Source: Haloflavibacter putidus
GTDB taxonomy: Bacteria; Bacteroidota; Bacteroidia; Flavobacteriales; Flavobacteriaceae
Reading direction: 5' to 3'
Length of the DNA: 64,000 bases
NCBI RefSeq assembly: GCF_006546625.1
Contig: NZ_VIAR01000001.1
Coordinates: 1-64,000 of the forward strand
Positions 1 to 64,000 of the stretch are shown in pieces. The first letter of the stretch is position 1, and the number at the start of each line of letters is the position of its first letter. The notes beneath the pieces are model-generated. The model made no database searches and was not told the origin of the DNA. It saw nothing but the letters and a program-made list of their open reading frames with translations. The translations under genes were made by a program, and so were the position numbers.

Positions 1-137
1 TGAAAACTTATTATAACCGTAAAGTGAAAGATGGAAAACATCATATGAGCGTAATTAATGCTGTAGCTAATAAACTTGTATTAAGAATATTTGCAGTAGC
101 CAAAAGAGAGGAACCTTTTGTAAAATTATCTGCTTAA
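1..137 (+). CDS. IS110-family transposase, C-terminal fragment cut by the window edge
   Basis: An open frame enters from the left edge and ends with TAA at 135-137. It gives 44 residues that include the stretches KHHMSVINAVANKL and KREEPFV. This resembles the conserved end of IS110/IS116/IS902-type (DEDD) transposases, where a basic H-M-x-V-x-N-A-V-A-x-K-L segment lies close to the C-terminus. The rest of the element lies outside the window, so I cannot say whether it is intact. Known biology: IS110 elements use a DEDD/serine transposase guided by a non-coding bridge RNA and usually leave no terminal inverted repeats, so the right end cannot be placed by eye. It probably lies within about 150 bp downstream, before tRNA-Gln. 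Confidence 0.7.
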   Translation, partial: KTYYNRKVKDGKHHMSVINAVANKLVLRIFAVAKREEPFVKLSA

Positions 138-198
138 AAGTTTGTTTTTAACTTAGAATGCTCAGCATAAACTTCTCGCCCACATTTCTACTTCTTTC

Positions 199-235
199 AA
201 AAAAGAAATCCCAACCAAATTAATGATCGGGATTT
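199..235 (-). terminator. Probable terminator of the tRNA-Gln transcript
   Basis: Read on the minus strand, AAATCCC pairs with GGGATTT (229-235 with 206-212) around a 16-nt loop and is followed by a run of Ts (199-204). It lies just downstream of the tRNA gene. The stem is only 7 bp, so confidence is moderate. Confidence 0.5.
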
Positions 236-243
236 AATTCTTG

Positions 244-316
244 TTGGCCTACTAGGGCTCGAACCTAGACTCTTCTGGACCAAAACCAGACGTGTTGCCA
301 GTTACACCATAGGCCA
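244..316 (-). tRNA. tRNA-Gln (anticodon TTG)
   Basis: On the minus strand the gene folds into a cloverleaf. The 7-bp acceptor stem is TGGCCTA with TAGGCCA and the discriminator base is A (244). The anticodon stem is TCTGG/CCAGA around the loop TTTTGGT, giving anticodon TTG (Gln, codon CAA). The T-arm carries the GGTTCGAGCCC block. CCA is not encoded. A good promoter lies immediately upstream at 333-362. Confidence 0.95.
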
Positions 317-332
317 ATGCGTCAATGCGATG

Positions 333-362
333 CAAATTTAATAGAAACTTTGATTATACCAA
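333..362 (-). promoter_or_regulatory. Bacteroidota-type promoter for tRNA-Gln
   Basis: On the minus strand TTG (360-362), a 19-nt spacer and TAAATTTG (333-340) match the TTG-N19-TAnnTTTG consensus of Bacteroidota sigma-A promoters. The -7 box ends about 16 bp before the mature tRNA end, which suits a short 5' leader. Confidence 0.75.
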
Positions 363-666
363 ATAAAAAAATAAAAATTATTGCAATTTTTGACTAAAGC
401 ATTTTTCAGAGACAAATAAAGTATTCAGAATAAAGAATTTATAAATGTATAATTTGTTTTATTTTAGTTCAATACCCAACAAAGTTCAGTTTCAAAAATA
501 CGAATAATCTATTTGGCTGTTTGTAAAGCCAATATTTAGTAAATACGCGTTACTCAATTCGCAATACTAACTACTCAATACCATTTAACAAACAATCCCA
601 AAATAAATAGTATTTTGCAATATAAATTTTAAAAAAGGCGTTTACGCTTTTAGCAAAAAAAACTAT

Positions 667-1527
667 ATGGAAGAAAACCAACAAGAAGAAGAACGGCAAA
701 AAAACATCGACTCTGAGTTAAAGAAAACAAATTCAGAAGAAAAAAACACGAAAAAAAGTCACGGACAAATATTAAAAGAACAAATTTCTGAAGGTCAGGA
801 AATCTACAAACGAAGTTCAAAGAGTATATTTTTAAGTTCGTTTACCGCCGGTTTAGAAATTGGCTTTAGTTATCTTTTGCTTTGCACCCTCTTCTATTTT
901 CTAACCGGTATTTTTACGGAAGAAGTAAATTTTAAAATGCTTGCTCTGGTTTATCCGTTTGGTTTTTTGATGGTTATTTTAGGACAATCTATTTTGTTTA
1001 CCGAGCAAACTTCGCTTTTGAGCCTACCGGTTCTTAACAAGAAGCAATCTGTATGGAAACTTTTAAAGTTATGGACCATTGTAATTATCGGCAATTTAAT
1101 TGGTGGTTATCTTATTGCCTTGGTTCTGTTATGGATTGGTCCCAAGCTACATATTTTCGATATGAAAACCGTAGAAAAAATCGCAATGCACGTAACTGAA
1201 GCTGCATCGTTTAGTATTTTTGTGAGCGCCATTTTAGCGGGTTGGTTAATGGGTTTACTCTCCTGGCTTATTACCTCCTCAAAAGATACGGTAAGTCGTA
1301 TTTTAATTATATTCGGGATAACCGCTACCATGTCTTTTACCGGTTTACACCATAGTATAATTGGTAATGTAGAGGTTTTTGCGGGTTTGGTGAGTTCAGA
1401 AAAAATACAGCTTTTAGACTATGCAAAATTTCAGAGTTTAGCTTTATTGGGCAACGCCCTTGGCGGAGCTGTTTTTGTAGCTCTCTTAAAATACCGCGCT
1501 TTTAGCGTAAATTTTCCGGTAGATTAA
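667..1527 (+). CDS. Formate/nitrite transporter (FNT) family membrane protein
   Basis: A 286-residue protein with a strongly charged N-terminal tail (Glu/Lys/Gln-rich, about residues 1-55). Roughly six hydrophobic helices follow, at about 60-83, 90-113, 127-152, 177-200, 208-232 and 255-278. The pattern and phrases such as FTAGLEIG, GNLIGG and GNALGGAVFVALL fit the FNT/YfdC-like branch of anion channels, which form pentamers in the inner membrane and pass small monovalent anions. The actual substrate (formate, nitrite, hydrosulfide or other) cannot be read from the sequence. It stands alone, flanked by long repeat-rich gaps. The first of the TTTACGGAA words described in the findings lies at 913-921. 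Confidence 0.75.
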   Translation: MEENQQEEERQKNIDSELKKTNSEEKNTKKSHGQILKEQISEGQEIYKRSSKSIFLSSFTAGLEIGFSYLLLCTLFYFLTGIFTEEVNFKMLALVYPFGFLMVILGQSILFTEQTSLLSLPVLNKKQSVWKLLKLWTIVIIGNLIGGYLIALVLLWIGPKLHIFDMKTVEKIAMHVTEAASFSIFVSAILAGWLMGLLSWLITSSKDTVSRILIIFGITATMSFTGLHHSIIGNVEVFAGLVSSEKIQLLDYAKFQSLALLGNALGGAVFVALLKYRAFSVNFPVD

Positions 1528-1586
1528 ATTAGGTGTTGGTGATAAGCTGTAAGCTATAGTCTATATTAAATGAATTAAAATTAGCA

Positions 1587-1704
1587 CCAATTGTATAGTG
1601 TATAGCGTATAATGTAATATTGTATTTTATAAATTTTATAGGAAAGAAATTAACTAATTGACCAATCCCGAATATACCAAATTAACTAATTTATAAATCA
1701 CTAA
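1587..1704. repeat. Intergenic direct repeat, copy 1 (about 118 bp)
   Basis: This block recurs 225 bp further on at 1812-1929. The first 107 bp are identical, and I see two mismatches in the last 11. It is AT-rich and contains the phrases GTATAGTGTATAGCGTATAATG and TTAACTAATTGACCAATCCC in broken form. The gap 1528-2053 holds no gene; apart from these copies it is filled with word-like sequence of the family described in the findings. Confidence 0.9.
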
Positions 1705-1811
1705 TACACGAATATTCGATTATACCATTATAAGAAAAACGCCCCACGAGCAACGAAAAACGAACAACGCACAACGCCTAGCAATTAACTGAATCCCTAA
1801 TTTCCAATCCG

Positions 1812-1929
1812 CCAATTGTATAGTGTATAGCGTATAATGTAATATTGTATTTTATAAATTTTATAGGAAAGAAATTAACTAATTGACCAATCCCGAATAT
1901 ACCAAATTAACTAATTTACATATCACTAA
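1812..1929. repeat. Intergenic direct repeat, copy 2
   Basis: Second copy of the block at 1587-1704, in the same orientation. Between the copies (1705-1811) is a different word-like stretch containing AACGAAAAACGAACAACGCA. No coding potential is visible in either copy. Confidence 0.9.
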
Positions 1930-2053
1930 TTACTAATTAACTAATCCCCAAACCACGAAAATACCTCTCCATAAAATTTTATAGATTAATTTTCGTTCCT
2001 AAAACAAGCAAATATTATTAAATTCGCCCTCGAGTGATTTTTAAACCATTATA

Positions 2054-5000
2054 ATGAAGAATTTCAACTTTAGCCGGTGGAACCAAATTTTAGGTTGGGC
2101 CGTTTTCTTAATAGCTTTAATTACCTATACGTTAACGGTAGAGCCCACTACCAGTTTTTGGGATTCTGGAGAATATATTTCTACCTCCGCAAAGTTACAA
2201 GTAGGTCACCCGCCGGGAGCGCCGTTTTTTCAAATGATGGGCGCTTTCTTTTCTATGTTTGCCCCAGACGCAGAAAATGTAGCTTTTATGGTAAATATGC
2301 TTTCGGCTGTAGCTAGTGCTTTTACCATTCTATTTATGTTTTGGTCTATCTCGCTCTTGGTAAGAAAGATTTCGGGACCGGCAGAGACTTTATCCGGTTC
2401 AGAAAAAATTGCCGTTCTTGGCAGTGCTGCCGTTGGCAGTTTGGCCTTTAGTTTTACCGATAGTTTTTGGTTTAATGCAGGAGAAACCGAAGTTTATGCA
2501 ATGGCAAGTTGTTTAATGGCTATTATGTTTTATCTGGGCCTTTTATGGGAACGCGATATGTTTAAACCCCGCGGCAACCGTTGGCTTATTTTAATCGCAT
2601 TTATTATTGGACTTTCTTTTGGGGTGCATTTTATGGCTTTGCTTACCATTCCTGCAATCGGTTTTTTATATTACTTTAAAAACGTAGAAAAAATAACGGT
2701 TAAGAATTTCATTTTCGCCAATCTTATCGTGGTGGCCATCTTACTGTTTATCTTTCTATTATTGCTACCGTACACGCTTACTTTCTTTGCGGAAGCAGAA
2801 GTGTTTTTTGTAAACAGTATTGGCTTGCCGTTTAACTCCGGTACTATAATAGCCGGTCTTCTTGTAATTGCTGCATTTTATTATTTGCTTCGGTACACCC
2901 GAAAAAAAGACTTTATACACGCCAACACTTTTGTGCTGTGCATTCTCTTTATTTTTATAGGATTTTCCAGCTGGATTATGTTACCAATTCGTGCCAACGC
3001 CGGGACGGTAATTAACGAAAACAGTCCGGATAACGCCAGAGAATTATTGGCGTATTATAACCGCGAACAATACCCGGACAATAGCTTGTTTTACGGTCCG
3101 CAATTCTCCGATATTTTTGGCACTTTAGACCCGGACACTCCATATATAGACGACAAACCGAAATACGAAGAAAACTACGAAACCGGCACCTACGAGATTG
3201 TAAACAACTACAAAAATGCTAAGCAAAACTCCGGTCCGCAGCACAAAGCTTTGTTACCACGAATGTGGAGTACAGAACACGCCTCTAATTATATGCAGTT
3301 TACCGGGGCTTTAGATTTTAGCATAAAACCCGAATACAGAAGTGAACAGCAGTTGGTGCAAACCGTTCGGGAGTTTAAAAAAGCTTATGCCTTAAACCAG
3401 ATTACCAACGAAGATTATATTTCTTTCCTTCAGCAATTTAGTCAGTATTTAAATGTCGAAAAACCTACTATGGCGTCCAATCTTCGTTATTTGTTCGAGT
3501 TTCAAGTAGGTTATATGTATTGGCGCTATTTTATGTGGAATTTTGTTGGGCGTCAAGACGATGTACAAGGTAAATATAACGACGTACACGGTAATTGGCT
3601 TAGCGGAATAAACTTTTTAGACGAGATAAGATTGGGCTCACAAGAAAATTTACCTTCCGATGTAAAAAATAATAAAGCCCGTAATACTTATTTCTTTTTA
3701 CCGCTTATTTTAGGATTGCTCGGTTTGGTTTTTCAGTTAAAAAACGACAATAAAAACTTTTGGGTATTATTGGTGTTTTTCCTCTTTACGGGAATTGCAC
3801 TAAAAATTTACCTCAACGAACGTCCTTTTGAACCACGCGAACGCGATTATGCCTTGGTTGGTTCTTTTTATGTATTTGCCATCTGGATTGGTTTTGGGGT
3901 TTATGCCTTATTCGATTTGCTGCGCGATCGCCTAAAACCCAAAATAGTAGCGCCACTGGTTACCGTGGTTTGTTTACTTGCCGTTCCCGGGATTTTGGTT
4001 TCTCAAAACTGGGACGATCACGATCGTTCAGATAGATATACCGCGCGTTCTATGGCAAAAATGTATTTAGACTCTGTAGAGCAAAACGGCATCTTGTTTA
4101 CCATTGGAGACAACGATACTTTTGCGCTTTGGTATGCGCAAGAAATTGAAGGCTACCGCACAGATGTACGCATTATAAACACCAGTTTATTGGCTACTTC
4201 TTGGTATATCTCGCAAATGAAAGAAGCCGCTTACAAAAGTAAACCGGTAGAAACTATTTTAGAGAGAGAAGATTTTCATTACGGCACCAACGATTATATA
4301 CGCTATTACGAAGATCCACGAATTAAAGATACCTTACTTATTAAAAAGTGGATACAATATATTGCGAGTGATAACCCAACCACCCAAGCAGAAATGCAAA
4401 ATGGGCAAACAATTAATACTTTTCCTACCAAAAATGTACGCATTCCGGTTAACCCGGAAAAAGCGATTGCCAGCGGAATTGTAAAGGAGGAAGACCGCGA
4501 TAAAATTGTACCGCATATCGATTTAGAGATTGGTAGTGAAGTTATTTATAAAAACACTTTACTAATGTTAGACATTGTAGCCAACGCAGAATGGGAAAGA
4601 CCTATTTACTTTACCGGCGGCAGCTTTGGCGATGCCAACTATTTATGGATGAAAGATTACTTACAATTAGACGGCGTTTGCTATAAATTGGTGCCAATAC
4701 AAACCAAAATAGATCCGGAAACCCCATACGATATGGGAAGAATAGATACCGAAAAAATGTACGAGATTGTTACCAATTGGGATTGGGACAATAATGGTAG
4801 CGATGACATTTATCACGATCCGGAAACCCGTAAAAATTCGATTACTTATCGTGGTAACTTGGCGCGTTTGGTAGAAAATTTACTGAAAGAAGGTAAAACC
4901 CAAAAAGCAAAAGAGATTTTAAATTTGGGTATGGAAAAAATGCCGGTAGATAAATTTGGCTATTACACACTTTTAGAACCCTTTATTAGTGGTTATTATC

Positions 5001-5374
5001 AAATTGGAGAAAAAGAAAAAGCGCGAGAAATTTGGCGAGAAGTAGCAGGAAAGTACAAAGAAACCCTGCAATATTACAGTCAGCTTAGCTTAGACAGACA
5101 ATACCAAATGGGCGAAGAGATAATTACCAATATAGAGCGTTACCGCAGCTTGGTAGATTTGTTGCTGTATAACCAAGACGAGCAATTAATAGAGCAAGAA
5201 GCCAAAAAGTTTAATGAGCATTTGCAACTCTTTGAACACTTTTACGAAGATGAAGAAGACTATGATCCGGCGCAGCAACAAGAGCAAATAGACCCAAATC
5301 AAGAAGATTTGCTGCCAGATAACAACCAAAAGCCATTACCAGTTGACTCTGCCCAAAGCACCCCGCTACCGTAA
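2054..5374 (+). CDS. DUF2723 family membrane protein with C-terminal TPR-like region
   Basis: A 1106-residue protein with the DUF2723 signature near the N-terminus: EPTTSFWDSGEY (residues 30-41) followed by GHPPGAP (51-57). About a dozen hydrophobic segments follow up to about residue 670, then a large soluble part. Around residues 955-1030 there are TPR-like helices (GKTQKAKEILNLGM, GEKEKAREIWREV), and the protein ends in an acidic Gln/Pro-rich tail. Members are common in Bacteroidota and share the architecture of GT-C glycosyltransferases such as protein O-mannosyltransferases. The WDSGE acidic motif after the first helix is consistent with that, but the donor and acceptor are unknown. The 3' end overlaps the start of the deacetylase gene, suggesting co-expression in envelope glycan work. 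Confidence 0.85.
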   Translation: MKNFNFSRWNQILGWAVFLIALITYTLTVEPTTSFWDSGEYISTSAKLQVGHPPGAPFFQMMGAFFSMFAPDAENVAFMVNMLSAVASAFTILFMFWSISLLVRKISGPAETLSGSEKIAVLGSAAVGSLAFSFTDSFWFNAGETEVYAMASCLMAIMFYLGLLWERDMFKPRGNRWLILIAFIIGLSFGVHFMALLTIPAIGFLYYFKNVEKITVKNFIFANLIVVAILLFIFLLLLPYTLTFFAEAEVFFVNSIGLPFNSGTIIAGLLVIAAFYYLLRYTRKKDFIHANTFVLCILFIFIGFSSWIMLPIRANAGTVINENSPDNARELLAYYNREQYPDNSLFYGPQFSDIFGTLDPDTPYIDDKPKYEENYETGTYEIVNNYKNAKQNSGPQHKALLPRMWSTEHASNYMQFTGALDFSIKPEYRSEQQLVQTVREFKKAYALNQITNEDYISFLQQFSQYLNVEKPTMASNLRYLFEFQVGYMYWRYFMWNFVGRQDDVQGKYNDVHGNWLSGINFLDEIRLGSQENLPSDVKNNKARNTYFFLPLILGLLGLVFQLKNDNKNFWVLLVFFLFTGIALKIYLNERPFEPRERDYALVGSFYVFAIWIGFGVYALFDLLRDRLKPKIVAPLVTVVCLLAVPGILVSQNWDDHDRSDRYTARSMAKMYLDSVEQNGILFTIGDNDTFALWYAQEIEGYRTDVRIINTSLLATSWYISQMKEAAYKSKPVETILEREDFHYGTNDYIRYYEDPRIKDTLLIKKWIQYIASDNPTTQAEMQNGQTINTFPTKNVRIPVNPEKAIASGIVKEEDRDKIVPHIDLEIGSEVIYKNTLLMLDIVANAEWERPIYFTGGSFGDANYLWMKDYLQLDGVCYKLVPIQTKIDPETPYDMGRIDTEKMYEIVTNWDWDNNGSDDIYHDPETRKNSITYRGNLARLVENLLKEGKTQKAKEILNLGMEKMPVDKFGYYTLLEPFISGYYQIGEKEKAREIWREVAGKYKETLQYYSQLSLDRQYQMGEEIITNIERYRSLVDLLLYNQDEQLIEQEAKKFNEHLQLFEHFYEDEEDYDPAQQQEQIDPNQEDLLPDNNQKPLPVDSAQSTPLP

Positions 5375-5999
5375 GTTTTTAGATTACTTAAAGTTTATAC
5401 GCGTACCGGCCATAATGAAACGCTTTTATTCCAACTATGTTTGGAATAAAAGCGTTTCTAAAAAAAACTTATACTTAACTTTTGACGATGGCCCAATTCC
5501 TGAAGTCACTCCCTGGGTTTTAAAAACCCTAAAAGAATACCAAGCCGAAGCAACTTTTTTTTGTATTGGCGAAAATGCAGAAAAACATCCCGAACTATTT
5601 AAACAACTTTTAGCTTCGGGAAATGCGGTTGGCAATCATACACATAAGCATTTAAACGGTTGGAAAAGCAATACCAAAACCTATTTAGAAAATACAGAGC
5701 AAGCCAATACAATAATACAAAGCAAATTATTTAGACCTCCTTACGGAAAAATTCGCGCAAAGCAAGCTAATTATTTGCTACAAAAAGGATATAAAATTAT
5801 AATGTGGAGTGTTTTGAGCAGAGATTACGACGCTTCTGTATCGCGAGAAAGATGTCTTAAAAATGTATTGTACTATGCAAAACCGGGAAGCATCGTTGTG
5901 TTTCACGACAGCCTAAAAGCAGAGAAAAACCTACGCTATGTTTTACCGAAGGTTTTAGACTTTTACAGCAAAAAAGGGTATTTATTTAAAAAACTTTAA
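5343..5999 (+). CDS. Polysaccharide deacetylase (NodB homology, carbohydrate esterase 4)
   Basis: 218 residues with all main NodB motifs: TFDDGP (46-51; catalytic base and metal Asp), NHTHKH (98-103; zinc histidines), RPPYGK (131-136), W155 and D161, and FHDS (187-190). The family removes N- or O-acetyl groups from chitin oligomers, peptidoglycan or other glycans. The start is uncertain. No ATG precedes residue 25, so either TTG at 5343 (overlapping the upstream gene by 32 bp) or ATG at 5415 is used. I prefer the TTG because the segment around FIRVPAIMKRFYSNYVW looks like the usual N-terminal region of flavobacterial homologues. No signal peptide is obvious, which is common for this subgroup. 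The stop overlaps that of the convergent gene by 4 bp. Confidence 0.85.
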   Translation: MTLPKAPRYRKFLDYLKFIRVPAIMKRFYSNYVWNKSVSKKNLYLTFDDGPIPEVTPWVLKTLKEYQAEATFFCIGENAEKHPELFKQLLASGNAVGNHTHKHLNGWKSNTKTYLENTEQANTIIQSKLFRPPYGKIRAKQANYLLQKGYKIIMWSVLSRDYDASVSRERCLKNVLYYAKPGSIVVFHDSLKAEKNLRYVLPKVLDFYSKKGYLFKKL

Positions 6000-6295
6000 G
6001 CATTTTTTTGAACAGCCTCCACCAAACTTTCCACCGCAAGGTTACCCGCTTCTTGCCACAGTAATTTTTCGTTTTTATAAATCATAAAATTAGGGAGGTG
6101 GTTAATTTTCAAAGCTTGCACTAACTTTTCGTTGCTTTGTGCATCTATTTTAATAACCCTGGAATCTAAGTTTGGAGCGGCCGCCACTTTTTTAAGCTTG
6201 TCTTTAAGACCCTCTACTTGCTCTGGGTTTTCGCTATCGTAAAAACAAAGCAAGACCGGTTTTTCAGATTGTATTAAACTCCCAAATTTTGCCAT
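5996..6295 (-). CDS. Thioredoxin-like protein without active-site cysteines
   Basis: A 99-residue single-domain protein with the thioredoxin pattern: PVLLCFYD (13-20; strand before the active site), VIKIDAQ (47-53) and the cis-proline turn HLPNFMIYK (66-74, P68). Where CxxC should stand the sequence reads DSENPEQ, so neither redox cysteine is present. It therefore cannot act as a dithiol oxidoreductase and more likely serves as a binding or chaperone-type fold. It is transcribed alone and converges on the deacetylase gene with overlapping stops. Confidence 0.75.
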   Translation of the reverse strand: MAKFGSLIQSEKPVLLCFYDSENPEQVEGLKDKLKKVAAAPNLDSRVIKIDAQSNEKLVQALKINHLPNFMIYKNEKLLWQEAGNLAVESLVEAVQKNA

Positions 6296-6460
6296 AAATT
6301 TTTATTTTGAAAATAAAATTAAGCAAGGTGTTTAAAACCACCAAAAGATTAGGAAATTGTTAAGATTAATTCTATTACCTCTCCAAGTTTTTCAAAAACA
6401 TAAAGCCTTTTTTGCAGTACTACGGCAAAAAGGCTTTGTTTAATTTAATAAAATTTACTA

Positions 6461-7903
6461 TTAGTTAATACTTAAGTTAAAAGATCGGATATTCATGGTT
6501 CCTGACCCAGAATTAGCTTGCACCCAAACTTCAACAGATTCTCCCGGCTGTAAGCGTACAGTACCGTGCAACGGCACAGCCAAAGTGCCAGAATTTGTAA
6601 AAAACCCGGTACTACCTTTTGAAAAAACTTTGGTATTATTTAAAGCAACAACTTCAGAGCTATTTTTCTTTACCACATAAAAGACTAATTCTGGCGCATC
6701 TGCAGCGCTATAAGATAAAGAACCATTTAATTGGAATGTACGTCCTCGCAGACCATTGTAAGTGAGTTCATTATTATCATGACTAAATAGCAGCCTATTA
6801 GTTACTTGTGTGATAACGTTAAGTTTAGTCCCGCTGGAAGAGTTATAATTACTGTTTACCGCAGAACCTTGATAAAACATACTAGCATTAGCAACTGCAT
6901 CTTCTTCCCGGGTAATCCCTGCTGTATTAACTTCCCATTTATTATCAAAATTATAATTAGGATAAGAATTAGTTGTATAACCATTAACCCTTGTTCCGGA
7001 GCCTGAAAAATTCACGCCGTCTATAGAAGCAGAATTATTAATAGTAGGATTAGAACTAACATCTATACCGGTTTCTCCAGCATCTGTAACTACTCTACCT
7101 CCACTGTATTGCACGTCAGTAAACGTACCGTTTAAACTTAAAAAAGTGCCATCATTTTGTTCTGTCCAAAAAATATTGGAAAGTAAAAACGAATAAATAT
7201 TTACGGCCTCTAGCCCATTCTGGTTATTTAAAAATTGTACGGTAGTTAAAAGAACAAGGTTAAAGCCTTCCAGTTTACCAATACTGCCAGCTCCTGTGAA
7301 AAAGAGATTGTTTAGAATCAAGTTTTCTACACCGGTACCAGTAATTTGAAAGAGTTGATTACCATTTCCATTTATAATCATATTCCGAATAACACCTCCT
7401 TTATTACCGGTAAATAGAGAAGATCCAGTGTTATTAATTAGAATATCCCTGTTGGTATTTTTTCCACTAAGATAAGCCCCATTTAAATCTATTGGAGTGT
7501 TTACCGCAACACTCCCGTTTATTTCATATAAAACGTTTTCGTCTAAGGTTATTTTCCCGCCGCTAGCTTCTGGAAAATCACTTTCCTTTTTAATTATTTT
7601 AAAGTTGTCGCGTGCATTCTTCTCACTATTCAAGAATTTTACCCACTGGATATCTGCTTTAGTTCCTTGATTGTAATAATAACCATCTAAATCTGTATCA
7701 TAAACAAGTAACGAATTAGCCGGGTCTACAATAGCTTCTCTTTGAGCGGTAGTCATTCGTGGAACCAACAAACCACTGTCTTGCGATTGAATGTCCAGAC
7801 TCGCAGATTTGTCCGGCTCTGTAGTATTTATACCAACTTGCGCTTGAAGCATAAGTGTTGGAAAACTCAATAAAAAAATTAGTAGTATTCTCTTCTTCAT
7901 CAT
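6461..7903 (-). CDS. Secreted Asn/Gly-rich surface protein with Bacteroidota GINTTxP head module
   Basis: 480 residues. A signal peptide (about 1-22, ending LQAQ) is followed by the module VGINTTEPDKSASLDI ... GLLVPRMTTAQREAI ... LLVYDTD (23-71). This module starts many secreted Bacteroidota proteins that resemble phage tail-fibre heads. The middle (about 100-310) is rich in Asn, Gly, Thr and short hydrophobic steps (IRNMIINGNG, VENLILNNLFF), consistent with a right-handed beta-helix. The C-terminal part ends ...MNIRSFNLSIN without a clear T9SS sorting domain. Ligand and function are unknown. Two adjacent ATG codons (7901-7903 and 7898-7900) can serve as start. A -7 box lies at 7929-7936. Confidence 0.7.
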   Translation of the reverse strand: MMKKRILLIFLLSFPTLMLQAQVGINTTEPDKSASLDIQSQDSGLLVPRMTTAQREAIVDPANSLLVYDTDLDGYYYNQGTKADIQWVKFLNSEKNARDNFKIIKKESDFPEASGGKITLDENVLYEINGSVAVNTPIDLNGAYLSGKNTNRDILINNTGSSLFTGNKGGVIRNMIINGNGNQLFQITGTGVENLILNNLFFTGAGSIGKLEGFNLVLLTTVQFLNNQNGLEAVNIYSFLLSNIFWTEQNDGTFLSLNGTFTDVQYSGGRVVTDAGETGIDVSSNPTINNSASIDGVNFSGSGTRVNGYTTNSYPNYNFDNKWEVNTAGITREEDAVANASMFYQGSAVNSNYNSSSGTKLNVITQVTNRLLFSHDNNELTYNGLRGRTFQLNGSLSYSAADAPELVFYVVKKNSSEVVALNNTKVFSKGSTGFFTNSGTLAVPLHGTVRLQPGESVEVWVQANSGSGTMNIRSFNLSIN

Positions 7904-7928
7904 TTAATCTTTTTGTCCGTTTAAGAGA

Positions 7929-7936
7929 CAAAAATA
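7929..7936 (-). promoter_or_regulatory. Probable -7 box (TATTTTTG) for the secreted surface protein
   Basis: TATTTTTG on the minus strand matches TAnnTTTG and lies about 26 bp before the ATG. I see no TTG box 17-23 bp further upstream, so only the -7 half is supported. Confidence 0.5.
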
Positions 7937-7959
7937 CAGATTAAATGTATAAATAAATG

Positions 7960-9180
7960 TTAAACTACTGATTTCTTTAATTTTAACACACTAATTTCTG
8001 GCCACATACCAACTCTACCCGGATAGGCTAAGAAACCAAAACCGCGGTTAACATTTATAAACCTGTTTTTTTCTTTATAAATACCTGCCCAATGTTTATA
8101 TCTAAATTGTGCCGGACTCCATTTAAACCAACCGGGAATTTCAATGCCAAATTGCATGCCGTGTGTATGACCGCTTAAGGTTAATTGGTAATTTTTATGG
8201 TGATCTCTAATGCGCTCTTCCCAATAAGACGGGTCGTGACTAAGCACTATTTTAAAATCTTTATCAGAAAGATTTTGACCGGCTTTATCTATATCGCCGT
8301 GTTTTACAAAACCGCCGGTACCCCAATTTTCTACCCCAACAATTGCTATTTTTTGTTGGTTGCGTTCTAGTATTCTATGCTCGTTTAAAAGTAAATCCCA
8401 GCCCATTTCTTTTTGGGTGTGTTTTAGCTGTTGTAGGTTTTCCTCTTTTTCCTTAGTGGAATTCCACTTTACATAATCGCCATAATCGTGGTTTCCTAAA
8501 ATAGAAAAAACGCCATCTTTGGCTTCCAGATTTTTAAAGAGGTTTTTCCAGCTTTTCATCTCGTCTGCGCGGTTGTTTACCAAATCTCCGGTAAAAAATA
8601 TGGCATCGCTTTGTTGCTGGTTAATCAAATCTACAGCGTATTCTATTTTCTTATGGTTGTCAAAACTTCCGCTGTGTACATCGCTAATCTGGGTTATTCG
8701 GTAGCCGTCAAAAGCTTCGGGGAGATCATCAAAAGTTAATTCGTACTCCAAAACTTTAAAATTATACTTGCCGCGCCACATTCCGTAAAGCAAAGAAGCA
8801 AATGGTATTGCCGCAATTCCTAATGCCAAAGTACTCACAAAATTTCTACGGGACGGCAAAGCTTCTGCACCAGATTTTGTAAATATTTTCTGATACCCTG
8901 CATAAAGAAATCGCAAAATATCTTCGCCAAACATAAAGAGTACAATCACTACTTCGGCAGCCAAAACTGCCAGAACAAAGCCAAAAGCCAAACTTCTGTT
9001 TCCCGTAAAAGCACTGCCCGAAGAAGGTTGCAGCCAATAGTATAAAAAATAAGAAAGCACCAAAGTTACCACCCCAAGAAAACCAAAGTGCAAATACGTA
9101 TTTTTAGTAAGGGTTTTTACGGCTTGAAAACTGTACCAAGTGAGTAAACAATAAAGCGTTATAAAAATAAACCAGCGCAT
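7960..9180 (-). CDS. Membrane-anchored metallophosphoesterase
   Basis: 406 residues from the ATG at 9180; a TTG at 9201 would add seven residues but is less likely. Residues 1-135 hold about four hydrophobic segments, the last preceded by a basic SRRNF stretch. The calcineurin-like phosphoesterase domain follows with its metal motifs in order: SDVHSG (166-171), TGDLVNNR (197-204), GNHD and LSGHTHG. Family members hydrolyse phosphodiester or monoester bonds (YkuE/YaeI-type, often on lipids) using two metals. The substrate here is unknown. It is a single-gene unit on the minus strand. A TTCCGTAAA (reverse of TTTACGGAA) occurs at 8781-8789. Confidence 0.85.
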   Translation of the reverse strand: MRWFIFITLYCLLTWYSFQAVKTLTKNTYLHFGFLGVVTLVLSYFLYYWLQPSSGSAFTGNRSLAFGFVLAVLAAEVVIVLFMFGEDILRFLYAGYQKIFTKSGAEALPSRRNFVSTLALGIAAIPFASLLYGMWRGKYNFKVLEYELTFDDLPEAFDGYRITQISDVHSGSFDNHKKIEYAVDLINQQQSDAIFFTGDLVNNRADEMKSWKNLFKNLEAKDGVFSILGNHDYGDYVKWNSTKEKEENLQQLKHTQKEMGWDLLLNEHRILERNQQKIAIVGVENWGTGGFVKHGDIDKAGQNLSDKDFKIVLSHDPSYWEERIRDHHKNYQLTLSGHTHGMQFGIEIPGWFKWSPAQFRYKHWAGIYKEKNRFINVNRGFGFLAYPGRVGMWPEISVLKLKKSVV

Positions 9181-9450
9181 AGTAAAATTTTGAGTCGGCA
9201 AATTTAACGCAATACTTGTTCCTAAAACTTACTTTCTCAATATTTTAACGTGTGTGAAAGAATTAGTTTTTGATTTGAACTTCATAAAAATTCTTAAAAC
9301 ACAAAAATTTTGCATTCTAAGAAGCTTTTGTTCATTTTCTTTGCTGTGTATTCCTCTCGTTTTACTCGTCGGATACAGGCGAAAACCCTTTGGCTTAAGC
9401 TTAAGATAAATCAAGCCAATTCCCAAATAGATTTGGGAAGACAAAAATTT

Positions 9451-9459
9451 TTTACGGAA
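9451..9459 (+). repeat. TTTACGGAA word (intergenic)
   Basis: One of five intergenic copies of the over-represented 9-mer described in the findings. It is followed by AAGCTT. Confidence 0.7.
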
Positions 9460-9567
9460 AAGCTTCGCTATACTGAAGAAAAAGGATTTAAAAAATTTAA
9501 ATTTCATATAGTTCATATTACTAAAAAAGGAATTGCCACATTTTTTCTATTTTGTTTAAATTACCCG

Positions 9568-9575
9568 TAATTTTG
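9568..9575 (+). promoter_or_regulatory. Probable -7 box (TAATTTTG) of polA
   Basis: TAATTTTG fits TAnnTTTG and lies 28 bp before the polA ATG. A TTG at 9552-9554 is only 13 bp upstream, closer than the usual 17-23 bp, so the -33 element is uncertain. Confidence 0.5.
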
Positions 9576-9603
9576 ACTTTCAATATTAAAATTCCCGAAT
9601 GTT

Positions 9604-12444
9604 ATGGCCAATCAAAAACGCCTTTTCTTATTAGACGCTTATGCTTTAATTTTTAGAGGCTATTATGCCCTTATCAAAAACCCGATTATAAATTCTAAAG
9701 GCCAGGACACTTCTGCCATAATGGGTTTTGTAAATTCTTTGTTTGATGTTATAAAAAGGGAAAAACCAGACCATTTGGCCGTTTGTTTTGACAAAGATGG
9801 CAGTGCAGAACGCACAGAGCTTTTTGCAGAGTATAAAGCCAACAGAGACGCCACGCCAGATGTAATAAAACAATCTATCCCAATAATTCAAGACATTTTA
9901 AAAGCCATGCACATTCCGGTGGTAGAACTTTCGGGACTGGAAGCAGACGATATTATTGGCACCTTGGCAAAACAAGCCGAGAAAGAAAATTACCAGGTTT
10001 TTATGGTAACACCAGATAAAGATTTTGCGCAGTTGGTTTCTGAAAATATTTTTATGTACCGCCCGGCAAGAATGGGAAATAGTATTGAAGTTTGGGGAAT
10101 TCCGGAAGTGCAAAAACGCTTTGGTGTAGAAAAACCGGAGCAGGTTATAGATTATTTAGGAATGATGGGCGATGCCTCGGATAATATTCCGGGATTGCCC
10201 GGCGTGGGCGATAAAACCGCCAAAAAATTTATCAAAAAATATGGCGGCATGCAAGGTCTGTACGAAAATATAGACGAGCTAAAAGGCAAGATGAAAGAAA
10301 AGGTAATTGCCAATGAAGAATTGGGTCGCTTGTCCAGAAAACTCGCTACTATCTTTACGGAATGTGACGTAACTTTTAACGAAGAAGATTATGAACTTTC
10401 CAAACCCGATGCAGAAAAAGTAGTGGAAATTTTTCAAGAATTGGAGTTTAGAAGATTGACAGATCAATTTGTAAAAATGTTTAACGAAGGGAGTGAATCA
10501 GATAAAGGTCTTACTACTACTAACGCAAAAGCTAAGCAAAAAGACGAAAAGGTAGCCGGCGCCGGACAATTTTCTCTTTTCGGAAACGATACTTCTAAAG
10601 GAGATTTGGATGCCGAAGATTTTCAAGGTTACAAAAATTTAGAAAACACGCCGCATTTGTATCAAAAGGTAGAACCGGGAATGGCAACCAAGTTGTTTTT
10701 AGAACGTTTGATGAAACAAAAATCGGTTTGTTTTGATACCGAAACCACTAGCCTAAATACCAACCAAGCAAGTTTGGTGGGTATTGCCTTTAGTTGGGAA
10801 ACCGGCAAGGGTTATTATGTGAGTTTTCCGGAAGATCAAAAAGAAGCCCAAGAAAAAATAGAGCAATTCCGTGCATTTTTTGAGTCGGAAGCAATCGAAA
10901 AAGTTGGTCAGAATTTAAAATACGACATTAAGGTTTTGGCCAATTACAACATAGAAGTAAAAGGCAAGTTATTTGATACAATGTTGGCGCATTATATCAT
11001 CAATCCGGATATGCGCCATAATATGGACGTACTTTCGGAAACGTATTTAAATTACCAACCGCTTTCTATAGAAAAGCTTATTGGCAAAAAGGGGAAAAAC
11101 CAAAAATCTATGCGTAGCGTCCCCCTAGAAAAACAAACCGAGTATGCCGTAGAAGATGCTGATATTACCTTGCAATTAAAACAATTCTTTACGGAAGAAC
11201 TAAAAGACGCCGATAATGAAAAACTGTTTAACCAAATAGAAATTCCTTTACTACGCGTTTTAGCAGAAATGGAATTGGAAGGCATTCGTATAGACCGCGA
11301 TTTTCTAAAACAACTTTCAGAAGCTTTGACCACAGACATTGCAGAACTGGAAAAAACCATTTACCAAGAAGCCGAGGAAGAGTTTAATATAGGTTCGCCA
11401 AAACAGCTGGGCGAGATTTTGTTTGGGAAGATGCAGCTGGTAGAAAAACCCAAGAAAACCCGTACCGGTCAGTTTTCTACCGGAGAAGAAGTTTTATCTG
11501 ACTTGGCCGGCGAACATCAAATTGTTGCAGACGTTTTGCAATGGCGCGGTTTGGTAAAACTTAAAAATACGTATATAGATGCCTTGCCGGAAGTAATAGA
11601 AGAAAAAACCGGACGTGTGCATACCCAATATATGCAAACCGTAGCGGCAACTGGCAGGTTAAGTTCTAACAATCCTAATTTACAAAACATCCCAATTCGT
11701 ACCGAGCGCGGCAGACAAGTCCGTAAAGCTTTTGTACCACGCGACGAAAATTATGTTTTGCTCGCCGCCGATTATTCGCAAATAGAATTACGAATAATAG
11801 CTGCTTTAAGCAAGGAAGACACGATGATAAAAGCTTTTAAAAACGGCGAAGATATTCACGCTTCTACCGCAGCCAAAGTTTTTGATGTTCCTATGGAAGA
11901 AGTTACCCGCGCCCAACGTAGCAATGCCAAAACCGTAAATTTTGGGATTATTTACGGCGTTTCTGCTTTTGGCCTAAGCAACCAAACCGATTTAAGTCGC
12001 GCAGAAGCAAAAGAATTGATTGACACCTACTATAAAACTTATCCAAAATTGCGCAGTTATATACACGAGCAAGTAGAATTTGCCCGCGAGCACGGTTATG
12101 TTTCTACCGTTATGGGAAGAAGACGTTATTTAAAAGACATAACCGCTCGTAACCACGTGGTACGAAGCGCAGCAGAACGCAACGCGGTAAATGCGCCAAT
12201 ACAAGGAAGTGCGGCAGATATTATAAAGGTGGCAATGATTAACATTCAGAAGAAATTAAAAGATAAAAATTATAAATCTAAAATGTTGCTGCAAGTGCAC
12301 GATGAGTTGGTGTTTGATGTACATAAAGACGAGTTGGAAGAATTAAAAGCCCTAATCAAAACCGAAATGGAAAATGCTTTTAAACTAGAAGTTCCGTTAG
12401 ATGTAGAAATTGGAGTTGGGCAAGATTGGCTGGAAGCGCATTAG
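9604..12444 (+). CDS. polA: DNA polymerase I
   Basis: 946 residues with the full three-domain layout. The N-terminal 5'-nuclease (about 1-290) has LLDAYALIFRGYYA, VCFDKDG, LEADDIIGT and GDASDNIPGLPGVGDKTA. The 3'-5' exonuclease (about 355-540) has FDTETTSL, GQNLKYDIKVL and YAVEDADIT, so the DEDDy catalytic residues appear intact and proofreading is likely active. The polymerase domain (about 570-946) has motif A DYSQIELRI, motif B RSNAKTVNFGIIYG and motif C VHDELVF. It fills gaps and removes RNA primers in replication and repair. Two TTTACGGAA words lie inside it (10354, 11188). A short AT-rich tail with two small genes follows. Confidence 0.98.
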   Translation: MANQKRLFLLDAYALIFRGYYALIKNPIINSKGQDTSAIMGFVNSLFDVIKREKPDHLAVCFDKDGSAERTELFAEYKANRDATPDVIKQSIPIIQDILKAMHIPVVELSGLEADDIIGTLAKQAEKENYQVFMVTPDKDFAQLVSENIFMYRPARMGNSIEVWGIPEVQKRFGVEKPEQVIDYLGMMGDASDNIPGLPGVGDKTAKKFIKKYGGMQGLYENIDELKGKMKEKVIANEELGRLSRKLATIFTECDVTFNEEDYELSKPDAEKVVEIFQELEFRRLTDQFVKMFNEGSESDKGLTTTNAKAKQKDEKVAGAGQFSLFGNDTSKGDLDAEDFQGYKNLENTPHLYQKVEPGMATKLFLERLMKQKSVCFDTETTSLNTNQASLVGIAFSWETGKGYYVSFPEDQKEAQEKIEQFRAFFESEAIEKVGQNLKYDIKVLANYNIEVKGKLFDTMLAHYIINPDMRHNMDVLSETYLNYQPLSIEKLIGKKGKNQKSMRSVPLEKQTEYAVEDADITLQLKQFFTEELKDADNEKLFNQIEIPLLRVLAEMELEGIRIDRDFLKQLSEALTTDIAELEKTIYQEAEEEFNIGSPKQLGEILFGKMQLVEKPKKTRTGQFSTGEEVLSDLAGEHQIVADVLQWRGLVKLKNTYIDALPEVIEEKTGRVHTQYMQTVAATGRLSSNNPNLQNIPIRTERGRQVRKAFVPRDENYVLLAADYSQIELRIIAALSKEDTMIKAFKNGEDIHASTAAKVFDVPMEEVTRAQRSNAKTVNFGIIYGVSAFGLSNQTDLSRAEAKELIDTYYKTYPKLRSYIHEQVEFAREHGYVSTVMGRRRYLKDITARNHVVRSAAERNAVNAPIQGSAADIIKVAMINIQKKLKDKNYKSKMLLQVHDELVFDVHKDELEELKALIKTEMENAFKLEVPLDVEIGVGQDWLEAH

Positions 12445-12485
12445 ATTTAGGCGGTGGGTATTAGGTTTAGTAAAAATTTAGGCAG

Positions 12486-12677
12486 ATGAAAACGATTATA
12501 TTTTATGCTTGTTTATTAATTGCAATTGCTTTGTTGGTAAACATCGTTTTTATTTTTATAGAAGGTTTAGAACAATTAACCACCTATGGCTATGCTTATT
12601 TATTTGGAAAAATTATTGTTTTCTTGGGTTTTGCGACGCTTTCGTATTTTTTAGGGAAAAGAACAAGCAGGAAATAA
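12486..12677 (+). CDS. Small two-helix membrane protein
   Basis: 63 residues: a hydrophobic segment at about 4-24 (IIFYACLLIAIALLVNIVFIF), a short linker EGLEQLTTYGYAY, a second helix at about 40-57 and a basic end GKRTSRK. It begins with ATG 41 bp after polA and its stop lies 32 bp before the next gene, so the two small genes are probably co-transcribed. I do not recognise the family. Codon use is like that of its neighbours, which supports it being real, but the short length keeps confidence moderate. Confidence 0.6.
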   Translation: MKTIIFYACLLIAIALLVNIVFIFIEGLEQLTTYGYAYLFGKIIVFLGFATLSYFLGKRTSRK

Positions 12678-12709
12678 CTATTTTAAGTTTACAAGATAAA
12701 AAAACGCTT

Positions 12710-13342
12710 ATGAAATTCAGTAAAGAATTTAAAGAAGCAGTATTGCATTTATCTGAAAAGGAAAAAGATAAATTGCTTATACGTTTACTGAAAAAGGATA
12801 AAAATTTAGTAAACCAGTTATATTTTGAACTTTTAGACGATAAAAGTTTGGAAGACCGGCGCGAGCTTATAGAAGAACAGATTCGAGAGCGAGGCCGGGA
12901 AATCGCACAAGAAGCAAAATCGCTTAATCAGCTTAAAGTGCTTACCAGTTTTTTAAGTGGCGATATAGCCGAACACGTGCGCACTACCAAAGATAAATTT
13001 GGGGAAATTTCGCTAACAATACTTCTGCTCACTACGGTAATAAAAAACGCGGAAGAATTATTCGAAAAGACCCATCCGGTCCACGCACAAAAATTCTGTA
13101 TTTACGTAATAGCGCGTTCGTTTAAGATTTTGGTTCTTTTACAAAAAATGCATGAAGATATACTTTTAGAATTTGAAGACAGTTTACCGGAATTAGGAAA
13201 GGCCATTGCCAGCGAACATTTGCTGATGAAAACTGCCATTAACCACGGTTTAGACGTAAATTGGTTGATTTTAGAAAACAACATCCCCGAAGATATTGCA
13301 GAAATACAAAAAGAAGTAAAACGAATGGGGTTCTTGCGCTAA
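12710..13342 (+). CDS. Conserved flavobacterial hypothetical protein, helical
   Basis: 210 residues starting at ATG 12710 (MKFSKEFKEAVLHLSEKEKDKL). The frame is open further upstream, but that part overlaps the small membrane protein and reads as out-of-frame translation, so I reject it. The protein is soluble and rich in Lys/Glu and Leu. It has a typical N-terminal phrase (KEKDKLLIRLLKKDKNLVNQLYFELL) that I recall from uncharacterised flavobacterial proteins, and a central helical region (DKFGEISLTILLLTTVIKNAEELF). No catalytic motif is evident. Function unknown. Confidence 0.75.
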   Translation: MKFSKEFKEAVLHLSEKEKDKLLIRLLKKDKNLVNQLYFELLDDKSLEDRRELIEEQIRERGREIAQEAKSLNQLKVLTSFLSGDIAEHVRTTKDKFGEISLTILLLTTVIKNAEELFEKTHPVHAQKFCIYVIARSFKILVLLQKMHEDILLEFEDSLPELGKAIASEHLLMKTAINHGLDVNWLILENNIPEDIAEIQKEVKRMGFLR

Positions 13343-13402
13343 GCGTTGTTTGTTTTTCGTTTTTCGTTGGGTGTTTTTGGTTGAACGTCGTTCATCAAAT
13401 AC

Positions 13403-13519
13403 CAATTCCTACTTTTAATAATATTTTCCGCATATAGCTTATTGCATATAGCGTTGCTCGTTTTTTGTTTGGCGTGTAATCGAGTAGTAGTGATTTGTTA
13501 ATTGGTTAATTTGAGATTA
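13403..13519. repeat. Direct repeat, copy A, in the gap before rplM
   Basis: This copy runs from CAATTCCTACTTTTAATAAT through GGCGTGTAATCGAGTAGTAG to TTAATTGGTTAATTTGAG. The same order of phrases returns at 13689-13829 with small changes and a 16-bp insertion. Confidence 0.85.
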
Positions 13520-13561
13520 GATGGTAGAAATTGATTTAAGAAAACCATCAAAAAAACTGTC

Positions 13562-13603
13562 ATTCTGAAAAAATCTGATCAACGGAAAGATTTTATTCAG
13601 AAT
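13562..13603. repeat. Hairpin element of the TCATTCTGA...TTCAGAATCTC type
   Basis: ATTCTGAAAAAATCT (13562-13576) pairs with AGATTTTATTCAGAAT (13588-13603) with one bulged base and an 11-nt loop. From memory, palindromes starting GTCATTCTGA and ending TCAGAATCTC are dispersed in many Bacteroidota genomes. It has no T-run, so it is not a standard terminator. Confidence 0.65.
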
Positions 13604-13688
13604 CTCTCGGTTTAGAAGTGTTCGTTTCGCGTTGGGAGTTTCGCATTTAGCGATATTTGCTGGGCGTTTTTCGATTTTCTTTAAATCC

Positions 13689-13829
13689 CAATTCCTACTT
13701 TTAATAATATTTTCCGCTTATAGCTTATAGCTTATGGCATAAAGCGTTGCTCGTTCTTTGTTTGGCGTGTAATCGCTTATTCGTGTAATCGAGTAGTAGT
13801 GATTTGTTAATTGGTTAATTTTAGATTAA
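13689..13829. repeat. Direct repeat, copy B, in the gap before rplM
   Basis: Second copy of 13403-13519. It differs by expansion of the TATAGCTTATAG phrase and by an extra CTTATTCGTGTAATCG, which itself duplicates part of the adjoining GTGTAATCG phrase. Confidence 0.85.
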
Positions 13830-14163
13830 TGTGTTTTTTGCTTAAACTCCTTGAAAAGCTTCAATATACATTATACACTATACTATTTTTATTCCGCTTA
13901 CAGCTTAAAGCGTAGTGCATAAAGCGTTATTTGTTGTTCTTTTTTAGTACCATTTCTTCTTTCTTCTGTCATGATTCTCTTTCGTCGTGGTTCGTGGTTC
14001 TTTTTTGTCTTGATTCTTTTTTATCGTAGTTCGTGGCTCCTTTTTCAAAGTAATGACGTATTGGACAGAAAACTTTTCTCGCCTTACAGCTTATCGCATA
14101 AAGCGTATTCACTTTCAACTACTTGTGACTGAGTGGTTATTTTAAAATAATAGCTTAGGCTAC

Positions 14164-14193
14164 TTGCTAAATAAATTTATAATTGTATTTTTG
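14164..14193 (+). promoter_or_regulatory. Promoter of the rplM-rpsI operon
   Basis: TTG (14164-14166), exactly 19 nt, then TATTTTTG (14186-14193): a full match to the Bacteroidota consensus. The predicted start near 14199 leaves a leader of about 55 nt before the GTG start of rplM. Confidence 0.8.
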
Positions 14194-14253
14194 CACCCCG
14201 TTTCCCTAAATTGGGAAAGGGCAAGGAATGTTTAATTATTAAAAAAAGTTAGT

Positions 14254-14709
14254 GTGGACACATTAAGTTACAAAACAGTATCTGCCAACAACCAAACTGT
14301 AAATAAAGAGTGGGTTGTAATGGATGCTGACGGACAATCGCTTGGTCGCCTTGCTTCTATTGCTGCAAAGTATATTAGAGGTAAGCACAAGCCAAATTTC
14401 ACCCCACACGTTGACTGCGGCGACAATGTAATAATCATTAATGCAGAGAAAGTCAACTTAACCGGTAAAAAATGGGAAGCGAAAGAATATATTCGTTACA
14501 CCAATTACCCAGGGGGACAAAGACGTTTAACCGCGCAAGAATTATTTGACAAAGATCCAACAAGAGTTGTTGAGAAAGCGGTTAAAGGAATGCTACCTAA
14601 AAACAAATTAGGATCGGCACTTTTTAACAATTTAAAGGTTTTTGTAGGCGGAGAGCACAAGTATGATGCGCAAAAACCAAAAAGTATTAATTTAAACGAA
14701 CTGGTGTAA
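14254..14709 (+). CDS. rplM: 50S ribosomal protein L13
   Basis: 151 residues (MDTLSYKTVSANNQTVNKEW...), with the L13 core phrases VVMDADGQSLGRLAS, RGKHKPNFTPHVDCGD and KAVKGMLPKNKLG. The start codon is GTG at 14254: the conserved flavobacterial N-terminus begins exactly there and no ATG is available. L13 is an early-assembling large-subunit protein. The stop is followed without any spacer by rpsI, the usual L13-S9 pair. Confidence 0.97.
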   Translation: MDTLSYKTVSANNQTVNKEWVVMDADGQSLGRLASIAAKYIRGKHKPNFTPHVDCGDNVIIINAEKVNLTGKKWEAKEYIRYTNYPGGQRRLTAQELFDKDPTRVVEKAVKGMLPKNKLGSALFNNLKVFVGGEHKYDAQKPKSINLNELV

Positions 14710-15096
14710 ATGGAGACAATTCACAAAATAGGTCGTAGAAAAACTGCTGTTGCGCGTGTTTACTTATCGGAAGGTAAAGGAAACATCACCGTAAACACCA
14801 AAGACCTAAAAGATTATTTTACCACCGGTACACTTCAGTACAAAGTGAACCAAGCTTTAATGTTAACCGGCAACGAAGAGAATTTTGATGTTTCGGTAAA
14901 TGTATTTGGCGGTGGAATTACTGGGCAAGCAGAAGCAATACGTTTGGCTTTATCTAGAGCAATGTGTGAGCTAGATGCCGAAAATCGTAGTGTTTTAAAG
15001 CCAGAAGGTCTGTTAACGCGTGACCCAAGAATGGTAGAGCGTAAGAAATTCGGTCAGAAGAAAGCCCGTAAAAAATTCCAATTCTCAAAACGTTAA
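14710..15096 (+). CDS. rpsI: 30S ribosomal protein S9
   Basis: 128 residues with the S9 hallmarks HKIGRRKTAVARVYLSEGKG at the N-terminus, LTRDPRMVERKKFGQKKARK near the end and the classical C-terminal SKR, which reaches the decoding site. Its ATG directly abuts the rplM stop codon, so the two are translationally coupled. Confidence 0.98.
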   Translation: METIHKIGRRKTAVARVYLSEGKGNITVNTKDLKDYFTTGTLQYKVNQALMLTGNEENFDVSVNVFGGGITGQAEAIRLALSRAMCELDAENRSVLKPEGLLTRDPRMVERKKFGQKKARKKFQFSKR

Positions 15097-15207
15097 TTGG
15101 TTTTGGAAAGCTTTTGCTTTTCAAAAAGTATTTAATTTTAACAATAAAGTTTGTTGTTATCCCAAAGGCCAAAATTTTGGGAGTTAGTTTAGCATCTAAA
15201 TAGGCAA

Positions 15208-15232
15208 GGCCGTTACAAATAATTTGTAAGCC
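15208..15232 (+). promoter_or_regulatory. Hairpin in the rpsB leader
   Basis: TTACAAAT-A-ATTTGTAA (15213-15229) is an almost perfect palindrome, flanked by GGC (15208-15210) and GCC (15230-15232) that extend the stem across a CG bulge. It lies 44 bp before the rpsB ATG, with no T-run. It could be an RNA structure for autogenous control by S2 or a protein-binding palindrome; the sequence alone does not decide. Confidence 0.4.
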
Positions 15233-15275
15233 ACTTGTTTATTGCTATCTCAACAGAACGTAAACTATTACAAAA

Positions 15276-16172
15276 ATGGCAAAAAACATAGAAGTAAAAG
15301 ACTTACTGGATGCAGGTGTACACTTTGGTCACCTTACCAGAAGATGGAACCCAAATATGGCACCTTATATCTATATGGAGCGTAATGGGATTCACATCAT
15401 AAACCTATACAAAAGTGCTGCAAAAATGCAAGAAGCCGGAGACGCGCTTAGCAAAATAGCAGCCAGTGGTAGAAAAATTTTATTTGTTGCTACCAAAAAA
15501 CAAGCAAAAGAAATTGTTGCTGAAGAAGCAGAAAAAGCAAACATGCCATACATTACCGAGCGTTGGCCCGGTGGTATGTTAACCAACTTTGTAACCATTA
15601 GAAAAGCGGTTAAAAAGATGGCTTCTATAGACCGTATGAAAAAAGACGGCACCTTTAATTCTCTTTCTAAAAAAGAGCGTTTGCAAGTAAGCCGTTTGCG
15701 CGCAAAATTAGAAAAGCAGTTAGGCTCTATTACAGATATGACCCGTTTACCGGGCGCACTTTTTGTGGTAGATATTACCCGCGAACATATTGCGATTAAG
15801 GAAGCACAGAAATTAAACATTCCTATTTTTGCAATGGTAGATACCAACTCAGATCCGCGAGAGGTAGAATATGCCATTCCAGCAAATGATGATGCTTCCA
15901 AATCTATCAAAAAAGTGGTTTCTTATGTTTCTGATGCTATTGTAGACGGTTTATCTGACCGCAAAGCAGAAAAAGAAGCAAAGAAAGAAGCTGCCAAAAA
16001 AGAAGAAGCTACTAAAAAAGCTGCCAAAGCCAAACAGCCAAAAGCAGAAGCGCCTTCTACAGATAAAGAAGACAAAAAAGCAATGAAAGAGGCTAAGGAA
16101 GACGTGAAATTAGAGTCTAAACAAGAAACCTTAGACAAAGCTTTGTCAGACAAAAAAGAAGACAAAAAATAA
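15276..16172 (+). CDS. rpsB: 30S ribosomal protein S2 with long charged C-terminal tail
   Basis: 298 residues. The core (about 1-225) has [51 protein letters not shown] and VDTNSDP, all typical of S2. From about residue 226 a tail of some 70 residues is made almost wholly of Lys, Ala and Glu ([20 protein letters not shown]). Such tails are usual in flavobacterial S2. A 179-bp leader separates it from rpsI, and tsf follows as in most bacteria. Confidence 0.97.
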
Positions 16173-16185
16173 AATCTTTTATGGG

Positions 16186-16231
16186 ATAAGTCGTTTTGTA
16201 AACTAAGTTTTTAACAAACGACTTATTTTTT
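16186..16231 (+). terminator. Hairpin between rpsB and tsf (attenuator or terminator)
   Basis: ATAAGTCGTTTTGT (16186-16199) pairs with ACAAACGACTTAT with one bulge and is followed by five to six Ts. Its position between rpsB and tsf suggests partial termination that adjusts EF-Ts output relative to S2. Confidence 0.65.
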
Positions 16232-16253
16232 CAAACTATAAAACACAAAAAAT

Positions 16254-17078
16254 ATGGCTAAGATAACTGCTGCTGAAGTAAATAAATTAAGAAAAACCAC
16301 CGGTGCCGGAATGATGGACTGTAAAAAAGCTCTTGTAGAGGCAGATGGTGATTATGATAAAGCAATTGAAGTGCTTCGTAAAAAAGGTCAGAAAATTGCT
16401 GCTAAGCGCGCCGACAGAGAATCTTCTGAAGGAGCTGCTATTGCAAAAGTAAACGATGACAAAACCCGCGGAGTAATTATCTCTTTAAATTGCGAAACAG
16501 ACTTTGTTGCTAAAAATGAAGACTTTATACAATTGGCTAACGATTTTGCTGGCTTGGCTTTAGATTACAATTCTAAAGAAGAATTCTTAAACGCAGATTT
16601 TAAAGGTCTTAGCGTAGAAGAAAAACTTACCGAGCAAACCGGAGTTATTGGTGAGAAAATAGAAATTGGTGCTTTTAAAACTTTAGAAGCTCCATTTGTA
16701 GGTTCTTACATTCACGCCGGTAACAAAATTGCTGTATTAACCGGCTTGTCTAAAGCGGTTGATGGCGCAGAAGATGTTGCAAAAGACGTTTCTATGCAAG
16801 CTGCTGCTATGAATCCTATTGCTTTAAACGAAGACGGCGTACCACAAGACGTTGTAGATAAAGAAATAGAAATAGCAAAAGAAACGTTGCGCAAAGAAGG
16901 CAAACCAGAAGAAATGTTAGATAAAATTGCTCAAGGTAAAATAAAACGTTTTTATAAAGACAATACTTTGGTAAACCAAGTATCTATTAAAGACAGTAAA
17001 ACTACCGTGCAAGAACACGTACAATCTTTAGGAAAAGACGTAAAAGTTGTAGGTTTCGAGCGTGTAGCTTTAGGCTAA
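16254..17078 (+). CDS. tsf: Translation elongation factor Ts
   Basis: 274 residues. The N-terminal UBA-like domain and EF-Tu contact motif are clear (AAEVNKLRKTTGAGMMDCKK, ALVEADGDYDKAIEVLRKKG), followed by the core with NCETDFVAKNEDF, IGEKIEIGAF, YIHAGNKIAVL and DVSMQAAAMNP. EF-Ts recycles GDP-bound EF-Tu. The end is closed by a strong terminator at 17101-17137. Confidence 0.98.
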   Translation: MAKITAAEVNKLRKTTGAGMMDCKKALVEADGDYDKAIEVLRKKGQKIAAKRADRESSEGAAIAKVNDDKTRGVIISLNCETDFVAKNEDFIQLANDFAGLALDYNSKEEFLNADFKGLSVEEKLTEQTGVIGEKIEIGAFKTLEAPFVGSYIHAGNKIAVLTGLSKAVDGAEDVAKDVSMQAAAMNPIALNEDGVPQDVVDKEIEIAKETLRKEGKPEEMLDKIAQGKIKRFYKDNTLVNQVSIKDSKTTVQEHVQSLGKDVKVVGFERVALG

Positions 17079-17100
17079 AATTTTTATTAAAATTCTAGAA

Positions 17101-17137
17101 AAAACCACTTTATCTATCTTGATAAAGTGGTTTTTTT
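17101..17137 (+). terminator. Rho-independent terminator after tsf
   Basis: A 14-bp perfect stem (17101-17114 with 17121-17134), 6-nt loop TATCTT, and a T-run reaching 17137. This closes the ribosomal operon and also shows that the in-frame ATG at 17138 is not the pyrH start. Confidence 0.92.
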
Positions 17138-17147
17138 ATGCAATGCT

Positions 17148-17176
17148 TTTGCGCAAAAAGATTATCACTATATTTG
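17148..17176 (+). promoter_or_regulatory. Promoter of pyrH-frr
   Basis: TTG (17148-17150), an 18-nt spacer and TATATTTG (17169-17176). Transcription would start near 17182, downstream of the first in-frame ATG (17138), so translation must start at 17198. Confidence 0.8.
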
Positions 17177-17197
17177 CAAAACTTATCAACACAACCT

Positions 17198-17905
17198 ATG
17201 CAATATAAACGAATTCTTTTAAAACTCTCCGGCGAAGCTTTAATGGGAAAACGCCAGTACGGAATTGACCCCGAGCGCTTGGCAGATTACGCCCAAGAAA
17301 TTAAAAGCGTAACCGATAAAGGTATTGAAGTTGCCATAGTAATTGGCGGCGGAAATATTTTTAGAGGCGTAGCCGGTGCCAGTAAAGGTATGGATCGTGT
17401 GCAAGCAGACCATATGGGTATGCTGGCCACCGTAATAAATGGTTTGGCTTTACAAAGCGCTTGCGAAGATGCAGATGTACCAACAAGATTGCAATCTGCT
17501 GTAAAAATAAACGAAGTTGCAGAACCTTTTATTAGACGTAAAGCTATGCGCCATTTAGATAAAGGTCGCGTAGTAATTTTTGGTGGTGGCACAGGAAATC
17601 CTTATTTTACCACAGATTCGGCAGCGGTTTTGCGAGCAATAGAAATTAATGCCGATGTTATTTTAAAAGGAACCCGGGTAGACGGCATTTACACCTCCGA
17701 TCCGGAAAAAAATCGCGAAGCAACCAAATTTGATTTTATCACTTTTGACGATGTATTACGAAAAGGTTTAAAAGTTATGGATACCACTGCTTTTACCCTA
17801 AGCCAAGAAAATGAATTGCCCATTATAGTTTTTGATATGAATAAACCCGGCAATCTGCTAAAAGTAGTTTCGGGAGAAAATGTAGGCACCAAAGTAAATC
17901 TTTAA
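17198..17905 (+). CDS. pyrH: Uridylate kinase (UMP kinase)
   Basis: 235 residues from ATG 17198 ([17 protein letters not shown]). The promoter at 17148-17176 rules out the earlier in-frame ATG at 17138, which would add 20 residues. Amino-acid kinase fold motifs: [47 protein letters not shown] and VDGIYTSDP. It phosphorylates UMP to UDP as a hexamer in pyrimidine synthesis. It is followed 40 bp later by frr, a very common arrangement. Confidence 0.97.
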
Positions 17906-17945
17906 ACCTAATTATAACAAAAAAGACCTAAAATAAATTTACAAG

Positions 17946-18497
17946 ATGGAAGATGTTAATTTTATAATAGAAAGTACAGAAGAGTCTATGCAAATGGCCA
18001 TTAAGCATTTAGAAAAACAATTGCTTAATATACGTGCCGGCAAAGCCAGCCCTACTATGCTTAGCAGCGTAATGGTAGATTATTATGGCTCGCAAACACC
18101 CTTAAATCAAGTTGGTAACGTGCACGCTCCAGATGCCAGGACTATTACAGTTACCCCTTTTGAAAAATCTATGATTCAAGAAATTGAAAAAGGTATTCAA
18201 ATAGCCAATTTAGGTTTTAACCCTTCCAACAATGGCGATATGGTAATTATTAGCGTGCCGCCACTTACCGAAGAACGCCGTAAAGAACTAGCTAAACAGG
18301 CAAAAGCAGTAGGCGAAGAGGCCAAAATTGGTGTTAGAAACGACAGAAAAGCTGCCAATAATGATCTTAAGAAATTAGATATTTCTGAAGATGAACTGCG
18401 AAGTGCCGAAAATGAAATACAAGAACTTACCGATAAATACATCAAAAAAATAGATAACATCTTAGAGAATAAAGAAAAAGAGATTATGACGGTATAA
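17946..18497 (+). CDS. frr: Ribosome recycling factor
   Basis: 183 residues with the RRF signature LLNIRAGKASPTMLSSVMVDYYG near the N-terminus (27 onward), then TITVTPFEKSMI, IQIANLGFNPSNNGD and PPLTEERRKELAKQAK. RRF splits post-termination ribosomes together with EF-G. It lies in one unit with pyrH and ends at the terminator at 18524-18550. Confidence 0.98.
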   Translation: MEDVNFIIESTEESMQMAIKHLEKQLLNIRAGKASPTMLSSVMVDYYGSQTPLNQVGNVHAPDARTITVTPFEKSMIQEIEKGIQIANLGFNPSNNGDMVIISVPPLTEERRKELAKQAKAVGEEAKIGVRNDRKAANNDLKKLDISEDELRSAENEIQELTDKYIKKIDNILENKEKEIMTV

Positions 18498-18523
18498 TTG
18501 ACTTTATTCCTAATTTAAGACTT

Positions 18524-18550
18524 AAAGCGACCTTAGTGTCGCTTTTTTTT
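18524..18550 (+). terminator. Rho-independent terminator after frr
   Basis: Stem AAAGCGAC/GTCGCTTT (18524-18531 with 18538-18545), loop CTTAGT, followed by Ts to 18550. Confidence 0.9.
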
Positions 18551-18580
18551 ATATTTTTCGATAACTTAAAAAATAAATAA

Positions 18581-21019
18581 ATGCTGCGTTTCCTTATCGG
18601 AATAGGTTTGTTTCTACTGCCATTATTTATGGTAAGTCAACACCGGCAAATTAGCGGAAAGGTACTAAACGCCAACACGCAAAAACCGCTTCCGTATGCC
18701 AATGTTTATACCCAACATTCGCTTACGCCAAGTCTTACCAATGTTGATGGCACATTTACTTTAAAAGTAGCAGATTCGGTTTCTAAAATAATTGTAAGTT
18801 ATCTCGGTTTTCAAAATAAAACCATTACAATAAAAGATAAAAAAGAGCTATTGGTAAACTTATCGCCCAAGCGTGAAGCTTTGCAAAATATTGTTCTTAC
18901 CCCAACCCGCAAACTTGCCGAAGAAATTATTGCAAAAGTTATTGCCAGAAAATCCCAAAACAATAGTAGAGAAAGATTTGATGCCTATAGCTATAAAAAC
19001 TACAGCAAAACTATTATAGACGACGAAGATAGCCTATTAACTTTACGAGTAGACACCACCAATACAGAAGTACAAACCATTTTTAATCAAGGACGCTCCT
19101 ACTTATCAGAGCAAGTAAGTGTTTATAAATTTACTCAAAAAAAAGGTTTAAAAAAAACAATAAAAGCAACCAGAACGGCAGGTTTTGAAAGTCCTGTGTA
19201 CGAATTGTTAAGCCTAAAAATACAATCGGAATCTTGGTACGAAAAAGATTATACCGTTTTTGGAACAGATTATGCCGGCCCTTTAACCAAAAACTCCTTT
19301 AGGAATTACCGCTACAAAATTTTAGACACTACCCAAACCAAACGTCCTGCTTATTTGGTTTACTTTCAGCCCAAGCGGCAAAAAGCAGTTGCCGGTCTAG
19401 AAGGCGTTTTATATATAGATACCTTAAACTTCGGATTGCAAAAAGCTGTGGGGCAATTGGTTGGAGAAGTAGATATTAAAGCGCAACAAGATTTTAAATA
19501 CTTTCCGGAAGAAGACATTTGGTTTCCCGTAAAGAATACGCTAACCCTAAAACCCGGTACAAGTGGTAAAAAAGTTTCCATCTTTGGCGGAAATATTTCT
19601 TTAGGAAGCCTTCCCGAAAGAAAAAAAACAACACAAAACCTTTTTTTACAATCGGTTAGCACTAATCAAAACATACAATTTAACCCGCAATTAGACATTC
19701 CTAAAAATAAAAGCGCCGTTTCTATAGTACCAAATGCTGCTAAAAAACCTGCAGCTTATTGGCAAGAAAACAGAAGTTTGCCTTTTACCGCAAGAGACAA
19801 AGCCACTTTTAAAAAAGTAGATAGCATTATAAAAAAAGAGAATATTGCCAGAAAGATAGATATTATTCAAAACTTTAATATTGGTTATTTTCCCATTGGT
19901 TTTTTTGATGTAGACTTACGCACCCTCATAAAATACAACGATTACGAAGGTTTACGTCTTGGTTTTGGCGGAAAAACAAACGCAAAGCTTTCCGAAAAGT
20001 TTAGATTAGAGGGCTATGGCGTTTACGGTTTTAAAGATGGGGCAATTAAGTATAGCCTTGGCGGCGGAATTAGACTTAACAAAGAAAAAAACACTTGGCT
20101 AAACCTAAATTACACAGACGATGTTAACGAAGTTGGCTCTTATTTTTACCTTACAGATGCCCGCGTATATTCGCTTTTTGAGCCGCGTTTGGTAAACATT
20201 AATTTTTACTACAAATACAAACAATGGCGCGCCGCATTGCAGCACCGTTTTTCTCCCAATTTAATGAGTGAGTGGAAAATTTCTAAAAGCGATATTACCC
20301 AAACCGGCTCATACCGCTACGAGCATGAAGGCAAATTTTACAAAGATTATACGCTTTCAGAAGCTACCGTATCGTTAAGATGGTCGCCTTTTAGCACCTA
20401 TTTAAAAGCACCGGATAAAACGATAGAGCTGGAAGTTGGCTACCCACAAATCTCTTTCCAAGCCACGCAAGCTTTTAGCAATGTCTTAGATGGCGATTAC
20501 AGCTTTACCAAATTGGGCGCCAAAATAAATTATACCATCAATCGGATTACCCAAAACAACACCGAGTTTATTTTAGAAGGAGATTATGTAACCGGCGAGG
20601 TTCCGCTTACGCATAGTTTTCACGCTTTTCCCAATAATCCTAATAAAGAAACAGTTTTAAACAGGTTTTCAGTAGCAGGACGAAGAACTTTTGAAACCAT
20701 GTTTTTTAGCGAATTTTTTAGCGATCGTTTGGCTAGCTTACAGGTGAAACATTTTTTTAGGGAATTTGATTTCGGTAAATACAGCAAGCCGCAAGTGGTA
20801 TTGATTAGCAGACACGCCATTGGCAATATGAGCGATGTAGATAAACATTACGGACTAAACTTCAACACCTTAGAACACGGCTACTCTGAGTCTGGTTTTG
20901 AAATTAATAAAATACTTTACGGATTTGGTTTAAGCTTTGCTTACCGCTATGGTGCTTATCATTTACCCCAGTGGGACGACAACCTTTCGTTTAAGTTTAC
21001 TTTTTATTTTAAGCTTTAA
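18581..21019 (+). CDS. DUF5686 outer-membrane protein with carboxypeptidase-regulatory-like domain
   Basis: 812 residues. Signal peptide at about 1-20; a CarboxypepD_reg-like beta-sandwich (about 22-95: ISGKVLNANTQKPLPYANVY ... VDGTFTLKV ... KIIVSYLGFQNKT), then the DUF5686 part. From about 430 onward the sequence alternates as transmembrane beta strands (YGFKDGAIKYSLGGGIRL, INFYYKYKQWRAALQHRF) and ends in FYFKL with a terminal hydrophobic residue, as in beta barrels. This is a frequent Bacteroidota outer-membrane family of unknown role; the N-terminal domain is shared with SusC-like receptors. It has its own transcript between the frr terminator and the exporter promoter. Confidence 0.85.
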   Translation: MLRFLIGIGLFLLPLFMVSQHRQISGKVLNANTQKPLPYANVYTQHSLTPSLTNVDGTFTLKVADSVSKIIVSYLGFQNKTITIKDKKELLVNLSPKREALQNIVLTPTRKLAEEIIAKVIARKSQNNSRERFDAYSYKNYSKTIIDDEDSLLTLRVDTTNTEVQTIFNQGRSYLSEQVSVYKFTQKKGLKKTIKATRTAGFESPVYELLSLKIQSESWYEKDYTVFGTDYAGPLTKNSFRNYRYKILDTTQTKRPAYLVYFQPKRQKAVAGLEGVLYIDTLNFGLQKAVGQLVGEVDIKAQQDFKYFPEEDIWFPVKNTLTLKPGTSGKKVSIFGGNISLGSLPERKKTTQNLFLQSVSTNQNIQFNPQLDIPKNKSAVSIVPNAAKKPAAYWQENRSLPFTARDKATFKKVDSIIKKENIARKIDIIQNFNIGYFPIGFFDVDLRTLIKYNDYEGLRLGFGGKTNAKLSEKFRLEGYGVYGFKDGAIKYSLGGGIRLNKEKNTWLNLNYTDDVNEVGSYFYLTDARVYSLFEPRLVNINFYYKYKQWRAALQHRFSPNLMSEWKISKSDITQTGSYRYEHEGKFYKDYTLSEATVSLRWSPFSTYLKAPDKTIELEVGYPQISFQATQAFSNVLDGDYSFTKLGAKINYTINRITQNNTEFILEGDYVTGEVPLTHSFHAFPNNPNKETVLNRFSVAGRRTFETMFFSEFFSDRLASLQVKHFFREFDFGKYSKPQVVLISRHAIGNMSDVDKHYGLNFNTLEHGYSESGFEINKILYGFGLSFAYRYGAYHLPQWDDNLSFKFTFYFKL

Positions 21020-21042
21020 TTAGCGTTTTTAAGCTTTAATTA
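21007..21042. repeat. Short tandem duplication across the stop codon of the DUF5686 gene
   Basis: TTTTAAGCTTTAATTA occurs at 21007-21022 and again at 21027-21042. The first copy contains the last codons and the stop of the gene, so the second looks like a 20-bp duplication of the coding end. Confidence 0.7.
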
Positions 21043-21054
21043 ACAAGCATTTTA

Positions 21055-21062
21055 TACCTTTG
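21055..21062 (+). promoter_or_regulatory. Probable -7 box (TACCTTTG) of the RND exporter gene
   Basis: TACCTTTG fits TAnnTTTG and lies 19 bp before the ATG, giving a very short leader. No TTG is seen at the expected -33 position. Confidence 0.55.
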
Positions 21063-21081
21063 CAACCGCTAATTTTAAGCT

Positions 21082-23484
21082 ATGTTTAAACTATTCAGCT
21101 TCGGATTTTGGAACATTGTAGCCAGAACTATTTTAAGAAACCGGGTAATTATTTTATTACTGGTTTTGGGAATGACTGTTTTTTTGGCAATGCAATGGAA
21201 AAATATGCGCTTCTCTTACACCGAAGCCAACTTGCTGCCGGACGACCATCCGGTAAACCAAGAATACCAAAAATTTTTAGATAAATTTGGAGAAGAAGGC
21301 AACCTCATCGTTATTGCCACCAACGATTCTGCTCTATTTACGCCAAAAAACTTTCAAGCTTGGAATAAGTTAGCCACAAAATTAGATTCTTTTTCTGCGG
21401 TAGAATATACCATTGGCATTGGCAATTTAAAAAAGTTAAAAAAATTCAGTAATCCCAACAGGTTTGAGTTGGTACCGCTCATAGATTCCGGTATTTCTTC
21501 TAAAGATACCATTGCCGACTATAAAAACGAGCTGTTTGAAAAATTGCCTTTTTACGAAGGTTTGGTTTACAGCAAACATTCTAACACCGTGCAAACCGCG
21601 GTGTATATGGATAAAGAAGTAGTCAATTCTAAAGAACGAAAGATCTTTGTTCTAAACGATTTGGTACCGCTAATAGAAAATTTTGAAACAGAAACCAGAA
21701 TGGATATTCGCGTGTCCGGAATGCCCTACATTCGCACGCTTAATTCGCAAAACATTATAGACGAAATACAGTGGTTTGTTGGCGGAGCACTTTTGGTTAC
21801 CAGCCTTATTTTCTTTTTCTTTTTTCGCTCTATCCGGGCAACCTTAATTTCTATGCTTACCGTAATTATTGGAGTAATGTGGGCGTTTGGAATTTTAGGT
21901 TTGTTGCATTACGAAATCACGGTTTTAACTGCTATAATTCCGCCACTTATTATTGTAATTGGTATTCCCAATTGTATTTTTCTTATCAATAAATACCAGC
22001 AGGAAATTAAGAACCACGGGAACCAAGCCAAATCGTTGCAGCGCGTTATTACCAAAGTTGGTAATGCTACTTTAATGACCAACGTAACTACCGCTTCGGG
22101 TTTTGCTACTTTTATTTTAACCGAAAGTACGCTTCTTAAAGAATTTGGTATTGTGGCATCTATAAACATTCTGGCCATTTTTATATTGAGTTTGCTTATT
22201 ATCCCCATAATCTACAGTTATCTGGCCTTACCAAAAGAGCGGCATTTAAAGCATTTGGGCAAAACCTGGTTAGAAGGTTTTGTAAACTGGATTACCGGGA
22301 TGGTAAAAAACCGTCGTATAAGTATTTATATTGTGTCAATTATAGCTCTGGTAGCCAGTATAATTGGCATTTATACCATAAAAGTTTCCGGCAGTTTGTT
22401 GGAAGATATGCCAAAAGAAGCGCAATTTTTTAAAGATATTGAGTTTTTTGAAGAAGAATTTGATGGCATTATGCCAATGGAGTTTTTAATTAACACCAAC
22501 CGCAAACAAGGCGTTTTAAAACTTTCTACTTTAAAAAAGATGCAAAAATTAGACGAGCTTATGGTAGATATTCCGGAGCTTTCTAAATCTGTTTCGGTTT
22601 TAAATTTGGTAAAATACAGTAAGCAAGCCTATTATAACGGCAAGCCAAAATACTACCAGCTCCCTACCCGGCAAGAGCGTAATTTTATCTTTCCGTACCT
22701 AAAAACTTTAGAAGGCGAAGGTAATATATTAGATGCTTATGTAGACAGTACCGGCCAATTCGCACGGATGACCGTTTTTATGAAAGACGTTGGCACGGAT
22801 GAAATGGAGCGCATTGAAGCCAATTTATGGCCTAAAATAAACAAGATTTTTCCGCCGGAGCGTTACGATGTAAAAATGACCGGGAAAGCCTTGGTTTTTC
22901 AAAAAGGAACCAAATATTTAATCAAAAACCTTATTATATCGCTTTCGCTTGCCATTTTGTTAATTGCACTTTTTATGGCCTGGATGTTCCGGTCGTTTAA
23001 AATGATAATAATTTCGCTTATTCCAAACCTCTTACCACTTCTAATTACCGCCGGAATGATGGGCTTTATTGGCATCCCGATAAAACCTTCTACCATTTTG
23101 GTGTTTAGTATTGCTTTTGGGATATCTGTAGATGATACCATTCACTTTTTGGCAAAATACCGGCAGGAGCTTAAACAGAATAACTGGAAGATTAAAAAAT
23201 CTGTTTTTGCCGCTTTACGCGAAACTTCGGTGAGTATGTTTTATACTTCTATTGTCTTGTTTTTTGGCTTTTCGGTATTTATGATAAGTAGCTTTGGCGG
23301 CACAGTTGCTTTGGGCGGCCTGGTTTCTACCACCTTGCTTTTTGCTATGCTATCTAATTTATTGCTTTTACCTTCTCTTCTACTTTCGTTGGAAAAAAGC
23401 ATCGCCAACAAAGAAACTTTAAAAGAACCTCATCTTAAAATTATAGACGATGAGGAAGAAGAGATTGCGGATAATAAGGAATAA
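21082..23484 (+). CDS. RND/MMPL superfamily exporter
   Basis: 800 residues in two similar halves, each with one helix, an extracytoplasmic loop and five clustered helices. The first helix is at about 15-37, then about 230-385. The second half starts near 410 and its cluster is at about 625-775. The motif GISVDDTIHFLAKYRQEL after a helix in the second half is the typical MMPL/SSD proton-relay region. The size and shape fit hydrophobe/lipid or hopanoid-type RND exporters (COG1033) rather than AcrB. No adaptor gene is adjacent, so it probably works alone in the inner membrane. The C-terminus is acidic (DDEEEEIADNKE). Substrate unknown. Confidence 0.85.
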   Translation: MFKLFSFGFWNIVARTILRNRVIILLLVLGMTVFLAMQWKNMRFSYTEANLLPDDHPVNQEYQKFLDKFGEEGNLIVIATNDSALFTPKNFQAWNKLATKLDSFSAVEYTIGIGNLKKLKKFSNPNRFELVPLIDSGISSKDTIADYKNELFEKLPFYEGLVYSKHSNTVQTAVYMDKEVVNSKERKIFVLNDLVPLIENFETETRMDIRVSGMPYIRTLNSQNIIDEIQWFVGGALLVTSLIFFFFFRSIRATLISMLTVIIGVMWAFGILGLLHYEITVLTAIIPPLIIVIGIPNCIFLINKYQQEIKNHGNQAKSLQRVITKVGNATLMTNVTTASGFATFILTESTLLKEFGIVASINILAIFILSLLIIPIIYSYLALPKERHLKHLGKTWLEGFVNWITGMVKNRRISIYIVSIIALVASIIGIYTIKVSGSLLEDMPKEAQFFKDIEFFEEEFDGIMPMEFLINTNRKQGVLKLSTLKKMQKLDELMVDIPELSKSVSVLNLVKYSKQAYYNGKPKYYQLPTRQERNFIFPYLKTLEGEGNILDAYVDSTGQFARMTVFMKDVGTDEMERIEANLWPKINKIFPPERYDVKMTGKALVFQKGTKYLIKNLIISLSLAILLIALFMAWMFRSFKMIIISLIPNLLPLLITAGMMGFIGIPIKPSTILVFSIAFGISVDDTIHFLAKYRQELKQNNWKIKKSVFAALRETSVSMFYTSIVLFFGFSVFMISSFGGTVALGGLVSTTLLFAMLSNLLLLPSLLLSLEKSIANKETLKEPHLKIIDDEEEEIADNKE

Positions 23485-23632
23485 TTACCAATTTAATTTC
23501 TATAAAAAAGCAAAATTCATTTCTTCAAAATGAACTGTGCTTAAAAACAAATTAATGCTTTATAAAGTTAGGTCTGATTAAGAATCGTATACTAATTGTT
23601 ATAAGGAAAGCAGTAATTAGATAATATATAAA

Positions 23633-24016
23633 ATGAAAATTTACGGAAATTGCAAAAGTTGTAAAGCTGAAATAAGTTATCGTACAGAAGCCACGACCCG
23701 GGTAGAGTTTGCAATGCGCGATGGCGAAACAAAAAAAATTAATTGCAAGAATTGTGGCTCTAATAGGCAATTTCACGTAGATGAATTATATGCCAAAGAG
23801 TCAAAAACACCTGTTTTGCTCACCGGAATTACTTTCACGGCAACACTATTCATCAGCCTTTATTTTTGGTTTTTTACAGAAAACGATTTGGTATATTTTG
23901 CTTTTGGCCTTCCCGTTGTTGTTTACGTAATTCTAAGCAAACAAGATCAACTCCGGGTTACAGCCTTTAATAAACGCAAGTTAAAAGGCCGTACGCATGC
24001 TGTTAATTTAAACTAA
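23633..24016 (+). CDS. Zinc-ribbon membrane protein of unknown function
   Basis: 127 residues. Two CxxC pairs (CKSC at 7-10 and CKNC about 39-42) form a probable zinc ribbon at the N-terminus. Two hydrophobic helices follow (about 62-81 and 85-101) and a basic C-terminus (KRKLKGRTHAVN). The ATG is immediately followed by a TTTACGGAA word (23640-23648). No family name recognised; the same layout occurs in small uncharacterised flavobacterial proteins. It stands alone, with gaps of about 150 bp before and 130 bp after. Confidence 0.7.
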   Translation: MKIYGNCKSCKAEISYRTEATTRVEFAMRDGETKKINCKNCGSNRQFHVDELYAKESKTPVLLTGITFTATLFISLYFWFFTENDLVYFAFGLPVVVYVILSKQDQLRVTAFNKRKLKGRTHAVNLN

Positions 24017-24146
24017 GGCTGCGTAAGATTTGTCTTGCTATCTTCAACTTTCTTAAATTAAGAAAAATCACGAATAAATTTTTAGCTCAAGCTAATTCTA
24101 CCTTTATAGATAATTTTCGTAATTTACTAAGTGATTAAAAAAAATT

Positions 24147-24749
24147 ATGAATAAATTTTACAACCTATGCTTGATCTGCATCGTGGTTTTTTGCAGTTCT
24201 TGTATAAGCATAGAATTTAAAAACCCAAGTAAAACTTCCGAAAAGAGACCTTCTTCAGAAGTTTACTTAGATAGCCTTTCTAAAGCTACAAAAATAGACA
24301 AGAAGCATTTTTATTACGTTTCAACGGAATCTGATAGTACTTTTTTACAAAACATACAGGCTTCTATAGTGTCTTTTGTAAAAGGAAACCAATCTACTTC
24401 TATAGATAAAATTATGGTAACTAATAAAAATGGCGCTACCGTGCCATTAAATACTTGCGGAGCCGATAAATCTATATCTAAAGAAGAAATAGAAGATTTT
24501 TTAAAAGGCGAAAAAACGTACGATGACTTGGTCTTAAAGTCAATTAAAACTAAAGAAAACTATACTTTTCCGGAAGATGAAATTGTTTCGTTCGTTTTAT
24601 ACAGCAAAAAAGTAGGAGCTTTTATGCAACCGGAACTCAACCGTGTAAAAGACTTAAAAGAAAAATACAACATCAATTTTATAATTGTTTCTATGGATTT
24701 GGAAGAACTCCATAATATTCCCGATATTTGGGATAATGCCATTTTTTAA
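24147..24749 (+). CDS. Putative lipoprotein, hypothetical
   Basis: 200 residues. The N-terminal hydrophobic stretch ends at FCSSC (C19), a plausible lipobox, so the mature protein is probably a lipoprotein. The remainder is soluble and Lys/Glu/Ser-rich with a C-terminal segment YNINFIIVSMDLEELHNIPDIWDN. I recognise no domain. Its stop is 5 bp before the next gene, which suggests one transcript. Confidence 0.65.
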   Translation: MNKFYNLCLICIVVFCSSCISIEFKNPSKTSEKRPSSEVYLDSLSKATKIDKKHFYYVSTESDSTFLQNIQASIVSFVKGNQSTSIDKIMVTNKNGATVPLNTCGADKSISKEEIEDFLKGEKTYDDLVLKSIKTKENYTFPEDEIVSFVLYSKKVGAFMQPELNRVKDLKEKYNINFIIVSMDLEELHNIPDIWDNAIF

Positions 24750-24754
24750 ATTGT

Positions 24755-25420
24755 ATGATACACCGCAAACTTCTATTTTTTCTCCTTGCCGGGTTGTTTC
24801 CCGTTGTAAGCATTTTGGCACAAAACGCTAACAATACTTCCTATATTCCTAAAAACAGTATTTGGGTTGGCGCAAAAGCAGGTCTCACTTTTTATGATAA
24901 TGAACTCGCGCGCCTTAACGAAGCCACTTATTTAGGTCAAGAAATCAATAATTCCGTAAAGGCAGAAATCGTTCCGCAAATAGATTATGCCCTCTTCGAT
25001 AATTTTTTGGTTGGCGCCCAACTGGGTTTTGGCTATGCCTATTTTGAAGAAGACAGCGCCAATTTTAGCAGCGCATCGCAAAATTATAAAATTGGTCTGC
25101 AAGCAGCTTACCATTTACCAATAATTGAACAAGTACATATCTTTACGGAAATCGGAGGAAATTATAACTATTTTAAAACAAAAGAAGAAAATAGCAACTT
25201 GCAACTAAGCGGTGATAATTCGTATTTTAAATCGTATCTAGACGTGGGCGTTAGCTTGGCCGCCTCTAAACAATGGTTATTTTTAGTAGTGTTTAAAGAT
25301 GTGCTGAGTTACCATTCTTCGTTACCAAACTTTTCAGGGAAAGAAGATTTTGAAGGCGGCGTAGTTTTTAAAGACTTTATCAACTACCCACATTTTTCGG
25401 TAAAATATAGGTTAGAATAA
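24755..25420 (+). CDS. Outer-membrane beta-barrel protein
   Basis: 221 residues with a signal peptide (1-23, ending SILAQ). The rest alternates polar and hydrophobic residues in strands (WVGAKAGLTFYDNEL, FLVGAQLGFGYAYFEED, KSYLDVGVSLAASKQWLF), typical of small 8-stranded barrels of the OmpX/PorT-like kind in Bacteroidota. It follows the lipoprotein gene by 5 bp, so the two may form an outer-membrane pair. Both orientations of the TTTACGGAA word occur inside it (24952 reverse, 25142 forward). Confidence 0.7.
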   Translation: MIHRKLLFFLLAGLFPVVSILAQNANNTSYIPKNSIWVGAKAGLTFYDNELARLNEATYLGQEINNSVKAEIVPQIDYALFDNFLVGAQLGFGYAYFEEDSANFSSASQNYKIGLQAAYHLPIIEQVHIFTEIGGNYNYFKTKEENSNLQLSGDNSYFKSYLDVGVSLAASKQWLFLVVFKDVLSYHSSLPNFSGKEDFEGGVVFKDFINYPHFSVKYRLE

Positions 25421-25836
25421 TAATTTCTCTTTGTAAATACGCTTTACTTATTTTTCTGTAGAAAACTTACCTTTAAAGCATAAAGATGTTCCTCGCAACG
25501 AATTCACGCAATCACAAAACAAGCAAAGACATGAATTTATAGCAAGAATACTTCTGCGCTGCTTTGCGTTTTTTCCTTTGCGCTCTTTGCGTGGAATAAT
25601 ACGTGACTTTTCCATAAAAAATAAATTAGCAACCCGTTCTTAAAAAAGACAAAAGCAAGTCGTAGCTTACCGAAAAGCTTAATTTTATACAAGAATTCCT
25701 ATCCCGTTAAAGCCTTCATTTTTAATTTTATAATTAACTTAAAATCCCATAACCAGATTTTGCCCTAATTTTAGGTCGGTTATTTTATAAGCTTTGCCCA
25801 AACAACTATATTTGTGGCTTATTAAAATTTGAAAGC
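25421..25836. other. Gene-free region before asnS
   Basis: About 415 bp with no credible gene. It includes a phrase cluster around 25555-25600 (CTTTGCGTTTTTTCCTTTGC, CTCTTTGCGTGG) of the kind dispersed in Bacteroidota spacers, and the -7 box of asnS at its end. Confidence 0.6.
25807..25814 (+). promoter_or_regulatory. Probable -7 box (TATATTTG) of asnS
   Basis: TATATTTG lies 22 bp upstream of the asnS ATG. No TTG at the normal spacing was found, so only this half is supported. Confidence 0.55.
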
Positions 25837-27279
25837 ATGAGAGATACCAAGATTGCAGACTTATTGCAAACCGAGCATTTGTTACAAGAATATACCGTAA
25901 AAGGTTGGGTACGCGCATTTCGCAGTAATCGCTTTATCGCGTTAAACGATGGCTCTACCTTACATAATTTGCAATGCGTGGTAGATTTTGATAATACCCC
26001 GGAAGAAGTTTTAAAACGCATAAATATTGGCGCCGCCATAGCTGTAAAAGGAGAGCTAAAAGAAAGCGAAGGCAAAGGCCAGCGCGTAGAGATAGATGTA
26101 AAAGAAATAGAAATTTTGGGCGAAGCCAATCCGGATGAAGTTAAAAAAACCATCTTACAACCCAAACGCCACAGTTTAGAAAAACTGCGCGAGCAAGCGC
26201 ATTTACGCGTTCGCACCAATACTTTTGGAGCAATTATGCGGGTGCGTTCCAAACTTTCGTATGCGGTGCACCAATATTTTAACCAAAAAGGTTTTTACTA
26301 CGTAAACACGCCCATTATTACCGGTAGCGATGCAGAAGGCGCCGGCGAAATGTTTAAGGTTACCAATTTCAATTTAGAAGATTTACCAAAAACCGAAGAC
26401 GGCAAAATAGATTTTAAACAAGATTTCTTTGGCAAGGAAACCAATCTTACCGTTAGCGGCCAGTTAGAAGCCGAGGCTTACGCCATGGGTTTAGGACAAG
26501 TTTACACCTTTGGACCAACTTTTAGAGCAGAAAACTCCAACACCTCGCGCCACTTGGCAGAATTCTGGATGATAGAACCCGAAATGGCTTTTTGCGATTT
26601 GGATGGCAATATGGATTTAGCCGAAGAATTTATAAAATACATTTTAAACTACGTATTAGAAAACTGTGACAACGATTTAGAGTTTTTAGAAAATAGGTTA
26701 ATCCAAGAAGATAAAAGCAAGCCAGAAAAAGACCGCGCTCCTATGCAATTGCGCGAGAAATTGCGTTTTATTACAGAAAACAATTTTAAACGCGTGAGTT
26801 ATACCGAGGCTATCGAAATTTTACGCAATTCTAAACCCAACAAGAAAAAGAAATTTGATTATGTAATTGAAGATTGGGGAGCAGATTTACAAAGCGAGCA
26901 CGAACGCTATTTGGTAGAAAAGCACTTTAAATGTCCCGTAATTTTATTTGATTATCCGGCAGACATCAAAGCCTTTTATATGCGTCTTAACGAAGACGGC
27001 AAAACCGTACGCGCTATGGATGTTTTATTTCCCGGTATTGGCGAAATGGTTGGCGGCTCGCAAAGAGAAGAGCGTTTGGATGTCTTGCAAGCCAAAATGA
27101 AAGAGTTAGATGTAGACGAAAAAGAATTGTGGTGGTACTTAGACACCCGCAAATTTGGTACTTGCGTACACAGCGGTTTTGGTTTAGGTTTTGAGCGTTT
27201 GGTTTTATTTGCAACCGGAATGAGCAATATTCGCGATGTGATTCCTTTCCCAAGAACCCCAAAAAATGCCGAATTTTAG
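25837..27279 (+). CDS. asnS: Asparagine-tRNA ligase
   Basis: 480 residues of the class IIb synthetase type. The OB-fold anticodon-binding domain (about 1-115) has [20 protein letters not shown]. Catalytic core motifs: motif 2 around [25 protein letters not shown], and motif 3 [27 protein letters not shown] at the C-terminus (both split here only for description). The [14 protein letters not shown] phrase separates AsnRS from AspRS, which is encoded elsewhere in this window (43841-45589). It charges tRNA-Asn directly. The pseudouridine synthase gene follows 3 bp after its stop. Confidence 0.97.
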
Positions 27280-27282
27280 ACT

Positions 27283-28134
27283 TTGTTCAGCATAGAAAAA
27301 CATATAGTTCCTGCAGACGTTGAAAAAATACGTTTGCAGGAATATGCTTCTAAAGTTTTTGATAGCTTACCCACGCGTTCTTCGGTAAAAAAAGCCATTA
27401 AAAAAGAACGTATTTTACTTAACGGAAAAGCGGCAAACACCGGAGATTGGATACAAGAAGGGCAGATTTTAGAGCTCTTGGCGGAAGAAATTAAGCAAAA
27501 GAAAATTTTTAAATTAAGATTACCGGTAGTTTTTGAAGACGATTTTTTGGCGGTAATTCATAAACCGGCCGGCTACCCAACCAATGGCAATTATTTTAAA
27601 ACTATAGAAAATGCCTTGGCGTATAATTTAAAAACTTCCACGCAAAAAGACGCCCTCCCTTACCCAACTGCCGTACATAGGTTAGATAATCCTACCAGCG
27701 GACTTCTACTAATTGCCAAAACCCAAAACGCCAAAACCCATTTAAGCTTGGCTTTCGAAAATCGCACGGTAGAAAAAAGCTATTTGGCAATTGTTTCGGG
27801 AGAAATACCGAAAAAAGGTAGTTTTGATAATACCATTGAAAATAAAAATGCCTTTACGGAATTTACTCGCCTAAAAAACTTCCGTAAAGCAGAAAAAGAA
27901 TATGCCTTGGTAGAATTATTTCCGGAAAGTGGCAGGACGCACCAATTGCGCATTCACCTATCTACCAACAATTTTCCTATTGTTGGCGATAAAGAATACG
28001 GCTCTACAGAAACGGTAAAAGGCATTTTGCTTACCGCGCATTCTTTAAAATTCAAACATTTTATCACCAAAGAAAAACTAAACTTTACAGCAGAAATCCC
28101 TAAAGCATTTCAAAAGTTTATGGAAGAAAAATAG
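27283..28134 (+). CDS. RluA-family RNA pseudouridine synthase
   Basis: 283 residues with an N-terminal S4-like RNA-binding part (about 30-70: TRSSVKKAIKKERILLNGK) and a pseudouridine synthase domain. The catalytic Asp lies in HRLDNPTSGLLL (about 127-138), with further motifs EKSYLAIVSG and SGRTHQLRIHL. It isomerises specific uridines in rRNA or tRNA; the target cannot be told. The start is TTG at 27283, 3 bp after asnS; no ATG is available before the S4 part. Inside the gene two TTTACGGAA words face each other (27853 forward, 27880 reverse). Confidence 0.88.
   Translation: MFSIEKHIVPADVEKIRLQEYASKVFDSLPTRSSVKKAIKKERILLNGKAANTGDWIQEGQILELLAEEIKQKKIFKLRLPVVFEDDFLAVIHKPAGYPTNGNYFKTIENALAYNLKTSTQKDALPYPTAVHRLDNPTSGLLLIAKTQNAKTHLSLAFENRTVEKSYLAIVSGEIPKKGSFDNTIENKNAFTEFTRLKNFRKAEKEYALVELFPESGRTHQLRIHLSTNNFPIVGDKEYGSTETVKGILLTAHSLKFKHFITKEKLNFTAEIPKAFQKFMEEK
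27853..27888. repeat. Inverted pair of TTTACGGAA words inside the pseudouridine synthase gene
   Basis: TTTACGGAA (27853-27861) and TTCCGTAAA (27880-27888) are separated by 18 bp and encode FTE and FRK in the same reading frame. It is the only close head-to-head pair in the window. Confidence 0.75.
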
Positions 28135-28151
28135 AAACAGTAAAAAACATA

Positions 28152-28250
28152 ACAAGGGGTTTTAACTAAGTTTGGTTAATATCTATTCCCGTTAAACTAT
28201 GCGAAAATCCTACTACAAGGGGTTTTAACCCCTTGCCTCTTCAACCCCTT
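28152..28250. repeat. CAAGGGGTTTTAAC repeats with palindrome
   Basis: ACAAGGGGTTTTAAC occurs at 28152 and 28215. The second copy extends into a palindrome, CAAGGGGTT-TT-AACCCCTTG (28216-28235), and AACCCCTT recurs at 28243-28250. It lies in the 278-bp gap between the pseudouridine synthase gene and rpoN. There is no T-run, so it is not a clear terminator. Confidence 0.65.
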
Positions 28251-28379
28251 AAAAGTAATTTGATTACGAAATTCTAAAGTCTTTTAAAAAGTTTATAGAA
28301 AGAAAATAGATTTTTCTTCTTATCTTATCTTTTCCGAAGCTTAACAAAATTTTGGTAGCAATTGTCATACCAATTTTGT

Positions 28380-28387
28380 TATTTTTG
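28380..28387 (+). promoter_or_regulatory. Probable -7 box (TATTTTTG) of rpoN
   Basis: TATTTTTG lies 26 bp upstream of the rpoN ATG. TTG triplets upstream stand at 15 and 25 bp, neither at the ideal distance. Confidence 0.5.
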
Positions 28388-28412
28388 TAAGAAGCCTTTT
28401 AGATAAATCATT

Positions 28413-29873
28413 ATGCTCAAACAGCAATTAAATTTTAAGCTCTCGCAAAAGCTATCACCACAGCAAATACAGCTGATGAAGTTGATACAATTACCCACGC
28501 AAGCGTTTGAACAACGCGTTAAGCAAGAATTGGAAGACAATCCGGCTTTAGACAGCGGAAAAGAAAAAAATGAAGAGGCAGAATTTGACGAAGAGTTTAA
28601 AAACGAAGGCAGCGAAGACGAGCACGAAGTAATCGAAACAGAAATTGATGTAGACGAATATTTAAGCGATGATGAGATACCAAGTTATCGTTTACAAGCC
28701 AATAATTACAGCAAAGACGATGACGACGATAAAAAAGTGCCGTATGCTTCCGGAACTTCTTTTGCGCAATATTTAAAAACACAATTGCAAACCTTTCGTC
28801 TGGAAGAAGAAGAGCGCAAAATTGCAGAGTTTTTAGTTGGCAGCGTTGACGAAAGCGGGTATATAAGACGCGAAGTAGCAGATATTGTAGACGATTTGGC
28901 TTTTACGCAAAACATATATACAGACGAAGAAACCGTAGAACGTATTTTGGGCCTGGTACAAAAATTAGATCCGGCAGGCGTTGCTGCGCGTTCTTTACAA
29001 GAATGTTTGCTTATTCAGCTAAAGCGAAAAAAAATTACCGCAGCTGTAGATTTGGCTATCGAAATTTTGACCGATGCTTTTGACCCTTTCAGTAAAAAAC
29101 ATTACAAAAAACTACTGCATAAATTCAATATTTCTGAAGACGAGTTGCGGGCAGCTATAGAAGAAATAGCACATTTAAACCCGAAACCGGGAGGCTCTTA
29201 TAGTAGTCATACAAGAATTGTAGAACACGTGGTGCCAGATTTTACCATAAAGATTAAAGATGGTGAATTAGAACTTTCCCTAAACGGAAGAAACGCACCG
29301 CAAATGCACGTTTCGCGCCAATACAACAATATGCTAAAAGGCTATAAAGAAAGCAAGAAAAAAACCAAAGAGCAGAAAAATGCGGTAATGTTTATCAAAC
29401 AAAAATTAGATGCCGCAAAATGGTTTATTGAGGCAATACGGCAACGCCAAGAGACCTTATTTGTAACGATGAGCGCGATTATAGAGCACCAAAAAGAATA
29501 TTTTTTAAGTGGCGATGAGCGCGACTTAAAACCTATGATTTTAAAAGACATTGCAGAAGAAATAGATATGGATGTTTCTACCGTATCGCGCGTTGCCAAC
29601 AGTAAATATGTAGATACGCCTTACGGTACAAAACTGATTAAAGAATTCTTTTCAGAGTCGATGAAAAACGATCAGGGAGAAGATGTTTCTACCCGCGAGA
29701 TTAAAAAGATTCTGGAAATAAGCGTAGACGAAGAAGACAAGAAAAAGCCCCTAACCGATGAAAAACTGGCTAAGGTTTTAAAAGATAAAGGTTACCCAAT
29801 TGCCCGCCGAACGGTTGCCAAATACCGCGAGCAGTTAGATATTCCTGTGGCACGTTTACGCAAAGAAATCTAA
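28413..29873 (+). CDS. rpoN: RNA polymerase sigma-54 factor
   Basis: 486 residues with the classical regions. Gln-rich region I (1-47: LNFKLSQKLSPQQIQLMKLI) contacts activators. An acidic linker follows (about 50-110, many Asp/Glu), then the core-binding region (around 110-310), a helix-turn-helix (DIAEEIDMDVSTVSRVANSKYV) and the RpoN box ARRTVAKYREQL near the C-terminus. Sigma-54 recognises -24/-12 promoters and needs AAA+ activators, none of which is encoded here. The next gene starts 1 bp after its stop. Confidence 0.97.
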   Translation: MLKQQLNFKLSQKLSPQQIQLMKLIQLPTQAFEQRVKQELEDNPALDSGKEKNEEAEFDEEFKNEGSEDEHEVIETEIDVDEYLSDDEIPSYRLQANNYSKDDDDDKKVPYASGTSFAQYLKTQLQTFRLEEEERKIAEFLVGSVDESGYIRREVADIVDDLAFTQNIYTDEETVERILGLVQKLDPAGVAARSLQECLLIQLKRKKITAAVDLAIEILTDAFDPFSKKHYKKLLHKFNISEDELRAAIEEIAHLNPKPGGSYSSHTRIVEHVVPDFTIKIKDGELELSLNGRNAPQMHVSRQYNNMLKGYKESKKKTKEQKNAVMFIKQKLDAAKWFIEAIRQRQETLFVTMSAIIEHQKEYFLSGDERDLKPMILKDIAEEIDMDVSTVSRVANSKYVDTPYGTKLIKEFFSESMKNDQGEDVSTREIKKILEISVDEEDKKKPLTDEKLAKVLKDKGYPIARRTVAKYREQLDIPVARLRKEI

Positions 29874-29874
29874 G

Positions 29875-30492
29875 ATGCGGTTTTTCTTAAAGCTCGGTTC
29901 CTATTTATTTCATCCGCTTTGGATGCCAATTGTTGGCTGTATTTTCTACTTTTATTTAAGTCCGCGGTTTTTTCCGGTTTCTTTGGTTAAAGCAAAAATT
30001 CTTGCCATTAGTATTCTTACCGTATTTATACCCATAGTTTTTTTCTTATTACTGAAAAACTTAGGACTTATAAAAAGCTTAGAGATAGAAAAAGTAAAGG
30101 AAAGACGTTTACCCCTATTGTTTTTTTCGTTACTGATTTTAACCACCAATAATTTTATAGTAGATAGCGAGGTTTTTCCGGAGTTGTTCTATTTTTTTAG
30201 CGGTATTTTATATGCGTGTTGCGCTGCACTTTTCCTTTCGATAATTGGTTATAAATTAAGCTTGCATATGATTGGCATAAGCGGACTTTTATTATTTATC
30301 ATCAATTTAAGTTTGCTCTATTCCACCAATTTAGGCTATTGGTTGGCCTTACTCATTTTTGCTTTAGGCTGGACCGCAGCTTCCCGTTTACATGCAAAAG
30401 CGCATACCAATACCCAATTATTGGTTGGTATTTTGGTTGGCGCTTTACCGCAAGTAGCTTTGTATCTTTTTTACCTGAAAGTAGCGTATTAG
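29875..30492 (+). CDS. Multi-spanning membrane protein of unknown function
   Basis: 205 residues with about six hydrophobic helices (about 8-28, 43-62, 80-97, 104-128, 132-150, 153-170 and 180-200). Short conserved-looking phrases are YLFHPLWMPIVG at the N-terminus, KERRLPL in a cytoplasmic loop and RLHAKAHTNTQLLVGILVG near the end. The last resembles the helix pair of PAP2-type phosphatases (H-x-N-x-Q-x-x-x-G), but the full PAP2 signature is missing. It is co-transcribed with rpoN (1-bp gap). Confidence 0.65.
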   Translation: MRFFLKLGSYLFHPLWMPIVGCIFYFYLSPRFFPVSLVKAKILAISILTVFIPIVFFLLLKNLGLIKSLEIEKVKERRLPLLFFSLLILTTNNFIVDSEVFPELFYFFSGILYACCAALFLSIIGYKLSLHMIGISGLLLFIINLSLLYSTNLGYWLALLIFALGWTAASRLHAKAHTNTQLLVGILVGALPQVALYLFYLKVAY

Positions 30493-30599
30493 TTTTTTTA
30501 GCTGTAAGTTTTACGCTATAGGCTCTACGCTTTATGCTGTAAGCTGTATTTAATTCCTACTACCTAATTCTTACCACCTAATCCCTACCACGACTAAGC
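30493..30599. other. Word-like spacer between convergent genes
   Basis: A short stretch made of phrases TAGCTGTAAGTTTTACGC, CTTTATGCTGTAAGCTG, CTACTACCTAATTC and ACCTAATCCCTACC. It is a member of the intergenic phrase family and is clearly related to 32690-32909. Confidence 0.65.
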
Positions 30600-32435
30600 C
30601 TATTCTTTTACCACTTTTAGGGTTTGTTTTTTGCCGTCTTTAGTTTGCAATTCCAATAAATACAAACCGCTGGATAAATTTTCTAAAGAAATGTTATTTT
30701 GGGTTTTGTTGAGCTTGCCTTTTGCCAAGAGCTGTCCGTTTAGGGTAAAAAGCTGGTAACGGGTAGGTTGTTGTACTTCTATACTTAAACTGCTTTTGGT
30801 GGGGTTGGGGTAGGCTTTAATAAGGTCGTACCCAAAACCTTCTACACTTGCCACGGGCGTATTACAGTCTTGGGTGGCATATTTGGCAACAAAAAAATCA
30901 CTTTGTCCGCCAACGTTATAAACCTCATTGCCAGCGGCATCTATTAAATTATAACTAAAACCACCGCCTACCAAATAATCCCCTGCGGCATCTACGGCTA
31001 GGGCAGTGCCGCCTTCACTATTATTGTCATTACTGGGAATATGTGTAAGCTCTAAACAATTACCAGTTGTCACATCAAACCGAGCAAAAACAACATCAAA
31101 TGCATGAAGATTTATATCTAATGTTTGTCCTGCCCAGGTGTAGCCTTGGCCTCTGCCACCTCCGGTAAAAATAACCTCATCGTTAGCAACTATAATTGCA
31201 CCATCATTTTTTCCATTACCATTACTATTAATTGCCGGTGGGGCACCAAGCCCATTACTATGGGAAGCCCAAAGCAAATTTTCTGCTGTGGGGTCTGTTT
31301 TCATAACATAACTCGGACTGATATCTCCATCTACATAAAATCCCAAGAAACTATCTTGGTACTCAAAGCCGGTAAGTTTGCCCCCTAGGTAGATATTGTT
31401 GGAACTGTCAAAAGCCAAATTATAAACTTGTATGGAAAAAGCATAAGTAGTGGAGGTATTTTCACGTTTCCACAAGAAATTTCCCTGTTCATCAAAAGAG
31501 GCCAAAAAAAAGGAATGGTTGACCGGCTGCCCCCCCACGGTCGCATTTTCTTGGGTAGGGTCAAGACGGCTGGTAAAATAAAAATTTCCGTTGTATGGGT
31601 TACGGTAAAATTTGAGATTTGATACTCCATAAAGTTCCACCGTAATATCAATGGGTATAGCTTCCAAAAAGTCGCCTGCCGTATTGTATTTTAAAATAAA
31701 ATAATTAACTCCTTCTTGTGTGTTGACAAATGCACCATTGGCATAAATGCCTGGCGGTATAAATACTGCCCAATATAAATTACCAGCTTCATCCGAGGTA
31801 AAATCACGAGAAAGAGTATTGGAAAGTACATCGGTTTGATGCCCGGGCTCTTGGGGCTGTTTAAGCCATAGTAAATTACCGTCTGTATCAAATTTTACCA
31901 AAAACAAAGTTTGGCAGCTGCTTTGGCTTTGGGGCAAGATTATGTCGTCTTCTATGCGGGGGGGGTAACTATCCATACCGTTACAGCTGCCAAATTTGCC
32001 CGCTACATATATATTGTCATTTGAACCTACTTGAAAATAAGGCGGGTTTTGCGACTGCCCCCCCCCACCAATTATTTTGGACCAGCGGTAAGTGCCGTCA
32101 CAGCTAAAACTGGTAAGGGCATAGTTGGGATTTTCAAAAGCAGTATTACCATAATATTCTTTTGGGTTACCATCAATATTGATGCTCCACCAACCTACAG
32201 AAGATATTATATACACATTTTGTTCGCTATCGGTATGCATATCATATACTTCTTCTTGGCGATAGGAGGTAGTACTAATAGTACTGGTAGAACCACCGCG
32301 TTTTATCCATTGCCAGTCTTGGGCGCTTAATAACATTGGAAAAAGTAGTATAAAGAAGAAAAACCTTACACTTCTTTTTTTGCATATATCGAAACATAAT
32401 ACAGAACTGTTTAGAAATAGGTGGATAATTTTCAT
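30600..32435 (-). CDS. T9SS-secreted protein with C-terminal type A sorting domain
   Basis: 611 residues. A signal peptide core (RFFFFILLFPMLLSAQ) ends near residue 39, preceded by an unusually long N-terminal lead. The body consists of repeated WD/SBBP-like blades (NIYVAGKFG, NNIYLGGKL, NGNFYFTSRL, AGDYLVGGGF), suggesting a beta propeller. The last 75 residues (from about LIKAYPNPTKSSLSIEV to ...QTLKVVKE) are the por-secretion (type A) sorting domain with the YPNPT and LSSGLYLLEL motifs. It is thus exported through T9SS and cleaved or anchored at the surface. Three G/C homopolymers lie in the coding frame (see separate entries). Word-like spacers flank the gene on both sides. Confidence 0.88.
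   Translation of the reverse strand: MKIIHLFLNSSVLCFDICKKRSVRFFFFILLFPMLLSAQDWQWIKRGGSTSTISTTSYRQEEVYDMHTDSEQNVYIISSVGWWSINIDGNPKEYYGNTAFENPNYALTSFSCDGTYRWSKIIGGGGQSQNPPYFQVGSNDNIYVAGKFGSCNGMDSYPPRIEDDIILPQSQSSCQTLFLVKFDTDGNLLWLKQPQEPGHQTDVLSNTLSRDFTSDEAGNLYWAVFIPPGIYANGAFVNTQEGVNYFILKYNTAGDFLEAIPIDITVELYGVSNLKFYRNPYNGNFYFTSRLDPTQENATVGGQPVNHSFFLASFDEQGNFLWKRENTSTTYAFSIQVYNLAFDSSNNIYLGGKLTGFEYQDSFLGFYVDGDISPSYVMKTDPTAENLLWASHSNGLGAPPAINSNGNGKNDGAIIVANDEVIFTGGGRGQGYTWAGQTLDINLHAFDVVFARFDVTTGNCLELTHIPSNDNNSEGGTALAVDAAGDYLVGGGFSYNLIDAAGNEVYNVGGQSDFFVAKYATQDCNTPVASVEGFGYDLIKAYPNPTKSSLSIEVQQPTRYQLFTLNGQLLAKGKLNKTQNNISLENLSSGLYLLELQTKDGKKQTLKVVKE
31530..31536 (-). repeat. G7 tract (coding strand) in the T9SS cargo gene
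   Basis: Seven Cs on the plus strand, read as G7 in the gene, encode part of TVGGQP near residue 300. This is remarkable in a genome of roughly 36% GC. Confidence 0.75.
31968..31975 (-). repeat. C8 tract (coding strand) in the T9SS cargo gene
   Basis: Eight Gs on the plus strand, C8 in the gene, encode the Pro-Pro of DSYPPRIED near residue 154. Confidence 0.75.
32058..32066 (-). repeat. G9 tract (coding strand) in the T9SS cargo gene
   Basis: Nine Cs on the plus strand, G9 in the gene, encode the Gly run of IIGGGGQSQ near residue 124. It is the longest of the three tracts and lies early enough that slippage would abolish most of the protein. Confidence 0.75.
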
Positions 32436-32909
32436 AATTAAGTTGGTTAAACGCTAAAAAAGTCGTTTTAAAACATAAATCTACATAAATTTTAGATTAA
32501 TTTAATAAAAACAACTCCTAATTATATAAAACACCTTTATTGGTTCAAAATTTCAAACCGTGCTTCGGCAATTTCAAATTTTCGCTCCATTGGGGATTGT
32601 GGCAAACGGAAATTTTGCTTGAATTGTAAGCAAAAAACGTCAAACGAAAAACGCTCAACGACCAACTAAAAACAAAAATGCTGTAAGCTGTACGCGGAAT
32701 AAAAACTTAGAAACAGAATTTGGTATCCTGCAAATAACGCTAAACTAAAAACGCTTTACGCTATAAGCTTTAAGCGGAAAACACTTTCAGCAGTGAGAAT
32801 TGGAGTTTAATATACCACGGCGAACAAAAAACGCTATTCGCTGCAAGCGGAATTTAATTCCTAACACCTAATCCCTAATCCCTAATTCCTATTTCCTAAC
32901 ACCTAATCC
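32436..32909. other. Gene-free region of word-like mosaic sequence
   Basis: About 470 bp between two minus-strand genes. From about 32590 it is composed of phrases AAAAACGCTCAACGACCAAC, ATGCTGTAAGCTGTACGCGG, CGCTTTACGCTATAAGC and the tandem-like CTAACACCTAATCCCTAATC. No gene is visible. Confidence 0.7.
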
Positions 32910-33857
32910 CTAATCCCTAGATTTCAACCCATTAAGCATTGCTTTGGTCATTTTTTCCAAATCGTACTCGTGTTTCCAGTTCCAATCTTCTTGTGCTTGC
33001 TCGTCGTTTATGCTAGATGGCCACGAATCTGCGATTGGTTGTCTAAAATCTGGCGCGTAGTCTATTTTAAATTCCGAGATTTCTTTTTGTATGCTTGCAG
33101 CCAATTCTTTCGGCGTAAAGCTAATGCCGCCTAAGTTGTACGAAGAACGTATGCTTAAGTTTTCGGGCGGGGCTTCCATCAAACTTATGGTTGCTTTTAT
33201 CGCATCGTCCATAAACATCATAGGCAAAGCGGTATTTTCGTCTAAGAAAGACGTGTACTTTTTGCTTTTTAAAGCTTCGTGAAAAATCTCTATGGCATAA
33301 TCTGTTGTTCCGCCACCGGGTAAGGTTTTATAACTTATCAAACCGGGATAACGTATACTTCGTACATCTACATCGTAGCGTTTGTGGTAATATTCACACC
33401 ATCTTTCTCCGGCTTGTTTACTAATTCCGTAAACGGTAGTAGGTTCCATAACGGTGGTTTGCGGCGTATTATTTTTAGGCGTTGTAGGTCCAAAAACCGC
33501 AATACTGGATGGCCAAAACACTTTACTTACTTTTTTATCTTTAGCTAAATTCAACACATTAAAAAGCGAATCCATATTCAAATTCCAGCCGCGCATAGGA
33601 AATTTTTCTGCCGTAGCGCTTAGCATCGCCGCCATCAAATACACTTCGTCAATTTCATAATGCATTACAATATCTTCTATAGCTTTATAATTGGTGGCGT
33701 CTAAGGTTTCAAACGGACCAGATTGCATCAAATCTTCGCTGCCTTCTCTAATATCGCTGGCTATAACATTATCACTCCCTAGCTGTTCGCGTAATTTTAA
33801 GGTGAGTTCGGTGCCTATTTGGCCACATGCGCCAATAATTAATGTTTTAATCGCCAT
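32910..33857 (-). CDS. L-threonine 3-dehydrogenase, short-chain (epimerase-like) type
   Basis: 315 residues of the extended SDR family: NAD-binding GACGQIG (8-14), SSIAVFGP with the catalytic Ser region, YGISK (catalytic Tyr/Lys) and the characteristic LISYKTLPGGGTTDYAIEIF loop. That loop distinguishes GalE-like threonine dehydrogenases from sugar epimerases. It oxidises L-threonine to 2-amino-3-oxobutyrate with NAD+, feeding glycine and acetyl-CoA formation. The partner ligase gene (kbl) is not in the window. The minus-strand gene is divergent from the lipoprotein gene at 33985. Confidence 0.88.
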   Translation of the reverse strand: MAIKTLIIGACGQIGTELTLKLREQLGSDNVIASDIREGSEDLMQSGPFETLDATNYKAIEDIVMHYEIDEVYLMAAMLSATAEKFPMRGWNLNMDSLFNVLNLAKDKKVSKVFWPSSIAVFGPTTPKNNTPQTTVMEPTTVYGISKQAGERWCEYYHKRYDVDVRSIRYPGLISYKTLPGGGTTDYAIEIFHEALKSKKYTSFLDENTALPMMFMDDAIKATISLMEAPPENLSIRSSYNLGGISFTPKELAASIQKEISEFKIDYAPDFRQPIADSWPSSINDEQAQEDWNWKHEYDLEKMTKAMLNGLKSRD

Positions 33858-33938
33858 AGTTTATTTACTTTTGTTGCTAAAGAATTTCAACTGTCAAAAA
33901 AACGATTTTTCTTGCTGTCTGCAAAATGATTTTGGAAA

Positions 33939-33966
33939 TTGCTAACATAAAAATTTGTATCTTTTG
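33939..33966 (+). promoter_or_regulatory. Possible promoter of the 33985 lipoprotein gene
   Basis: TTG (33939-33941), 16 nt, then TATCTTTTG, a -7 box with one extra base relative to TAnnTTTG. The ATG at 33985 follows 18 bp later. It supports that ATG over the TTG at 33955, which would lie upstream of the box. Confidence 0.45.
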
Positions 33967-33984
33967 CAGTTATTAATCCGCTTT

Positions 33985-34590
33985 ATGAATAGATTTTTTA
34001 AGTATAGTTTTATTATAGGTTGCTCGATTTTGATGACAGCCTGCAACACTTCTCAAGAGAAACAAAAAGCGCCGCTTTCCTTTACGGAAAAATATGCCGA
34101 GGCCTTGCAACAACAAATAAATTTAGACAGCTTAGAGAAAGTAAATCTTTTGCCGGAGGCGCAAAAAAATCTTGCCAATTGGCCGGCTTTTTTAACCTTA
34201 CAAAACGAAGTAAAACGTTTAGACGAAGCCAAGTTGCAAGAAGTAGCAAATAATTGCAATAACTTATTAAATAGTATACAAGAAGTTGAAAAGACCTTGC
34301 CTGAAGTTTTTCAAGAAAAAGCTATACAAGCCAGAATACGTGTTTTAAAAACCAAAACGGCTATGCTAAGACAAAATTTGAGCACTCCAAGCACCAAACC
34401 TCAAACCATTGAAAGCCTTGCCAAAGAAATTTATGCAGCGTTTCAAAATTTAAAAATTCAATTAAACGAAGTGTTTTTAAAGAATTTAGAAGATATAGAA
34501 AAAGAGTTGGAACGCGCCATACAACCAGATAGTCTTCCTGCAAAAGATAGTCTGCGGTCTACTACAGAACCTCTTAAACCAACATCGTGA
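33985..34590 (+). CDS. Putative lipoprotein with coiled-coil helices
   Basis: 201 residues from ATG 33985. The N-terminal hydrophobic stretch ends in LMTAC, a lipobox with the lipidated Cys at about residue 20. An earlier TTG at 33955 would place ten extra residues before the signal and is rejected. The mature part is almost all helix, with Leu/Lys/Glu/Gln periodicity suggestive of a coiled coil (about 30-180), and a Ser/Thr/Pro tail. I recognise no family. The next gene starts inside its stop codon (4-bp overlap), so the two are coupled. A TTTACGGAA word lies at 34081. Confidence 0.65.
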   Translation: MNRFFKYSFIIGCSILMTACNTSQEKQKAPLSFTEKYAEALQQQINLDSLEKVNLLPEAQKNLANWPAFLTLQNEVKRLDEAKLQEVANNCNNLLNSIQEVEKTLPEVFQEKAIQARIRVLKTKTAMLRQNLSTPSTKPQTIESLAKEIYAAFQNLKIQLNEVFLKNLEDIEKELERAIQPDSLPAKDSLRSTTEPLKPTS

Positions 34591-35075
34591 AAAAACTACT
34601 TTTCTTTTTTATTCTTGCTTCGTTTCTTTCCGCGAAAGCGCAAAAAACACCAGGTGCAATTTTAGATAAATGGCACCAAGCAGCCGCCAATGCTAATTTT
34701 GAGATATACTTTACATTAATGGCAAAAGATGCGGTGTATATTGGTACAGATGCTACAGAACGCTGGACAAAAAAAGAATTTAAAGTTTTTGCAAAACCTT
34801 ATTTTGATAATGGCCAAGGTTGGACTTTTGTACCTTTAAAACGCAATATTATATATAGCGAAAACAAAAATCTTCTTTGGTTTGATGAATTGCTCGACTC
34901 CCCACATATGGGCTTGGTACGTGGTTCTGGAGTTTTAGAGCGCACGGACAAAAATTGGAAAATAAAACATTATGTTTTGTCGTTTGCTATTCCCAATGAA
35001 AAAGCTCGAGAAGTTACTCAACTTAAAGAAGCTCTAGATAAAAAACAGTTAGGAAAATTAAACCAAACCGACTAA
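34587..35075 (+). CDS. Secreted SnoaL/NTF2-like protein
   Basis: 162 residues with a signal peptide (1-18, ending LSAKAQ). The rest follows the cone-shaped NTF2/SnoaL pattern: WHQAAANANFEIYFTLMAKDAVYIGTD (helix then strand), WTKKEFKVFAKPYF, IIYSENKNLLWFDELL and GSGVLERTDKNWKIKHYVLSF. Such DUF4440/SnoaL_3 proteins are usually small-molecule binders or isomerases; no clear catalytic site is seen. The start codon is GTG, overlapping the upstream stop (GTGA). Confidence 0.75.
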   Translation: MKKLLFFFILASFLSAKAQKTPGAILDKWHQAAANANFEIYFTLMAKDAVYIGTDATERWTKKEFKVFAKPYFDNGQGWTFVPLKRNIIYSENKNLLWFDELLDSPHMGLVRGSGVLERTDKNWKIKHYVLSFAIPNEKAREVTQLKEALDKKQLGKLNQTD

Positions 35076-35120
35076 TTTTAGTCTTACTTACAGAAAATCA
35101 ACAATAAACTCAATTTTTAA

Positions 35121-37217
35121 ATGAAATTAAAACTAAAACACGGCCTATTGTTTACCGCCGCCAGTCTAAGCTTAGTTGCTTGTAAAACCGGCGAAAAACA
35201 AGATGTCACTAACGAGCAAAATACAGAAGTACTTGCTGAAAGCACCGAGAAAAATCCCGGTTTAGATTTACATTATATAGATAATTCAGTAAGTCCGCAG
35301 CACGACTTTTATAATTTTGTAAACGGAAATTGGCTAAAAGAAACCGAAATTCCCGGCGATCGCACTTCTTGGGGCGGCTTTCAAATTTTACGTAAAAATA
35401 CCGATAACGATGTATTGGCAATTTTAGATGCTGCCGAAAAAAGCGATAAATATGCTAGTAACACAGATCAAGCAAAAGCCATCTTTTTGTTTCAGTCGCA
35501 GTTAGATACGGTAACGCGTAACAAAGCCGGCATTAAACCTTTGCAACCTGCTTTAGACAAAATTGCTAATATAGAAAGTTTGGCAGATTTGCAGACGGTA
35601 AAAGCTAAGAACACAGCGGTAATATCCGATCCGTTTTTTGGTTTAACAGCTTTTTCTAATCCTACCAATAGCGATATAAATTCTGCTTACATCGCACCGG
35701 GAGGTTTAGGCTTACCAGATAGAGATTATTATACAGATACAGACGAAGCTGCAAAAAAAATACGCCAACAATACAAAGAGCATATTACTAGAATGCTACA
35801 ATTTTTAGGCGATTCTGAAGTAGAAGCTGCAAAACAAGCCAAGACCATTTTGGCTTTAGAAACCCGCTTGGCAACACCACGTTTAGACAAAGTAGCCAGT
35901 CGTGACTTTAGAAATTTTAACAATCCGCGTTCTATAGACCAAGTTTCTAAAATGGTTCCTGCTATAAACTGGGAAAAATGGATAGAAGATTTGGGCGTAG
36001 AAAAAGAACTGGATACCGTTTTGGTAATGCAACCTAAATATATGGATGAGTTGCAAAAAATCTTTACAGAAGACAAGCTGGAAGATCTAAAAACACTTAT
36101 GCGTTGGGCAACTTTAAATAGTTCTGCAAGCGAGTTGAGTACAGAAATTGAAAAGGCAAATTGGGACTTTTACAGCAAAACCTTAAATGGAGCAAAAAAA
36201 CAACGTCCTATTCGTGAGCGTGCTTTAAAAACTGTAAACAACAGTATTGGTGAGGCTTTAGGGAAATTATACGTAGATCAAAAATTCCCGCCGGAAGCAA
36301 AAGCCAAAGCAGAAAAAATGATTGCAAACATAATAAGCGCTTTTGAAGATAGAATAAATCAAGTAGAATGGATGAGTCCGGATACTAAAACCAAAGCGAT
36401 AGAAAAGTTAGATAAGTTTACTGTAAAAATAGGTTATCCAGATAAGTGGGAAGATTATTCAGAATTAGAAGTTAACGCCAATAATAATTATTACCAAAAC
36501 AGGGTAGCAATTGCCAATTGGAGTTACCAAGATAATTTATCTGAAATAAACGAGCCGGTAGACAAAACAGAATGGGGAATGTCTCCGCAAACGGTAAATG
36601 CTTATTTTAATCCGTTTAACAACGAGATTGTTTTTCCTGCTGCTATTTTGCAACCGCCGTTTTATAATTATAAAGCAGACGAAGCTGTAAATTATGGCGG
36701 AATTGGAGCGGTAATCGGGCACGAAATTTCGCACGCTTTTGACGATAGTGGAGCTCGTTTTGACGGCGATGGAAACCTTAACAATTGGTGGACAGAAGAA
36801 GACCTTAAACAATTTACCGTGCGCGGAAAACAACTTGCCACCCAATATAGCGATATAGAAGTTTTGGAAGATGTTTACATTAACGGCGATTTTACGTTAG
36901 GAGAAAATATTGGCGATCTTGGAGGCGTTTTAGCCGCTTACGATGGTTTACAAAAATATTACGAAGCAAATGGTCGTCCGGGAAAAATTGACGGTTATAC
37001 ACCAGAGCAACGCTTCTTTATGTCTTGGGCTACTATTTGGAGAACCAAAATGCGTGACGAAGCTTTAAAATCTAAAATCAAAACAGATCCGCATTCTCCG
37101 GGAATGTATAGAGCATACGTTCCTTTACAAAACGTAGATGCTTTTTACGAAGCTTTTGACATTAAAAAAGGCGATGATATGTATATAGAACCAGAAAAAC
37201 GCGTTTCTATCTGGTAA
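35121..37217 (+). CDS. M13-family zinc metallopeptidase (neprilysin/PepO type) lipoprotein
   Basis: 698 residues. Lipoprotein signal with LVAC (C21). Peptidase_M13_N occupies about 50-450 and the catalytic C-terminal domain about 490-698. Zinc motif HEISH (534-538), third ligand in ENIGDLGG (E595), substrate-binding NAYFNP and the C-terminal MYRAYVPLQN ... SIW match the family. It cleaves short peptides outside the cytoplasm. It starts 45 bp after the NTF2-like gene, so all three may share a transcript, which ends at the terminator at 37241-37289. Confidence 0.93.
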   Translation: MKLKLKHGLLFTAASLSLVACKTGEKQDVTNEQNTEVLAESTEKNPGLDLHYIDNSVSPQHDFYNFVNGNWLKETEIPGDRTSWGGFQILRKNTDNDVLAILDAAEKSDKYASNTDQAKAIFLFQSQLDTVTRNKAGIKPLQPALDKIANIESLADLQTVKAKNTAVISDPFFGLTAFSNPTNSDINSAYIAPGGLGLPDRDYYTDTDEAAKKIRQQYKEHITRMLQFLGDSEVEAAKQAKTILALETRLATPRLDKVASRDFRNFNNPRSIDQVSKMVPAINWEKWIEDLGVEKELDTVLVMQPKYMDELQKIFTEDKLEDLKTLMRWATLNSSASELSTEIEKANWDFYSKTLNGAKKQRPIRERALKTVNNSIGEALGKLYVDQKFPPEAKAKAEKMIANIISAFEDRINQVEWMSPDTKTKAIEKLDKFTVKIGYPDKWEDYSELEVNANNNYYQNRVAIANWSYQDNLSEINEPVDKTEWGMSPQTVNAYFNPFNNEIVFPAAILQPPFYNYKADEAVNYGGIGAVIGHEISHAFDDSGARFDGDGNLNNWWTEEDLKQFTVRGKQLATQYSDIEVLEDVYINGDFTLGENIGDLGGVLAAYDGLQKYYEANGRPGKIDGYTPEQRFFMSWATIWRTKMRDEALKSKIKTDPHSPGMYRAYVPLQNVDAFYEAFDIKKGDDMYIEPEKRVSIW

Positions 37218-37240
37218 AAAAATGCTTTTTTAGAAGCTAT

Positions 37241-37289
37241 AAAAATCCTCCTGTTTTTTCTTTACGGAAAATTACGGAGGATTTTTTTT
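37241..37289. terminator. Bidirectional terminator with TTTACGGAA in the loop
   Basis: AAAAATCCTCC (37241-37251) pairs with GGAGGATTTTT (37276-37286), followed by Ts on the plus strand and a short T-run on the minus strand. The loop carries TTTACGGAA (37261-37269). It lies between the convergent M13 peptidase and epimerase-like genes and touches the stop codon of the latter. Confidence 0.8.
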
Positions 37290-38097
37290 ATGGTTGGTAC
37301 CGAAAATTAAAATCTAAAGCTTGCATCGTGATTTCCGAAGAAATGTGTTTGCCTACAGAAGTTTTTTCGCTGTTAAATTGTGGCTCCGTCAAATCAAATT
37401 CTTTTGCTTTGTCTGCATAATAAAATTGCTTTTGCGGATGATAAGGAAAAACGCCGTGTACAATTGGCAAATAGGTTATACTCTCTAAAATTGTTTGTAA
37501 AAGCGCTATACAATCTTCTCTTCTTATAAGGTTTACAGGAGCTTCCGGATTGGATACGTTTTCTCTGCCTGCCAGAAATTTTACGGGATGTCTCTTTCCG
37601 CCAAGCAAACCGCCAAAACGTACGATAGTTGTTTTAAAATTAGAATTTTCTAACAACAACTCCTCTACTGCGCGCAATTGTATACCGGCTTCTGAGGTGG
37701 CATTGGGTTTATCGTCTTCTTTGTAAATGGGCATTTCGTCTGTATTTTTAAATACAGAAGTAGAGCTAACAAAAACCACCTCTTCTACACGAGATTTCTC
37801 AATAAACGGCAATAGATTTTTTATTTTTTGAACAAAATCAGATGTTGGTTGTTTTCGTAAACCCGGCGGAATATCTATAATTAAAAAATGTACGTTTTCT
37901 AAGAAAGCTTCTATTTTACCTTCCACGGCTTTTTCCGTCAAGGCAATTTGAAAAGGCACTATTCCCTCAACTTCCAAAGCGTTTAATTTTTCTGCAGAAG
38001 TGGTAGAACCGTGCACTTTATAACCACTTTTTACGAGTTTTCTGGCTAAGGGAAATCCTAACCATCCGCAGCCTAATATGGCACAAGTTTTATTCAT
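37288..38097 (-). CDS. NAD(P)-dependent epimerase/dehydratase-like protein (YeeZ type)
   Basis: 269 residues with an N-terminal Rossmann motif ILGCGWLGFPLA (7-18; GxGxxG variant). Extended-SDR features follow (VVFVSSTSVF, INLIRREDCIALLQ), but no clear YxxxK catalytic pair. That fits the atypical SDR group (YeeZ-like) whose substrate is unknown. Its start overlaps the end of the M28 peptidase gene by 8 bp, so the two are translationally coupled on the minus strand. Confidence 0.75.
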   Translation of the reverse strand: MNKTCAILGCGWLGFPLARKLVKSGYKVHGSTTSAEKLNALEVEGIVPFQIALTEKAVEGKIEAFLENVHFLIIDIPPGLRKQPTSDFVQKIKNLLPFIEKSRVEEVVFVSSTSVFKNTDEMPIYKEDDKPNATSEAGIQLRAVEELLLENSNFKTTIVRFGGLLGGKRHPVKFLAGRENVSNPEAPVNLIRREDCIALLQTILESITYLPIVHGVFPYHPQKQFYYADKAKEFDLTEPQFNSEKTSVGKHISSEITMQALDFNFRYQP

Positions 38098-40414
38098 AAG
38101 CTTGTAGATTTATTGTTTGTTTAGTAATAATCGCATCGTTTAAGATAAAGGGCTTGGGCATCATACTTTTCGACCTGGCTTTTACATTAAACCATCTATT
38201 CCGTAACAAATCATTGCTCGCCGAATAAAATGATAATTCAGGAAAACGATTCTTACTGAGTTGTAACTCTATTTCCAAAATATCTCTGTCTATAGCATAA
38301 TACGTAAATAATCTATCGCTTTGGCGGTTGTCATAAAAATAATTTCGTGTTTCTTCTTCAGAGTTTAGCGCAGACGCCGTTTTCCCGTTAAGGGAAAGTT
38401 GTTTAACCTCTATTTGCTTATCTAAGAAAAACTCCATTCTATTAATTTTACGACGGGGTTTTATCTGTATGCGAAAGCGGTTAAAATCTTTTTGCGAAGG
38501 ATCTATTTGCACGCTAAAATCTGCCAAAGGAATATTGTTTATTGGCGCCGGCGAAGAATAGGTAAATGTATTTTGGTATTTACTGTGAAATATTGCACCA
38601 AGATCTGCCTTTTGCGCATCTTTCATATAAAGTCCGGTCCAATTGTCCGGCATTTTATCATACGTAAGCCAAGAGGCACTATTTTCTTCTTTATCATACA
38701 AATACAGCAAGCTGTTTGGTTTTTTATTGTCTTTACTAAAATCGGCACTAAGATGCGCTTTACCAAAATAGAATACAGCTATTAAAAGTGCCAGACCGGC
38801 CAAAATTTTCTTTATTTTAAAAGCATTAAAAATGGGCAATAACAAGCCAAAAACCAAAACACATAAAATTGCACTTATTACCAACATTTTTAAACCTAAA
38901 CCAACCGGAAAAAACTGAATTAGCGGCGCAAAAATAAAAATAGCCGGCGCAGAAAGTAATAGCATAAAAAACAAATTGGGTTGCCCTTGCTTTACGGAAA
39001 AGAAAAATGCAATTAGACTAATGTATACCGGCAAAATAAAATAGCTTGCTCCTTTTAAAAAAACTGCCAAAATAGTATTAAGTAACAGCCAAATAAATAA
39101 CGGCGCTACTAGTAAAGAAGGGCGATATCTTTTTTTTATTTTATAACTATAAACATAAAACAGAACCGCAAAACTTAACGCGACAAAAGCCGCAATATAA
39201 TCGTGCCCATTGGCGGTAAAACCGTTTAAATTTTCTTGGTATTGCGGGTAGAGTTGCCAGATAAACTTCATCCCAAAATATGCTAAGACTCCGCAGATTA
39301 GCATACTTGCTAAAAATGGTATAAAGCTTTTGGCTACGTATTTTCCGTTAAGACGTTTTTTTCTAAAAGCGTAAAAAATAAGACCAATAAACAGTAACCA
39401 AGCGAGTAATAAAAGCGGCAAAATCCAGTAATAAGAATAATGTACAAAATTTAAAATCGGAAAATTAAAGTAAACTTCTTCATCTACAGATCGTAAATTG
39501 CTTAGATCTATATTGGCAAAATGCGGCAGCGCGCCCATTAAATACGTGGCCTGATGCGCTAAACTATTTTTATCTAAATTTTGTGCGGTGTCGTTGGCGG
39601 TATGATAATCGTAATGATCGTCTATAAAAGCAAAAAAGAAACCGGGAATATTTTCTTCTTCCCTAAATATGGTAGAATCTGTATCGTTTGGTAGTTTTTT
39701 GTACACGCTATACATTAAAGAAGTAGCGTTTGGAAACGGAATCTCGGCTTTTGCAAAAGCTTGAATTAATTTGGTGTTACCGGCGTTGGTTTCTAAAATC
39801 GTGTTGGAAGGTCCGCCACTGCCGCGAGCTTCAAAATTTAAAACCAAACCAATATCGCGCGCCCAAGGATGTTCTTTTACATACAAGCCGGCGCCGTTAA
39901 GACCAATTTCTTCGGCATCTGTAAAGCAAATTATAATATTGTTTTTAAACTTCTCTTCTTTGGCAAGAAAAACACGTAGACTTTCTAATATAACTGCTAT
40001 GCCAGAACCGGCATCACTGGCCCCGGGCGAAGAATGTACCGCACTATCGTAATGTGTTAATAATAACAAATCGCTGCCCGGCTGCGGATTGGTACCGGGT
40101 ATTTTGGTTATAATATTTTCGGGAGCGGTAAACGTGCCAAACTTACTTAGGTAATAACCTTTTTGCGTTTGCACTTCTAAGTCCATTTGTTGCAAATGGT
40201 CTACAATATAATTGCGCACCAAACTGTGTTGCTTGGTACCGATGGAATGTGGCTTTGCACCAATTTTATTTACGTGCTTTTGTGCTTTCCGTAAAGAAAA
40301 ACCAGAAGCTAATTTTGTTTGGTCGCCAATGTGCGGCATAATGCTGTAAAAACTGTAGAAAGTTAAAAGCACCAAGCCTATTAAAACCAATAATTTTGTT
40401 AGATATTGTTTCAC
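38090..40414 (-). CDS. M28-family zinc aminopeptidase with multi-spanning membrane domain
   Basis: 774 residues. The N-terminal membrane anchor (about 8-28) is followed by an M28 peptidase domain (about 45-315) with metal ligands in LLLTHYDSA, SDAGSGIA and DAEEIGLNGA, and a later FFFAFIDDHYDYHTANDT carrying Asp and His. About eight helices span residues 330-565, and a C-terminal extracytoplasmic domain follows. This layout is that of vacuolar-membrane-protease-like (Pff1-type) M28 enzymes found in Bacteroidota. Three TTTACGGAA words lie in or next to this gene. The gene order on the minus strand is zinc-finger protein, this peptidase, epimerase. Confidence 0.85.
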   Translation of the reverse strand: MKQYLTKLLVLIGLVLLTFYSFYSIMPHIGDQTKLASGFSLRKAQKHVNKIGAKPHSIGTKQHSLVRNYIVDHLQQMDLEVQTQKGYYLSKFGTFTAPENIITKIPGTNPQPGSDLLLLTHYDSAVHSSPGASDAGSGIAVILESLRVFLAKEEKFKNNIIICFTDAEEIGLNGAGLYVKEHPWARDIGLVLNFEARGSGGPSNTILETNAGNTKLIQAFAKAEIPFPNATSLMYSVYKKLPNDTDSTIFREEENIPGFFFAFIDDHYDYHTANDTAQNLDKNSLAHQATYLMGALPHFANIDLSNLRSVDEEVYFNFPILNFVHYSYYWILPLLLLAWLLFIGLIFYAFRKKRLNGKYVAKSFIPFLASMLICGVLAYFGMKFIWQLYPQYQENLNGFTANGHDYIAAFVALSFAVLFYVYSYKIKKRYRPSLLVAPLFIWLLLNTILAVFLKGASYFILPVYISLIAFFFSVKQGQPNLFFMLLLSAPAIFIFAPLIQFFPVGLGLKMLVISAILCVLVFGLLLPIFNAFKIKKILAGLALLIAVFYFGKAHLSADFSKDNKKPNSLLYLYDKEENSASWLTYDKMPDNWTGLYMKDAQKADLGAIFHSKYQNTFTYSSPAPINNIPLADFSVQIDPSQKDFNRFRIQIKPRRKINRMEFFLDKQIEVKQLSLNGKTASALNSEEETRNYFYDNRQSDRLFTYYAIDRDILEIELQLSKNRFPELSFYSASNDLLRNRWFNVKARSKSMMPKPFILNDAIITKQTINLQAYE

Positions 40415-40416
40415 GA

Positions 40417-40770
40417 TTAGTTGGTAGTTTTTCGCACTAAGGCGTAATAATCATTTTCTAAGGGCAAATAACCTTGGTCATAAACAAAATAGTAAACCGT
40501 ACCTTTTTTGGTGGTATAAAGTTCGGTAAAATAAGTAAAGCTAAAGCCTTTATTAATAAGTGTAGAACGGCTGGTTTTGGTTTTTTTATCGGGATTTAGC
40601 TCTTCCAAAATCCGGTAGTTTTTCCGTAAACGGTTATTTATATTTCTTATTAGATTTTTAGCGTCTTTGTTGCGCTTGTTGTTATAGGCATTTCTACAAT
40701 AATCGTTACAAAACTTCTTATCGGCCCGGCCAATAATTTTTTCGTCACATTCTAAACAGGTTTTTTGCAT
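40417..40770 (-). CDS. DUF2116-like zinc-ribbon protein
   Basis: 117 residues. The N-terminal zinc knuckle is formed by C5, C8, C21 and C25 (KTCLECDEKI ... KKFCNDYC), then RNAYNNKRN, followed by a basic helical part and a C-terminal TYFTELYTTKKGTVYYFVYDQGY. The opening matches the DUF2116 type of short zinc-ribbon proteins. Role unknown, perhaps nucleic-acid binding. It lies only 2 bp upstream of the M28 peptidase gene and is probably the first gene of that operon. Confidence 0.75.
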   Translation of the reverse strand: MQKTCLECDEKIIGRADKKFCNDYCRNAYNNKRNKDAKNLIRNINNRLRKNYRILEELNPDKKTKTSRSTLINKGFSFTYFTELYTTKKGTVYYFVYDQGYLPLENDYYALVRKTTN

Positions 40771-40916
40771 AGTAAAAACGGTTGGTTAGCAAGAGTATTT
40801 AAATTTACAATTTTTTTGTTTAGGTAAAAATTAAAGCGGTTTGCTTTCTTTATAAATACGATATACGGACAAATCTTCTGTTTTATGTAATTTTATATCT
40901 CTAAACTGTCTTACTC

Positions 40917-40925
40917 TTTACGGAA
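40917..40925 (+). repeat. TTTACGGAA word (intergenic)
   Basis: A copy of the over-represented 9-mer in the divergent gap between the zinc-ribbon gene and the gene at 40947. Confidence 0.7.
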
Positions 40926-40946
40926 AATATTATTTTTAGTAAAACT

Positions 40947-41408
40947 GTGAAAATGTTCAAATCCTATCTTGTTTTGTTAGCTCTGCTTTTTGCCTCCGTT
41001 AAATCTTATTGCCAAGAAACCTACCCAACCGATTCTATTGTTTATAAAGGCGAACAAAACACTTTTTTAGATAAATTTTCCAGTTTAGCACAAGGTTATC
41101 GTTATTTGGGGCAAGCGGGAGATCTTGTTTTATTTTCGGATAAAACTTTTAAATATACGGGTTGCTCTGTTTATAGCGGCCATTATAAAAAGATAGAAGA
41201 TAAGTTTTATTTAAATGTAGAAAAGATTCAAGCTATTGAAGATTTGAAAAAGCAAGACCGCAATTTGCCGCTTACTAAAGAACAAAAAGGCTTAGAAAAA
41301 ATAACAGAAATGCGGTTAGAAATTATAGACGAGGAGCATTTGCGCTTTATACCGGAGCAAAAAAATGTTTTGGGTGGCTCATTAAAACGCATAAAAAAAC
41401 ACCGCTAA
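40947..41408 (+). CDS. Secreted hypothetical protein
   Basis: 153 residues with an N-terminal signal peptide (LVLLALLFASVKSYCQ, cleaved at about residue 23). The mature part has FSSLAQGYRYLGQAGDLVLFSDKTFKYTG and an Arg/Lys-rich end. No family recognised. The start may be GTG at 40947 or ATG at 40953; both give a working signal peptide. The stop codon lies inside the hairpin at 41397-41422. Confidence 0.6.
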   Translation: MKMFKSYLVLLALLFASVKSYCQETYPTDSIVYKGEQNTFLDKFSSLAQGYRYLGQAGDLVLFSDKTFKYTGCSVYSGHYKKIEDKFYLNVEKIQAIEDLKKQDRNLPLTKEQKGLEKITEMRLEIIDEEHLRFIPEQKNVLGGSLKRIKKHR

Positions 41409-41422
41409 AAATAGCGGTGTTT
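41391..41422 (-). terminator. Terminator of the cold-shock gene (also covers the convergent gene)
   Basis: An 11-bp perfect stem AAACACCGCTA/TAGCGGTGTTT (41397-41407 with 41412-41422) with loop AAAA. On the minus strand a long T-run follows (41393-41399), so it terminates the csp transcript well. On the plus strand the T-run is short. Confidence 0.85.
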
Positions 41423-41452
41423 ACGAAAAAAACTAAAAATAATAGGTTTATA

Positions 41453-41650
41453 TTATTCGTGGATAACGCGCACTTGAGCTGCGGTCATACCTTTTCTTCC
41501 TTCTTCTTCTTCGTACTCTACTTTATCTCCTTCGTCTAAAGTTTCGCCGTTAAGACCGGTAACGTGAACAAAAATGTCTTTACCTGTTTCGTCGTTAGTA
41601 ATAAATCCGTAACCTTTGGATTCATTGAAAAATTTAACTGTACCTTCCAT
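41453..41650 (-). CDS. Cold-shock domain protein (CspA family)
   Basis: 65 residues comprising one cold-shock domain: MEGTVKFFNESKGYGFI (RNP1 region KGYGFI), DIFVHVTGL (RNP2) and EGRKGMTAAQVRVI. It binds single-stranded RNA/DNA and acts as an RNA chaperone. It is a monocistronic gene with a -7 box at 41692-41699 and a terminator at 41391-41422. Confidence 0.95.
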   Translation of the reverse strand: MEGTVKFFNESKGYGFITNDETGKDIFVHVTGLNGETLDEGDKVEYEEEEGRKGMTAAQVRVIHE

Positions 41651-41691
41651 TGTAATAAAAATAATAATTAATAATAAGCGACAAAACTACG

Positions 41692-41699
41692 TATAAAAA
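41692..41699 (-). promoter_or_regulatory. Probable -7 box (TAGTTTTG) of the cold-shock gene
   Basis: TAGTTTTG on the minus strand fits TAnnTTTG and lies about 41 bp before the ATG. No good TTG box is visible upstream. Confidence 0.5.
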
Positions 41700-41754
41700 A
41701 CCGAGAACACTTGTAAATCTTCTATTATTTTTAAATATTTTTTAAACTATTGCT

Positions 41755-42000
41755 TTAATCGATTCCTTTTTCTTTCATTTTTTTCAGATTTTCCGGGCTT
41801 AAGGTATAATCTTTTAGGCGTTTTCCGCGCCAAGTCTTAAATAAGAATAAAGGCATTAATATAAAGCAAGAAGCCAAAACCGCTACGCCAATTATTTTGT
41901 CGCCGGTAGCAAAATCTTCTTCTATTATCCTAAAATAAAAACCAACTCCTACTGCTATCACAATACTTATAAAAATCACCCAAATTATTTTAGTCAACAT
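41755..42000 (-). CDS. Small two-helix membrane protein
   Basis: 81 residues. Hydrophobic helices at about 4-22 and 37-55, then a basic/charged cytoplasmic tail (KTWRGKRLKDYTLSPENLKKMKEKG). It starts 10 bp after the ClC gene on the same strand, so it is probably its co-transcribed partner. Short proteins of this kind with the LSPENLKKMKE ending look familiar from flavobacteria, but no function is known to me. Confidence 0.7.
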   Translation of the reverse strand: MLTKIIWVIFISIVIAVGVGFYFRIIEEDFATGDKIIGVAVLASCFILMPLFLFKTWRGKRLKDYTLSPENLKKMKEKGID

Positions 42001-42010
42001 AATATATAAT

Positions 42011-43783
42011 TTAATAACTTATTAATTTTCTGCGGTAAGCGGTAAGCATTTTAGATTTTGAAACAAAACCTACATACTTACCCTCTTTTATTACAGGTAA
42101 ATTCCACGCACTGGTATTTTGAAATTTATTCATTACCCGCTGCATATTGTCTTTCCCGTAATAGATATACTCTGGTGGGTCGTGCATCAAAAATTCGACC
42201 AAAACAGAGTCGTACAAAGAGGTGTCAAACATAATCTCGCGCACATCGTCTAACGTAATGACGCCAACCAAAATACCTTCGTCATCTAACACCGGAAAAA
42301 GATTGCGTTTAGATTTCGCCACGCCCTGCAACAACATTTTCTTTAAAGTCATTTTAGGCTTTAGGCTTATAAAATTAGTTTCGATAATTTGATCTAATTT
42401 CAGTAAAGTCAACACCGCTTTATCTTTATCTTGAGTAATGAGCTTATCGCTTTCCTTTAGTTCTTTGGTATAAATATTATAGCTCAACTGGCTGCGGCTT
42501 ATCAAAAAAGAAATGGCCACACTTATCATAAGCGGCACAAATAATTGATAACCGCCGGTAATTTCGGCAATTAAAAACATTGCGGTAAGCGGCGCGTGCA
42601 AAACACCGGCCATAAGACCAGCCATTCCCACCATAGTAAAGTTACTATTAGATAGGTTAAAACCCAAACTATTAGAAAGGTTTACAAAAAAACTACCGGT
42701 TACAGCCCCCAAAAATAAAACCGGTGCAAAAACGCCTCCCACTCCACCACCACTAAGGGTAACAGCGGTAGCAATGGGTTTAAGTAAAATAAGACCTAAA
42801 ACTAGACCAATAATTGTCCAGTTGTTACCCAACCATTCCTGAAAGTAAAATCCGCTAAAAGCTAATTCGTGATCTTGGGCTATCAAATTATTCATAAAGC
42901 CAAAGCCTTCTCCGTAAAGTGGCGGAACGGCAAAAGTTAAAACACCAAGAATAACGCCTGCCAAACCAACTTTTAGCAATTGATTTTTAAATTTTGAAAA
43001 CTGGCGTTCTATCGCAAAATAAACCTTAGAAAAGTAGATAGAAACCACCGCGGTTAAAACACCTAATAAAGCATAGAATGCAAGATCTGAGATTTTAAAA
43101 GCATCTATATTACTAAAATTGACAATATATTGCTCGCCTATAAAAAACATACGCGTTATAACTGCCGAAATGGAAGCTAAAAGCAAAGGCACCAAAGAAG
43201 CAAAGGTAAGGTCTAAACTAAAAACTTCTACGGCAAATAAAATTGCGGCAATGGGCGCTTTAAAAATAGCCGATAAAGAACCAGCTGCTGCACAGACCAG
43301 AAGTAATTTTCTGGTTTGCGGATTCATATGAAACAATTTAGCAATATTAGATCCCACAGAAGCTCCGGTAGCGACCGATGGTCCTTCTAAACCTACCGAA
43401 CCGCCAAAACCAACCGTAATAGGAGCGGTTAATAAGGAACTAATTATATTGCGACGCTCCATTTTTCCTTCCTTTTGAGAAATGGAAAAAAGCGCCATCG
43501 GGATTCCGTGCCCCACCCCGGTTTTTAAAATGTATTTACTAATAAAAAACACCAACAGTAAACCTACAGATGGAAATAAAAAATAAAACAAGTGGTGGTA
43601 GTTTTGTAGACTTCCCTGTTCAAATAAAGAGGCAATAAAGTGCGTGGCATTTTTTAACACCACCGATGCCAGACCAGCCAAAAGCCCGATTACTATAGCC
43701 AGTATGTATATAAAATTATTATTGGAGATGTGTTTATACCTCCAAATTAAAAATTTGGTAAAAGCACTTTTATTTTTCAACAT
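42011..43783 (-). CDS. ClC-family chloride channel/antiporter with CBS domains
   Basis: 590 residues. The membrane part (about 20-440) shows the ClC motifs: GHGIP (91-95, in place of the usual GSGIP of the selectivity filter), GSVGLEGPS with the gating glutamate E133, and GGVFAPVLFLGA. Two CBS domains follow (about 465-585: NLFPVLDDEGILVGVITLDDVRE and AWNLPVIKEGKYVGFVSKSKML). The gating Glu is kept. Whether it is a channel or a proton antiporter depends on a second internal Glu that I cannot place safely. Confidence 0.9.
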   Translation of the reverse strand: MLKNKSAFTKFLIWRYKHISNNNFIYILAIVIGLLAGLASVVLKNATHFIASLFEQGSLQNYHHLFYFLFPSVGLLLVFFISKYILKTGVGHGIPMALFSISQKEGKMERRNIISSLLTAPITVGFGGSVGLEGPSVATGASVGSNIAKLFHMNPQTRKLLLVCAAAGSLSAIFKAPIAAILFAVEVFSLDLTFASLVPLLLASISAVITRMFFIGEQYIVNFSNIDAFKISDLAFYALLGVLTAVVSIYFSKVYFAIERQFSKFKNQLLKVGLAGVILGVLTFAVPPLYGEGFGFMNNLIAQDHELAFSGFYFQEWLGNNWTIIGLVLGLILLKPIATAVTLSGGGVGGVFAPVLFLGAVTGSFFVNLSNSLGFNLSNSNFTMVGMAGLMAGVLHAPLTAMFLIAEITGGYQLFVPLMISVAISFLISRSQLSYNIYTKELKESDKLITQDKDKAVLTLLKLDQIIETNFISLKPKMTLKKMLLQGVAKSKRNLFPVLDDEGILVGVITLDDVREIMFDTSLYDSVLVEFLMHDPPEYIYYGKDNMQRVMNKFQNTSAWNLPVIKEGKYVGFVSKSKMLTAYRRKLISY

Positions 43784-43840
43784 AAGCTACCCAATCATCT
43801 CCACTAATTTAATTTTACCCGCTTTTAAACTAGAACAAAA

Positions 43841-45589
43841 TTACTCGCGTAATTGCAAGTTAAGGTCTTTGAGTTGTTGCTCATCTATTGCGGCGGGAGC
43901 ATCTATCATAACATCTCTACCGGCATTGTTTTTAGGAAAAGCAATAAAGTCTCTAATACTTTCCTGGCCGCCAAGTATTGCCACCAATCTGTCTAAACCA
44001 AATGCAATACCACCGTGTGGCGGAGCTCCATACTCAAAAGCATTCATTAAAAAGCCAAATTGCTTTTGCGCTTCTTCTTCCGTAAAGCCTAAATACTCAA
44101 ACATTTGAGCTTGTATTTTTTTATTGTGAATTCTAATAGAACCACCGCCAATTTCGTTTCCGTTAAGCACCAAATCGTACGCATTGGCTTTTACTGAACC
44201 CGGATCTGTAGCCATCTTGGCCATTTGTCCAACTTTTGGCGCAGTAAACGGGTGGTGCATAGCATGGTAACGTTTTGTTTCTTCGTCCCATTCTAATAGC
44301 GGGAAATCTACAACCCATAGTGGAGCAAATTCTTCTGGATGGCGCAGGTTTAAACGTTCTGCCATTTCCATACGTAAAGCGCTTAGTTGCGCTCTGGTTT
44401 TATTGATATCTCCAGAAAGAATACATATTAAATCTCCCCGTTTGGCGTTGGTTTTCTCTGCCCATTTCTTAAAATCTTCTTCATCATAAAATTTATCTAC
44501 CGAAGTTTTAAAGCTGCCATCGGTGTTATATTTGGCGTAAACCATACCTTGTGCACCAACTTGCGGACGTTTTACCCAATTGATTAATTTATCTATTTCT
44601 TTTCTACTGTAATCTGCTCCGCCCGGAATGGCAATACCCACTACCAATTCTGCTTCATTAAAAATCTTGAAATCTTTGTGTTGTGTTACAGCGTTTAACT
44701 CGCCAAATTGCATCCCAAAACGAATATCGGGTTTATCATTTCCGTAAAGTCGCATTGCTTCATCATAGGTTATACGCGGAAACTCTCCTACTTCTACATT
44801 TTTTATTTCTTTTAATAAATGGCGCGTAAGCCCTTCAAAATAGTTAAGAACATCTTCTTGCTCTACAAAGGCCATTTCGCAATCTATTTGCGTAAATTCC
44901 GGTTGCCGGTCTGCGCGTAAATCTTCGTCCCTAAAACATTTTACAATTTGAAAATACTTATCTAAACCGCCTACCATCAACAATTGTTTAAAAGTTTGTG
45001 GCGATTGTGGCAAAGCGTAAAACTGCCCTTCGTTCATACGGCTTGGTACTACAAAGTCTCTGGCGCCTTCTGGCGTAGATTTTATTAAATAAGGTGTTTC
45101 TATTTCTACAAAATCTTGTTGAGACAAATAATTACGAACCGCCATAGTTACTTTGTGCCGTAAGATTAATTTCTCTTTTACCGGATTGCGACGCAAATCT
45201 AAATAACGATATTTCATGCGCAATTCTTCTCCGCCATCTGTGGCGTCCTCTATGGTAAAAGGTGGATTTTTAGATTGATTAAGAACGTCAATCTCTTTTA
45301 CAAGAATTTCTATATCGCCGGTAGGCATTTTTGGGTTTTTAGACTCCCGCTCAATTACTTTTCCTTCTACTTGTATTACAAATTCACGTCCTATTTTTTC
45401 TGCAATTTCCATCACTTTTGCAGAGCTGCGTTCTTGATCAAAAACCAATTGGGTAAGGCCGTATCTGTCGCGAAGATCTACCCAAATCATAAAACCTTTA
45501 TCTCTTATTTTTTGAACCCACCCGGTTAATTTAACCGTTTTACCAACTTGCTCTATTCTTAACTCTCCGTTATTATGACTTCTATACAT
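43841..45589 (-). CDS. aspS: Aspartate-tRNA ligase, bacterial type
   Basis: 582 residues. The N-terminal OB domain has [23 protein letters not shown]. Class II motif 2 lies in [25 protein letters not shown], followed by the bacterial GAD insertion (about 270-410). Motif 3 [17 protein letters not shown] and the end [12 protein letters not shown] follow. The length of about 580 residues is typical of the bacterial enzyme. It charges tRNA-Asp. Because asnS is also present, it need not be non-discriminating. A -7 box lies at 45613-45620. Confidence 0.97.
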
Positions 45590-45612
45590 AGTCTTGCATT
45601 AAAATTTGGCTG

Positions 45613-45620
45613 CAAAAATA
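45613..45620 (-). promoter_or_regulatory. Probable -7 box (TATTTTTG) of aspS
   Basis: TATTTTTG on the minus strand, about 23 bp before the ATG. No TTG at the usual spacing. Confidence 0.5.
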
Positions 45621-45720
45621 AGAAGATATACGTTCTTCTACTATTAAACCCTCTATAAAATTAGTGGACAATTTTTAAAGTTTAATTTAACAACAAAATA
45701 ATAAAAAGGGTATTTTTCTC

Positions 45721-45729
45721 TTTACGGAA
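45721..45729 (+). repeat. TTTACGGAA word (intergenic)
   Basis: Copy of the over-represented 9-mer just before the stop codon of the PorT-like gene, in the gap behind aspS. Confidence 0.7.
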
Positions 45730-45738
45730 TTAAATGCT

Positions 45739-46470
45739 CTATAAAATGTAAAACATTAACCCGAGTTTTATAGTATTTAAACCCACCGGATTGGCATTTT
45801 CTAAGGTATTTGCATCAAATAAGGGGTTTAAACTATAGTAGACGTGAAAGTTAAAGGTATTGTACCCAAAGCTAAAGGTTAGTCCGGTTCTAAACCGGTT
45901 TAACTCATCTATATTGCGTTGTACAATTTGCTTGTTTGCTTGCTTAAAATTAGATTTAAAATGAAACATATAACCAAATCGTAAACCGGCGTAGATGCGC
46001 CAGAATTTATGACTTTCTGGGGTAGAAGTTCGCCATCTAAATTGTAATGGAGCTTCTACCAAATAGGTAGAATACCTGTTGGTTTCATAACCAATATCTT
46101 TTCCTAATACTTGAAAAATGGTATTTTGGTTTTCTTCGGCAATCAATAAATTAAGACCATACGAATTTGCAGATAAGCCCAAACCGGCTCCAAAAGCAAT
46201 ATTTCTTTGTTTATTTACAGGCATATCTCTAATAAAACCCACATGCAAACCACCGGAGAAACCGGATTGAGAAACACCGGGCGGCCGATTGGAAAGCAGG
46301 TTAAAGCTAAAACCAAAATAGAATTGATCTTCTCTATACAACTTATCTACTTTATCTGGCGATAAAACAATAGTATCGTTTTCAGACTCTTCTAAAGTAT
46401 TTTCTTGTCCTACTACCAAAGCAGGAAACAAGAAGCAGCATAAAAAAAAACTTATTAGGATAGTTTTCAT
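45739..46470 (-). CDS. PorT-like outer-membrane beta-barrel protein
   Basis: 243 residues from ATG 46470 (MKTILISFFLCCFLFPALVVGQE, signal peptide 1-21). The same frame is open 16 codons further, but those codons are the translated terminator hairpin at 46484-46515, so that start is rejected. The mature protein alternates in barrel strands (FYFGFSFNLLSNRP, GGLHVGFIRDM, IAFGAGLGLSANSYGLNLL, FRTGLTFSFGYNTFNFHVYY). The family resembles PorT/outer-membrane beta-barrel (OMP_b-brl_2) proteins. It follows the ExbB-ExbD operon across a terminator, so read-through may link them. Confidence 0.75.
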   Translation of the reverse strand: MKTILISFFLCCFLFPALVVGQENTLEESENDTIVLSPDKVDKLYREDQFYFGFSFNLLSNRPPGVSQSGFSGGLHVGFIRDMPVNKQRNIAFGAGLGLSANSYGLNLLIAEENQNTIFQVLGKDIGYETNRYSTYLVEAPLQFRWRTSTPESHKFWRIYAGLRFGYMFHFKSNFKQANKQIVQRNIDELNRFRTGLTFSFGYNTFNFHVYYSLNPLFDANTLENANPVGLNTIKLGLMFYIL

Positions 46471-46483
46471 AGGGCTTAAGATA

Positions 46484-46515
46484 AAAAAACATCCAACTCT
46501 TGTTGGATGTTTTTT
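46484..46515 (-). terminator. Terminator of the ExbB/ExbD operon
   Basis: A 14-bp stem AAAAAACATCCAAC/GTTGGATGTTTTTT (46484-46497 with 46502-46515) with loop TCTT; the minus-strand read ends in Ts. It lies between the last exbD and the PorT-like gene. Confidence 0.88.
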
Positions 46516-46543
46516 CAAAATTATTTTCTATACACGATAATCT

Positions 46544-47026
46544 TTATTGCATATTTTTAGAAGCTTCTCCTGTTTTGGTTGTGTAATTAACCCGGTATTG
46601 CTCTGCTCTACGCAATTCGTACTTAATATCTGATACCAAGCCCATATTGGTCTCTGTATCTATTTTAAGTGCTGCGGTTAAGTTGTTTTGCAACTCTTCT
46701 CGCTTAGACTCTCTTTCTTCTATTACAAATTGCTGTATATCTGAGACATCTGCGAACTTATCATTAAGTTGCACCCTGGCTTCAGAACCGTATTGACTTT
46801 GGTATCGTTCGCTGGGTTTTCCTGCATAGATATACATAATTAAATCTTTCTTCTGCAGCTTCTCTACTTGGTCTGCATACGGCAAGTCGTTTTGAATCAT
46901 CAAAGTATTTTGACGCATTACTGTAGCAACCATAAAGAAGAACAACAACATAAAAACAATATCCGGTAATGATGCCGTTGATATAGCAGGTAGATCTCCG
47001 TCTTTTTTCTTTTTAAATTTAGACAT
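46544..47026 (-). CDS. exbD: ExbD/TolR-type biopolymer transport protein (second copy)
   Basis: 160 residues. A basic N-terminus (KFKKKKDGDLPAISTASLPD) is followed by a single helix with the essential membrane Asp near its start (LPDIVFMLLFFFMVATVM, D22). The periplasmic domain has LIMYIYAGKPSERYQ and VSDIQQFVIEERESKRE. With ExbB it forms the proton-driven motor that energises TonB-dependent outer-membrane uptake. It is the last gene of the ExbB-unknown-ExbD-ExbD operon and is followed by a terminator. Confidence 0.88.
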   Translation of the reverse strand: MSKFKKKKDGDLPAISTASLPDIVFMLLFFFMVATVMRQNTLMIQNDLPYADQVEKLQKKDLIMYIYAGKPSERYQSQYGSEARVQLNDKFADVSDIQQFVIEERESKREELQNNLTAALKIDTETNMGLVSDIKYELRRAEQYRVNYTTKTGEASKNMQ

Positions 47027-47047
47027 AACTTAATTTCTTAGTCCTAA

Positions 47048-47662
47048 TTAGTTTCTTTTCTTGGGTTCTGCTTCCGAAAGTTTCATTGGATACATATCTC
47101 GTATACGACCTATTTTCTCTTTCAGTTTATCGATATCTCCTTCAAAATCAGGATCGTTAAAACGACTTTCCAACTCTACAAAAGAAGTCCCGAATAAACG
47201 CTGTGCCTCTCTATTCCGTAAAGCATTGTAAGCTGCGGTAAGTTCGTTTCTAACAGCAATATAGGTTCCGTATTCTGTCTCCCGGTCATTTTGCAAAGAA
47301 ATAATTGCTTTCACAGGATTATCTGACGATTCCGGATTACCATCTCCTTGACAATAATTACACGCTTCGTCTCCAGTTCCGCCGCCATTATCTAGAAACT
47401 CTATAGCTGCTTCACGCAAATTGGTTAACTTCATTGGCTCATCTTCTACCAATAGTTTATTATTCTGATTAACCAATACCATAAAAATATTTTTCTGTTT
47501 AATTGGTGGTGGATCTTCCGGTTGATCTTCTATTGGCGGCAATTTACTGTTGATACCTTTATCGGTTTCGATAGTAGTTGTTACCAAGAAAAAGATCAAT
47601 AACAAGAAGGCTATATCTGCCATAGATCCTGCATTAACTTCTGGTGCCGATCTTTTTGCCAT
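47048..47662 (-). CDS. exbD: ExbD/TolR-type biopolymer transport protein (first copy)
   Basis: 204 residues. The N-terminal helix SMADIAFLLLIFFLVTTTIE carries the functional Asp (D16). The periplasmic part is longer than usual. It includes a segment with two cysteines in a CNYC pattern and an Asp/Gly-rich loop (NGGGTGDEACNYCQGDGNPE) that I do not recall from standard ExbD, and ends with a basic tail. The two ExbD paralogues differ clearly, so they probably form a heteromeric motor with ExbB. It lies 10 bp downstream of the unknown membrane protein gene. Confidence 0.88.
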   Translation of the reverse strand: MAKRSAPEVNAGSMADIAFLLLIFFLVTTTIETDKGINSKLPPIEDQPEDPPPIKQKNIFMVLVNQNNKLLVEDEPMKLTNLREAAIEFLDNGGGTGDEACNYCQGDGNPESSDNPVKAIISLQNDRETEYGTYIAVRNELTAAYNALRNREAQRLFGTSFVELESRFNDPDFEGDIDKLKEKIGRIRDMYPMKLSEAEPKKRN

Positions 47663-47672
47663 AATATGTTTG

Positions 47673-48113
47673 TTACTTAATTAATTTTTTAACGCCTGAG
47701 AAAACCATAGTACCTACTGCTACAATAGCAAGTATATAAAAGGTTCTAAGACCGGTATCTACCCAAATAGAAGTAGTTTCATCTACGCTTGAACCTGCAG
47801 CTAATTCGAAATTAACCGTTGGTTCTGCAATAAAGTAAGAAATTAAAACTACCACTGCAAATATACCAATAGACAACAAGGTCTTTTTAATATTGCCGGT
47901 AATTAAACCTTTTACCACAAATATTGCCACCAACACTATAATTACTGCTAAAACTGCATAGGTTAGATAGATAAACGGGTCTAACATACTGGCTTGCATG
48001 TCTCCCGAGGCTTTAATAGCATCGTCACCGGCTACGACTATTCTTCCTAAGAAGATAAGCCCGATTACCCCGATAACGATTGCCAAATATTTTAAAACTT
48101 TATGTAAAGTCAT
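47673..48113 (-). CDS. Four-helix membrane protein in the ExbB/ExbD operon
   Basis: 146 residues with about four helices: LKYLAIVIGVIGLIFLG, IYLTYAVLAVIIVLVAIFVV, LLSIGIFAVVVLISYFI and FYILAIVAVGTMVFSGV. Short loops carry AGDDAIKASGDMQASMLDP and NFELAAGSSVDETTS. No family name known to me. Its fixed place between exbB and exbD in this operon (19 and 10 bp gaps) suggests it is an accessory subunit of the energy-transducing complex. Confidence 0.75.
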   Translation of the reverse strand: MTLHKVLKYLAIVIGVIGLIFLGRIVVAGDDAIKASGDMQASMLDPFIYLTYAVLAVIIVLVAIFVVKGLITGNIKKTLLSIGIFAVVVLISYFIAEPTVNFELAAGSSVDETTSIWVDTGLRTFYILAIVAVGTMVFSGVKKLIK

Positions 48114-48132
48114 AATTGCTGTATGTTAAGTA

Positions 48133-48930
48133 TTATCTTCTGTTTTTGTGTGCTACTAAGATATCTATCAAAGTAATGGAAGCATCTTCCATATCGTTTA
48201 CAATACTGTCTATTTTTGCAATAATATAGTTGTAAAAAATCTGTAGGATTACCGCTACAATAAGACCAAATACCGTAGTAAGTAAGGCAATTTTAATACC
48301 TCTTGCCACTAAAGATGGCTGCATATCGCCGGCTGCTTCAATTCTATCAAAAGCATCAATCATACCTAATACAGTACCCATAAACCCAAGCATAGGAGCC
48401 AAAGCAATAAACAATGCTACCCAAGAAACGTTTTTCTCAAGTTGCCCCATTTGTACGCCTCCATAAGCTACCACAGCTTTTTCTGCTGCTTCTGTACTTT
48501 CGTCTGCGCGGTCTAAACCTTGATAATAAATAGAGGCTACAGGACCAGAAGTATTTCTACATACATCTTTAGCGGCTTCTATACCACCACTGTTTAAAGC
48601 GTCTTCTACATTTTGAGCCAATTTCTTAGAATTGGTTGTAGATAAGTTTAAATAAATAATACGCTCAATAGCAATTGCCAATCCAAGGATTAAACACAAT
48701 AGAACAATTCCCATAAAAACCGGGCCTCCTTCTATAAATCGTTTTTTCAAAGTTTGGTGAAAACTTAAGTTTTCCTCAGTTGCTGCTTGATCACCAGCAG
48801 CATCTTGATCATCTTGAACAAAATTTACTGTTGCTGAAGGCATTGCATTTACACTATTAGTCGCGTTCGCAGTAAGGCCTCCAAAGACCATAATTGTAGC
48901 GATTACCAGAATAGAAAATAATCTTCTCAT
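48133..48930 (-). CDS. exbB: ExbB/TolQ/MotA-type proton channel protein
   Basis: 265 residues. It has a cleavable-looking signal sequence (about 1-23, MVFGGLTANA), an extra soluble stretch rich in Asp/Gln, then three helices of the MotA/TolQ/ExbB family (about 72-92, 158-182 and 205-230). Family phrases: GPVASIYYQGL, LEKNVSWVALFIALAPMLGFMGTVLGMI and ARGIKIALLTTVFGLIVAV. It forms the pentameric proton channel around two ExbD chains and powers TonB. The four-gene operon is on the minus strand, downstream of tRNA-Ser. Confidence 0.9.
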   Translation of the reverse strand: MRRLFSILVIATIMVFGGLTANATNSVNAMPSATVNFVQDDQDAAGDQAATEENLSFHQTLKKRFIEGGPVFMGIVLLCLILGLAIAIERIIYLNLSTTNSKKLAQNVEDALNSGGIEAAKDVCRNTSGPVASIYYQGLDRADESTEAAEKAVVAYGGVQMGQLEKNVSWVALFIALAPMLGFMGTVLGMIDAFDRIEAAGDMQPSLVARGIKIALLTTVFGLIVAVILQIFYNYIIAKIDSIVNDMEDASITLIDILVAHKNRR

Positions 48931-49007
48931 TACGTGTTGTCTTAATTTAATTAGTTAAAAGGTTAAATATATATAAAAAATATCAGTTATGAAAAATGAA
49001 AATTTAG

Positions 49008-49096
49008 CAGAGAGGAAGGGATTCGAACCCTCGATTCCGCGATAACGGAATACACACTTTCCAGGCGTGCGCCTTCGACCACTCGGCCACCTCTCT
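49008..49096 (-). tRNA. tRNA-Ser (anticodon GGA)
   Basis: Read on the minus strand: 7-bp acceptor AGAGAGG/CCTCTCT with discriminator G (49008), D-arm containing GGCCGAGTGG, anticodon loop CTGGAAA (GGA, codons UCU/UCC), a long variable arm (about 20 nt, forming a stem of TATTCCG with CGGAATC-like bases) and T-arm GGTTCGAATCCC. The long variable arm marks a class II tRNA, as expected for Ser. Confidence 0.95.
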
Positions 49097-49174
49097 AAAT
49101 TACATTATTCTACTCGAAAAACGGCTTGCAAATAACAAAAAAAAAACTACTCCTAAAAATATGTTGCGTTAATT

Positions 49175-50203
49175 TTACAACATTTCCCCCCGCAAGGAGG
49201 TTTCATAGATAGTTTTAAAAACTTTAGGAGACAATTCTTTGGGTAGCAAATACATCATTTTAGCTATTGCTGCCTCTGTAGTTATGTCTTTTCCAGAGAT
49301 AACGCCAAGCCGTTTTAATCGCGTACTTGTCTCATAATGACCCATTGCCACACTGCCGCCAATGCATTGGGTTACATTTACTATTAAAATACCTTTTTGC
49401 AAAGCCTCTTTAATTAATTTTATAAACCAATCTTCGTTGCAAGCATTTCCGCTACCATAGGTTTCTAAAACAATACCTTTTAATCCTTTTATTTGAATGA
49501 TTTGCTGTATTAATTGCGCATTTATTCCCGGAAATAACTTTAAAACCATCACATTATTGTCTAATTCTTTATGTACAATTAGTTTTTTACGCCGGTTTGG
49601 GCGTTTTAAAATGCTTTCGTTTACCGTTAAATGCACACCAGATTGTGCTAAAGCTGGATAATTTAAAGAAGAAAAAGCCTGAAAATGCTCAGCATTTATT
49701 TTAGTAGTTCGATTAGCACGATAGAGCTTATATTCAAAATAAAGACCTACTTCATTTATAACTGTTTTGCCGTTTTTCTTTAATCCGGCCAATTGTATAG
49801 AGGTAATGAGATTTTCTTTGGCGTCTGTGCGCAAATCTCCAATGGGTAATTGCGAGCCGGTATAAATAATTGGTTTATTTAAATTTTCTAATATAAAACC
49901 AAGTGCCGATGCAGAATAAGACATCGTGTCGCTACCGTGCAAAACAACAAAACCATCGTAATTATCGTAATTTTCTTCTATAATTCCGGCTATTTTTATA
50001 TAATATTCAGGGTTCATATTAGAAGAATCTATGGGTTCTTCAAAACTCACCGTATCTATCTCGTGCTCCAACAGACGTAATTCCGGAATTTTTTGCAAAA
50101 GCTCGTTAAAATTGAAAGCTTTTAAAGCTCCGGTTTCAAAATCTTTTATCATACCAATGGTACCACCGGTATAAATGAGCAATATTTTAGAATTATTAGA
50201 CAT
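49175..50203 (-). CDS. L-asparaginase, type I (cytoplasmic)
   Basis: 342 residues with the two conserved active-site Thr motifs: YTGGTIGM (11-18) and HGSDTMSYSASAL. The ETYGSGN and QCIGGSV phrases near the C-terminal half are also typical. No signal peptide, so it acts in the cytosol and hydrolyses asparagine to aspartate and ammonia. It is encoded 2 bp after tatD on the minus strand, so the two are co-transcribed. Confidence 0.92.
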   Translation of the reverse strand: MSNNSKILLIYTGGTIGMIKDFETGALKAFNFNELLQKIPELRLLEHEIDTVSFEEPIDSSNMNPEYYIKIAGIIEENYDNYDGFVVLHGSDTMSYSASALGFILENLNKPIIYTGSQLPIGDLRTDAKENLITSIQLAGLKKNGKTVINEVGLYFEYKLYRANRTTKINAEHFQAFSSLNYPALAQSGVHLTVNESILKRPNRRKKLIVHKELDNNVMVLKLFPGINAQLIQQIIQIKGLKGIVLETYGSGNACNEDWFIKLIKEALQKGILIVNVTQCIGGSVAMGHYETSTRLKRLGVISGKDITTEAAIAKMMYLLPKELSPKVFKTIYETSLRGEML

Positions 50204-50205
50204 AC

Positions 50206-50979
50206 TTAAACTATTCTAAAAATTTCTTTAGCATTTTTGGTAGTCTGCTCGGCTATTTCTTCCCAAGACAAACCGTAAATTTCAGCTAATTTTTTTTTAA
50301 TTTCAACCAAATAAGCACTTTCATTTCGCTTACCGCGGAAGGGACTCGGCGCCAAATAAGGAGCATCTGTTTCCAAAACAATTTCAGAAAGTGGTATTTG
50401 GTCTAAAAACTTATCTATCTTACCATTTTTAAAAGTAACCACGCCCCCAATTCCTAATTTTAAATTATAAGATAAGGCTTGATGGGCTTGTTCTAAATTT
50501 CCGGTAAAGCAATGAAATATTCCGTAAAGCTTTTCGTCTTTTTCTTCTTCTAATATTTCAAAAATCTCATCAAAGGCTTTCCTGCAGTGAATTACTATGG
50601 GCAGACCTAATTTTTTTGCGAGTTTTATTTGTTTCCTAAAAGCATCCTGTTGCATAGACAAAGTAGATTTATCCCAATGCAGATCTATACCTATTTCCCC
50701 TACTGCGTAGAACTTTTTATCTTTACGGAATTGCTCTTCAACGTGCTTCAATTCTTCTTTATATGCTTCTTGTACAGAGCACGGATGCAAGCCCATCATC
50801 AAATGCATTTTGCCTGGATAAGCTTCTGCCAAATCATACATTGCCTGTGTGGTAGCCGAATCTATGGCGGGTAAAAATATTTTTTCTACTCCGGCTGCTA
50901 TTGCTCGATCTACAACTTCTTTTCTATCTTCTTCAAAAGCTTCACTGTATAAATGTGCGTGTGTGTCTATTAACGTCAT
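50206..50979 (-). CDS. tatD: TatD-family metal-dependent hydrolase
   Basis: 257 residues from the ATG at 50979 (MTLIDTHAHLYSEAF); an upstream TTG at 51006 is rejected. TIM-barrel metal motifs: HxH in DTHAHLY (4-10), GEIGIDLHWD, HCRKAF, HCFTGN and ETDAPYLAP. TatD proteins are 3'-5' DNA exonucleases or D-amino-acyl hydrolases with one or two metals. It is the first gene of the tatD-asparaginase unit and is divergent from the retropepsin-like gene. Confidence 0.9.
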   Translation of the reverse strand: MTLIDTHAHLYSEAFEEDRKEVVDRAIAAGVEKIFLPAIDSATTQAMYDLAEAYPGKMHLMMGLHPCSVQEAYKEELKHVEEQFRKDKKFYAVGEIGIDLHWDKSTLSMQQDAFRKQIKLAKKLGLPIVIHCRKAFDEIFEILEEEKDEKLYGIFHCFTGNLEQAHQALSYNLKLGIGGVVTFKNGKIDKFLDQIPLSEIVLETDAPYLAPSPFRGKRNESAYLVEIKKKLAEIYGLSWEEIAEQTTKNAKEIFRIV

Positions 50980-51007
50980 TTTGCGAAGGTAATTTAAATT
51001 GTTCAAT

Positions 51008-51015
51008 TATATTTG
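51008..51015 (+). promoter_or_regulatory. Probable -7 box (TATATTTG) of the retropepsin-like gene
   Basis: TATATTTG lies 11 bp before the ATG at 51027, so the transcript starts only a few bases ahead of the gene. A TTG at 50981-50983 is 24 bp upstream, slightly far. Confidence 0.55.
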
Positions 51016-51026
51016 CTCAAAAAGAG

Positions 51027-51464
51027 ATGGCAAGTTTACGCAAACTTTTAACCGATAAAGGCTACAAACGTATAAAATTACAAATTACTGCTACCAACCA
51101 CTTAGAGATTCCTGCCAAAATAAATGGCGTTGAAGGTATTTTTTTATTAGATACCGGTGCCTCCAGTTCGTGCGTGGGCACAAATACGGCAGAGCATTTT
51201 AAGCTCTTTGCAGAAGATAGCGATATTAAAGCCGCGGGGGCCGGAGCAACCAATATGCTTACACAGGTTTCTGCCAACAATGTTTTGGAAATAGACCAAT
51301 GGAAAGCCAAAAAAGTAGATTTGGTACTTTTTGATCTTCGGCATGTAAATGAGGCTTTAATACAACACGATGCAGAAACCGTGCACGGCATTATTGGAGC
51401 AGATATTCTGCAAAAAAGCAAAGCAGTAATAGATTATAAACAAAAGTGCGTTTATCTGAAATAA
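51027..51464 (+). CDS. Retropepsin-like aspartic protease domain protein
   Basis: 145 residues from ATG 51027; the frame is open further upstream, but that region would cover the tatD start and the promoter. The core motif is DTGASSS (42-48) after the strand GVEGIFLL, with the second glycine-rich turn HGIIGADIL near residue 128. This is the clan AA single-domain pattern that works as a homodimer, as in the clan AA proteins of other bacteria. No transmembrane segment, so it is probably cytosolic or soluble. Substrate unknown. Confidence 0.8.
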   Translation: MASLRKLLTDKGYKRIKLQITATNHLEIPAKINGVEGIFLLDTGASSSCVGTNTAEHFKLFAEDSDIKAAGAGATNMLTQVSANNVLEIDQWKAKKVDLVLFDLRHVNEALIQHDAETVHGIIGADILQKSKAVIDYKQKCVYLK

Positions 51465-51535
51465 GCTTTCTATAAGACTTTATATACGTTAAACTTTTTT
51501 ACCAAATGCACGTTTACTACCACTGGATAAAAATA

Positions 51536-51569
51536 AAAAAAGCAACGAATTGACATTCGTTGCTTTTTT
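51536..51569. terminator. Bidirectional terminator between the retropepsin-like gene and sucB
   Basis: A 15-bp perfect stem AAAAAAGCAACGAAT/ATTCGTTGCTTTTTT (51536-51550 with 51555-51569), loop TGAC, with T-runs at both ends. Confidence 0.93.
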
Positions 51570-51591
51570 GCTGGTATACAAAATAAATTAA

Positions 51592-52920
51592 TTAGAGTTC
51601 TAATGCGTGTTTTACATCATTATCCATCAGAAGTTCTTCGGGGTTCTCTAAGGCCTCTTTTATGGCTACTAAAAAGCCAACAGATTCTTTTCCGTCAATA
51701 ATTCTATGGTCGTAAGAAAGTGCCAAATACATCATTGGTCTAATTTCTACTTTGCCATCTACTGCTACCGGACGCTCAAGAATATTATGCATCCCTAATA
51801 TTCCGCTCTGCGGCGGATTGATAATCGGAGTAGATAACATAGAGCCAAAAACGCCCCCGTTAGAAATAGTAAAGGTACCACCAGTCATTTCGTCTACAGT
51901 AATTTTACCGTCTCTTGCTCGTGTTGCAAGGCGTTTTACTTCCTGTTCAATTCCGCGGAAGCTTAAATCTTCTGCATTGCGCATAACCGGCACCATTAAA
52001 CCTTTTGGTCCTGAAACCGCGATACTGATATCTTTATAATCGTATGTAATCATTTCTTTGCCGTCTATCATGCTGTTTACTGCAGGATATTCGTCTAAAG
52101 CTCTTACTACTGCTTTGGTAAAGAAAGACATAAAACCAAGGCTCACACCGTGTTTTTCTTTAAAGTCTTCTTTATATTTTTTACGCAATTCAAAAATTGG
52201 CGTCATATCTGCCTCGTTAAAGGTGGTTAACATAGCAGTTTCGTTTTTGGCTCCCACCAAACGTTCTGCTACTTTGCGACGCAACATAGACATTTTTTTG
52301 CGCTTTTCTCCGCGGTTACCTTTACCCGGTGTACCCATAGATGGTTTGGCGTTTTGCGCATCTTCTTTGGTAATGCGACCATTTTTACCGCTTCCTTTTA
52401 CATCTTTAGGATCTATATCCTTTTCTGATAAAATCTTTTTAGCTGCAGGAGAAGGACTTCCTTCTGCATAGTTTTTATCGTCTTGCTTTTGCTCTGGTGT
52501 AGATTCTTTAGAAGGCGTTTGTGATTTTGAATCGGTTTTAACCTTTTCACTTTCTTTTTTGCCTTTATCGTCTTCTAAATCTTTTTCAGACTTTTCAGAT
52601 TTGTCTTTTTTATCTTCGGATTTATCGTCATCTTTAGACTCTTCTTCCTCTGATTTATCTTCTTTATCGTCGCCAGATTTTTCTGCGTCTGTATCTATTA
52701 GGCAGATTACTTCGCCAACCTCTACAACGTCTCCTTCTTCCGCTTTAAGCGTAATAACACCGCTTGCTTCTGCAGGAATTTCTAAGGTTGCTTTATCGCT
52801 GTCTACCTCTGCAATAGCTTGGTCTTTTTCTACATAGTCGCCGTCTTCTACTAACCACTCTGCAATTTCAACTTCTGTAATAGATTCTCCCGGTGAGGGG
52901 ACTTTCATTTCTAAAGCCAT
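51592..52920 (-). CDS. sucB: Dihydrolipoyllysine-residue succinyltransferase (2-oxoglutarate dehydrogenase E2)
   Basis: 442 residues. Lipoyl domain 1-80 with the modified Lys in DSDKATLEI (K43). Then a highly charged linker (about 83-150) of alternating Asp/Glu and Lys/Ser ([18 protein letters not shown]), far more acidic than the usual Ala/Pro linker. E3-binding domain (about 155-190: [20 protein letters not shown]). Catalytic CAT domain (about 210-442) with [11 protein letters not shown] carrying the active His and Asp. It transfers the succinyl group to CoA in the TCA cycle. The E1 gene precedes it by 28 bp on the minus strand. Confidence 0.95.
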
Positions 52921-52948
52921 AATTTAATTTATTTCTGTATACTTAATT

Positions 52949-55714
52949 TTATTCGTTTAATGTTTTATCAAAAACGCCCGCAATAACACGATCGTGTCGT
53001 CTTTTAAATCGCACTGAACTTCCTGCTGCTGGAGCTCCGTAAAACAACCTACTGCAAACCCTAAAGTTTTTAAATTCTTCTAAGTGCAGTAGCAAGTGTG
53101 AATAGGCACCCATATTTCTTGGTTCTTCTTGTGCCCAAACCAAATCGTCTGCGTTTTCATATTTGCTTATTATTTCTCTTATTCTGCTGGTAGGAATTGG
53201 AAATAGTTGTTCTAAACGTACTAGAGCAACATCTTCTCGTTCTCTTTCTTCTTTTGCCTCTAACAGGTCGTAATAGAATTTACCCGTACAGAAAACCAAA
53301 GTTTTGATTTTTTCTACTTTAGCGTCTGCATCGTCTATTACGGTTTGGAAACTGCCGTTTGCTAAATCTTCTTTTGGCGAAACTACTTTTGAGTGTCGCA
53401 ATAAGCTCTTAGGTGTAAAGACAATTAATGGTTTTCTAAACCCAACTTTCACTTGTCTTCTTAAAAGGTGGAAAAAGTTTGCCGGGGTAGTTACATCTGC
53501 TATGAACATATTATCTTTAGCACAAAGTTGTAAATAACGCTCCATTCTTCCTGAAGAATGTTCTGCTCCTTGACCTTCGTAACCGTGCGGCAAGAACATT
53601 ACTATACCATTTTGTAATTTCCATTTATCTTCTGCGGCAGAAATATATTGGTCTATTACAATTTGCGCCCCATTACTAAAATCGCCAAACTGTGCTTCCC
53701 AAATGGTTAAACTATTTGGGCTCGCCATGGAATAACCATAATCGAAAGCTAAAACTGCATATTCTGACAATAAGGAGTTATAAATATAAAATTCACCTTG
53801 ATCTTCTTTTAATTGGTTAAGTAAAATTACTTCTTCTTCACTATCTTCTACCTTTAGAACCGCATGTCTATGGGAAAAAGTTCCACGTTCGACATCTTGA
53901 CCTGACATACGCACGTCGTGACCTTCATGCAATAACGTACCATAAGCCAAGAGTTCTGCCATACCCCAATCTAGCTTATTTTTATCGAAATACATTTTTC
54001 TGCGCGTCTCAGTTAATTTACCGAGTTTGCGCATAAATTTTTTATCTTCTGGCAGCTTGGTTATAGTTTTGGCAATTTTGCTAAGATTGTCCAAATCAAA
54101 AGTAGTGTCTACCGGCTCCATCATATCACTTTCGGTAGCATAATTATAACCTTCCCATTCTTCTTGTAGAATTGGCGTTATGACGGTTTTATCTTCTTTT
54201 TTAGAGCTTTCCAGATCTTCTTCTAGCTCTTTTTTATATTCTTCTTTTAATTTTTCTACATAGTCTTCGTCAATTACATTTTCTTGCAAAAGACGTTTTA
54301 CATAAATATCTCTAGAATTATCGTGTTTGGCAATTGCCTTATATAATTTTGGCTGAGTAAATCTTGGCTCATCTCCTTCGTTATGACCATATTTTCGGTA
54401 ACCTAATAAATCTATAAATACATCTTTTTGAAAATGCATTCTAAAATCTAGAGCAAATATAGAAGCGTGAACTACAGCTTCTGCATCGTCTGCATTTACG
54501 TGTAAAACAGGCGATTTGGTTATTTTCGCCACATCTGTACAATAGGTAGAAGAACGGCCTTCTAAATAATTGGTAGTAAAGCCTATTTGGTTGTTTACCA
54601 CTATATGAATTGTACCTTGAGTAGTATAGGCTTCTAATTGCGCCATCTGAATAGTTTCGTATACTACACCTTGCCCAGCAATAGCTGCATCGCCGTGTAC
54701 AATAATAGGTAATACACTTTTAGGATCGTCTAAGTGATGGTCATCTTGTTTTGCACGCGCAATACCTTGCACAATAGGACCAACAGCTTCTAAGTGAGAA
54801 GGGTTTGGCGCCATATTAAGGTTTATCTCTTTACCGCTTTCTGTCTTGCGACAAGAAGTCCACCCTAAATGATATTTTACGTCTCCATCAAAAATTTCCT
54901 GTTCGTAATCTTTACCTTCAAATTCGCTAAAGATATCTTTTGCGCTTTTACCAAAAATATTGGTTAAGGTATTTAATCTACCCCGGTGCGCCATTCCCAT
55001 CACAAATTCATGTACGCCAACTTCTGCTGCATGCTCTATTAAAGTATCTAAAGCAGGAATAAGAGTCTCATTTCCTTCCAGCGAAAAACGTTTTTGACCA
55101 ACATATTTTCTATGTAAAAAGGATTCGAAAGAAACTGCCTGGTTAAGTTTTCTAAGAATTTGTTTTTTCTTTTCTTCCGAAAAGTTTGGATGATTTTCGT
55201 TTCTTCTTATATATGTCTGTATCCAATTTATCTCACGGGGTTTACGAATAAACATATACTCCATCCCGATAGACTCACAGTATATTTTTTGCAAGTGCTC
55301 TACAATATTACGTAGGCTTGTTGCACCGAGTTTTAAGAACTCGCCGGCTTTAAACTCTTTGTCTAAATCTTCTTCAGATAGACCAAAATTCTCTAAAGCT
55401 AAGGTTGGCCGGTATTTTCTACGTTCCCGCACCGGGTTAGTTGCGGTAAATAAATGACCACGCGTTTGGTAAGCGTCAATCAATTGTACTACTTTAAATT
55501 CTTTTAAGAAGACTTCGGGAATTTCCACGCCTTCTTCTTGCGCCATTGGCATATCTCTTTCAGCGGTGCCATTTTCTACCGTTTTTCCAAAATCAAAACC
55601 TTGAAAAAAAGCTCTCCAACTAGGTTCTACACTATCTGGGTACTGCAGGTATTTATCGTAAAGTTCTGCGAAATAAGCGGTGTGCGCCGCATTGAGAAAT
55701 GAATATTTATCCAT
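52949..55714 (-). CDS. sucA: 2-oxoglutarate dehydrogenase E1 component
   Basis: 921 residues. The N-terminal E1o segment (DKYSFLNAAHTAYFAELYDKYL) binds the complex. The ThDP-binding region has GMAHRGRLNTL, HGDAAIAGQGVVYE and NNQIGFTT, and the C-terminal half has GQDVERGTFSHRHAVL, FLPHGYEGQGAEHSSGR and EEPRNMGAYSH. It oxidatively decarboxylates 2-oxoglutarate with thiamine diphosphate and passes the succinyl group to the lipoyl E2. The E3 subunit (lpd) is not in the window. A -7 box stands at 55753-55760, so sucA-sucB form one operon ending at the terminator 51536-51569. Confidence 0.97.
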   Translation of the reverse strand: MDKYSFLNAAHTAYFAELYDKYLQYPDSVEPSWRAFFQGFDFGKTVENGTAERDMPMAQEEGVEIPEVFLKEFKVVQLIDAYQTRGHLFTATNPVRERRKYRPTLALENFGLSEEDLDKEFKAGEFLKLGATSLRNIVEHLQKIYCESIGMEYMFIRKPREINWIQTYIRRNENHPNFSEEKKKQILRKLNQAVSFESFLHRKYVGQKRFSLEGNETLIPALDTLIEHAAEVGVHEFVMGMAHRGRLNTLTNIFGKSAKDIFSEFEGKDYEQEIFDGDVKYHLGWTSCRKTESGKEINLNMAPNPSHLEAVGPIVQGIARAKQDDHHLDDPKSVLPIIVHGDAAIAGQGVVYETIQMAQLEAYTTQGTIHIVVNNQIGFTTNYLEGRSSTYCTDVAKITKSPVLHVNADDAEAVVHASIFALDFRMHFQKDVFIDLLGYRKYGHNEGDEPRFTQPKLYKAIAKHDNSRDIYVKRLLQENVIDEDYVEKLKEEYKKELEEDLESSKKEDKTVITPILQEEWEGYNYATESDMMEPVDTTFDLDNLSKIAKTITKLPEDKKFMRKLGKLTETRRKMYFDKNKLDWGMAELLAYGTLLHEGHDVRMSGQDVERGTFSHRHAVLKVEDSEEEVILLNQLKEDQGEFYIYNSLLSEYAVLAFDYGYSMASPNSLTIWEAQFGDFSNGAQIVIDQYISAAEDKWKLQNGIVMFLPHGYEGQGAEHSSGRMERYLQLCAKDNMFIADVTTPANFFHLLRRQVKVGFRKPLIVFTPKSLLRHSKVVSPKEDLANGSFQTVIDDADAKVEKIKTLVFCTGKFYYDLLEAKEEREREDVALVRLEQLFPIPTSRIREIISKYENADDLVWAQEEPRNMGAYSHLLLHLEEFKNFRVCSRLFYGAPAAGSSVRFKRRHDRVIAGVFDKTLNE

Positions 55715-55752
55715 AAGAGGAAACTACAATTATGTTTTTTCTTTAAACATTT

Positions 55753-55760
55753 CAAAAATA
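55753..55760 (-). promoter_or_regulatory. Probable promoter -7 box (TATTTTTG) of sucA-sucB
   Basis: TATTTTTG on the minus strand with a TTG (55777-55779) 16 bp upstream. The ATG of sucA follows after a leader of about 34 nt. Confidence 0.6.
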
Positions 55761-55839
55761 CAACTTTTAGCAACAACAAGCCCCTTCTAAGTATAAATTT
55801 ATCTTATAATGCCTTTATTCTTTTCTACCATACAAGCTT

Positions 55840-56814
55840 TTATACCGTCCGAGTCATTAAGGAGTTACCAAATTGTAAAAGCATTTCTTTTTTATTTTCT
55901 TCTATCTCTAATTGTTTTAGAACTTCAAAAGCTTTAGCTGTATATCTTTCTATTTCTGCTTTGGCCAAAGTTGCTGCGCCACTACTTTCAAAAATACTTT
56001 TTACAGTTTCTATCTTCTCGGTAGCATCTGCAGGAGTTATAGTATACAGATGCTCTAATTGTGCGGCTTCTTGTGCAGAAGACTTTTCTATAGCTTTAAG
56101 GTATAAAAAAGTTTTTTTATTCTCTATAATATCACCTCCTACTTGCTTCCCAAAACTTTCTGGATCTCCAAAAGCATCTAAATAATCATCTTGTAGCTGA
56201 AATGCAATACCTAAGTTAACACCATAATCGTAAATTATTTTTTTGGCATCTTCTTGAGCGCCAGCAATAATGGCGCCCATTTCTAAGGCAGCTCCCACCA
56301 ATACGGCAGTTTTGCAGCGTATCATTTTAATATACTCTTCTAAACTCACTTTTTCTATAGTCTCAAAATCTACATCATACTGTTGACCCTCGCATACTTT
56401 AATGGCTGTTTTGGTAAATAAGGTTGCTAATTCTCTAAATGTTGCGCCTTGGTAATTTTCAAAAAGTTGGTATGCATTTATAAGCATTGCGTCTCCAGAG
56501 AGAATAGCTGTGTTAATATTCCACTTTTCATGAACGCTTTCTTTACCGCGGCGTATGGGTGCAGCATCCATAATATCATCATGCATAAGCGAAAAATTAT
56601 GAAAAACCTCTATAGCTAAAGCAGCATCTAACGCTTTTTTATGCGAAGTGCCAAATACTTCTGCCGCCATTAAAACCATTACTGGTCGTAAGCGTTTCCC
56701 ACCAATATTTAAAATATAAGAAATGGGCTCGTATAGGTTTTTAGGCTCTTGCACTTTTATTTCTTCTTGCAAGTAAGAAGAAAAAGCCGATTGGTAAAAA
56801 GAAACTGCCTTCAT
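55840..56814 (-). CDS. Polyprenyl diphosphate synthase (probably short-chain)
   Basis: 324 residues with GGKRLRP (38-44), the first Asp-rich motif DDIMD (79-83) and the second DDYLD (210-214), plus KTAVLV (169-174). These are the metal-binding motifs of trans-isoprenyl diphosphate synthases. The residue five positions before the first motif is Phe (F74), an aromatic of the kind that blocks chain growth, so the product is more likely farnesyl/geranylgeranyl diphosphate than a long quinone chain; this is inference only. It is transcribed alone from the divergent promoter at 56834-56862. Confidence 0.88.
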   Translation of the reverse strand: MKAVSFYQSAFSSYLQEEIKVQEPKNLYEPISYILNIGGKRLRPVMVLMAAEVFGTSHKKALDAALAIEVFHNFSLMHDDIMDAAPIRRGKESVHEKWNINTAILSGDAMLINAYQLFENYQGATFRELATLFTKTAIKVCEGQQYDVDFETIEKVSLEEYIKMIRCKTAVLVGAALEMGAIIAGAQEDAKKIIYDYGVNLGIAFQLQDDYLDAFGDPESFGKQVGGDIIENKKTFLYLKAIEKSSAQEAAQLEHLYTITPADATEKIETVKSIFESSGAATLAKAEIERYTAKAFEVLKQLEIEENKKEMLLQFGNSLMTRTV

Positions 56815-56833
56815 CTATTTTGTTAGTTTTAGA

Positions 56834-56862
56834 CAAAAATACCATAATTAAAAAGATTTCAA
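56834..56862 (-). promoter_or_regulatory. Promoter of the polyprenyl diphosphate synthase gene
   Basis: On the minus strand TTG (56860-56862), 18 nt, then TATTTTTG (56834-56841): good agreement with the Bacteroidota consensus. The ATG follows about 20 bp later. Confidence 0.75.
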
Positions 56863-56884
56863 ATTTTCTTTTACCAAGATATTC

Positions 56885-56893
56885 TTTACGGAA
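56885..56893 (+). repeat. TTTACGGAA word (intergenic)
   Basis: Copy of the over-represented 9-mer between the divergent promoters of the polyprenyl synthase and the TetR gene. It is the last copy in the window; none was seen over the next 7 kb. Confidence 0.7.
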
Positions 56894-56933
56894 AAAACTT
56901 TGGAAACTTTTTTAGAGCTAAAAGTTTCTTTTC

Positions 56934-56941
56934 TATCTTTG
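56934..56941 (+). promoter_or_regulatory. -7 box (TATCTTTG) of the efflux operon; nearly leaderless transcript
   Basis: TATCTTTG ends only 8 bp before the ATG of the TetR gene (56950). With the usual 4-7 bp from the box to the start of transcription, the 5' leader would be zero to five nt. No TTG at 17-23 bp upstream was found, so the promoter may need an activator or be weak. Confidence 0.6.
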
Positions 56942-56949
56942 CAGCCGCT

Positions 56950-57555
56950 ATGAAAGAAAAGATTTTAAAAACATCTACCGATTTGTTTTTAAACTATGGG
57001 TTTAAGAATGTTACGATGGATGAAATTGCCGAAGAACTTGGCATTTCTAAAAAAACCATCTATACGCATTACCACAACAAAGCCAAATTAGTGCAGCATT
57101 GTTCCTCAACCCTCTTTAAGGAAATTACAGATCATATAGATAATATTGTTGCCAAAGACCAAAACCCAATAGTTGAGTTGCAGCAAGTACATAGGTATAC
57201 CTTGCAACGTCTGCGCGAAGAAGATTTTTCGCCGCAATTTCAGTTAGAAAAATATTATCCCAGGATTTATTCGGCTTTGCAGGAGAAAAAAATCACTTAT
57301 ATGCGCTCGTATATGGTAAACAACCTTACCAAAGGAATGCAGCAAGGCTATTACCGCCCTGATTTGGATGTAGAGGTAGTTTATAACTTTTATTTTATGA
57401 CTTTAGAAGGCATAAGAAACAGTAAATTTTATACCCTTAAAAGCTACTCTATACCTTTTTTAGTAAAGCACTTTTTAAATTATCACCTTCGCGGAATAGC
57501 TTCCGAAAAAGGATTAGAATACATAAACAACCTATCAAAATCCGGCGATTCATGA
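56950..57555 (+). CDS. TetR/AcrR-family transcriptional regulator
   Basis: 201 residues. Standard TetR_N domain: MKEKILKTSTDLFLNYGFKNVTMDEIAEELGISKKTIYTHY (about 1-41, described in pieces), with the recognition helix in ISKKTIYTHY. The ligand domain (50-201) is helical with many aromatic residues. It heads the operon with TolC, adaptor and pump, so it is probably the local repressor, binding near its own promoter. The next gene starts inside its last codons (4-bp overlap). Confidence 0.92.
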   Translation: MKEKILKTSTDLFLNYGFKNVTMDEIAEELGISKKTIYTHYHNKAKLVQHCSSTLFKEITDHIDNIVAKDQNPIVELQQVHRYTLQRLREEDFSPQFQLEKYYPRIYSALQEKKITYMRSYMVNNLTKGMQQGYYRPDLDVEVVYNFYFMTLEGIRNSKFYTLKSYSIPFLVKHFLNYHLRGIASEKGLEYINNLSKSGDS

Positions 57556-58916
57556 AGAAATTATGCTATATTTTTATTTTCTGTATTTTTGGTTATACGA
57601 ATGTAACTCAAGCCCAAACCGAAAAATACAGTTTTACATTAGAAGAAGCTATAACCTACGCTTTAGACAGTAGTTATACAGCTATTAACGCTAGAAGAGA
57701 TATTGCTGCGGCCATAAAAAGAAAGTGGGAAACCACCGCAGACGGCTTGCCGCAAATAGATGCCGCTGTAGACTATCAAAACAACCTAAAACAACCCGTA
57801 ACCTTATTACCGGCAGAGTTTTTTGATGGTCCTTCGGGAGATTATATTCCGGTTACTTTTGGCACCAAACAAACTATGTCTGCCACTGCTACGGCAACCC
57901 AGCTTTTATTTGACGGCTCTTATATTGTGGCTGTGAAAGCTGCAAAAACTTTTCTAAATTATACCAATACCAATGCACAAAAGACTGCTTTAGAAATACG
58001 GCAAGGTGTTATAGATGCTTACGGCAATGTTTTATTGGCTAAAGAAAGTTTGACCATCTTAAAAAAGAACCAAAAAACTTTAGAAAAAAACCTAAAAGAA
58101 ACCCGCGCTATGTTTGAAGAAGGTTTGCAAGACGAGGAAAGCGTAGACCAATTGCGCATTACTTTTTTGCAAAATGCCAACCAATTGCGCAACGCACAAC
58201 GTATGCTTAAAATAAGCAAAGACATGCTAAGCCTAAGTTTGGGTATTCCCATAGAAAGCGAAATAAGCTTGGTAGACAATTTAGATAACCTTGCCGAAGA
58301 GAATATTCGGCTAGAATTAATGGACGCTGAAGAAGATATTGAACAAAATATAGAGTATAAATTGGCAGAGACTCAAATAAGCCAACGAGAACATGAATTA
58401 AACTTAGAAAAAAGCAAGGCATTACCTAGGCTAACTACATTTATAAATTACGGCACTAGCGCTTATAGCCAAGAATTTACTTTTTTAAACGACAACCAAG
58501 ACTGGTTTCAATCTTCTATTTGGGGCGTGAGTTTAAACATTCCCATTTTTAGTTCGCTAAAGCGGAATGCAAAAACCGTACAGGCCAAAATAGCTTTAGA
58601 ACAAGCAGAAACCCAGTTTGAGCAAACCAAAGAAAAAGTTCGCTTAGACATTAAAGAAGCCAAGAGCAATTATATTTTTGCCATAGAAAGTTACCGTACT
58701 GCCAAAGAAAACTTAAAATTGGCAGAACGTATCGAAAATAAAAATCAAATTAAATTTAGCGAAGGTATAACCGGTAGTTTCGATCTACGCCAGGCGCAAA
58801 CACAACTCTACAACGCACAACAAGAATATTTGCAAGCTATGCTAGATCTCATCAATGCAAAAGCTAAATTAGAAACCGTATTAAACACGCCACAAATAGA
58901 CTTCAATAACAATTAA
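57552..58916 (+). CDS. TolC-family outer-membrane efflux protein
   Basis: 454 residues. Signal peptide 1-22 (ending TQAQ). Two repeated outer membrane efflux (OEP) halves: EEAITYALDSSYTAINARRDI, then the coiled-coil and strand parts, and again LEQAETQFEQTKEKVRLDIKEAKSNY, IKFSEGITGSFDLRQAQTQLYNAQQEYLQAMLDLINAKAKLE (in parts) at the end. It forms the trimeric exit duct through the outer membrane. It begins inside the TetR stop region and ends 4 bp before the adaptor. Confidence 0.93.
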   Translation: MKKLCYIFIFCIFGYTNVTQAQTEKYSFTLEEAITYALDSSYTAINARRDIAAAIKRKWETTADGLPQIDAAVDYQNNLKQPVTLLPAEFFDGPSGDYIPVTFGTKQTMSATATATQLLFDGSYIVAVKAAKTFLNYTNTNAQKTALEIRQGVIDAYGNVLLAKESLTILKKNQKTLEKNLKETRAMFEEGLQDEESVDQLRITFLQNANQLRNAQRMLKISKDMLSLSLGIPIESEISLVDNLDNLAEENIRLELMDAEEDIEQNIEYKLAETQISQREHELNLEKSKALPRLTTFINYGTSAYSQEFTFLNDNQDWFQSSIWGVSLNIPIFSSLKRNAKTVQAKIALEQAETQFEQTKEKVRLDIKEAKSNYIFAIESYRTAKENLKLAERIENKNQIKFSEGITGSFDLRQAQTQLYNAQQEYLQAMLDLINAKAKLETVLNTPQIDFNNN

Positions 58917-58920
58917 ACAC

Positions 58921-60090
58921 ATGAAAAAAAGTATCCTATTATTAGTAACAATAAGCCTTTTATGGGCTTGTGGAAAATCTGAAAAAACTGTAGATCAAAT
59001 TATTGAAGAAGGAAGCCTGCCCGAAATAAGAGCTAAAAAATCTGAATTGAACAGTAAGCAAAAAGAAATTAGCGATAAAATTGCTTTGCTTAACGAAAAA
59101 ATAGAAAAACTAGATACGGCAGAATCAAGACCTCTAGTAACGGTAGAAAAATTATCTGACACGGTATTTAAGCATTATGTAGAAGTACAAGGAGATGTAA
59201 AAACCGATGAAAACATTGTTATCTACCCCGAATACTCGGGAGTGTTAACCAAAATTTATGTAGAGGAAGGCCAGCAAGTAAACGCAGGACAAACTTTAGC
59301 AAAAATTGACGATGGCGGTTTATCAAGTCAGTTAGCAGAAGCTCAAACCCAGTTGGCTTTAGCTAAAACTACTTACGAAAGGCAAGAAAGACTCTGGAAC
59401 CAACAAATAGGTTCTGAAATTCAGTATTTAGAAGCAAAGACCAAATACGAAGCCATGCAAAGTTCTGTAAATCAATTACAAGCGCAATTGGCAAAAACTG
59501 TTGTAAAAGCACCATTTAAAGGCACGATAGATAATGTAATTGCAGATCAGGGGCAATTGGTTTCGCAAGGACAAAACCAACTTTTTAGATTAATAAACTT
59601 GCGCGATATGTATGTTAGCGCAGATGTACCAGAAACCTATTTGGGCAAAATTAATAAAGGTACAGAGGTAATTATTTCCTTAAAGTCTATAGGAAGAGAG
59701 TATAAAGGAGAAGTATTACAAGTAACCAGTTTTATAAATCCCAACAATCGTAGTTTTGAGGTTAAAATAGCTATTCCCAACGCAGACGAAGCTATAAAGC
59801 CAAACTTGATAGCTACAGTAAAATTAAACGATTATTCTGCACAAAACGCTTTGGTTATTCCGCAAAGCATTTTACAAGAAAATGCCAAAGGAGAAAGCAT
59901 TGCCTATTATATAAAGAAAAAAAACGATAGCGTTGGAGTTGCAAAAAGAGCAATCGTAACTACCGGCAAAAGCTATAAAGACAAAATAGAAATAACCGAA
60001 GGTCTTAATCAAGGACAAATAATTATTTTAGAGGGAGCCAGAACAATACGAGAAGGCCAGGAAGTTAAAATAGCACAAGAAGATGAGTAA
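58921..60090 (+). CDS. RND efflux periplasmic adaptor (membrane fusion protein) lipoprotein
   Basis: 389 residues. Lipobox LLWAC (C17). A charged coiled coil (about 33-60) precedes the barrel-sandwich (lipoyl) halves: VYPEYSGVLTKIYVEEGQQVNAGQTLAKID-type stretch near 97-126 and VVKAPFKGTIDNVIADQGQLVSQGQ near 190-215. An alpha-hairpin lies between them and beta-barrel/MPD domains follow. It joins the pump to TolC. The last 8 bp overlap the pump gene. Confidence 0.93.
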   Translation: MKKSILLLVTISLLWACGKSEKTVDQIIEEGSLPEIRAKKSELNSKQKEISDKIALLNEKIEKLDTAESRPLVTVEKLSDTVFKHYVEVQGDVKTDENIVIYPEYSGVLTKIYVEEGQQVNAGQTLAKIDDGGLSSQLAEAQTQLALAKTTYERQERLWNQQIGSEIQYLEAKTKYEAMQSSVNQLQAQLAKTVVKAPFKGTIDNVIADQGQLVSQGQNQLFRLINLRDMYVSADVPETYLGKINKGTEVIISLKSIGREYKGEVLQVTSFINPNNRSFEVKIAIPNADEAIKPNLIATVKLNDYSAQNALVIPQSILQENAKGESIAYYIKKKNDSVGVAKRAIVTTGKSYKDKIEITEGLNQGQIIILEGARTIREGQEVKIAQEDE

Positions 60091-63000
60091 AAAAGATACC
60101 TACAAAGGCTTTGGGCTTTCGTCTTGGGCAATAGACAATAAGATGACGGTTTATGTAATTATTGCCATTGCAGTAATTGGCGGATTTATGTCTTATTACA
60201 GTATGCCAAGAGAAGCTTTCCCGGAAGTTGTAGAAACCAAAATTTATGTAAGCTCTGTTAACCCCGGAAACTCTGCAGAAGATGTAGAAAAATTTATTAC
60301 AGAACCTTTAGAAGAAGAGTTTAATAATATTGGCGGGGTAAAAGAGATAACTTCTACCACTTTGCAAGATTACAGCATTGTAATTGTAGAGTTTGAAGAA
60401 GATATTGCTATCCCGGCAGCCAAACAGCAAGTAAAAGATAAAGTAGATATGGTCAAGGCAGAAACCACCTGGCCAACTTTAGATAATGGCGCAAAAGTAG
60501 AACCCAATGTATTCGATTTGAATATTTCGGAAGAAATGCCCATTCTCAACATCAACTTTACCGGAGATTATACCGTACAGCAACTAAAAGATTATGCAGA
60601 ATACTTGCAAGAAAAAATAGAACTTTTACCGCAAATAAAAGAGGCTACCATACGCGGTGCCGAAGAAAAAGAAGTAGAGATAGCCGTAAATGTCTTTAAA
60701 ATGACGGCTTCTAAAGTAAGTTTTGACGATATTATAAATGCGGTAAAGTATGAAAACAAAACCATCTCTGGCGGTAATATTACCAAAAACGGTATAGAAA
60801 AAAACATTCGTGTAATTGGTGAAATAGACGACCCAAAAGAATTAGAAAACGTGGTTGTAAAACGCGAAGACGGCATTGTTTACCTAAAAGATATTGCCCA
60901 GATTAATTTTCAGGAAAAAGATGCCACCACTTTTGCTCGAGAATATGGTCAACCGGTAGTAATGTTAGACATTAAAAAACGTGCCGGTAAAAATATGATT
61001 GAAGCCGTAGAAGAAATAAAACAAATAGTAGAAGAAGAAAAAGAAGCTTATTATCCTACAGATCTACATATCTCGCTTACGAACGATCAATCTATCAAAA
61101 CAGAAAACCAAGTAAACGACTTGGTTAACAACATTATTTTTGGGGTAATTTTGGTAGTTGGCGTTCTAATGTTCTTTTTAGGATTTAGAAATGCGCTTTT
61201 TGTAGGAATTGCCATTCCATTATCTATGCTTATTTCATACATTATTTTATCTTCTATGGGATACACACTTAACACCATGGTTTTATTTGCTTTGGTAATG
61301 GGCTTAGGTATGTTGGTAGATAATGGTATTGTAGTAGTAGAAAATGTTTACACTTTAATGAGCGAAGGCAAATCGCGTATTGCGGCAGCAAAGCAAGGTT
61401 TAGGCGAAATTGCTTGGCCCATAATTGCATCTACCGCAACTACTTTGGCGGCCTTTTTTCCGCTTGGGCTGTGGCCGGGAACCATTGGTAAATTTATGGT
61501 TGTCTTTCCAATTACTTTATCGGTAGTTTTGGGTTCTTCCTTATTTGTGGCCTTAATTATAAACGCTATGCTTACTTCGCAATTTATGCAAACAGAAGAA
61601 AAAGAAATGCGAAAAAAACGAGCGCTGTTTGTAAGTTTAATATTATTAATTGGCGGCGCTTTGTTTTTGGCACTTGGCTTTATTATTCCTTCTGGCGCTT
61701 TACGCGGAATTGGAAACTTAATGCTCGCTGCCTTATTGCTATTATGGCTTTACCGCTGGGTTCTGGCTAAAGCAGTAGCTTTCTTTCAATTTAGGGCCTT
61801 AAAACGATTAGAAAGTTGGTATGAAAATTCGTTGCGATTTGCTTTAAAAGGTAGAATGGCCTATTTGTTTTTCTTTAGTACCGTAGCTTTACTTTTCTTA
61901 AGCTTTGTTTTAATTGCTTTGGCGCAACCCAAAGTATTATTCTTTCCGGAAAACGAACCTAATCAAATTATCACCTATATAGAATATCCCGAAGCTACCG
62001 CAATAGAGAAAACCAATGCGCTTACCAAAAAAATAGAAGACCGCATTCAAGATGTTATCGCGCAATACGAAGACGAAGACGGCTATAATTTTATGGTAGA
62101 GTCTATGATATCGCAAGTGGGAGAAGGTGCCGGCAATCCGCAAACAGATGGTGGCCAACAAAACGAAATGCCCCATAAAGGAAAAGTTACGTTATCTATG
62201 CGGGAGTTTCATAAAAGACGCGGCGTAGAAAGTAGCGATGTTTTATCGCAAGTTCGTAACGCGGTAAAAGGTTTTCCCGGCGTTTCTGTAATTGTAGAAA
62301 AAGACAATGTTGGCCCACCTTCAGGTTATCCTATAAATCTAGAAATTAAAGGCGAAGATTACGAAAAAATGTTGGCTGAAGCCGAAGAAGTCCGTTCGTA
62401 TATTAAAGATTTGCATATAGACGGAATTGAGGAGTTAAAACTAGATGTAAATAAATCTAAACCAGAATTAGACGTACGTGTAAACAGACAAAAAGCAGGA
62501 AAATTAGGTGTTTCTACGGCTACTGTTGGACAAACTTTGCGCCGCGCTATTTACGGCGAGGAGGTCTCTACCTATAAAAAAGATGATGATGATTATGAGA
62601 TAAATGTGCGTTTTCAGGAAGAATTCCGCTACGACGAAAACGCGATTTTTAACCAGCCTATTACGTTTAAAAACCAAAATACCGGCGCTTTAATTCAAGT
62701 GCCTATTTCTGCGGTTGTAGATAAAAAACCTACGGCAAGTTTTAGTTCTATAAAAAGAAAAGACCTTAAAAGGGTAATAACCCTATATTCTAACGTGCTA
62801 GAAGATTATAATGCCAACGAGATTGTAAACCAATTGCGTAGAGAGTTAGAAAATTATAAGCTTCCTAAAAACATCACGATGGAGTTTACCGGAGAGCAGG
62901 AAGAGCAGGAAAAAAACATGAGCTTTTTGGTAAAAGCCTTGTTAATTGCGATGGGCGGAATTTTGCTCATTTTAGTAGCACAATTTAATAGTCTTTCTAA

Positions 63001-63556
63001 ACCGGTAATTATTTTAATGGCAATTATTCTGAGCTTGGTAGGCGTGTTCTTGGGCTTGATAATTTTTCAAATGGATTTTGTGATTATAATGACCATGATG
63101 GGTATAATTTCCTTAGCAGGAATTGTGGTAAACAATGCCATTGTATTAATAGATTATACACAAATTTTAATAGACCGTAAAAAGCAAGAATTAGACCTAG
63201 AACCTGAAGATTATCTTACCAAAAAACAATATTATGAAGTAATTGTTGCAGGAGGAAAATCTAGGCTGCGCCCGGTATTGTTAACGGCAATTACTACTGT
63301 GTTAGGTTTAATACCACTTGCGGTAGGATTAAATATAGATTTCTTTACATTGTTTACAGATTACGATCCGCAGATTTATATTGGTGGTGATAACGTAAAA
63401 TTCTGGGGACCTTTGGCCTGGACGGTTATTTTTGGACTTACCTTTGCCACTTTCTTAACGTTAATTGTGGTGCCGGTAATGTTTTATATAACCAATCGCG
63501 CCAAAATAAGAGTAAGAAAAAAACGCGGAAAACCACTGCAAAGCTCCCAAGCATAA
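60083..63556 (+). CDS. RND-family efflux pump permease (AcrB/CusA-like)
   Basis: 1157 residues, longer than the 1040-1050 of AcrB. N-terminal helix (about 19-38), porter domain with YSMPREAFPEVVE and VEKFITEPLEEEFNNIGGV, then a helix block (about 350-500) containing the GMLVDNGIVVVENVY proton-relay motif. Two additional hydrophobic segments (about 513-560) form an insertion before the second half, where the second relay helix is at SLAGIVVNNAIVLIDYTQ (about 1013-1030). A further periplasmic/acidic insertion (NIDFFTLFTDYDPQIYIGGDN) lies near 1090-1110. Substrate class (drug, bile salt, lipid or metal) is unknown. It ends the efflux operon. Confidence 0.92.
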   Translation: MSKKDTYKGFGLSSWAIDNKMTVYVIIAIAVIGGFMSYYSMPREAFPEVVETKIYVSSVNPGNSAEDVEKFITEPLEEEFNNIGGVKEITSTTLQDYSIVIVEFEEDIAIPAAKQQVKDKVDMVKAETTWPTLDNGAKVEPNVFDLNISEEMPILNINFTGDYTVQQLKDYAEYLQEKIELLPQIKEATIRGAEEKEVEIAVNVFKMTASKVSFDDIINAVKYENKTISGGNITKNGIEKNIRVIGEIDDPKELENVVVKREDGIVYLKDIAQINFQEKDATTFAREYGQPVVMLDIKKRAGKNMIEAVEEIKQIVEEEKEAYYPTDLHISLTNDQSIKTENQVNDLVNNIIFGVILVVGVLMFFLGFRNALFVGIAIPLSMLISYIILSSMGYTLNTMVLFALVMGLGMLVDNGIVVVENVYTLMSEGKSRIAAAKQGLGEIAWPIIASTATTLAAFFPLGLWPGTIGKFMVVFPITLSVVLGSSLFVALIINAMLTSQFMQTEEKEMRKKRALFVSLILLIGGALFLALGFIIPSGALRGIGNLMLAALLLLWLYRWVLAKAVAFFQFRALKRLESWYENSLRFALKGRMAYLFFFSTVALLFLSFVLIALAQPKVLFFPENEPNQIITYIEYPEATAIEKTNALTKKIEDRIQDVIAQYEDEDGYNFMVESMISQVGEGAGNPQTDGGQQNEMPHKGKVTLSMREFHKRRGVESSDVLSQVRNAVKGFPGVSVIVEKDNVGPPSGYPINLEIKGEDYEKMLAEAEEVRSYIKDLHIDGIEELKLDVNKSKPELDVRVNRQKAGKLGVSTATVGQTLRRAIYGEEVSTYKKDDDDYEINVRFQEEFRYDENAIFNQPITFKNQNTGALIQVPISAVVDKKPTASFSSIKRKDLKRVITLYSNVLEDYNANEIVNQLRRELENYKLPKNITMEFTGEQEEQEKNMSFLVKALLIAMGGILLILVAQFNSLSKPVIILMAIILSLVGVFLGLIIFQMDFVIIMTMMGIISLAGIVVNNAIVLIDYTQILIDRKKQELDLEPEDYLTKKQYYEVIVAGGKSRLRPVLLTAITTVLGLIPLAVGLNIDFFTLFTDYDPQIYIGGDNVKFWGPLAWTVIFGLTFATFLTLIVVPVMFYITNRAKIRVRKKRGKPLQSSQA

Positions 63557-63559
63557 ACT

Positions 63560-63597
63560 AAAAAAGGTCTAAAGTCAGATGATTTTAGACCTTTTTT
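63560..63597 (+). terminator. Rho-independent terminator after the efflux operon
   Basis: A 14-bp perfect stem AAAAAAGGTCTAAA/TTTAGACCTTTTTT (63560-63573 with 63584-63597), a 10-nt loop and a terminal T-run. The second half-stem is duplicated at 63834 (see repeats). Confidence 0.9.
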
Positions 63598-63738
63598 AAT
63601 TTTTCATTATACGTCAAAAACTCAGCACAGTCGAAAGCAAGCAAATGATTTATTAGACGATAGTCTTTAGTCGTGAGTAGGTAGATTTTCTAATTTTTTG
63701 TCTTCTTTTTAACTCTTTCTCTTTTTAACTTTTTCACT
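63583..63738. repeat. Terminal direct repeat, copy 1
   Basis: Begins with the second half-stem of the terminator (TTTTAGACCTTTTTTA) and continues with GCAAGCAAATGATT, GATAGTCTTTAGTCGTGAGT and ACTCTTTCTCTTTTTAAC. A diverged copy starts 251 bp later. No gene is visible. Confidence 0.85.
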
Positions 63739-63751
63739 CATTGACTTTTTT

Positions 63752-63786
63752 ACTCATTAACTCATTAACTCATCAACTCATCAACT
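63752..63786. repeat. Octamer tandem repeat (ACTCATTA)n
   Basis: About 4.5 copies of ACTCATTA, changing to ACTCATCA in the last units. It lies between the two copies of the terminal direct repeat. Confidence 0.85.
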
Positions 63787-63833
63787 ATTTCTCTTCTTTG
63801 CCGGCACTCAAAACAGTCGAGCGCTAGCGGAGA

Positions 63834-63990
63834 TTTTAGACCTTTTTTAGTTTTACATATCACGTCAAGCCTAGACACAATCAAAAGCAAGCAAATGATT
63901 AATTGGTCGATAGTCTTTAGTCGTGAGTAGGCAGATTTTCCAATTTTTTTTGTCTTCTTTTTTACTCTTTCTCTTTTTAACTTTTTCACT
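63834..63990. repeat. Terminal direct repeat, copy 2 (may continue beyond the window)
   Basis: Second copy of 63583-63738 with scattered substitutions: it shares GCAAGCAAATGATT and GATAGTCTTTAGTCGTGAGTAG. It starts with a copy of the half-terminator lacking its partner. The window ends just after it. Confidence 0.85.
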
Positions 63991-64000
63991 TGACTCTTTT

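Follow-up and report, generated by a model that had tools for sequence, protein, structure and literature searches.

The Mesonia (Flavobacteriaceae) genome that contains the window – the whole stretch of 64 kb analyzed here – carries a 10-base word, CTTTACGGAA, that probably forms the core of a self-recognition signal of the DNA-uptake type, with dialects, in part of the genus. The textbook example of bacteria favoring DNA of their own kind is given by the uptake sequences DUS and USS; these are known from two proteobacterial families, with uptake via type IV pili. A word of the uptake kind in flavobacteria without pilus hallmarks would suggest that the specificity evolved again, with another receptor. 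If so, the word would offer a tag, ready for use, with which to transform these marine bacteria. The genus, having species both rich and poor in the word, would be a natural experiment in which to look for the reader.

The sequence-only reading of the window had described a 9-base word, TTTACGGAA, at 24 places, mostly preceded by C. All 24 copies are exact, 14 on the forward and 10 on the reverse strand, and 100 dinucleotide-preserving shuffles of the window gave a mean of 1.40 copies and at most 4. C precedes 19 of the 24, therefore the full word is the 10-mer CTTTACGGAA; the 9-base description was exact, but the word is longer, is lineage-specific within the genus and has dialects. In the whole genome TTTACGGAA occurs 953 times (493 forward, 460 reverse) and the reversed word, used as the control, 72 times. 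There are 746 copies of CTTTACGGAA in the 2.92-Mb genome (376 forward, 370 reverse), one per 3.9 kb, and 8 of its reversed control – an excess of ca. 90-fold over the reversed word. In samples, the excess is 30- to 40-fold when measured against a Markov model or against synonymous-codon shuffles. A count near the Markov expectation had been named beforehand as evidence against a selected word; a 452-kb sample of the genome has 106 copies, far above the 2.6 expected.

The earlier claim that single-mismatch forms are fewer holds for each form singly. In the same sample, each of the 30 single-mismatch neighbors of CTTTACGGAA is far below the word, the largest having 19 copies against 106, but together they number 162, and several are above expectation (12 found and 0.9 expected for A at position 4, 19 and 2.4 for T at position 5, 14 and 1.2 for T at position 10). 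This is the pattern that tolerance or decay would give. The word is non-palindromic, differing from its own reverse complement. CTT-N2-CGGAA is enriched, as are CTT-N3-CGGAA and CTT-N4-CGGAA to a lesser degree, and flanking A/T segments are weak – T-rich at −5 to −2, with C avoided at +1. The table lists the copies in the window and what G005, the sister species, and M. algae have at these sites.

Table. Copies and variants of the word in the window
Feature	Position	Strand	Remark
TTTACGGAA (T before)	913..921	+	TTTTACCGAA in G005
CTTTACGGAA	8781..8790	-	identical in G005 and M. algae
TTTACGGAA (T before)	9451..9459	+	full CTTTACGGAA in G005
CTTTACGGAA in DNA polymerase I gene (9604-12444)	10353..10362	+	identical in G005
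CTTTACGGAA in DNA polymerase I gene (9604-12444)	11187..11196	+	identical in G005
TTTACGGAA (A before)	23640..23648	+	same in G005
CTTTACGGAA	24952..24961	-	not kept in G005
CTTTACGGAA	25141..25150	+	not kept in G005
CTTTACGGAA, left arm of close inverted pair inside ORF	27852..27861	+	both arms identical in G005
CTTTACGGAA, right arm of inverted pair with 27852..27861	27880..27889	-	identical in G005
TTTACGGAA (G before)	33425..33433	-	GTTTACGGAA in G005 and M. algae too
CTTTACGGAA	34080..34089	+	identical in G005
CTTTACGGAA, outside ORFs	37260..37269	+	identical in G005
CTTTACGGAA	38990..38999	+	identical in G005
CTTTACGGAA	40287..40296	-	identical in G005
TTTACGGAA (G before)	40622..40630	-	not kept in G005
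CTTTACGGAA, outside ORFs	40916..40925	+	identical in G005
CTTTACGGAA	44078..44087	-	identical in G005 and M. algae
CTTTACGGAA	44740..44749	-	identical in G005 and M. algae
CTTTACGGAA, outside ORFs	45720..45729	+	identical in G005
CTTTACGGAA	47214..47223	-	identical in G005
CTTTACGGAA	50520..50529	-	identical in G005 and M. algae
CTTTACGGAA	50721..50730	+	CTTTACGAAA in G005
CTTTACGGAA, outside ORFs	56884..56893	+	identical in G005
Variant CTTAGCGGAA	3599..3608	+	form enriched in M. algae sample
Variant CTTAACGGAA	27418..27427	+	second spelling of M. algae and M. profundi
Variant CTTGACGGAA	37933..37942	-	form enriched in M. algae sample
Variant CTTAACGGAA	39343..39352	-	second spelling of M. 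algae and M. profundi
Variant CTTAACGGAA	44158..44167	-	second spelling of M. algae and M. profundi
Second word CTTYCGCGGAA as CTTTCGCGGAA	34628..34638	-	
Second word CTTYCGCGGAA as CTTCCGCGGAA	51951..51961	-	

The sequence-only reading had proposed comparing counts in related genomes, and one-quarter of the Mesonia genomes – 4 of 16, namely the window's genome (G000), G005, G003 and G015 – are rich in the word. Conservation of sites, counted over the window region, tracks word-richness and not overall similarity. In G005, 21 of 24 aligned window sites (four spellings) are identical, with a baseline of 42%. In M. algae 7 of 13 are identical (baseline 6%) at an overall identity of 73.2%, while in G008, a nearer but word-poor species with 75.4% overall identity, none of 11 is. 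The window sites match weakly in M. profundi (2 of 8, p 0.098).

The word-rich genomes differ in spelling. In M. algae CTTAACGGAA reaches 170 copies against 12, in M. profundi 141 against 10, and in G000 54 against 15. CTTGACGGAA and CTTAGCGGAA are also enriched in the M. algae sample, and at two homologous sites CTTAACGGAA and CTTGACGGAA replace each other. A second word, CTTYCGCGGAA, is common to M. algae and M. profundi and covaries with CTTTACGGAA across the genus; its 2 copies in the window are not clearly beyond chance, as 3 of 100 shuffles reach 2. The dialects follow the phylogeny of the relatives, G003 and G015 being sisters in the Pol I tree. A search for another strong word in 60 to 79 kb each of word-poor G001, G004, G006, G007 and G008 found none comparable. 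In G002, several words were at z 8–9.

That the word is under selection beyond codon use, as first suggested from the window, is well supported. Sampled genes contain 73 copies of CTTTACGGAA, with a mean of 2.3 and a maximum of 7 in 200 synonymous-codon shuffles, so the explanation by codon use that had been put forward as the alternative fails. All five stop-free reading frames are used; the only frame not seen is the one in which the word would contribute an in-frame TAA. The flanks of 98 of the 106 copies in the G000 sample are like those of no other copy; a dispersed repeat was rejected, flanks like another copy being found in 8 of the 106. Within ORFs lie 75 of the 106 copies of G000 and 77 of the 119 of G005. 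All of this argues against a source of the word in codon or codon-pair use, in repeat elements or in terminators of transcription; frame use, flanks and shuffles refute such a source for most copies. An excess of close pairs – 11 pairs of neighboring TTTACGGAA copies within 60 bp in G000 and G005, with ca. 5.5 expected, 8 of the 11 convergent – speaks for such a source, which is extremely improbable overall. Outside ORFs the word is in excess in both genomes (31 of 106 with 12.5 expected in G000, 42 of 119 with 13.3 expected in G005), and M. algae is without this excess (6 of 104 with 7.9 expected). Even spacing of the word was not found (CV 1.23 and 1.14). Copies are present in 20 of 21 sampled G000 pieces, and therefore belong to no single chromosome region. 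One low-GC 20-kb stretch (L016) has zero copies; among the ten of its proteins that were scanned, most were hydrolase-type or unannotated, and there was no obvious mobile element.

Whole-genome strand balance proves little because draft contigs are randomly oriented, and it is tests within contigs that carry weight. On contig C1 of G005 (whole, 418 kb) there are 43 forward and 49 reverse copies at positive GC skew, and 12 and 15 elsewhere (Fisher p 1.0). On C1 of M. algae, word strand was not linked to GC skew across 22 stretches (p 0.82), with 19 forward and 27 reverse copies before about 440 kb, and 17 and 13 after it (p 0.24). In the G000 sample the strand weakly follows GC skew (27 forward and 18 reverse vs 23 and 38, Fisher p 0.03), 65 of the 106 copies being in the skew sense. 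Of neighboring copies in one 20-kb piece, 42 pairs share a strand and 56 are on opposite strands. Polarity is thus absent or at most weak: the early statement that the word is no replication-polarized signal stands for the two contigs, where polarity is rejected, but meets a weak link in the G000 sample. KOPS was rejected, as in all three sets the word uses both strands whether GC skew is positive or negative.

These results bear on a Chi-like recombination hotspot, in which the word would modulate a RecBCD/AddAB-type nuclease-helicase at double-strand breaks and be selected for repair. The density of the word is similar to that of Chi, whose range in E. coli includes one per 3.9 kb. The weak skew link in G000 also favors this reading, as does a sense bias of the in-gene copies in G005 (59 of 77; p 0.002, with 3:2 expected from the open frames); in G000 the bias is not significant (50 of 75, p 0.29). 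The lack of a skew link on the G005 and M. algae contigs goes against it, and the strong gain or loss within one genus, with mixed spellings, would be unlike the signal of an essential repair enzyme; a Chi-like role is unlikely. The sites could also serve a genome-wide DNA-organizing or regulatory protein – nucleoid-associated, non-polar, with many sites – that was lost in some lineages. A word that is largely non-polar, genic as well as intergenic, lineage-specific and conserved in position would suit such a protein, and protein binding can allow the variable spacer between CTT and CGGAA. However, we know of no nucleoid protein as sharp as ten fixed bases at ca. 90-fold excess, and the spread over nearly all G000 pieces speaks against a single region; such a protein seems a rather unlikely reader. 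A methyltransferase or restriction target, or a defense self-mark, accumulated like HIP1-type words, is very unlikely. In its CTTCCGCGGAA form the second word includes a palindrome, TTCCGCGGAA, and the covariation of the two words fits this reading, but restriction targets are usually avoided in genomes rather than enriched, and the main word is non-palindromic. HIP1 of cyanobacteria is likewise a short genome-wide word in genes and spacers; it is palindromic, unlike CTTTACGGAA.

The uptake-type reading draws on its likeness to known systems. According to PMC3630211, the DUS of Neisseriaceae is also a 10-bp non-palindromic word with hundreds to thousands of copies, with dialects between species and two dialects in one genome; simDUS/kingDUS and wadDUS are counterparts of the A/T one-position spelling pair and the one-inserted-base dialect of Mesonia. 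The Mesonia word is rarer (746 copies vs 943–5918 in the genomes quoted there), is unrelated in sequence, comes from another phylum and is a putative uptake signal. The USS of Pasteurellaceae (AAGTGCGGT; PMC1939737) resembles CTTTACGGAA in having a short core that lies for the most part within ORFs, in an excess outside them as seen in G000 and G005, and in its over-represented single-mismatch forms. In H. influenzae 65% of uptake sequences are in ORFs, with more outside than expected (PMC1939737), the same kind of bias as the intergenic excess in G000 and G005. The Mesonia word differs from USS in its weakly visible flanking A/T segments and in the two pilus families tested, which the word-rich genomes lack.

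ComEC and DprA are each encoded in all 16 Mesonia genomes, word-poor species included, and therefore do not discriminate. The type IV pilus was tested by two hallmark families, T2SSF and T2SSE. T2SSF and over-cut-off T2SSE matches were found only in G002, G013, G014 and G012; none of the four word-rich genomes has T2SSF (the pilus platform), and their T2SSE (ATPase) matches are weak and below cut-off, so the pilus that reads known DUS, through the minor pilin ComP in Neisseriaceae, seems missing. A type IV pilus as carrier is thus unsupported by these families in word-rich genomes, and no receptor candidate was found. The suggestion that the word looks like an uptake sequence is well supported as far as a selected, strand-symmetric, genome-wide word goes; the missing pilus families speak against the usual machinery.

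We infer that a receptor exists, that uptake is biased toward the word and that a single system reads all spellings. On incoming double-stranded DNA the word would be bound by a sequence-specific receptor, either periplasmic or on the cell surface, and DNA carrying the word would be imported via ComEC and recombined via DprA and RecA; biased uptake and recombination would thereby spread and maintain copies wherever coding sequence tolerates them. Spelling may drift with the receptor and give the dialects. The window's genome and its sister use CTTTACGGAA, to which M. algae and M. profundi add CTTAACGGAA, and M. algae also CTTGACGGAA and CTTAGCGGAA; CTTYCGCGGAA is a second word.

A literature search found no paper joining Mesonia and natural competence, and no Mesonia uptake data. 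The sequence-only reading knew of no such word in Bacteroidota; none of the papers found establishes one, but PMC7965970 names A/T-rich k-mers of three flavobacteria as putative uptake words, leaving their function open, and describes Riemerella columbina (Flavobacteriaceae per its authors) as preferring its own DNA in transformation.

It is possible, though doubtful, that Flavobacteriaceae have a family of self-recognition words built on CTT...CGGAA whose spacer and spelling vary by genus, among them CTTCGGAA and, in Mesonia, CTTTACGGAA with CTTYCGCGGAA. Their receptor would then have no relation to type IV pilins, and their uptake specificity would have evolved independently. Outside Mesonia, each of 394 sampled Flavobacteriaceae genomes has at most 59 copies of the Mesonia word; of 235 genera sampled, at least 17 have CTTCGGAA.

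The 10-mer CTTTACGGAA, which is the 9-base word TTTACGGAA preceded by C, is a genome-wide, selected and nearly strand-symmetric word that has dialects. All 24 copies of TTTACGGAA listed for the window in the sequence-only reading are real, with 1.4 expected, and in 19 cases the preceding base is C. In the whole 2.92-Mb draft of the source genome, G000, where the window is positions 1-64000 of contig C11, there are 953 copies of TTTACGGAA and 746 of CTTTACGGAA, versus 72 and 8 for the respective reversed words, which serve as controls. The comparison with a Markov model proposed in that reading placed CTTTACGGAA far above expectation: 106 copies, versus 2.6 under a third-order model, in 452 kb (388 kb of sampled stretches plus the window). 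Some later counts omit the CRISPR part of stretch L014 (448.7 kb, still 106 copies). There, at L014:14837-17502 (about 114.8–117.5 kb of G000 contig C1), one repeat occurs 40 times at a regular period of about 66 bases, and this array looks like a CRISPR array.

Codon use, which the same reading had named as an explanation that would refute it, does not account for the word. In 327 genes 73 copies of CTTTACGGAA were observed, whereas 200 synonymous-codon shuffles within genes averaged 2.3 copies and never exceeded 7, and in-gene copies occupy all five stop-free reading frames. An origin as a dispersed repeat is also rejected, as only 8 of 106 copies had masked 60-base flanks resembling those of another copy. 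Flank preferences are weak: T is favored from −5 to −2, and C is disfavored at +1. The 20 scanned window proteins appear to be products of usual chromosome genes, and the closest named relative of the DNA polymerase I is that of the uncultured Mesonia isolate G005, a sister species (95%).

Four of 16 Mesonia genomes are rich in CTTTACGGAA: besides the source genome, these are G005 (804 word/14 control), M. algae (255/5) and M. profundi (263/18). Counts are mildly raised in three more (G001, 70/16; G006, 70/15; G012, 69/14), G007 has 27/8 and G008 18/7, and the remaining seven are at control level. Among 397 genomes of the family, three of them Mesonia, the highest count outside Mesonia was 59, with a control of 29; among 60 relatives, TTTACGGAA was 2-fold over control in two genomes of another family. 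The rich four are not united in a tree of DNA polymerase I (AU p 0.0003), so this one gene calls for either a basal gain followed by losses or repeated gain.

Conservation of sites was counted over four spellings (CTTTACGGAA, CTTAACGGAA, CTTGACGGAA and CTTAGCGGAA), with any 10-mer as baseline. Of the window sites aligned to G005, 21 of 24 were identical (baseline 42%). Against M. algae, 7 of 13 were identical and one had switched spelling (baseline 6.4%); against M. profundi, 2 of 8 (baseline 6.8%, p 0.098); and against word-poor G008, 0 of 11 (baseline 8.4%). M. algae sites gave 7 of 15 identical plus one switch in M. profundi (baseline 18.8%, p 0.013) and 0 of 17 in G008. The window is closer to G008 than to M. 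algae (alignment identity 75.4% versus 73.2%; DNA polymerase I 84% versus 80%). The rich lineages therefore have sites in common, which G008 lost or never held. Such sharing would be expected of a maintained signal and not of mutation bias.

Word strand was independent of GC skew in G005 contig C1 (418 kb; Fisher p 1.0) and in 22 stretches of M. algae contig C1 (p 0.82), and weakly linked to it in the G000 sample (27+/18− versus 23+/38−, p 0.03). Of adjacent copies in 20-kb pieces of G005 C1, 42 pairs shared a strand and 56 did not; the corresponding numbers in the G000 sample were 39 and 47. In-gene copies were biased to the sense strand in G005 (59/77, p 0.002 versus 3:2) and not significantly so in G000 (50/75, p 0.29). 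With ORFs called mechanically at 80 codons or more, copies outside ORFs numbered 31 of 106 in G000 (12.5 expected), 42 of 119 in G005 (13.3 expected) and, for three spellings, 6 of 104 in M. algae (7.9 expected). The copies show slight clumping along the DNA (CV of spacing 1.23 and 1.14). G000 and G005 together hold 11 pairs of TTTACGGAA no more than 60 bp apart (about 5.5 expected); eight are convergent, four of these lying between ORFs. One 20-kb stretch, L016 (G000 C2:20001-40000; 32% GC), has no copy of the word; no signs of mobile elements were evident among ten scanned proteins there, mostly hydrolase-like or without a clear family.

The dialects are seen in M. algae and M. profundi, where CTTAACGGAA (170 versus 12 and 141 versus 10 for the control) is about half to two-thirds as frequent as CTTTACGGAA; CTTGACGGAA and CTTAGCGGAA are also enriched in the M. 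algae sample. A second word, CTTYCGCGGAA, varies in number together with the main word among the 16 Mesonia genomes. Its counts (word/control) are 251/2 in M. algae, 238/2 in M. profundi, 131/1 in G005, 125/0 in G000, 97/1 in G007, 52–55 versus 0–2 in G001, G006 and G012, 19/2 in G008, 5/2 in G009, and 0–2 in the other six; because CTTCCGCGGAA overlaps its own reverse complement, these totals include some places twice, once per strand. It is mildly raised also in two further genomes, G021 (29 versus 0) and G025 (22 versus 1).

Copies of the second word in the window
Feature	Window positions
CTTYCGCGGAA	34628-34638
CTTYCGCGGAA	51951-51961

Between CTT and CGGAA, the rich genomes favor a 2-base spacer (6- to 12-fold), with 3 bases at 1.8- to 4.9-fold and 4 bases at about 2-fold; spacers of 0, 1 and 5 show no clear enrichment. 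A reader common to the two words is only a suggestion, because the 3-base excess is not above the 4-base excess in G000 and G005.

Among the explanations for the word, specificity of DNA uptake fits best, and we consider it somewhat more likely than not; its main rivals are a nucleoid protein site and a Chi-like site. ComEC and DprA are encoded in all 16 Mesonia genomes, and in G000 the ComEC frame is open over 679 residues and carries the Competence and DUF4131 domains. The word resembles a DNA uptake sequence (DUS) in behavior, yet we do not class it as one, because the pilus feature was absent when tested: none of the four rich genomes had matches to T2SSF, the pilus platform family, or over-cut-off matches to T2SSE. 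A role in uptake is putative, and the reader of an uptake signal would probably be other than the known minor pilin. Matches of these two kinds were confined to G002 (M. oceanica), G012, G013 and G014 ('Salegentibacter sp. R32'), with weak below-cut-off T2SSE matches in the remaining 12. Within Mesonia, the platform and ATPase of a type IV pilus or of a type II secretion-like system are patchy, and these four carriers are word-poor or mildly raised.

Transformation favoring its own DNA is reported for Riemerella columbina. The same paper names putative uptake words for three species (R. anatipestifer, R. columbina and F. johnsoniae); these are A/T-rich k-mers, and none resembles CTTTACGGAA (PMC7965970). 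No established DUS-type word was found in the Bacteroidota literature covered, a provisional result as subscription literature lay mostly outside it; as a letter string TTTACGGAA matches 107 papers, and one or more of four related strings match 51, and the titles among the matches listed (20 and 25) were unrelated.

Other words are enriched in relatives. In some genera the 8-mer CTTCGGAA shows strand-balanced enrichment (seen also in stretches L058, L059 and L094), with word versus control counts of 2187/322, 2099/257, 1495/187 and 1255/298 in the Flavobacteriaceae genomes G027, G100, G077 and G022. The excess is above 3-fold in no fewer than 17 of 235 genera, and the count is near or below control in most of 249 genomes (96 versus 127 in G000). 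This 8-mer may be related to the main word but lack its TA spacer. It occupies all six frames and in G027 stands above synonymous-codon shuffles (81 versus 8.5). TTTCTGAA / TTTCTGAAA are over-represented in further relatives (L054, L056, L057 and G077), with 66 in-gene copies versus 17.2 in synonymous shuffles in G077, and 17 versus 9.9, inside the shuffle range, in G027. In L207–L222 (G065 contig C1), about 13–17 copies each of words around TCCCTTTAGGG and TTTCGTGGGGT were counted in 309 kb; these are probably dispersed repeats.
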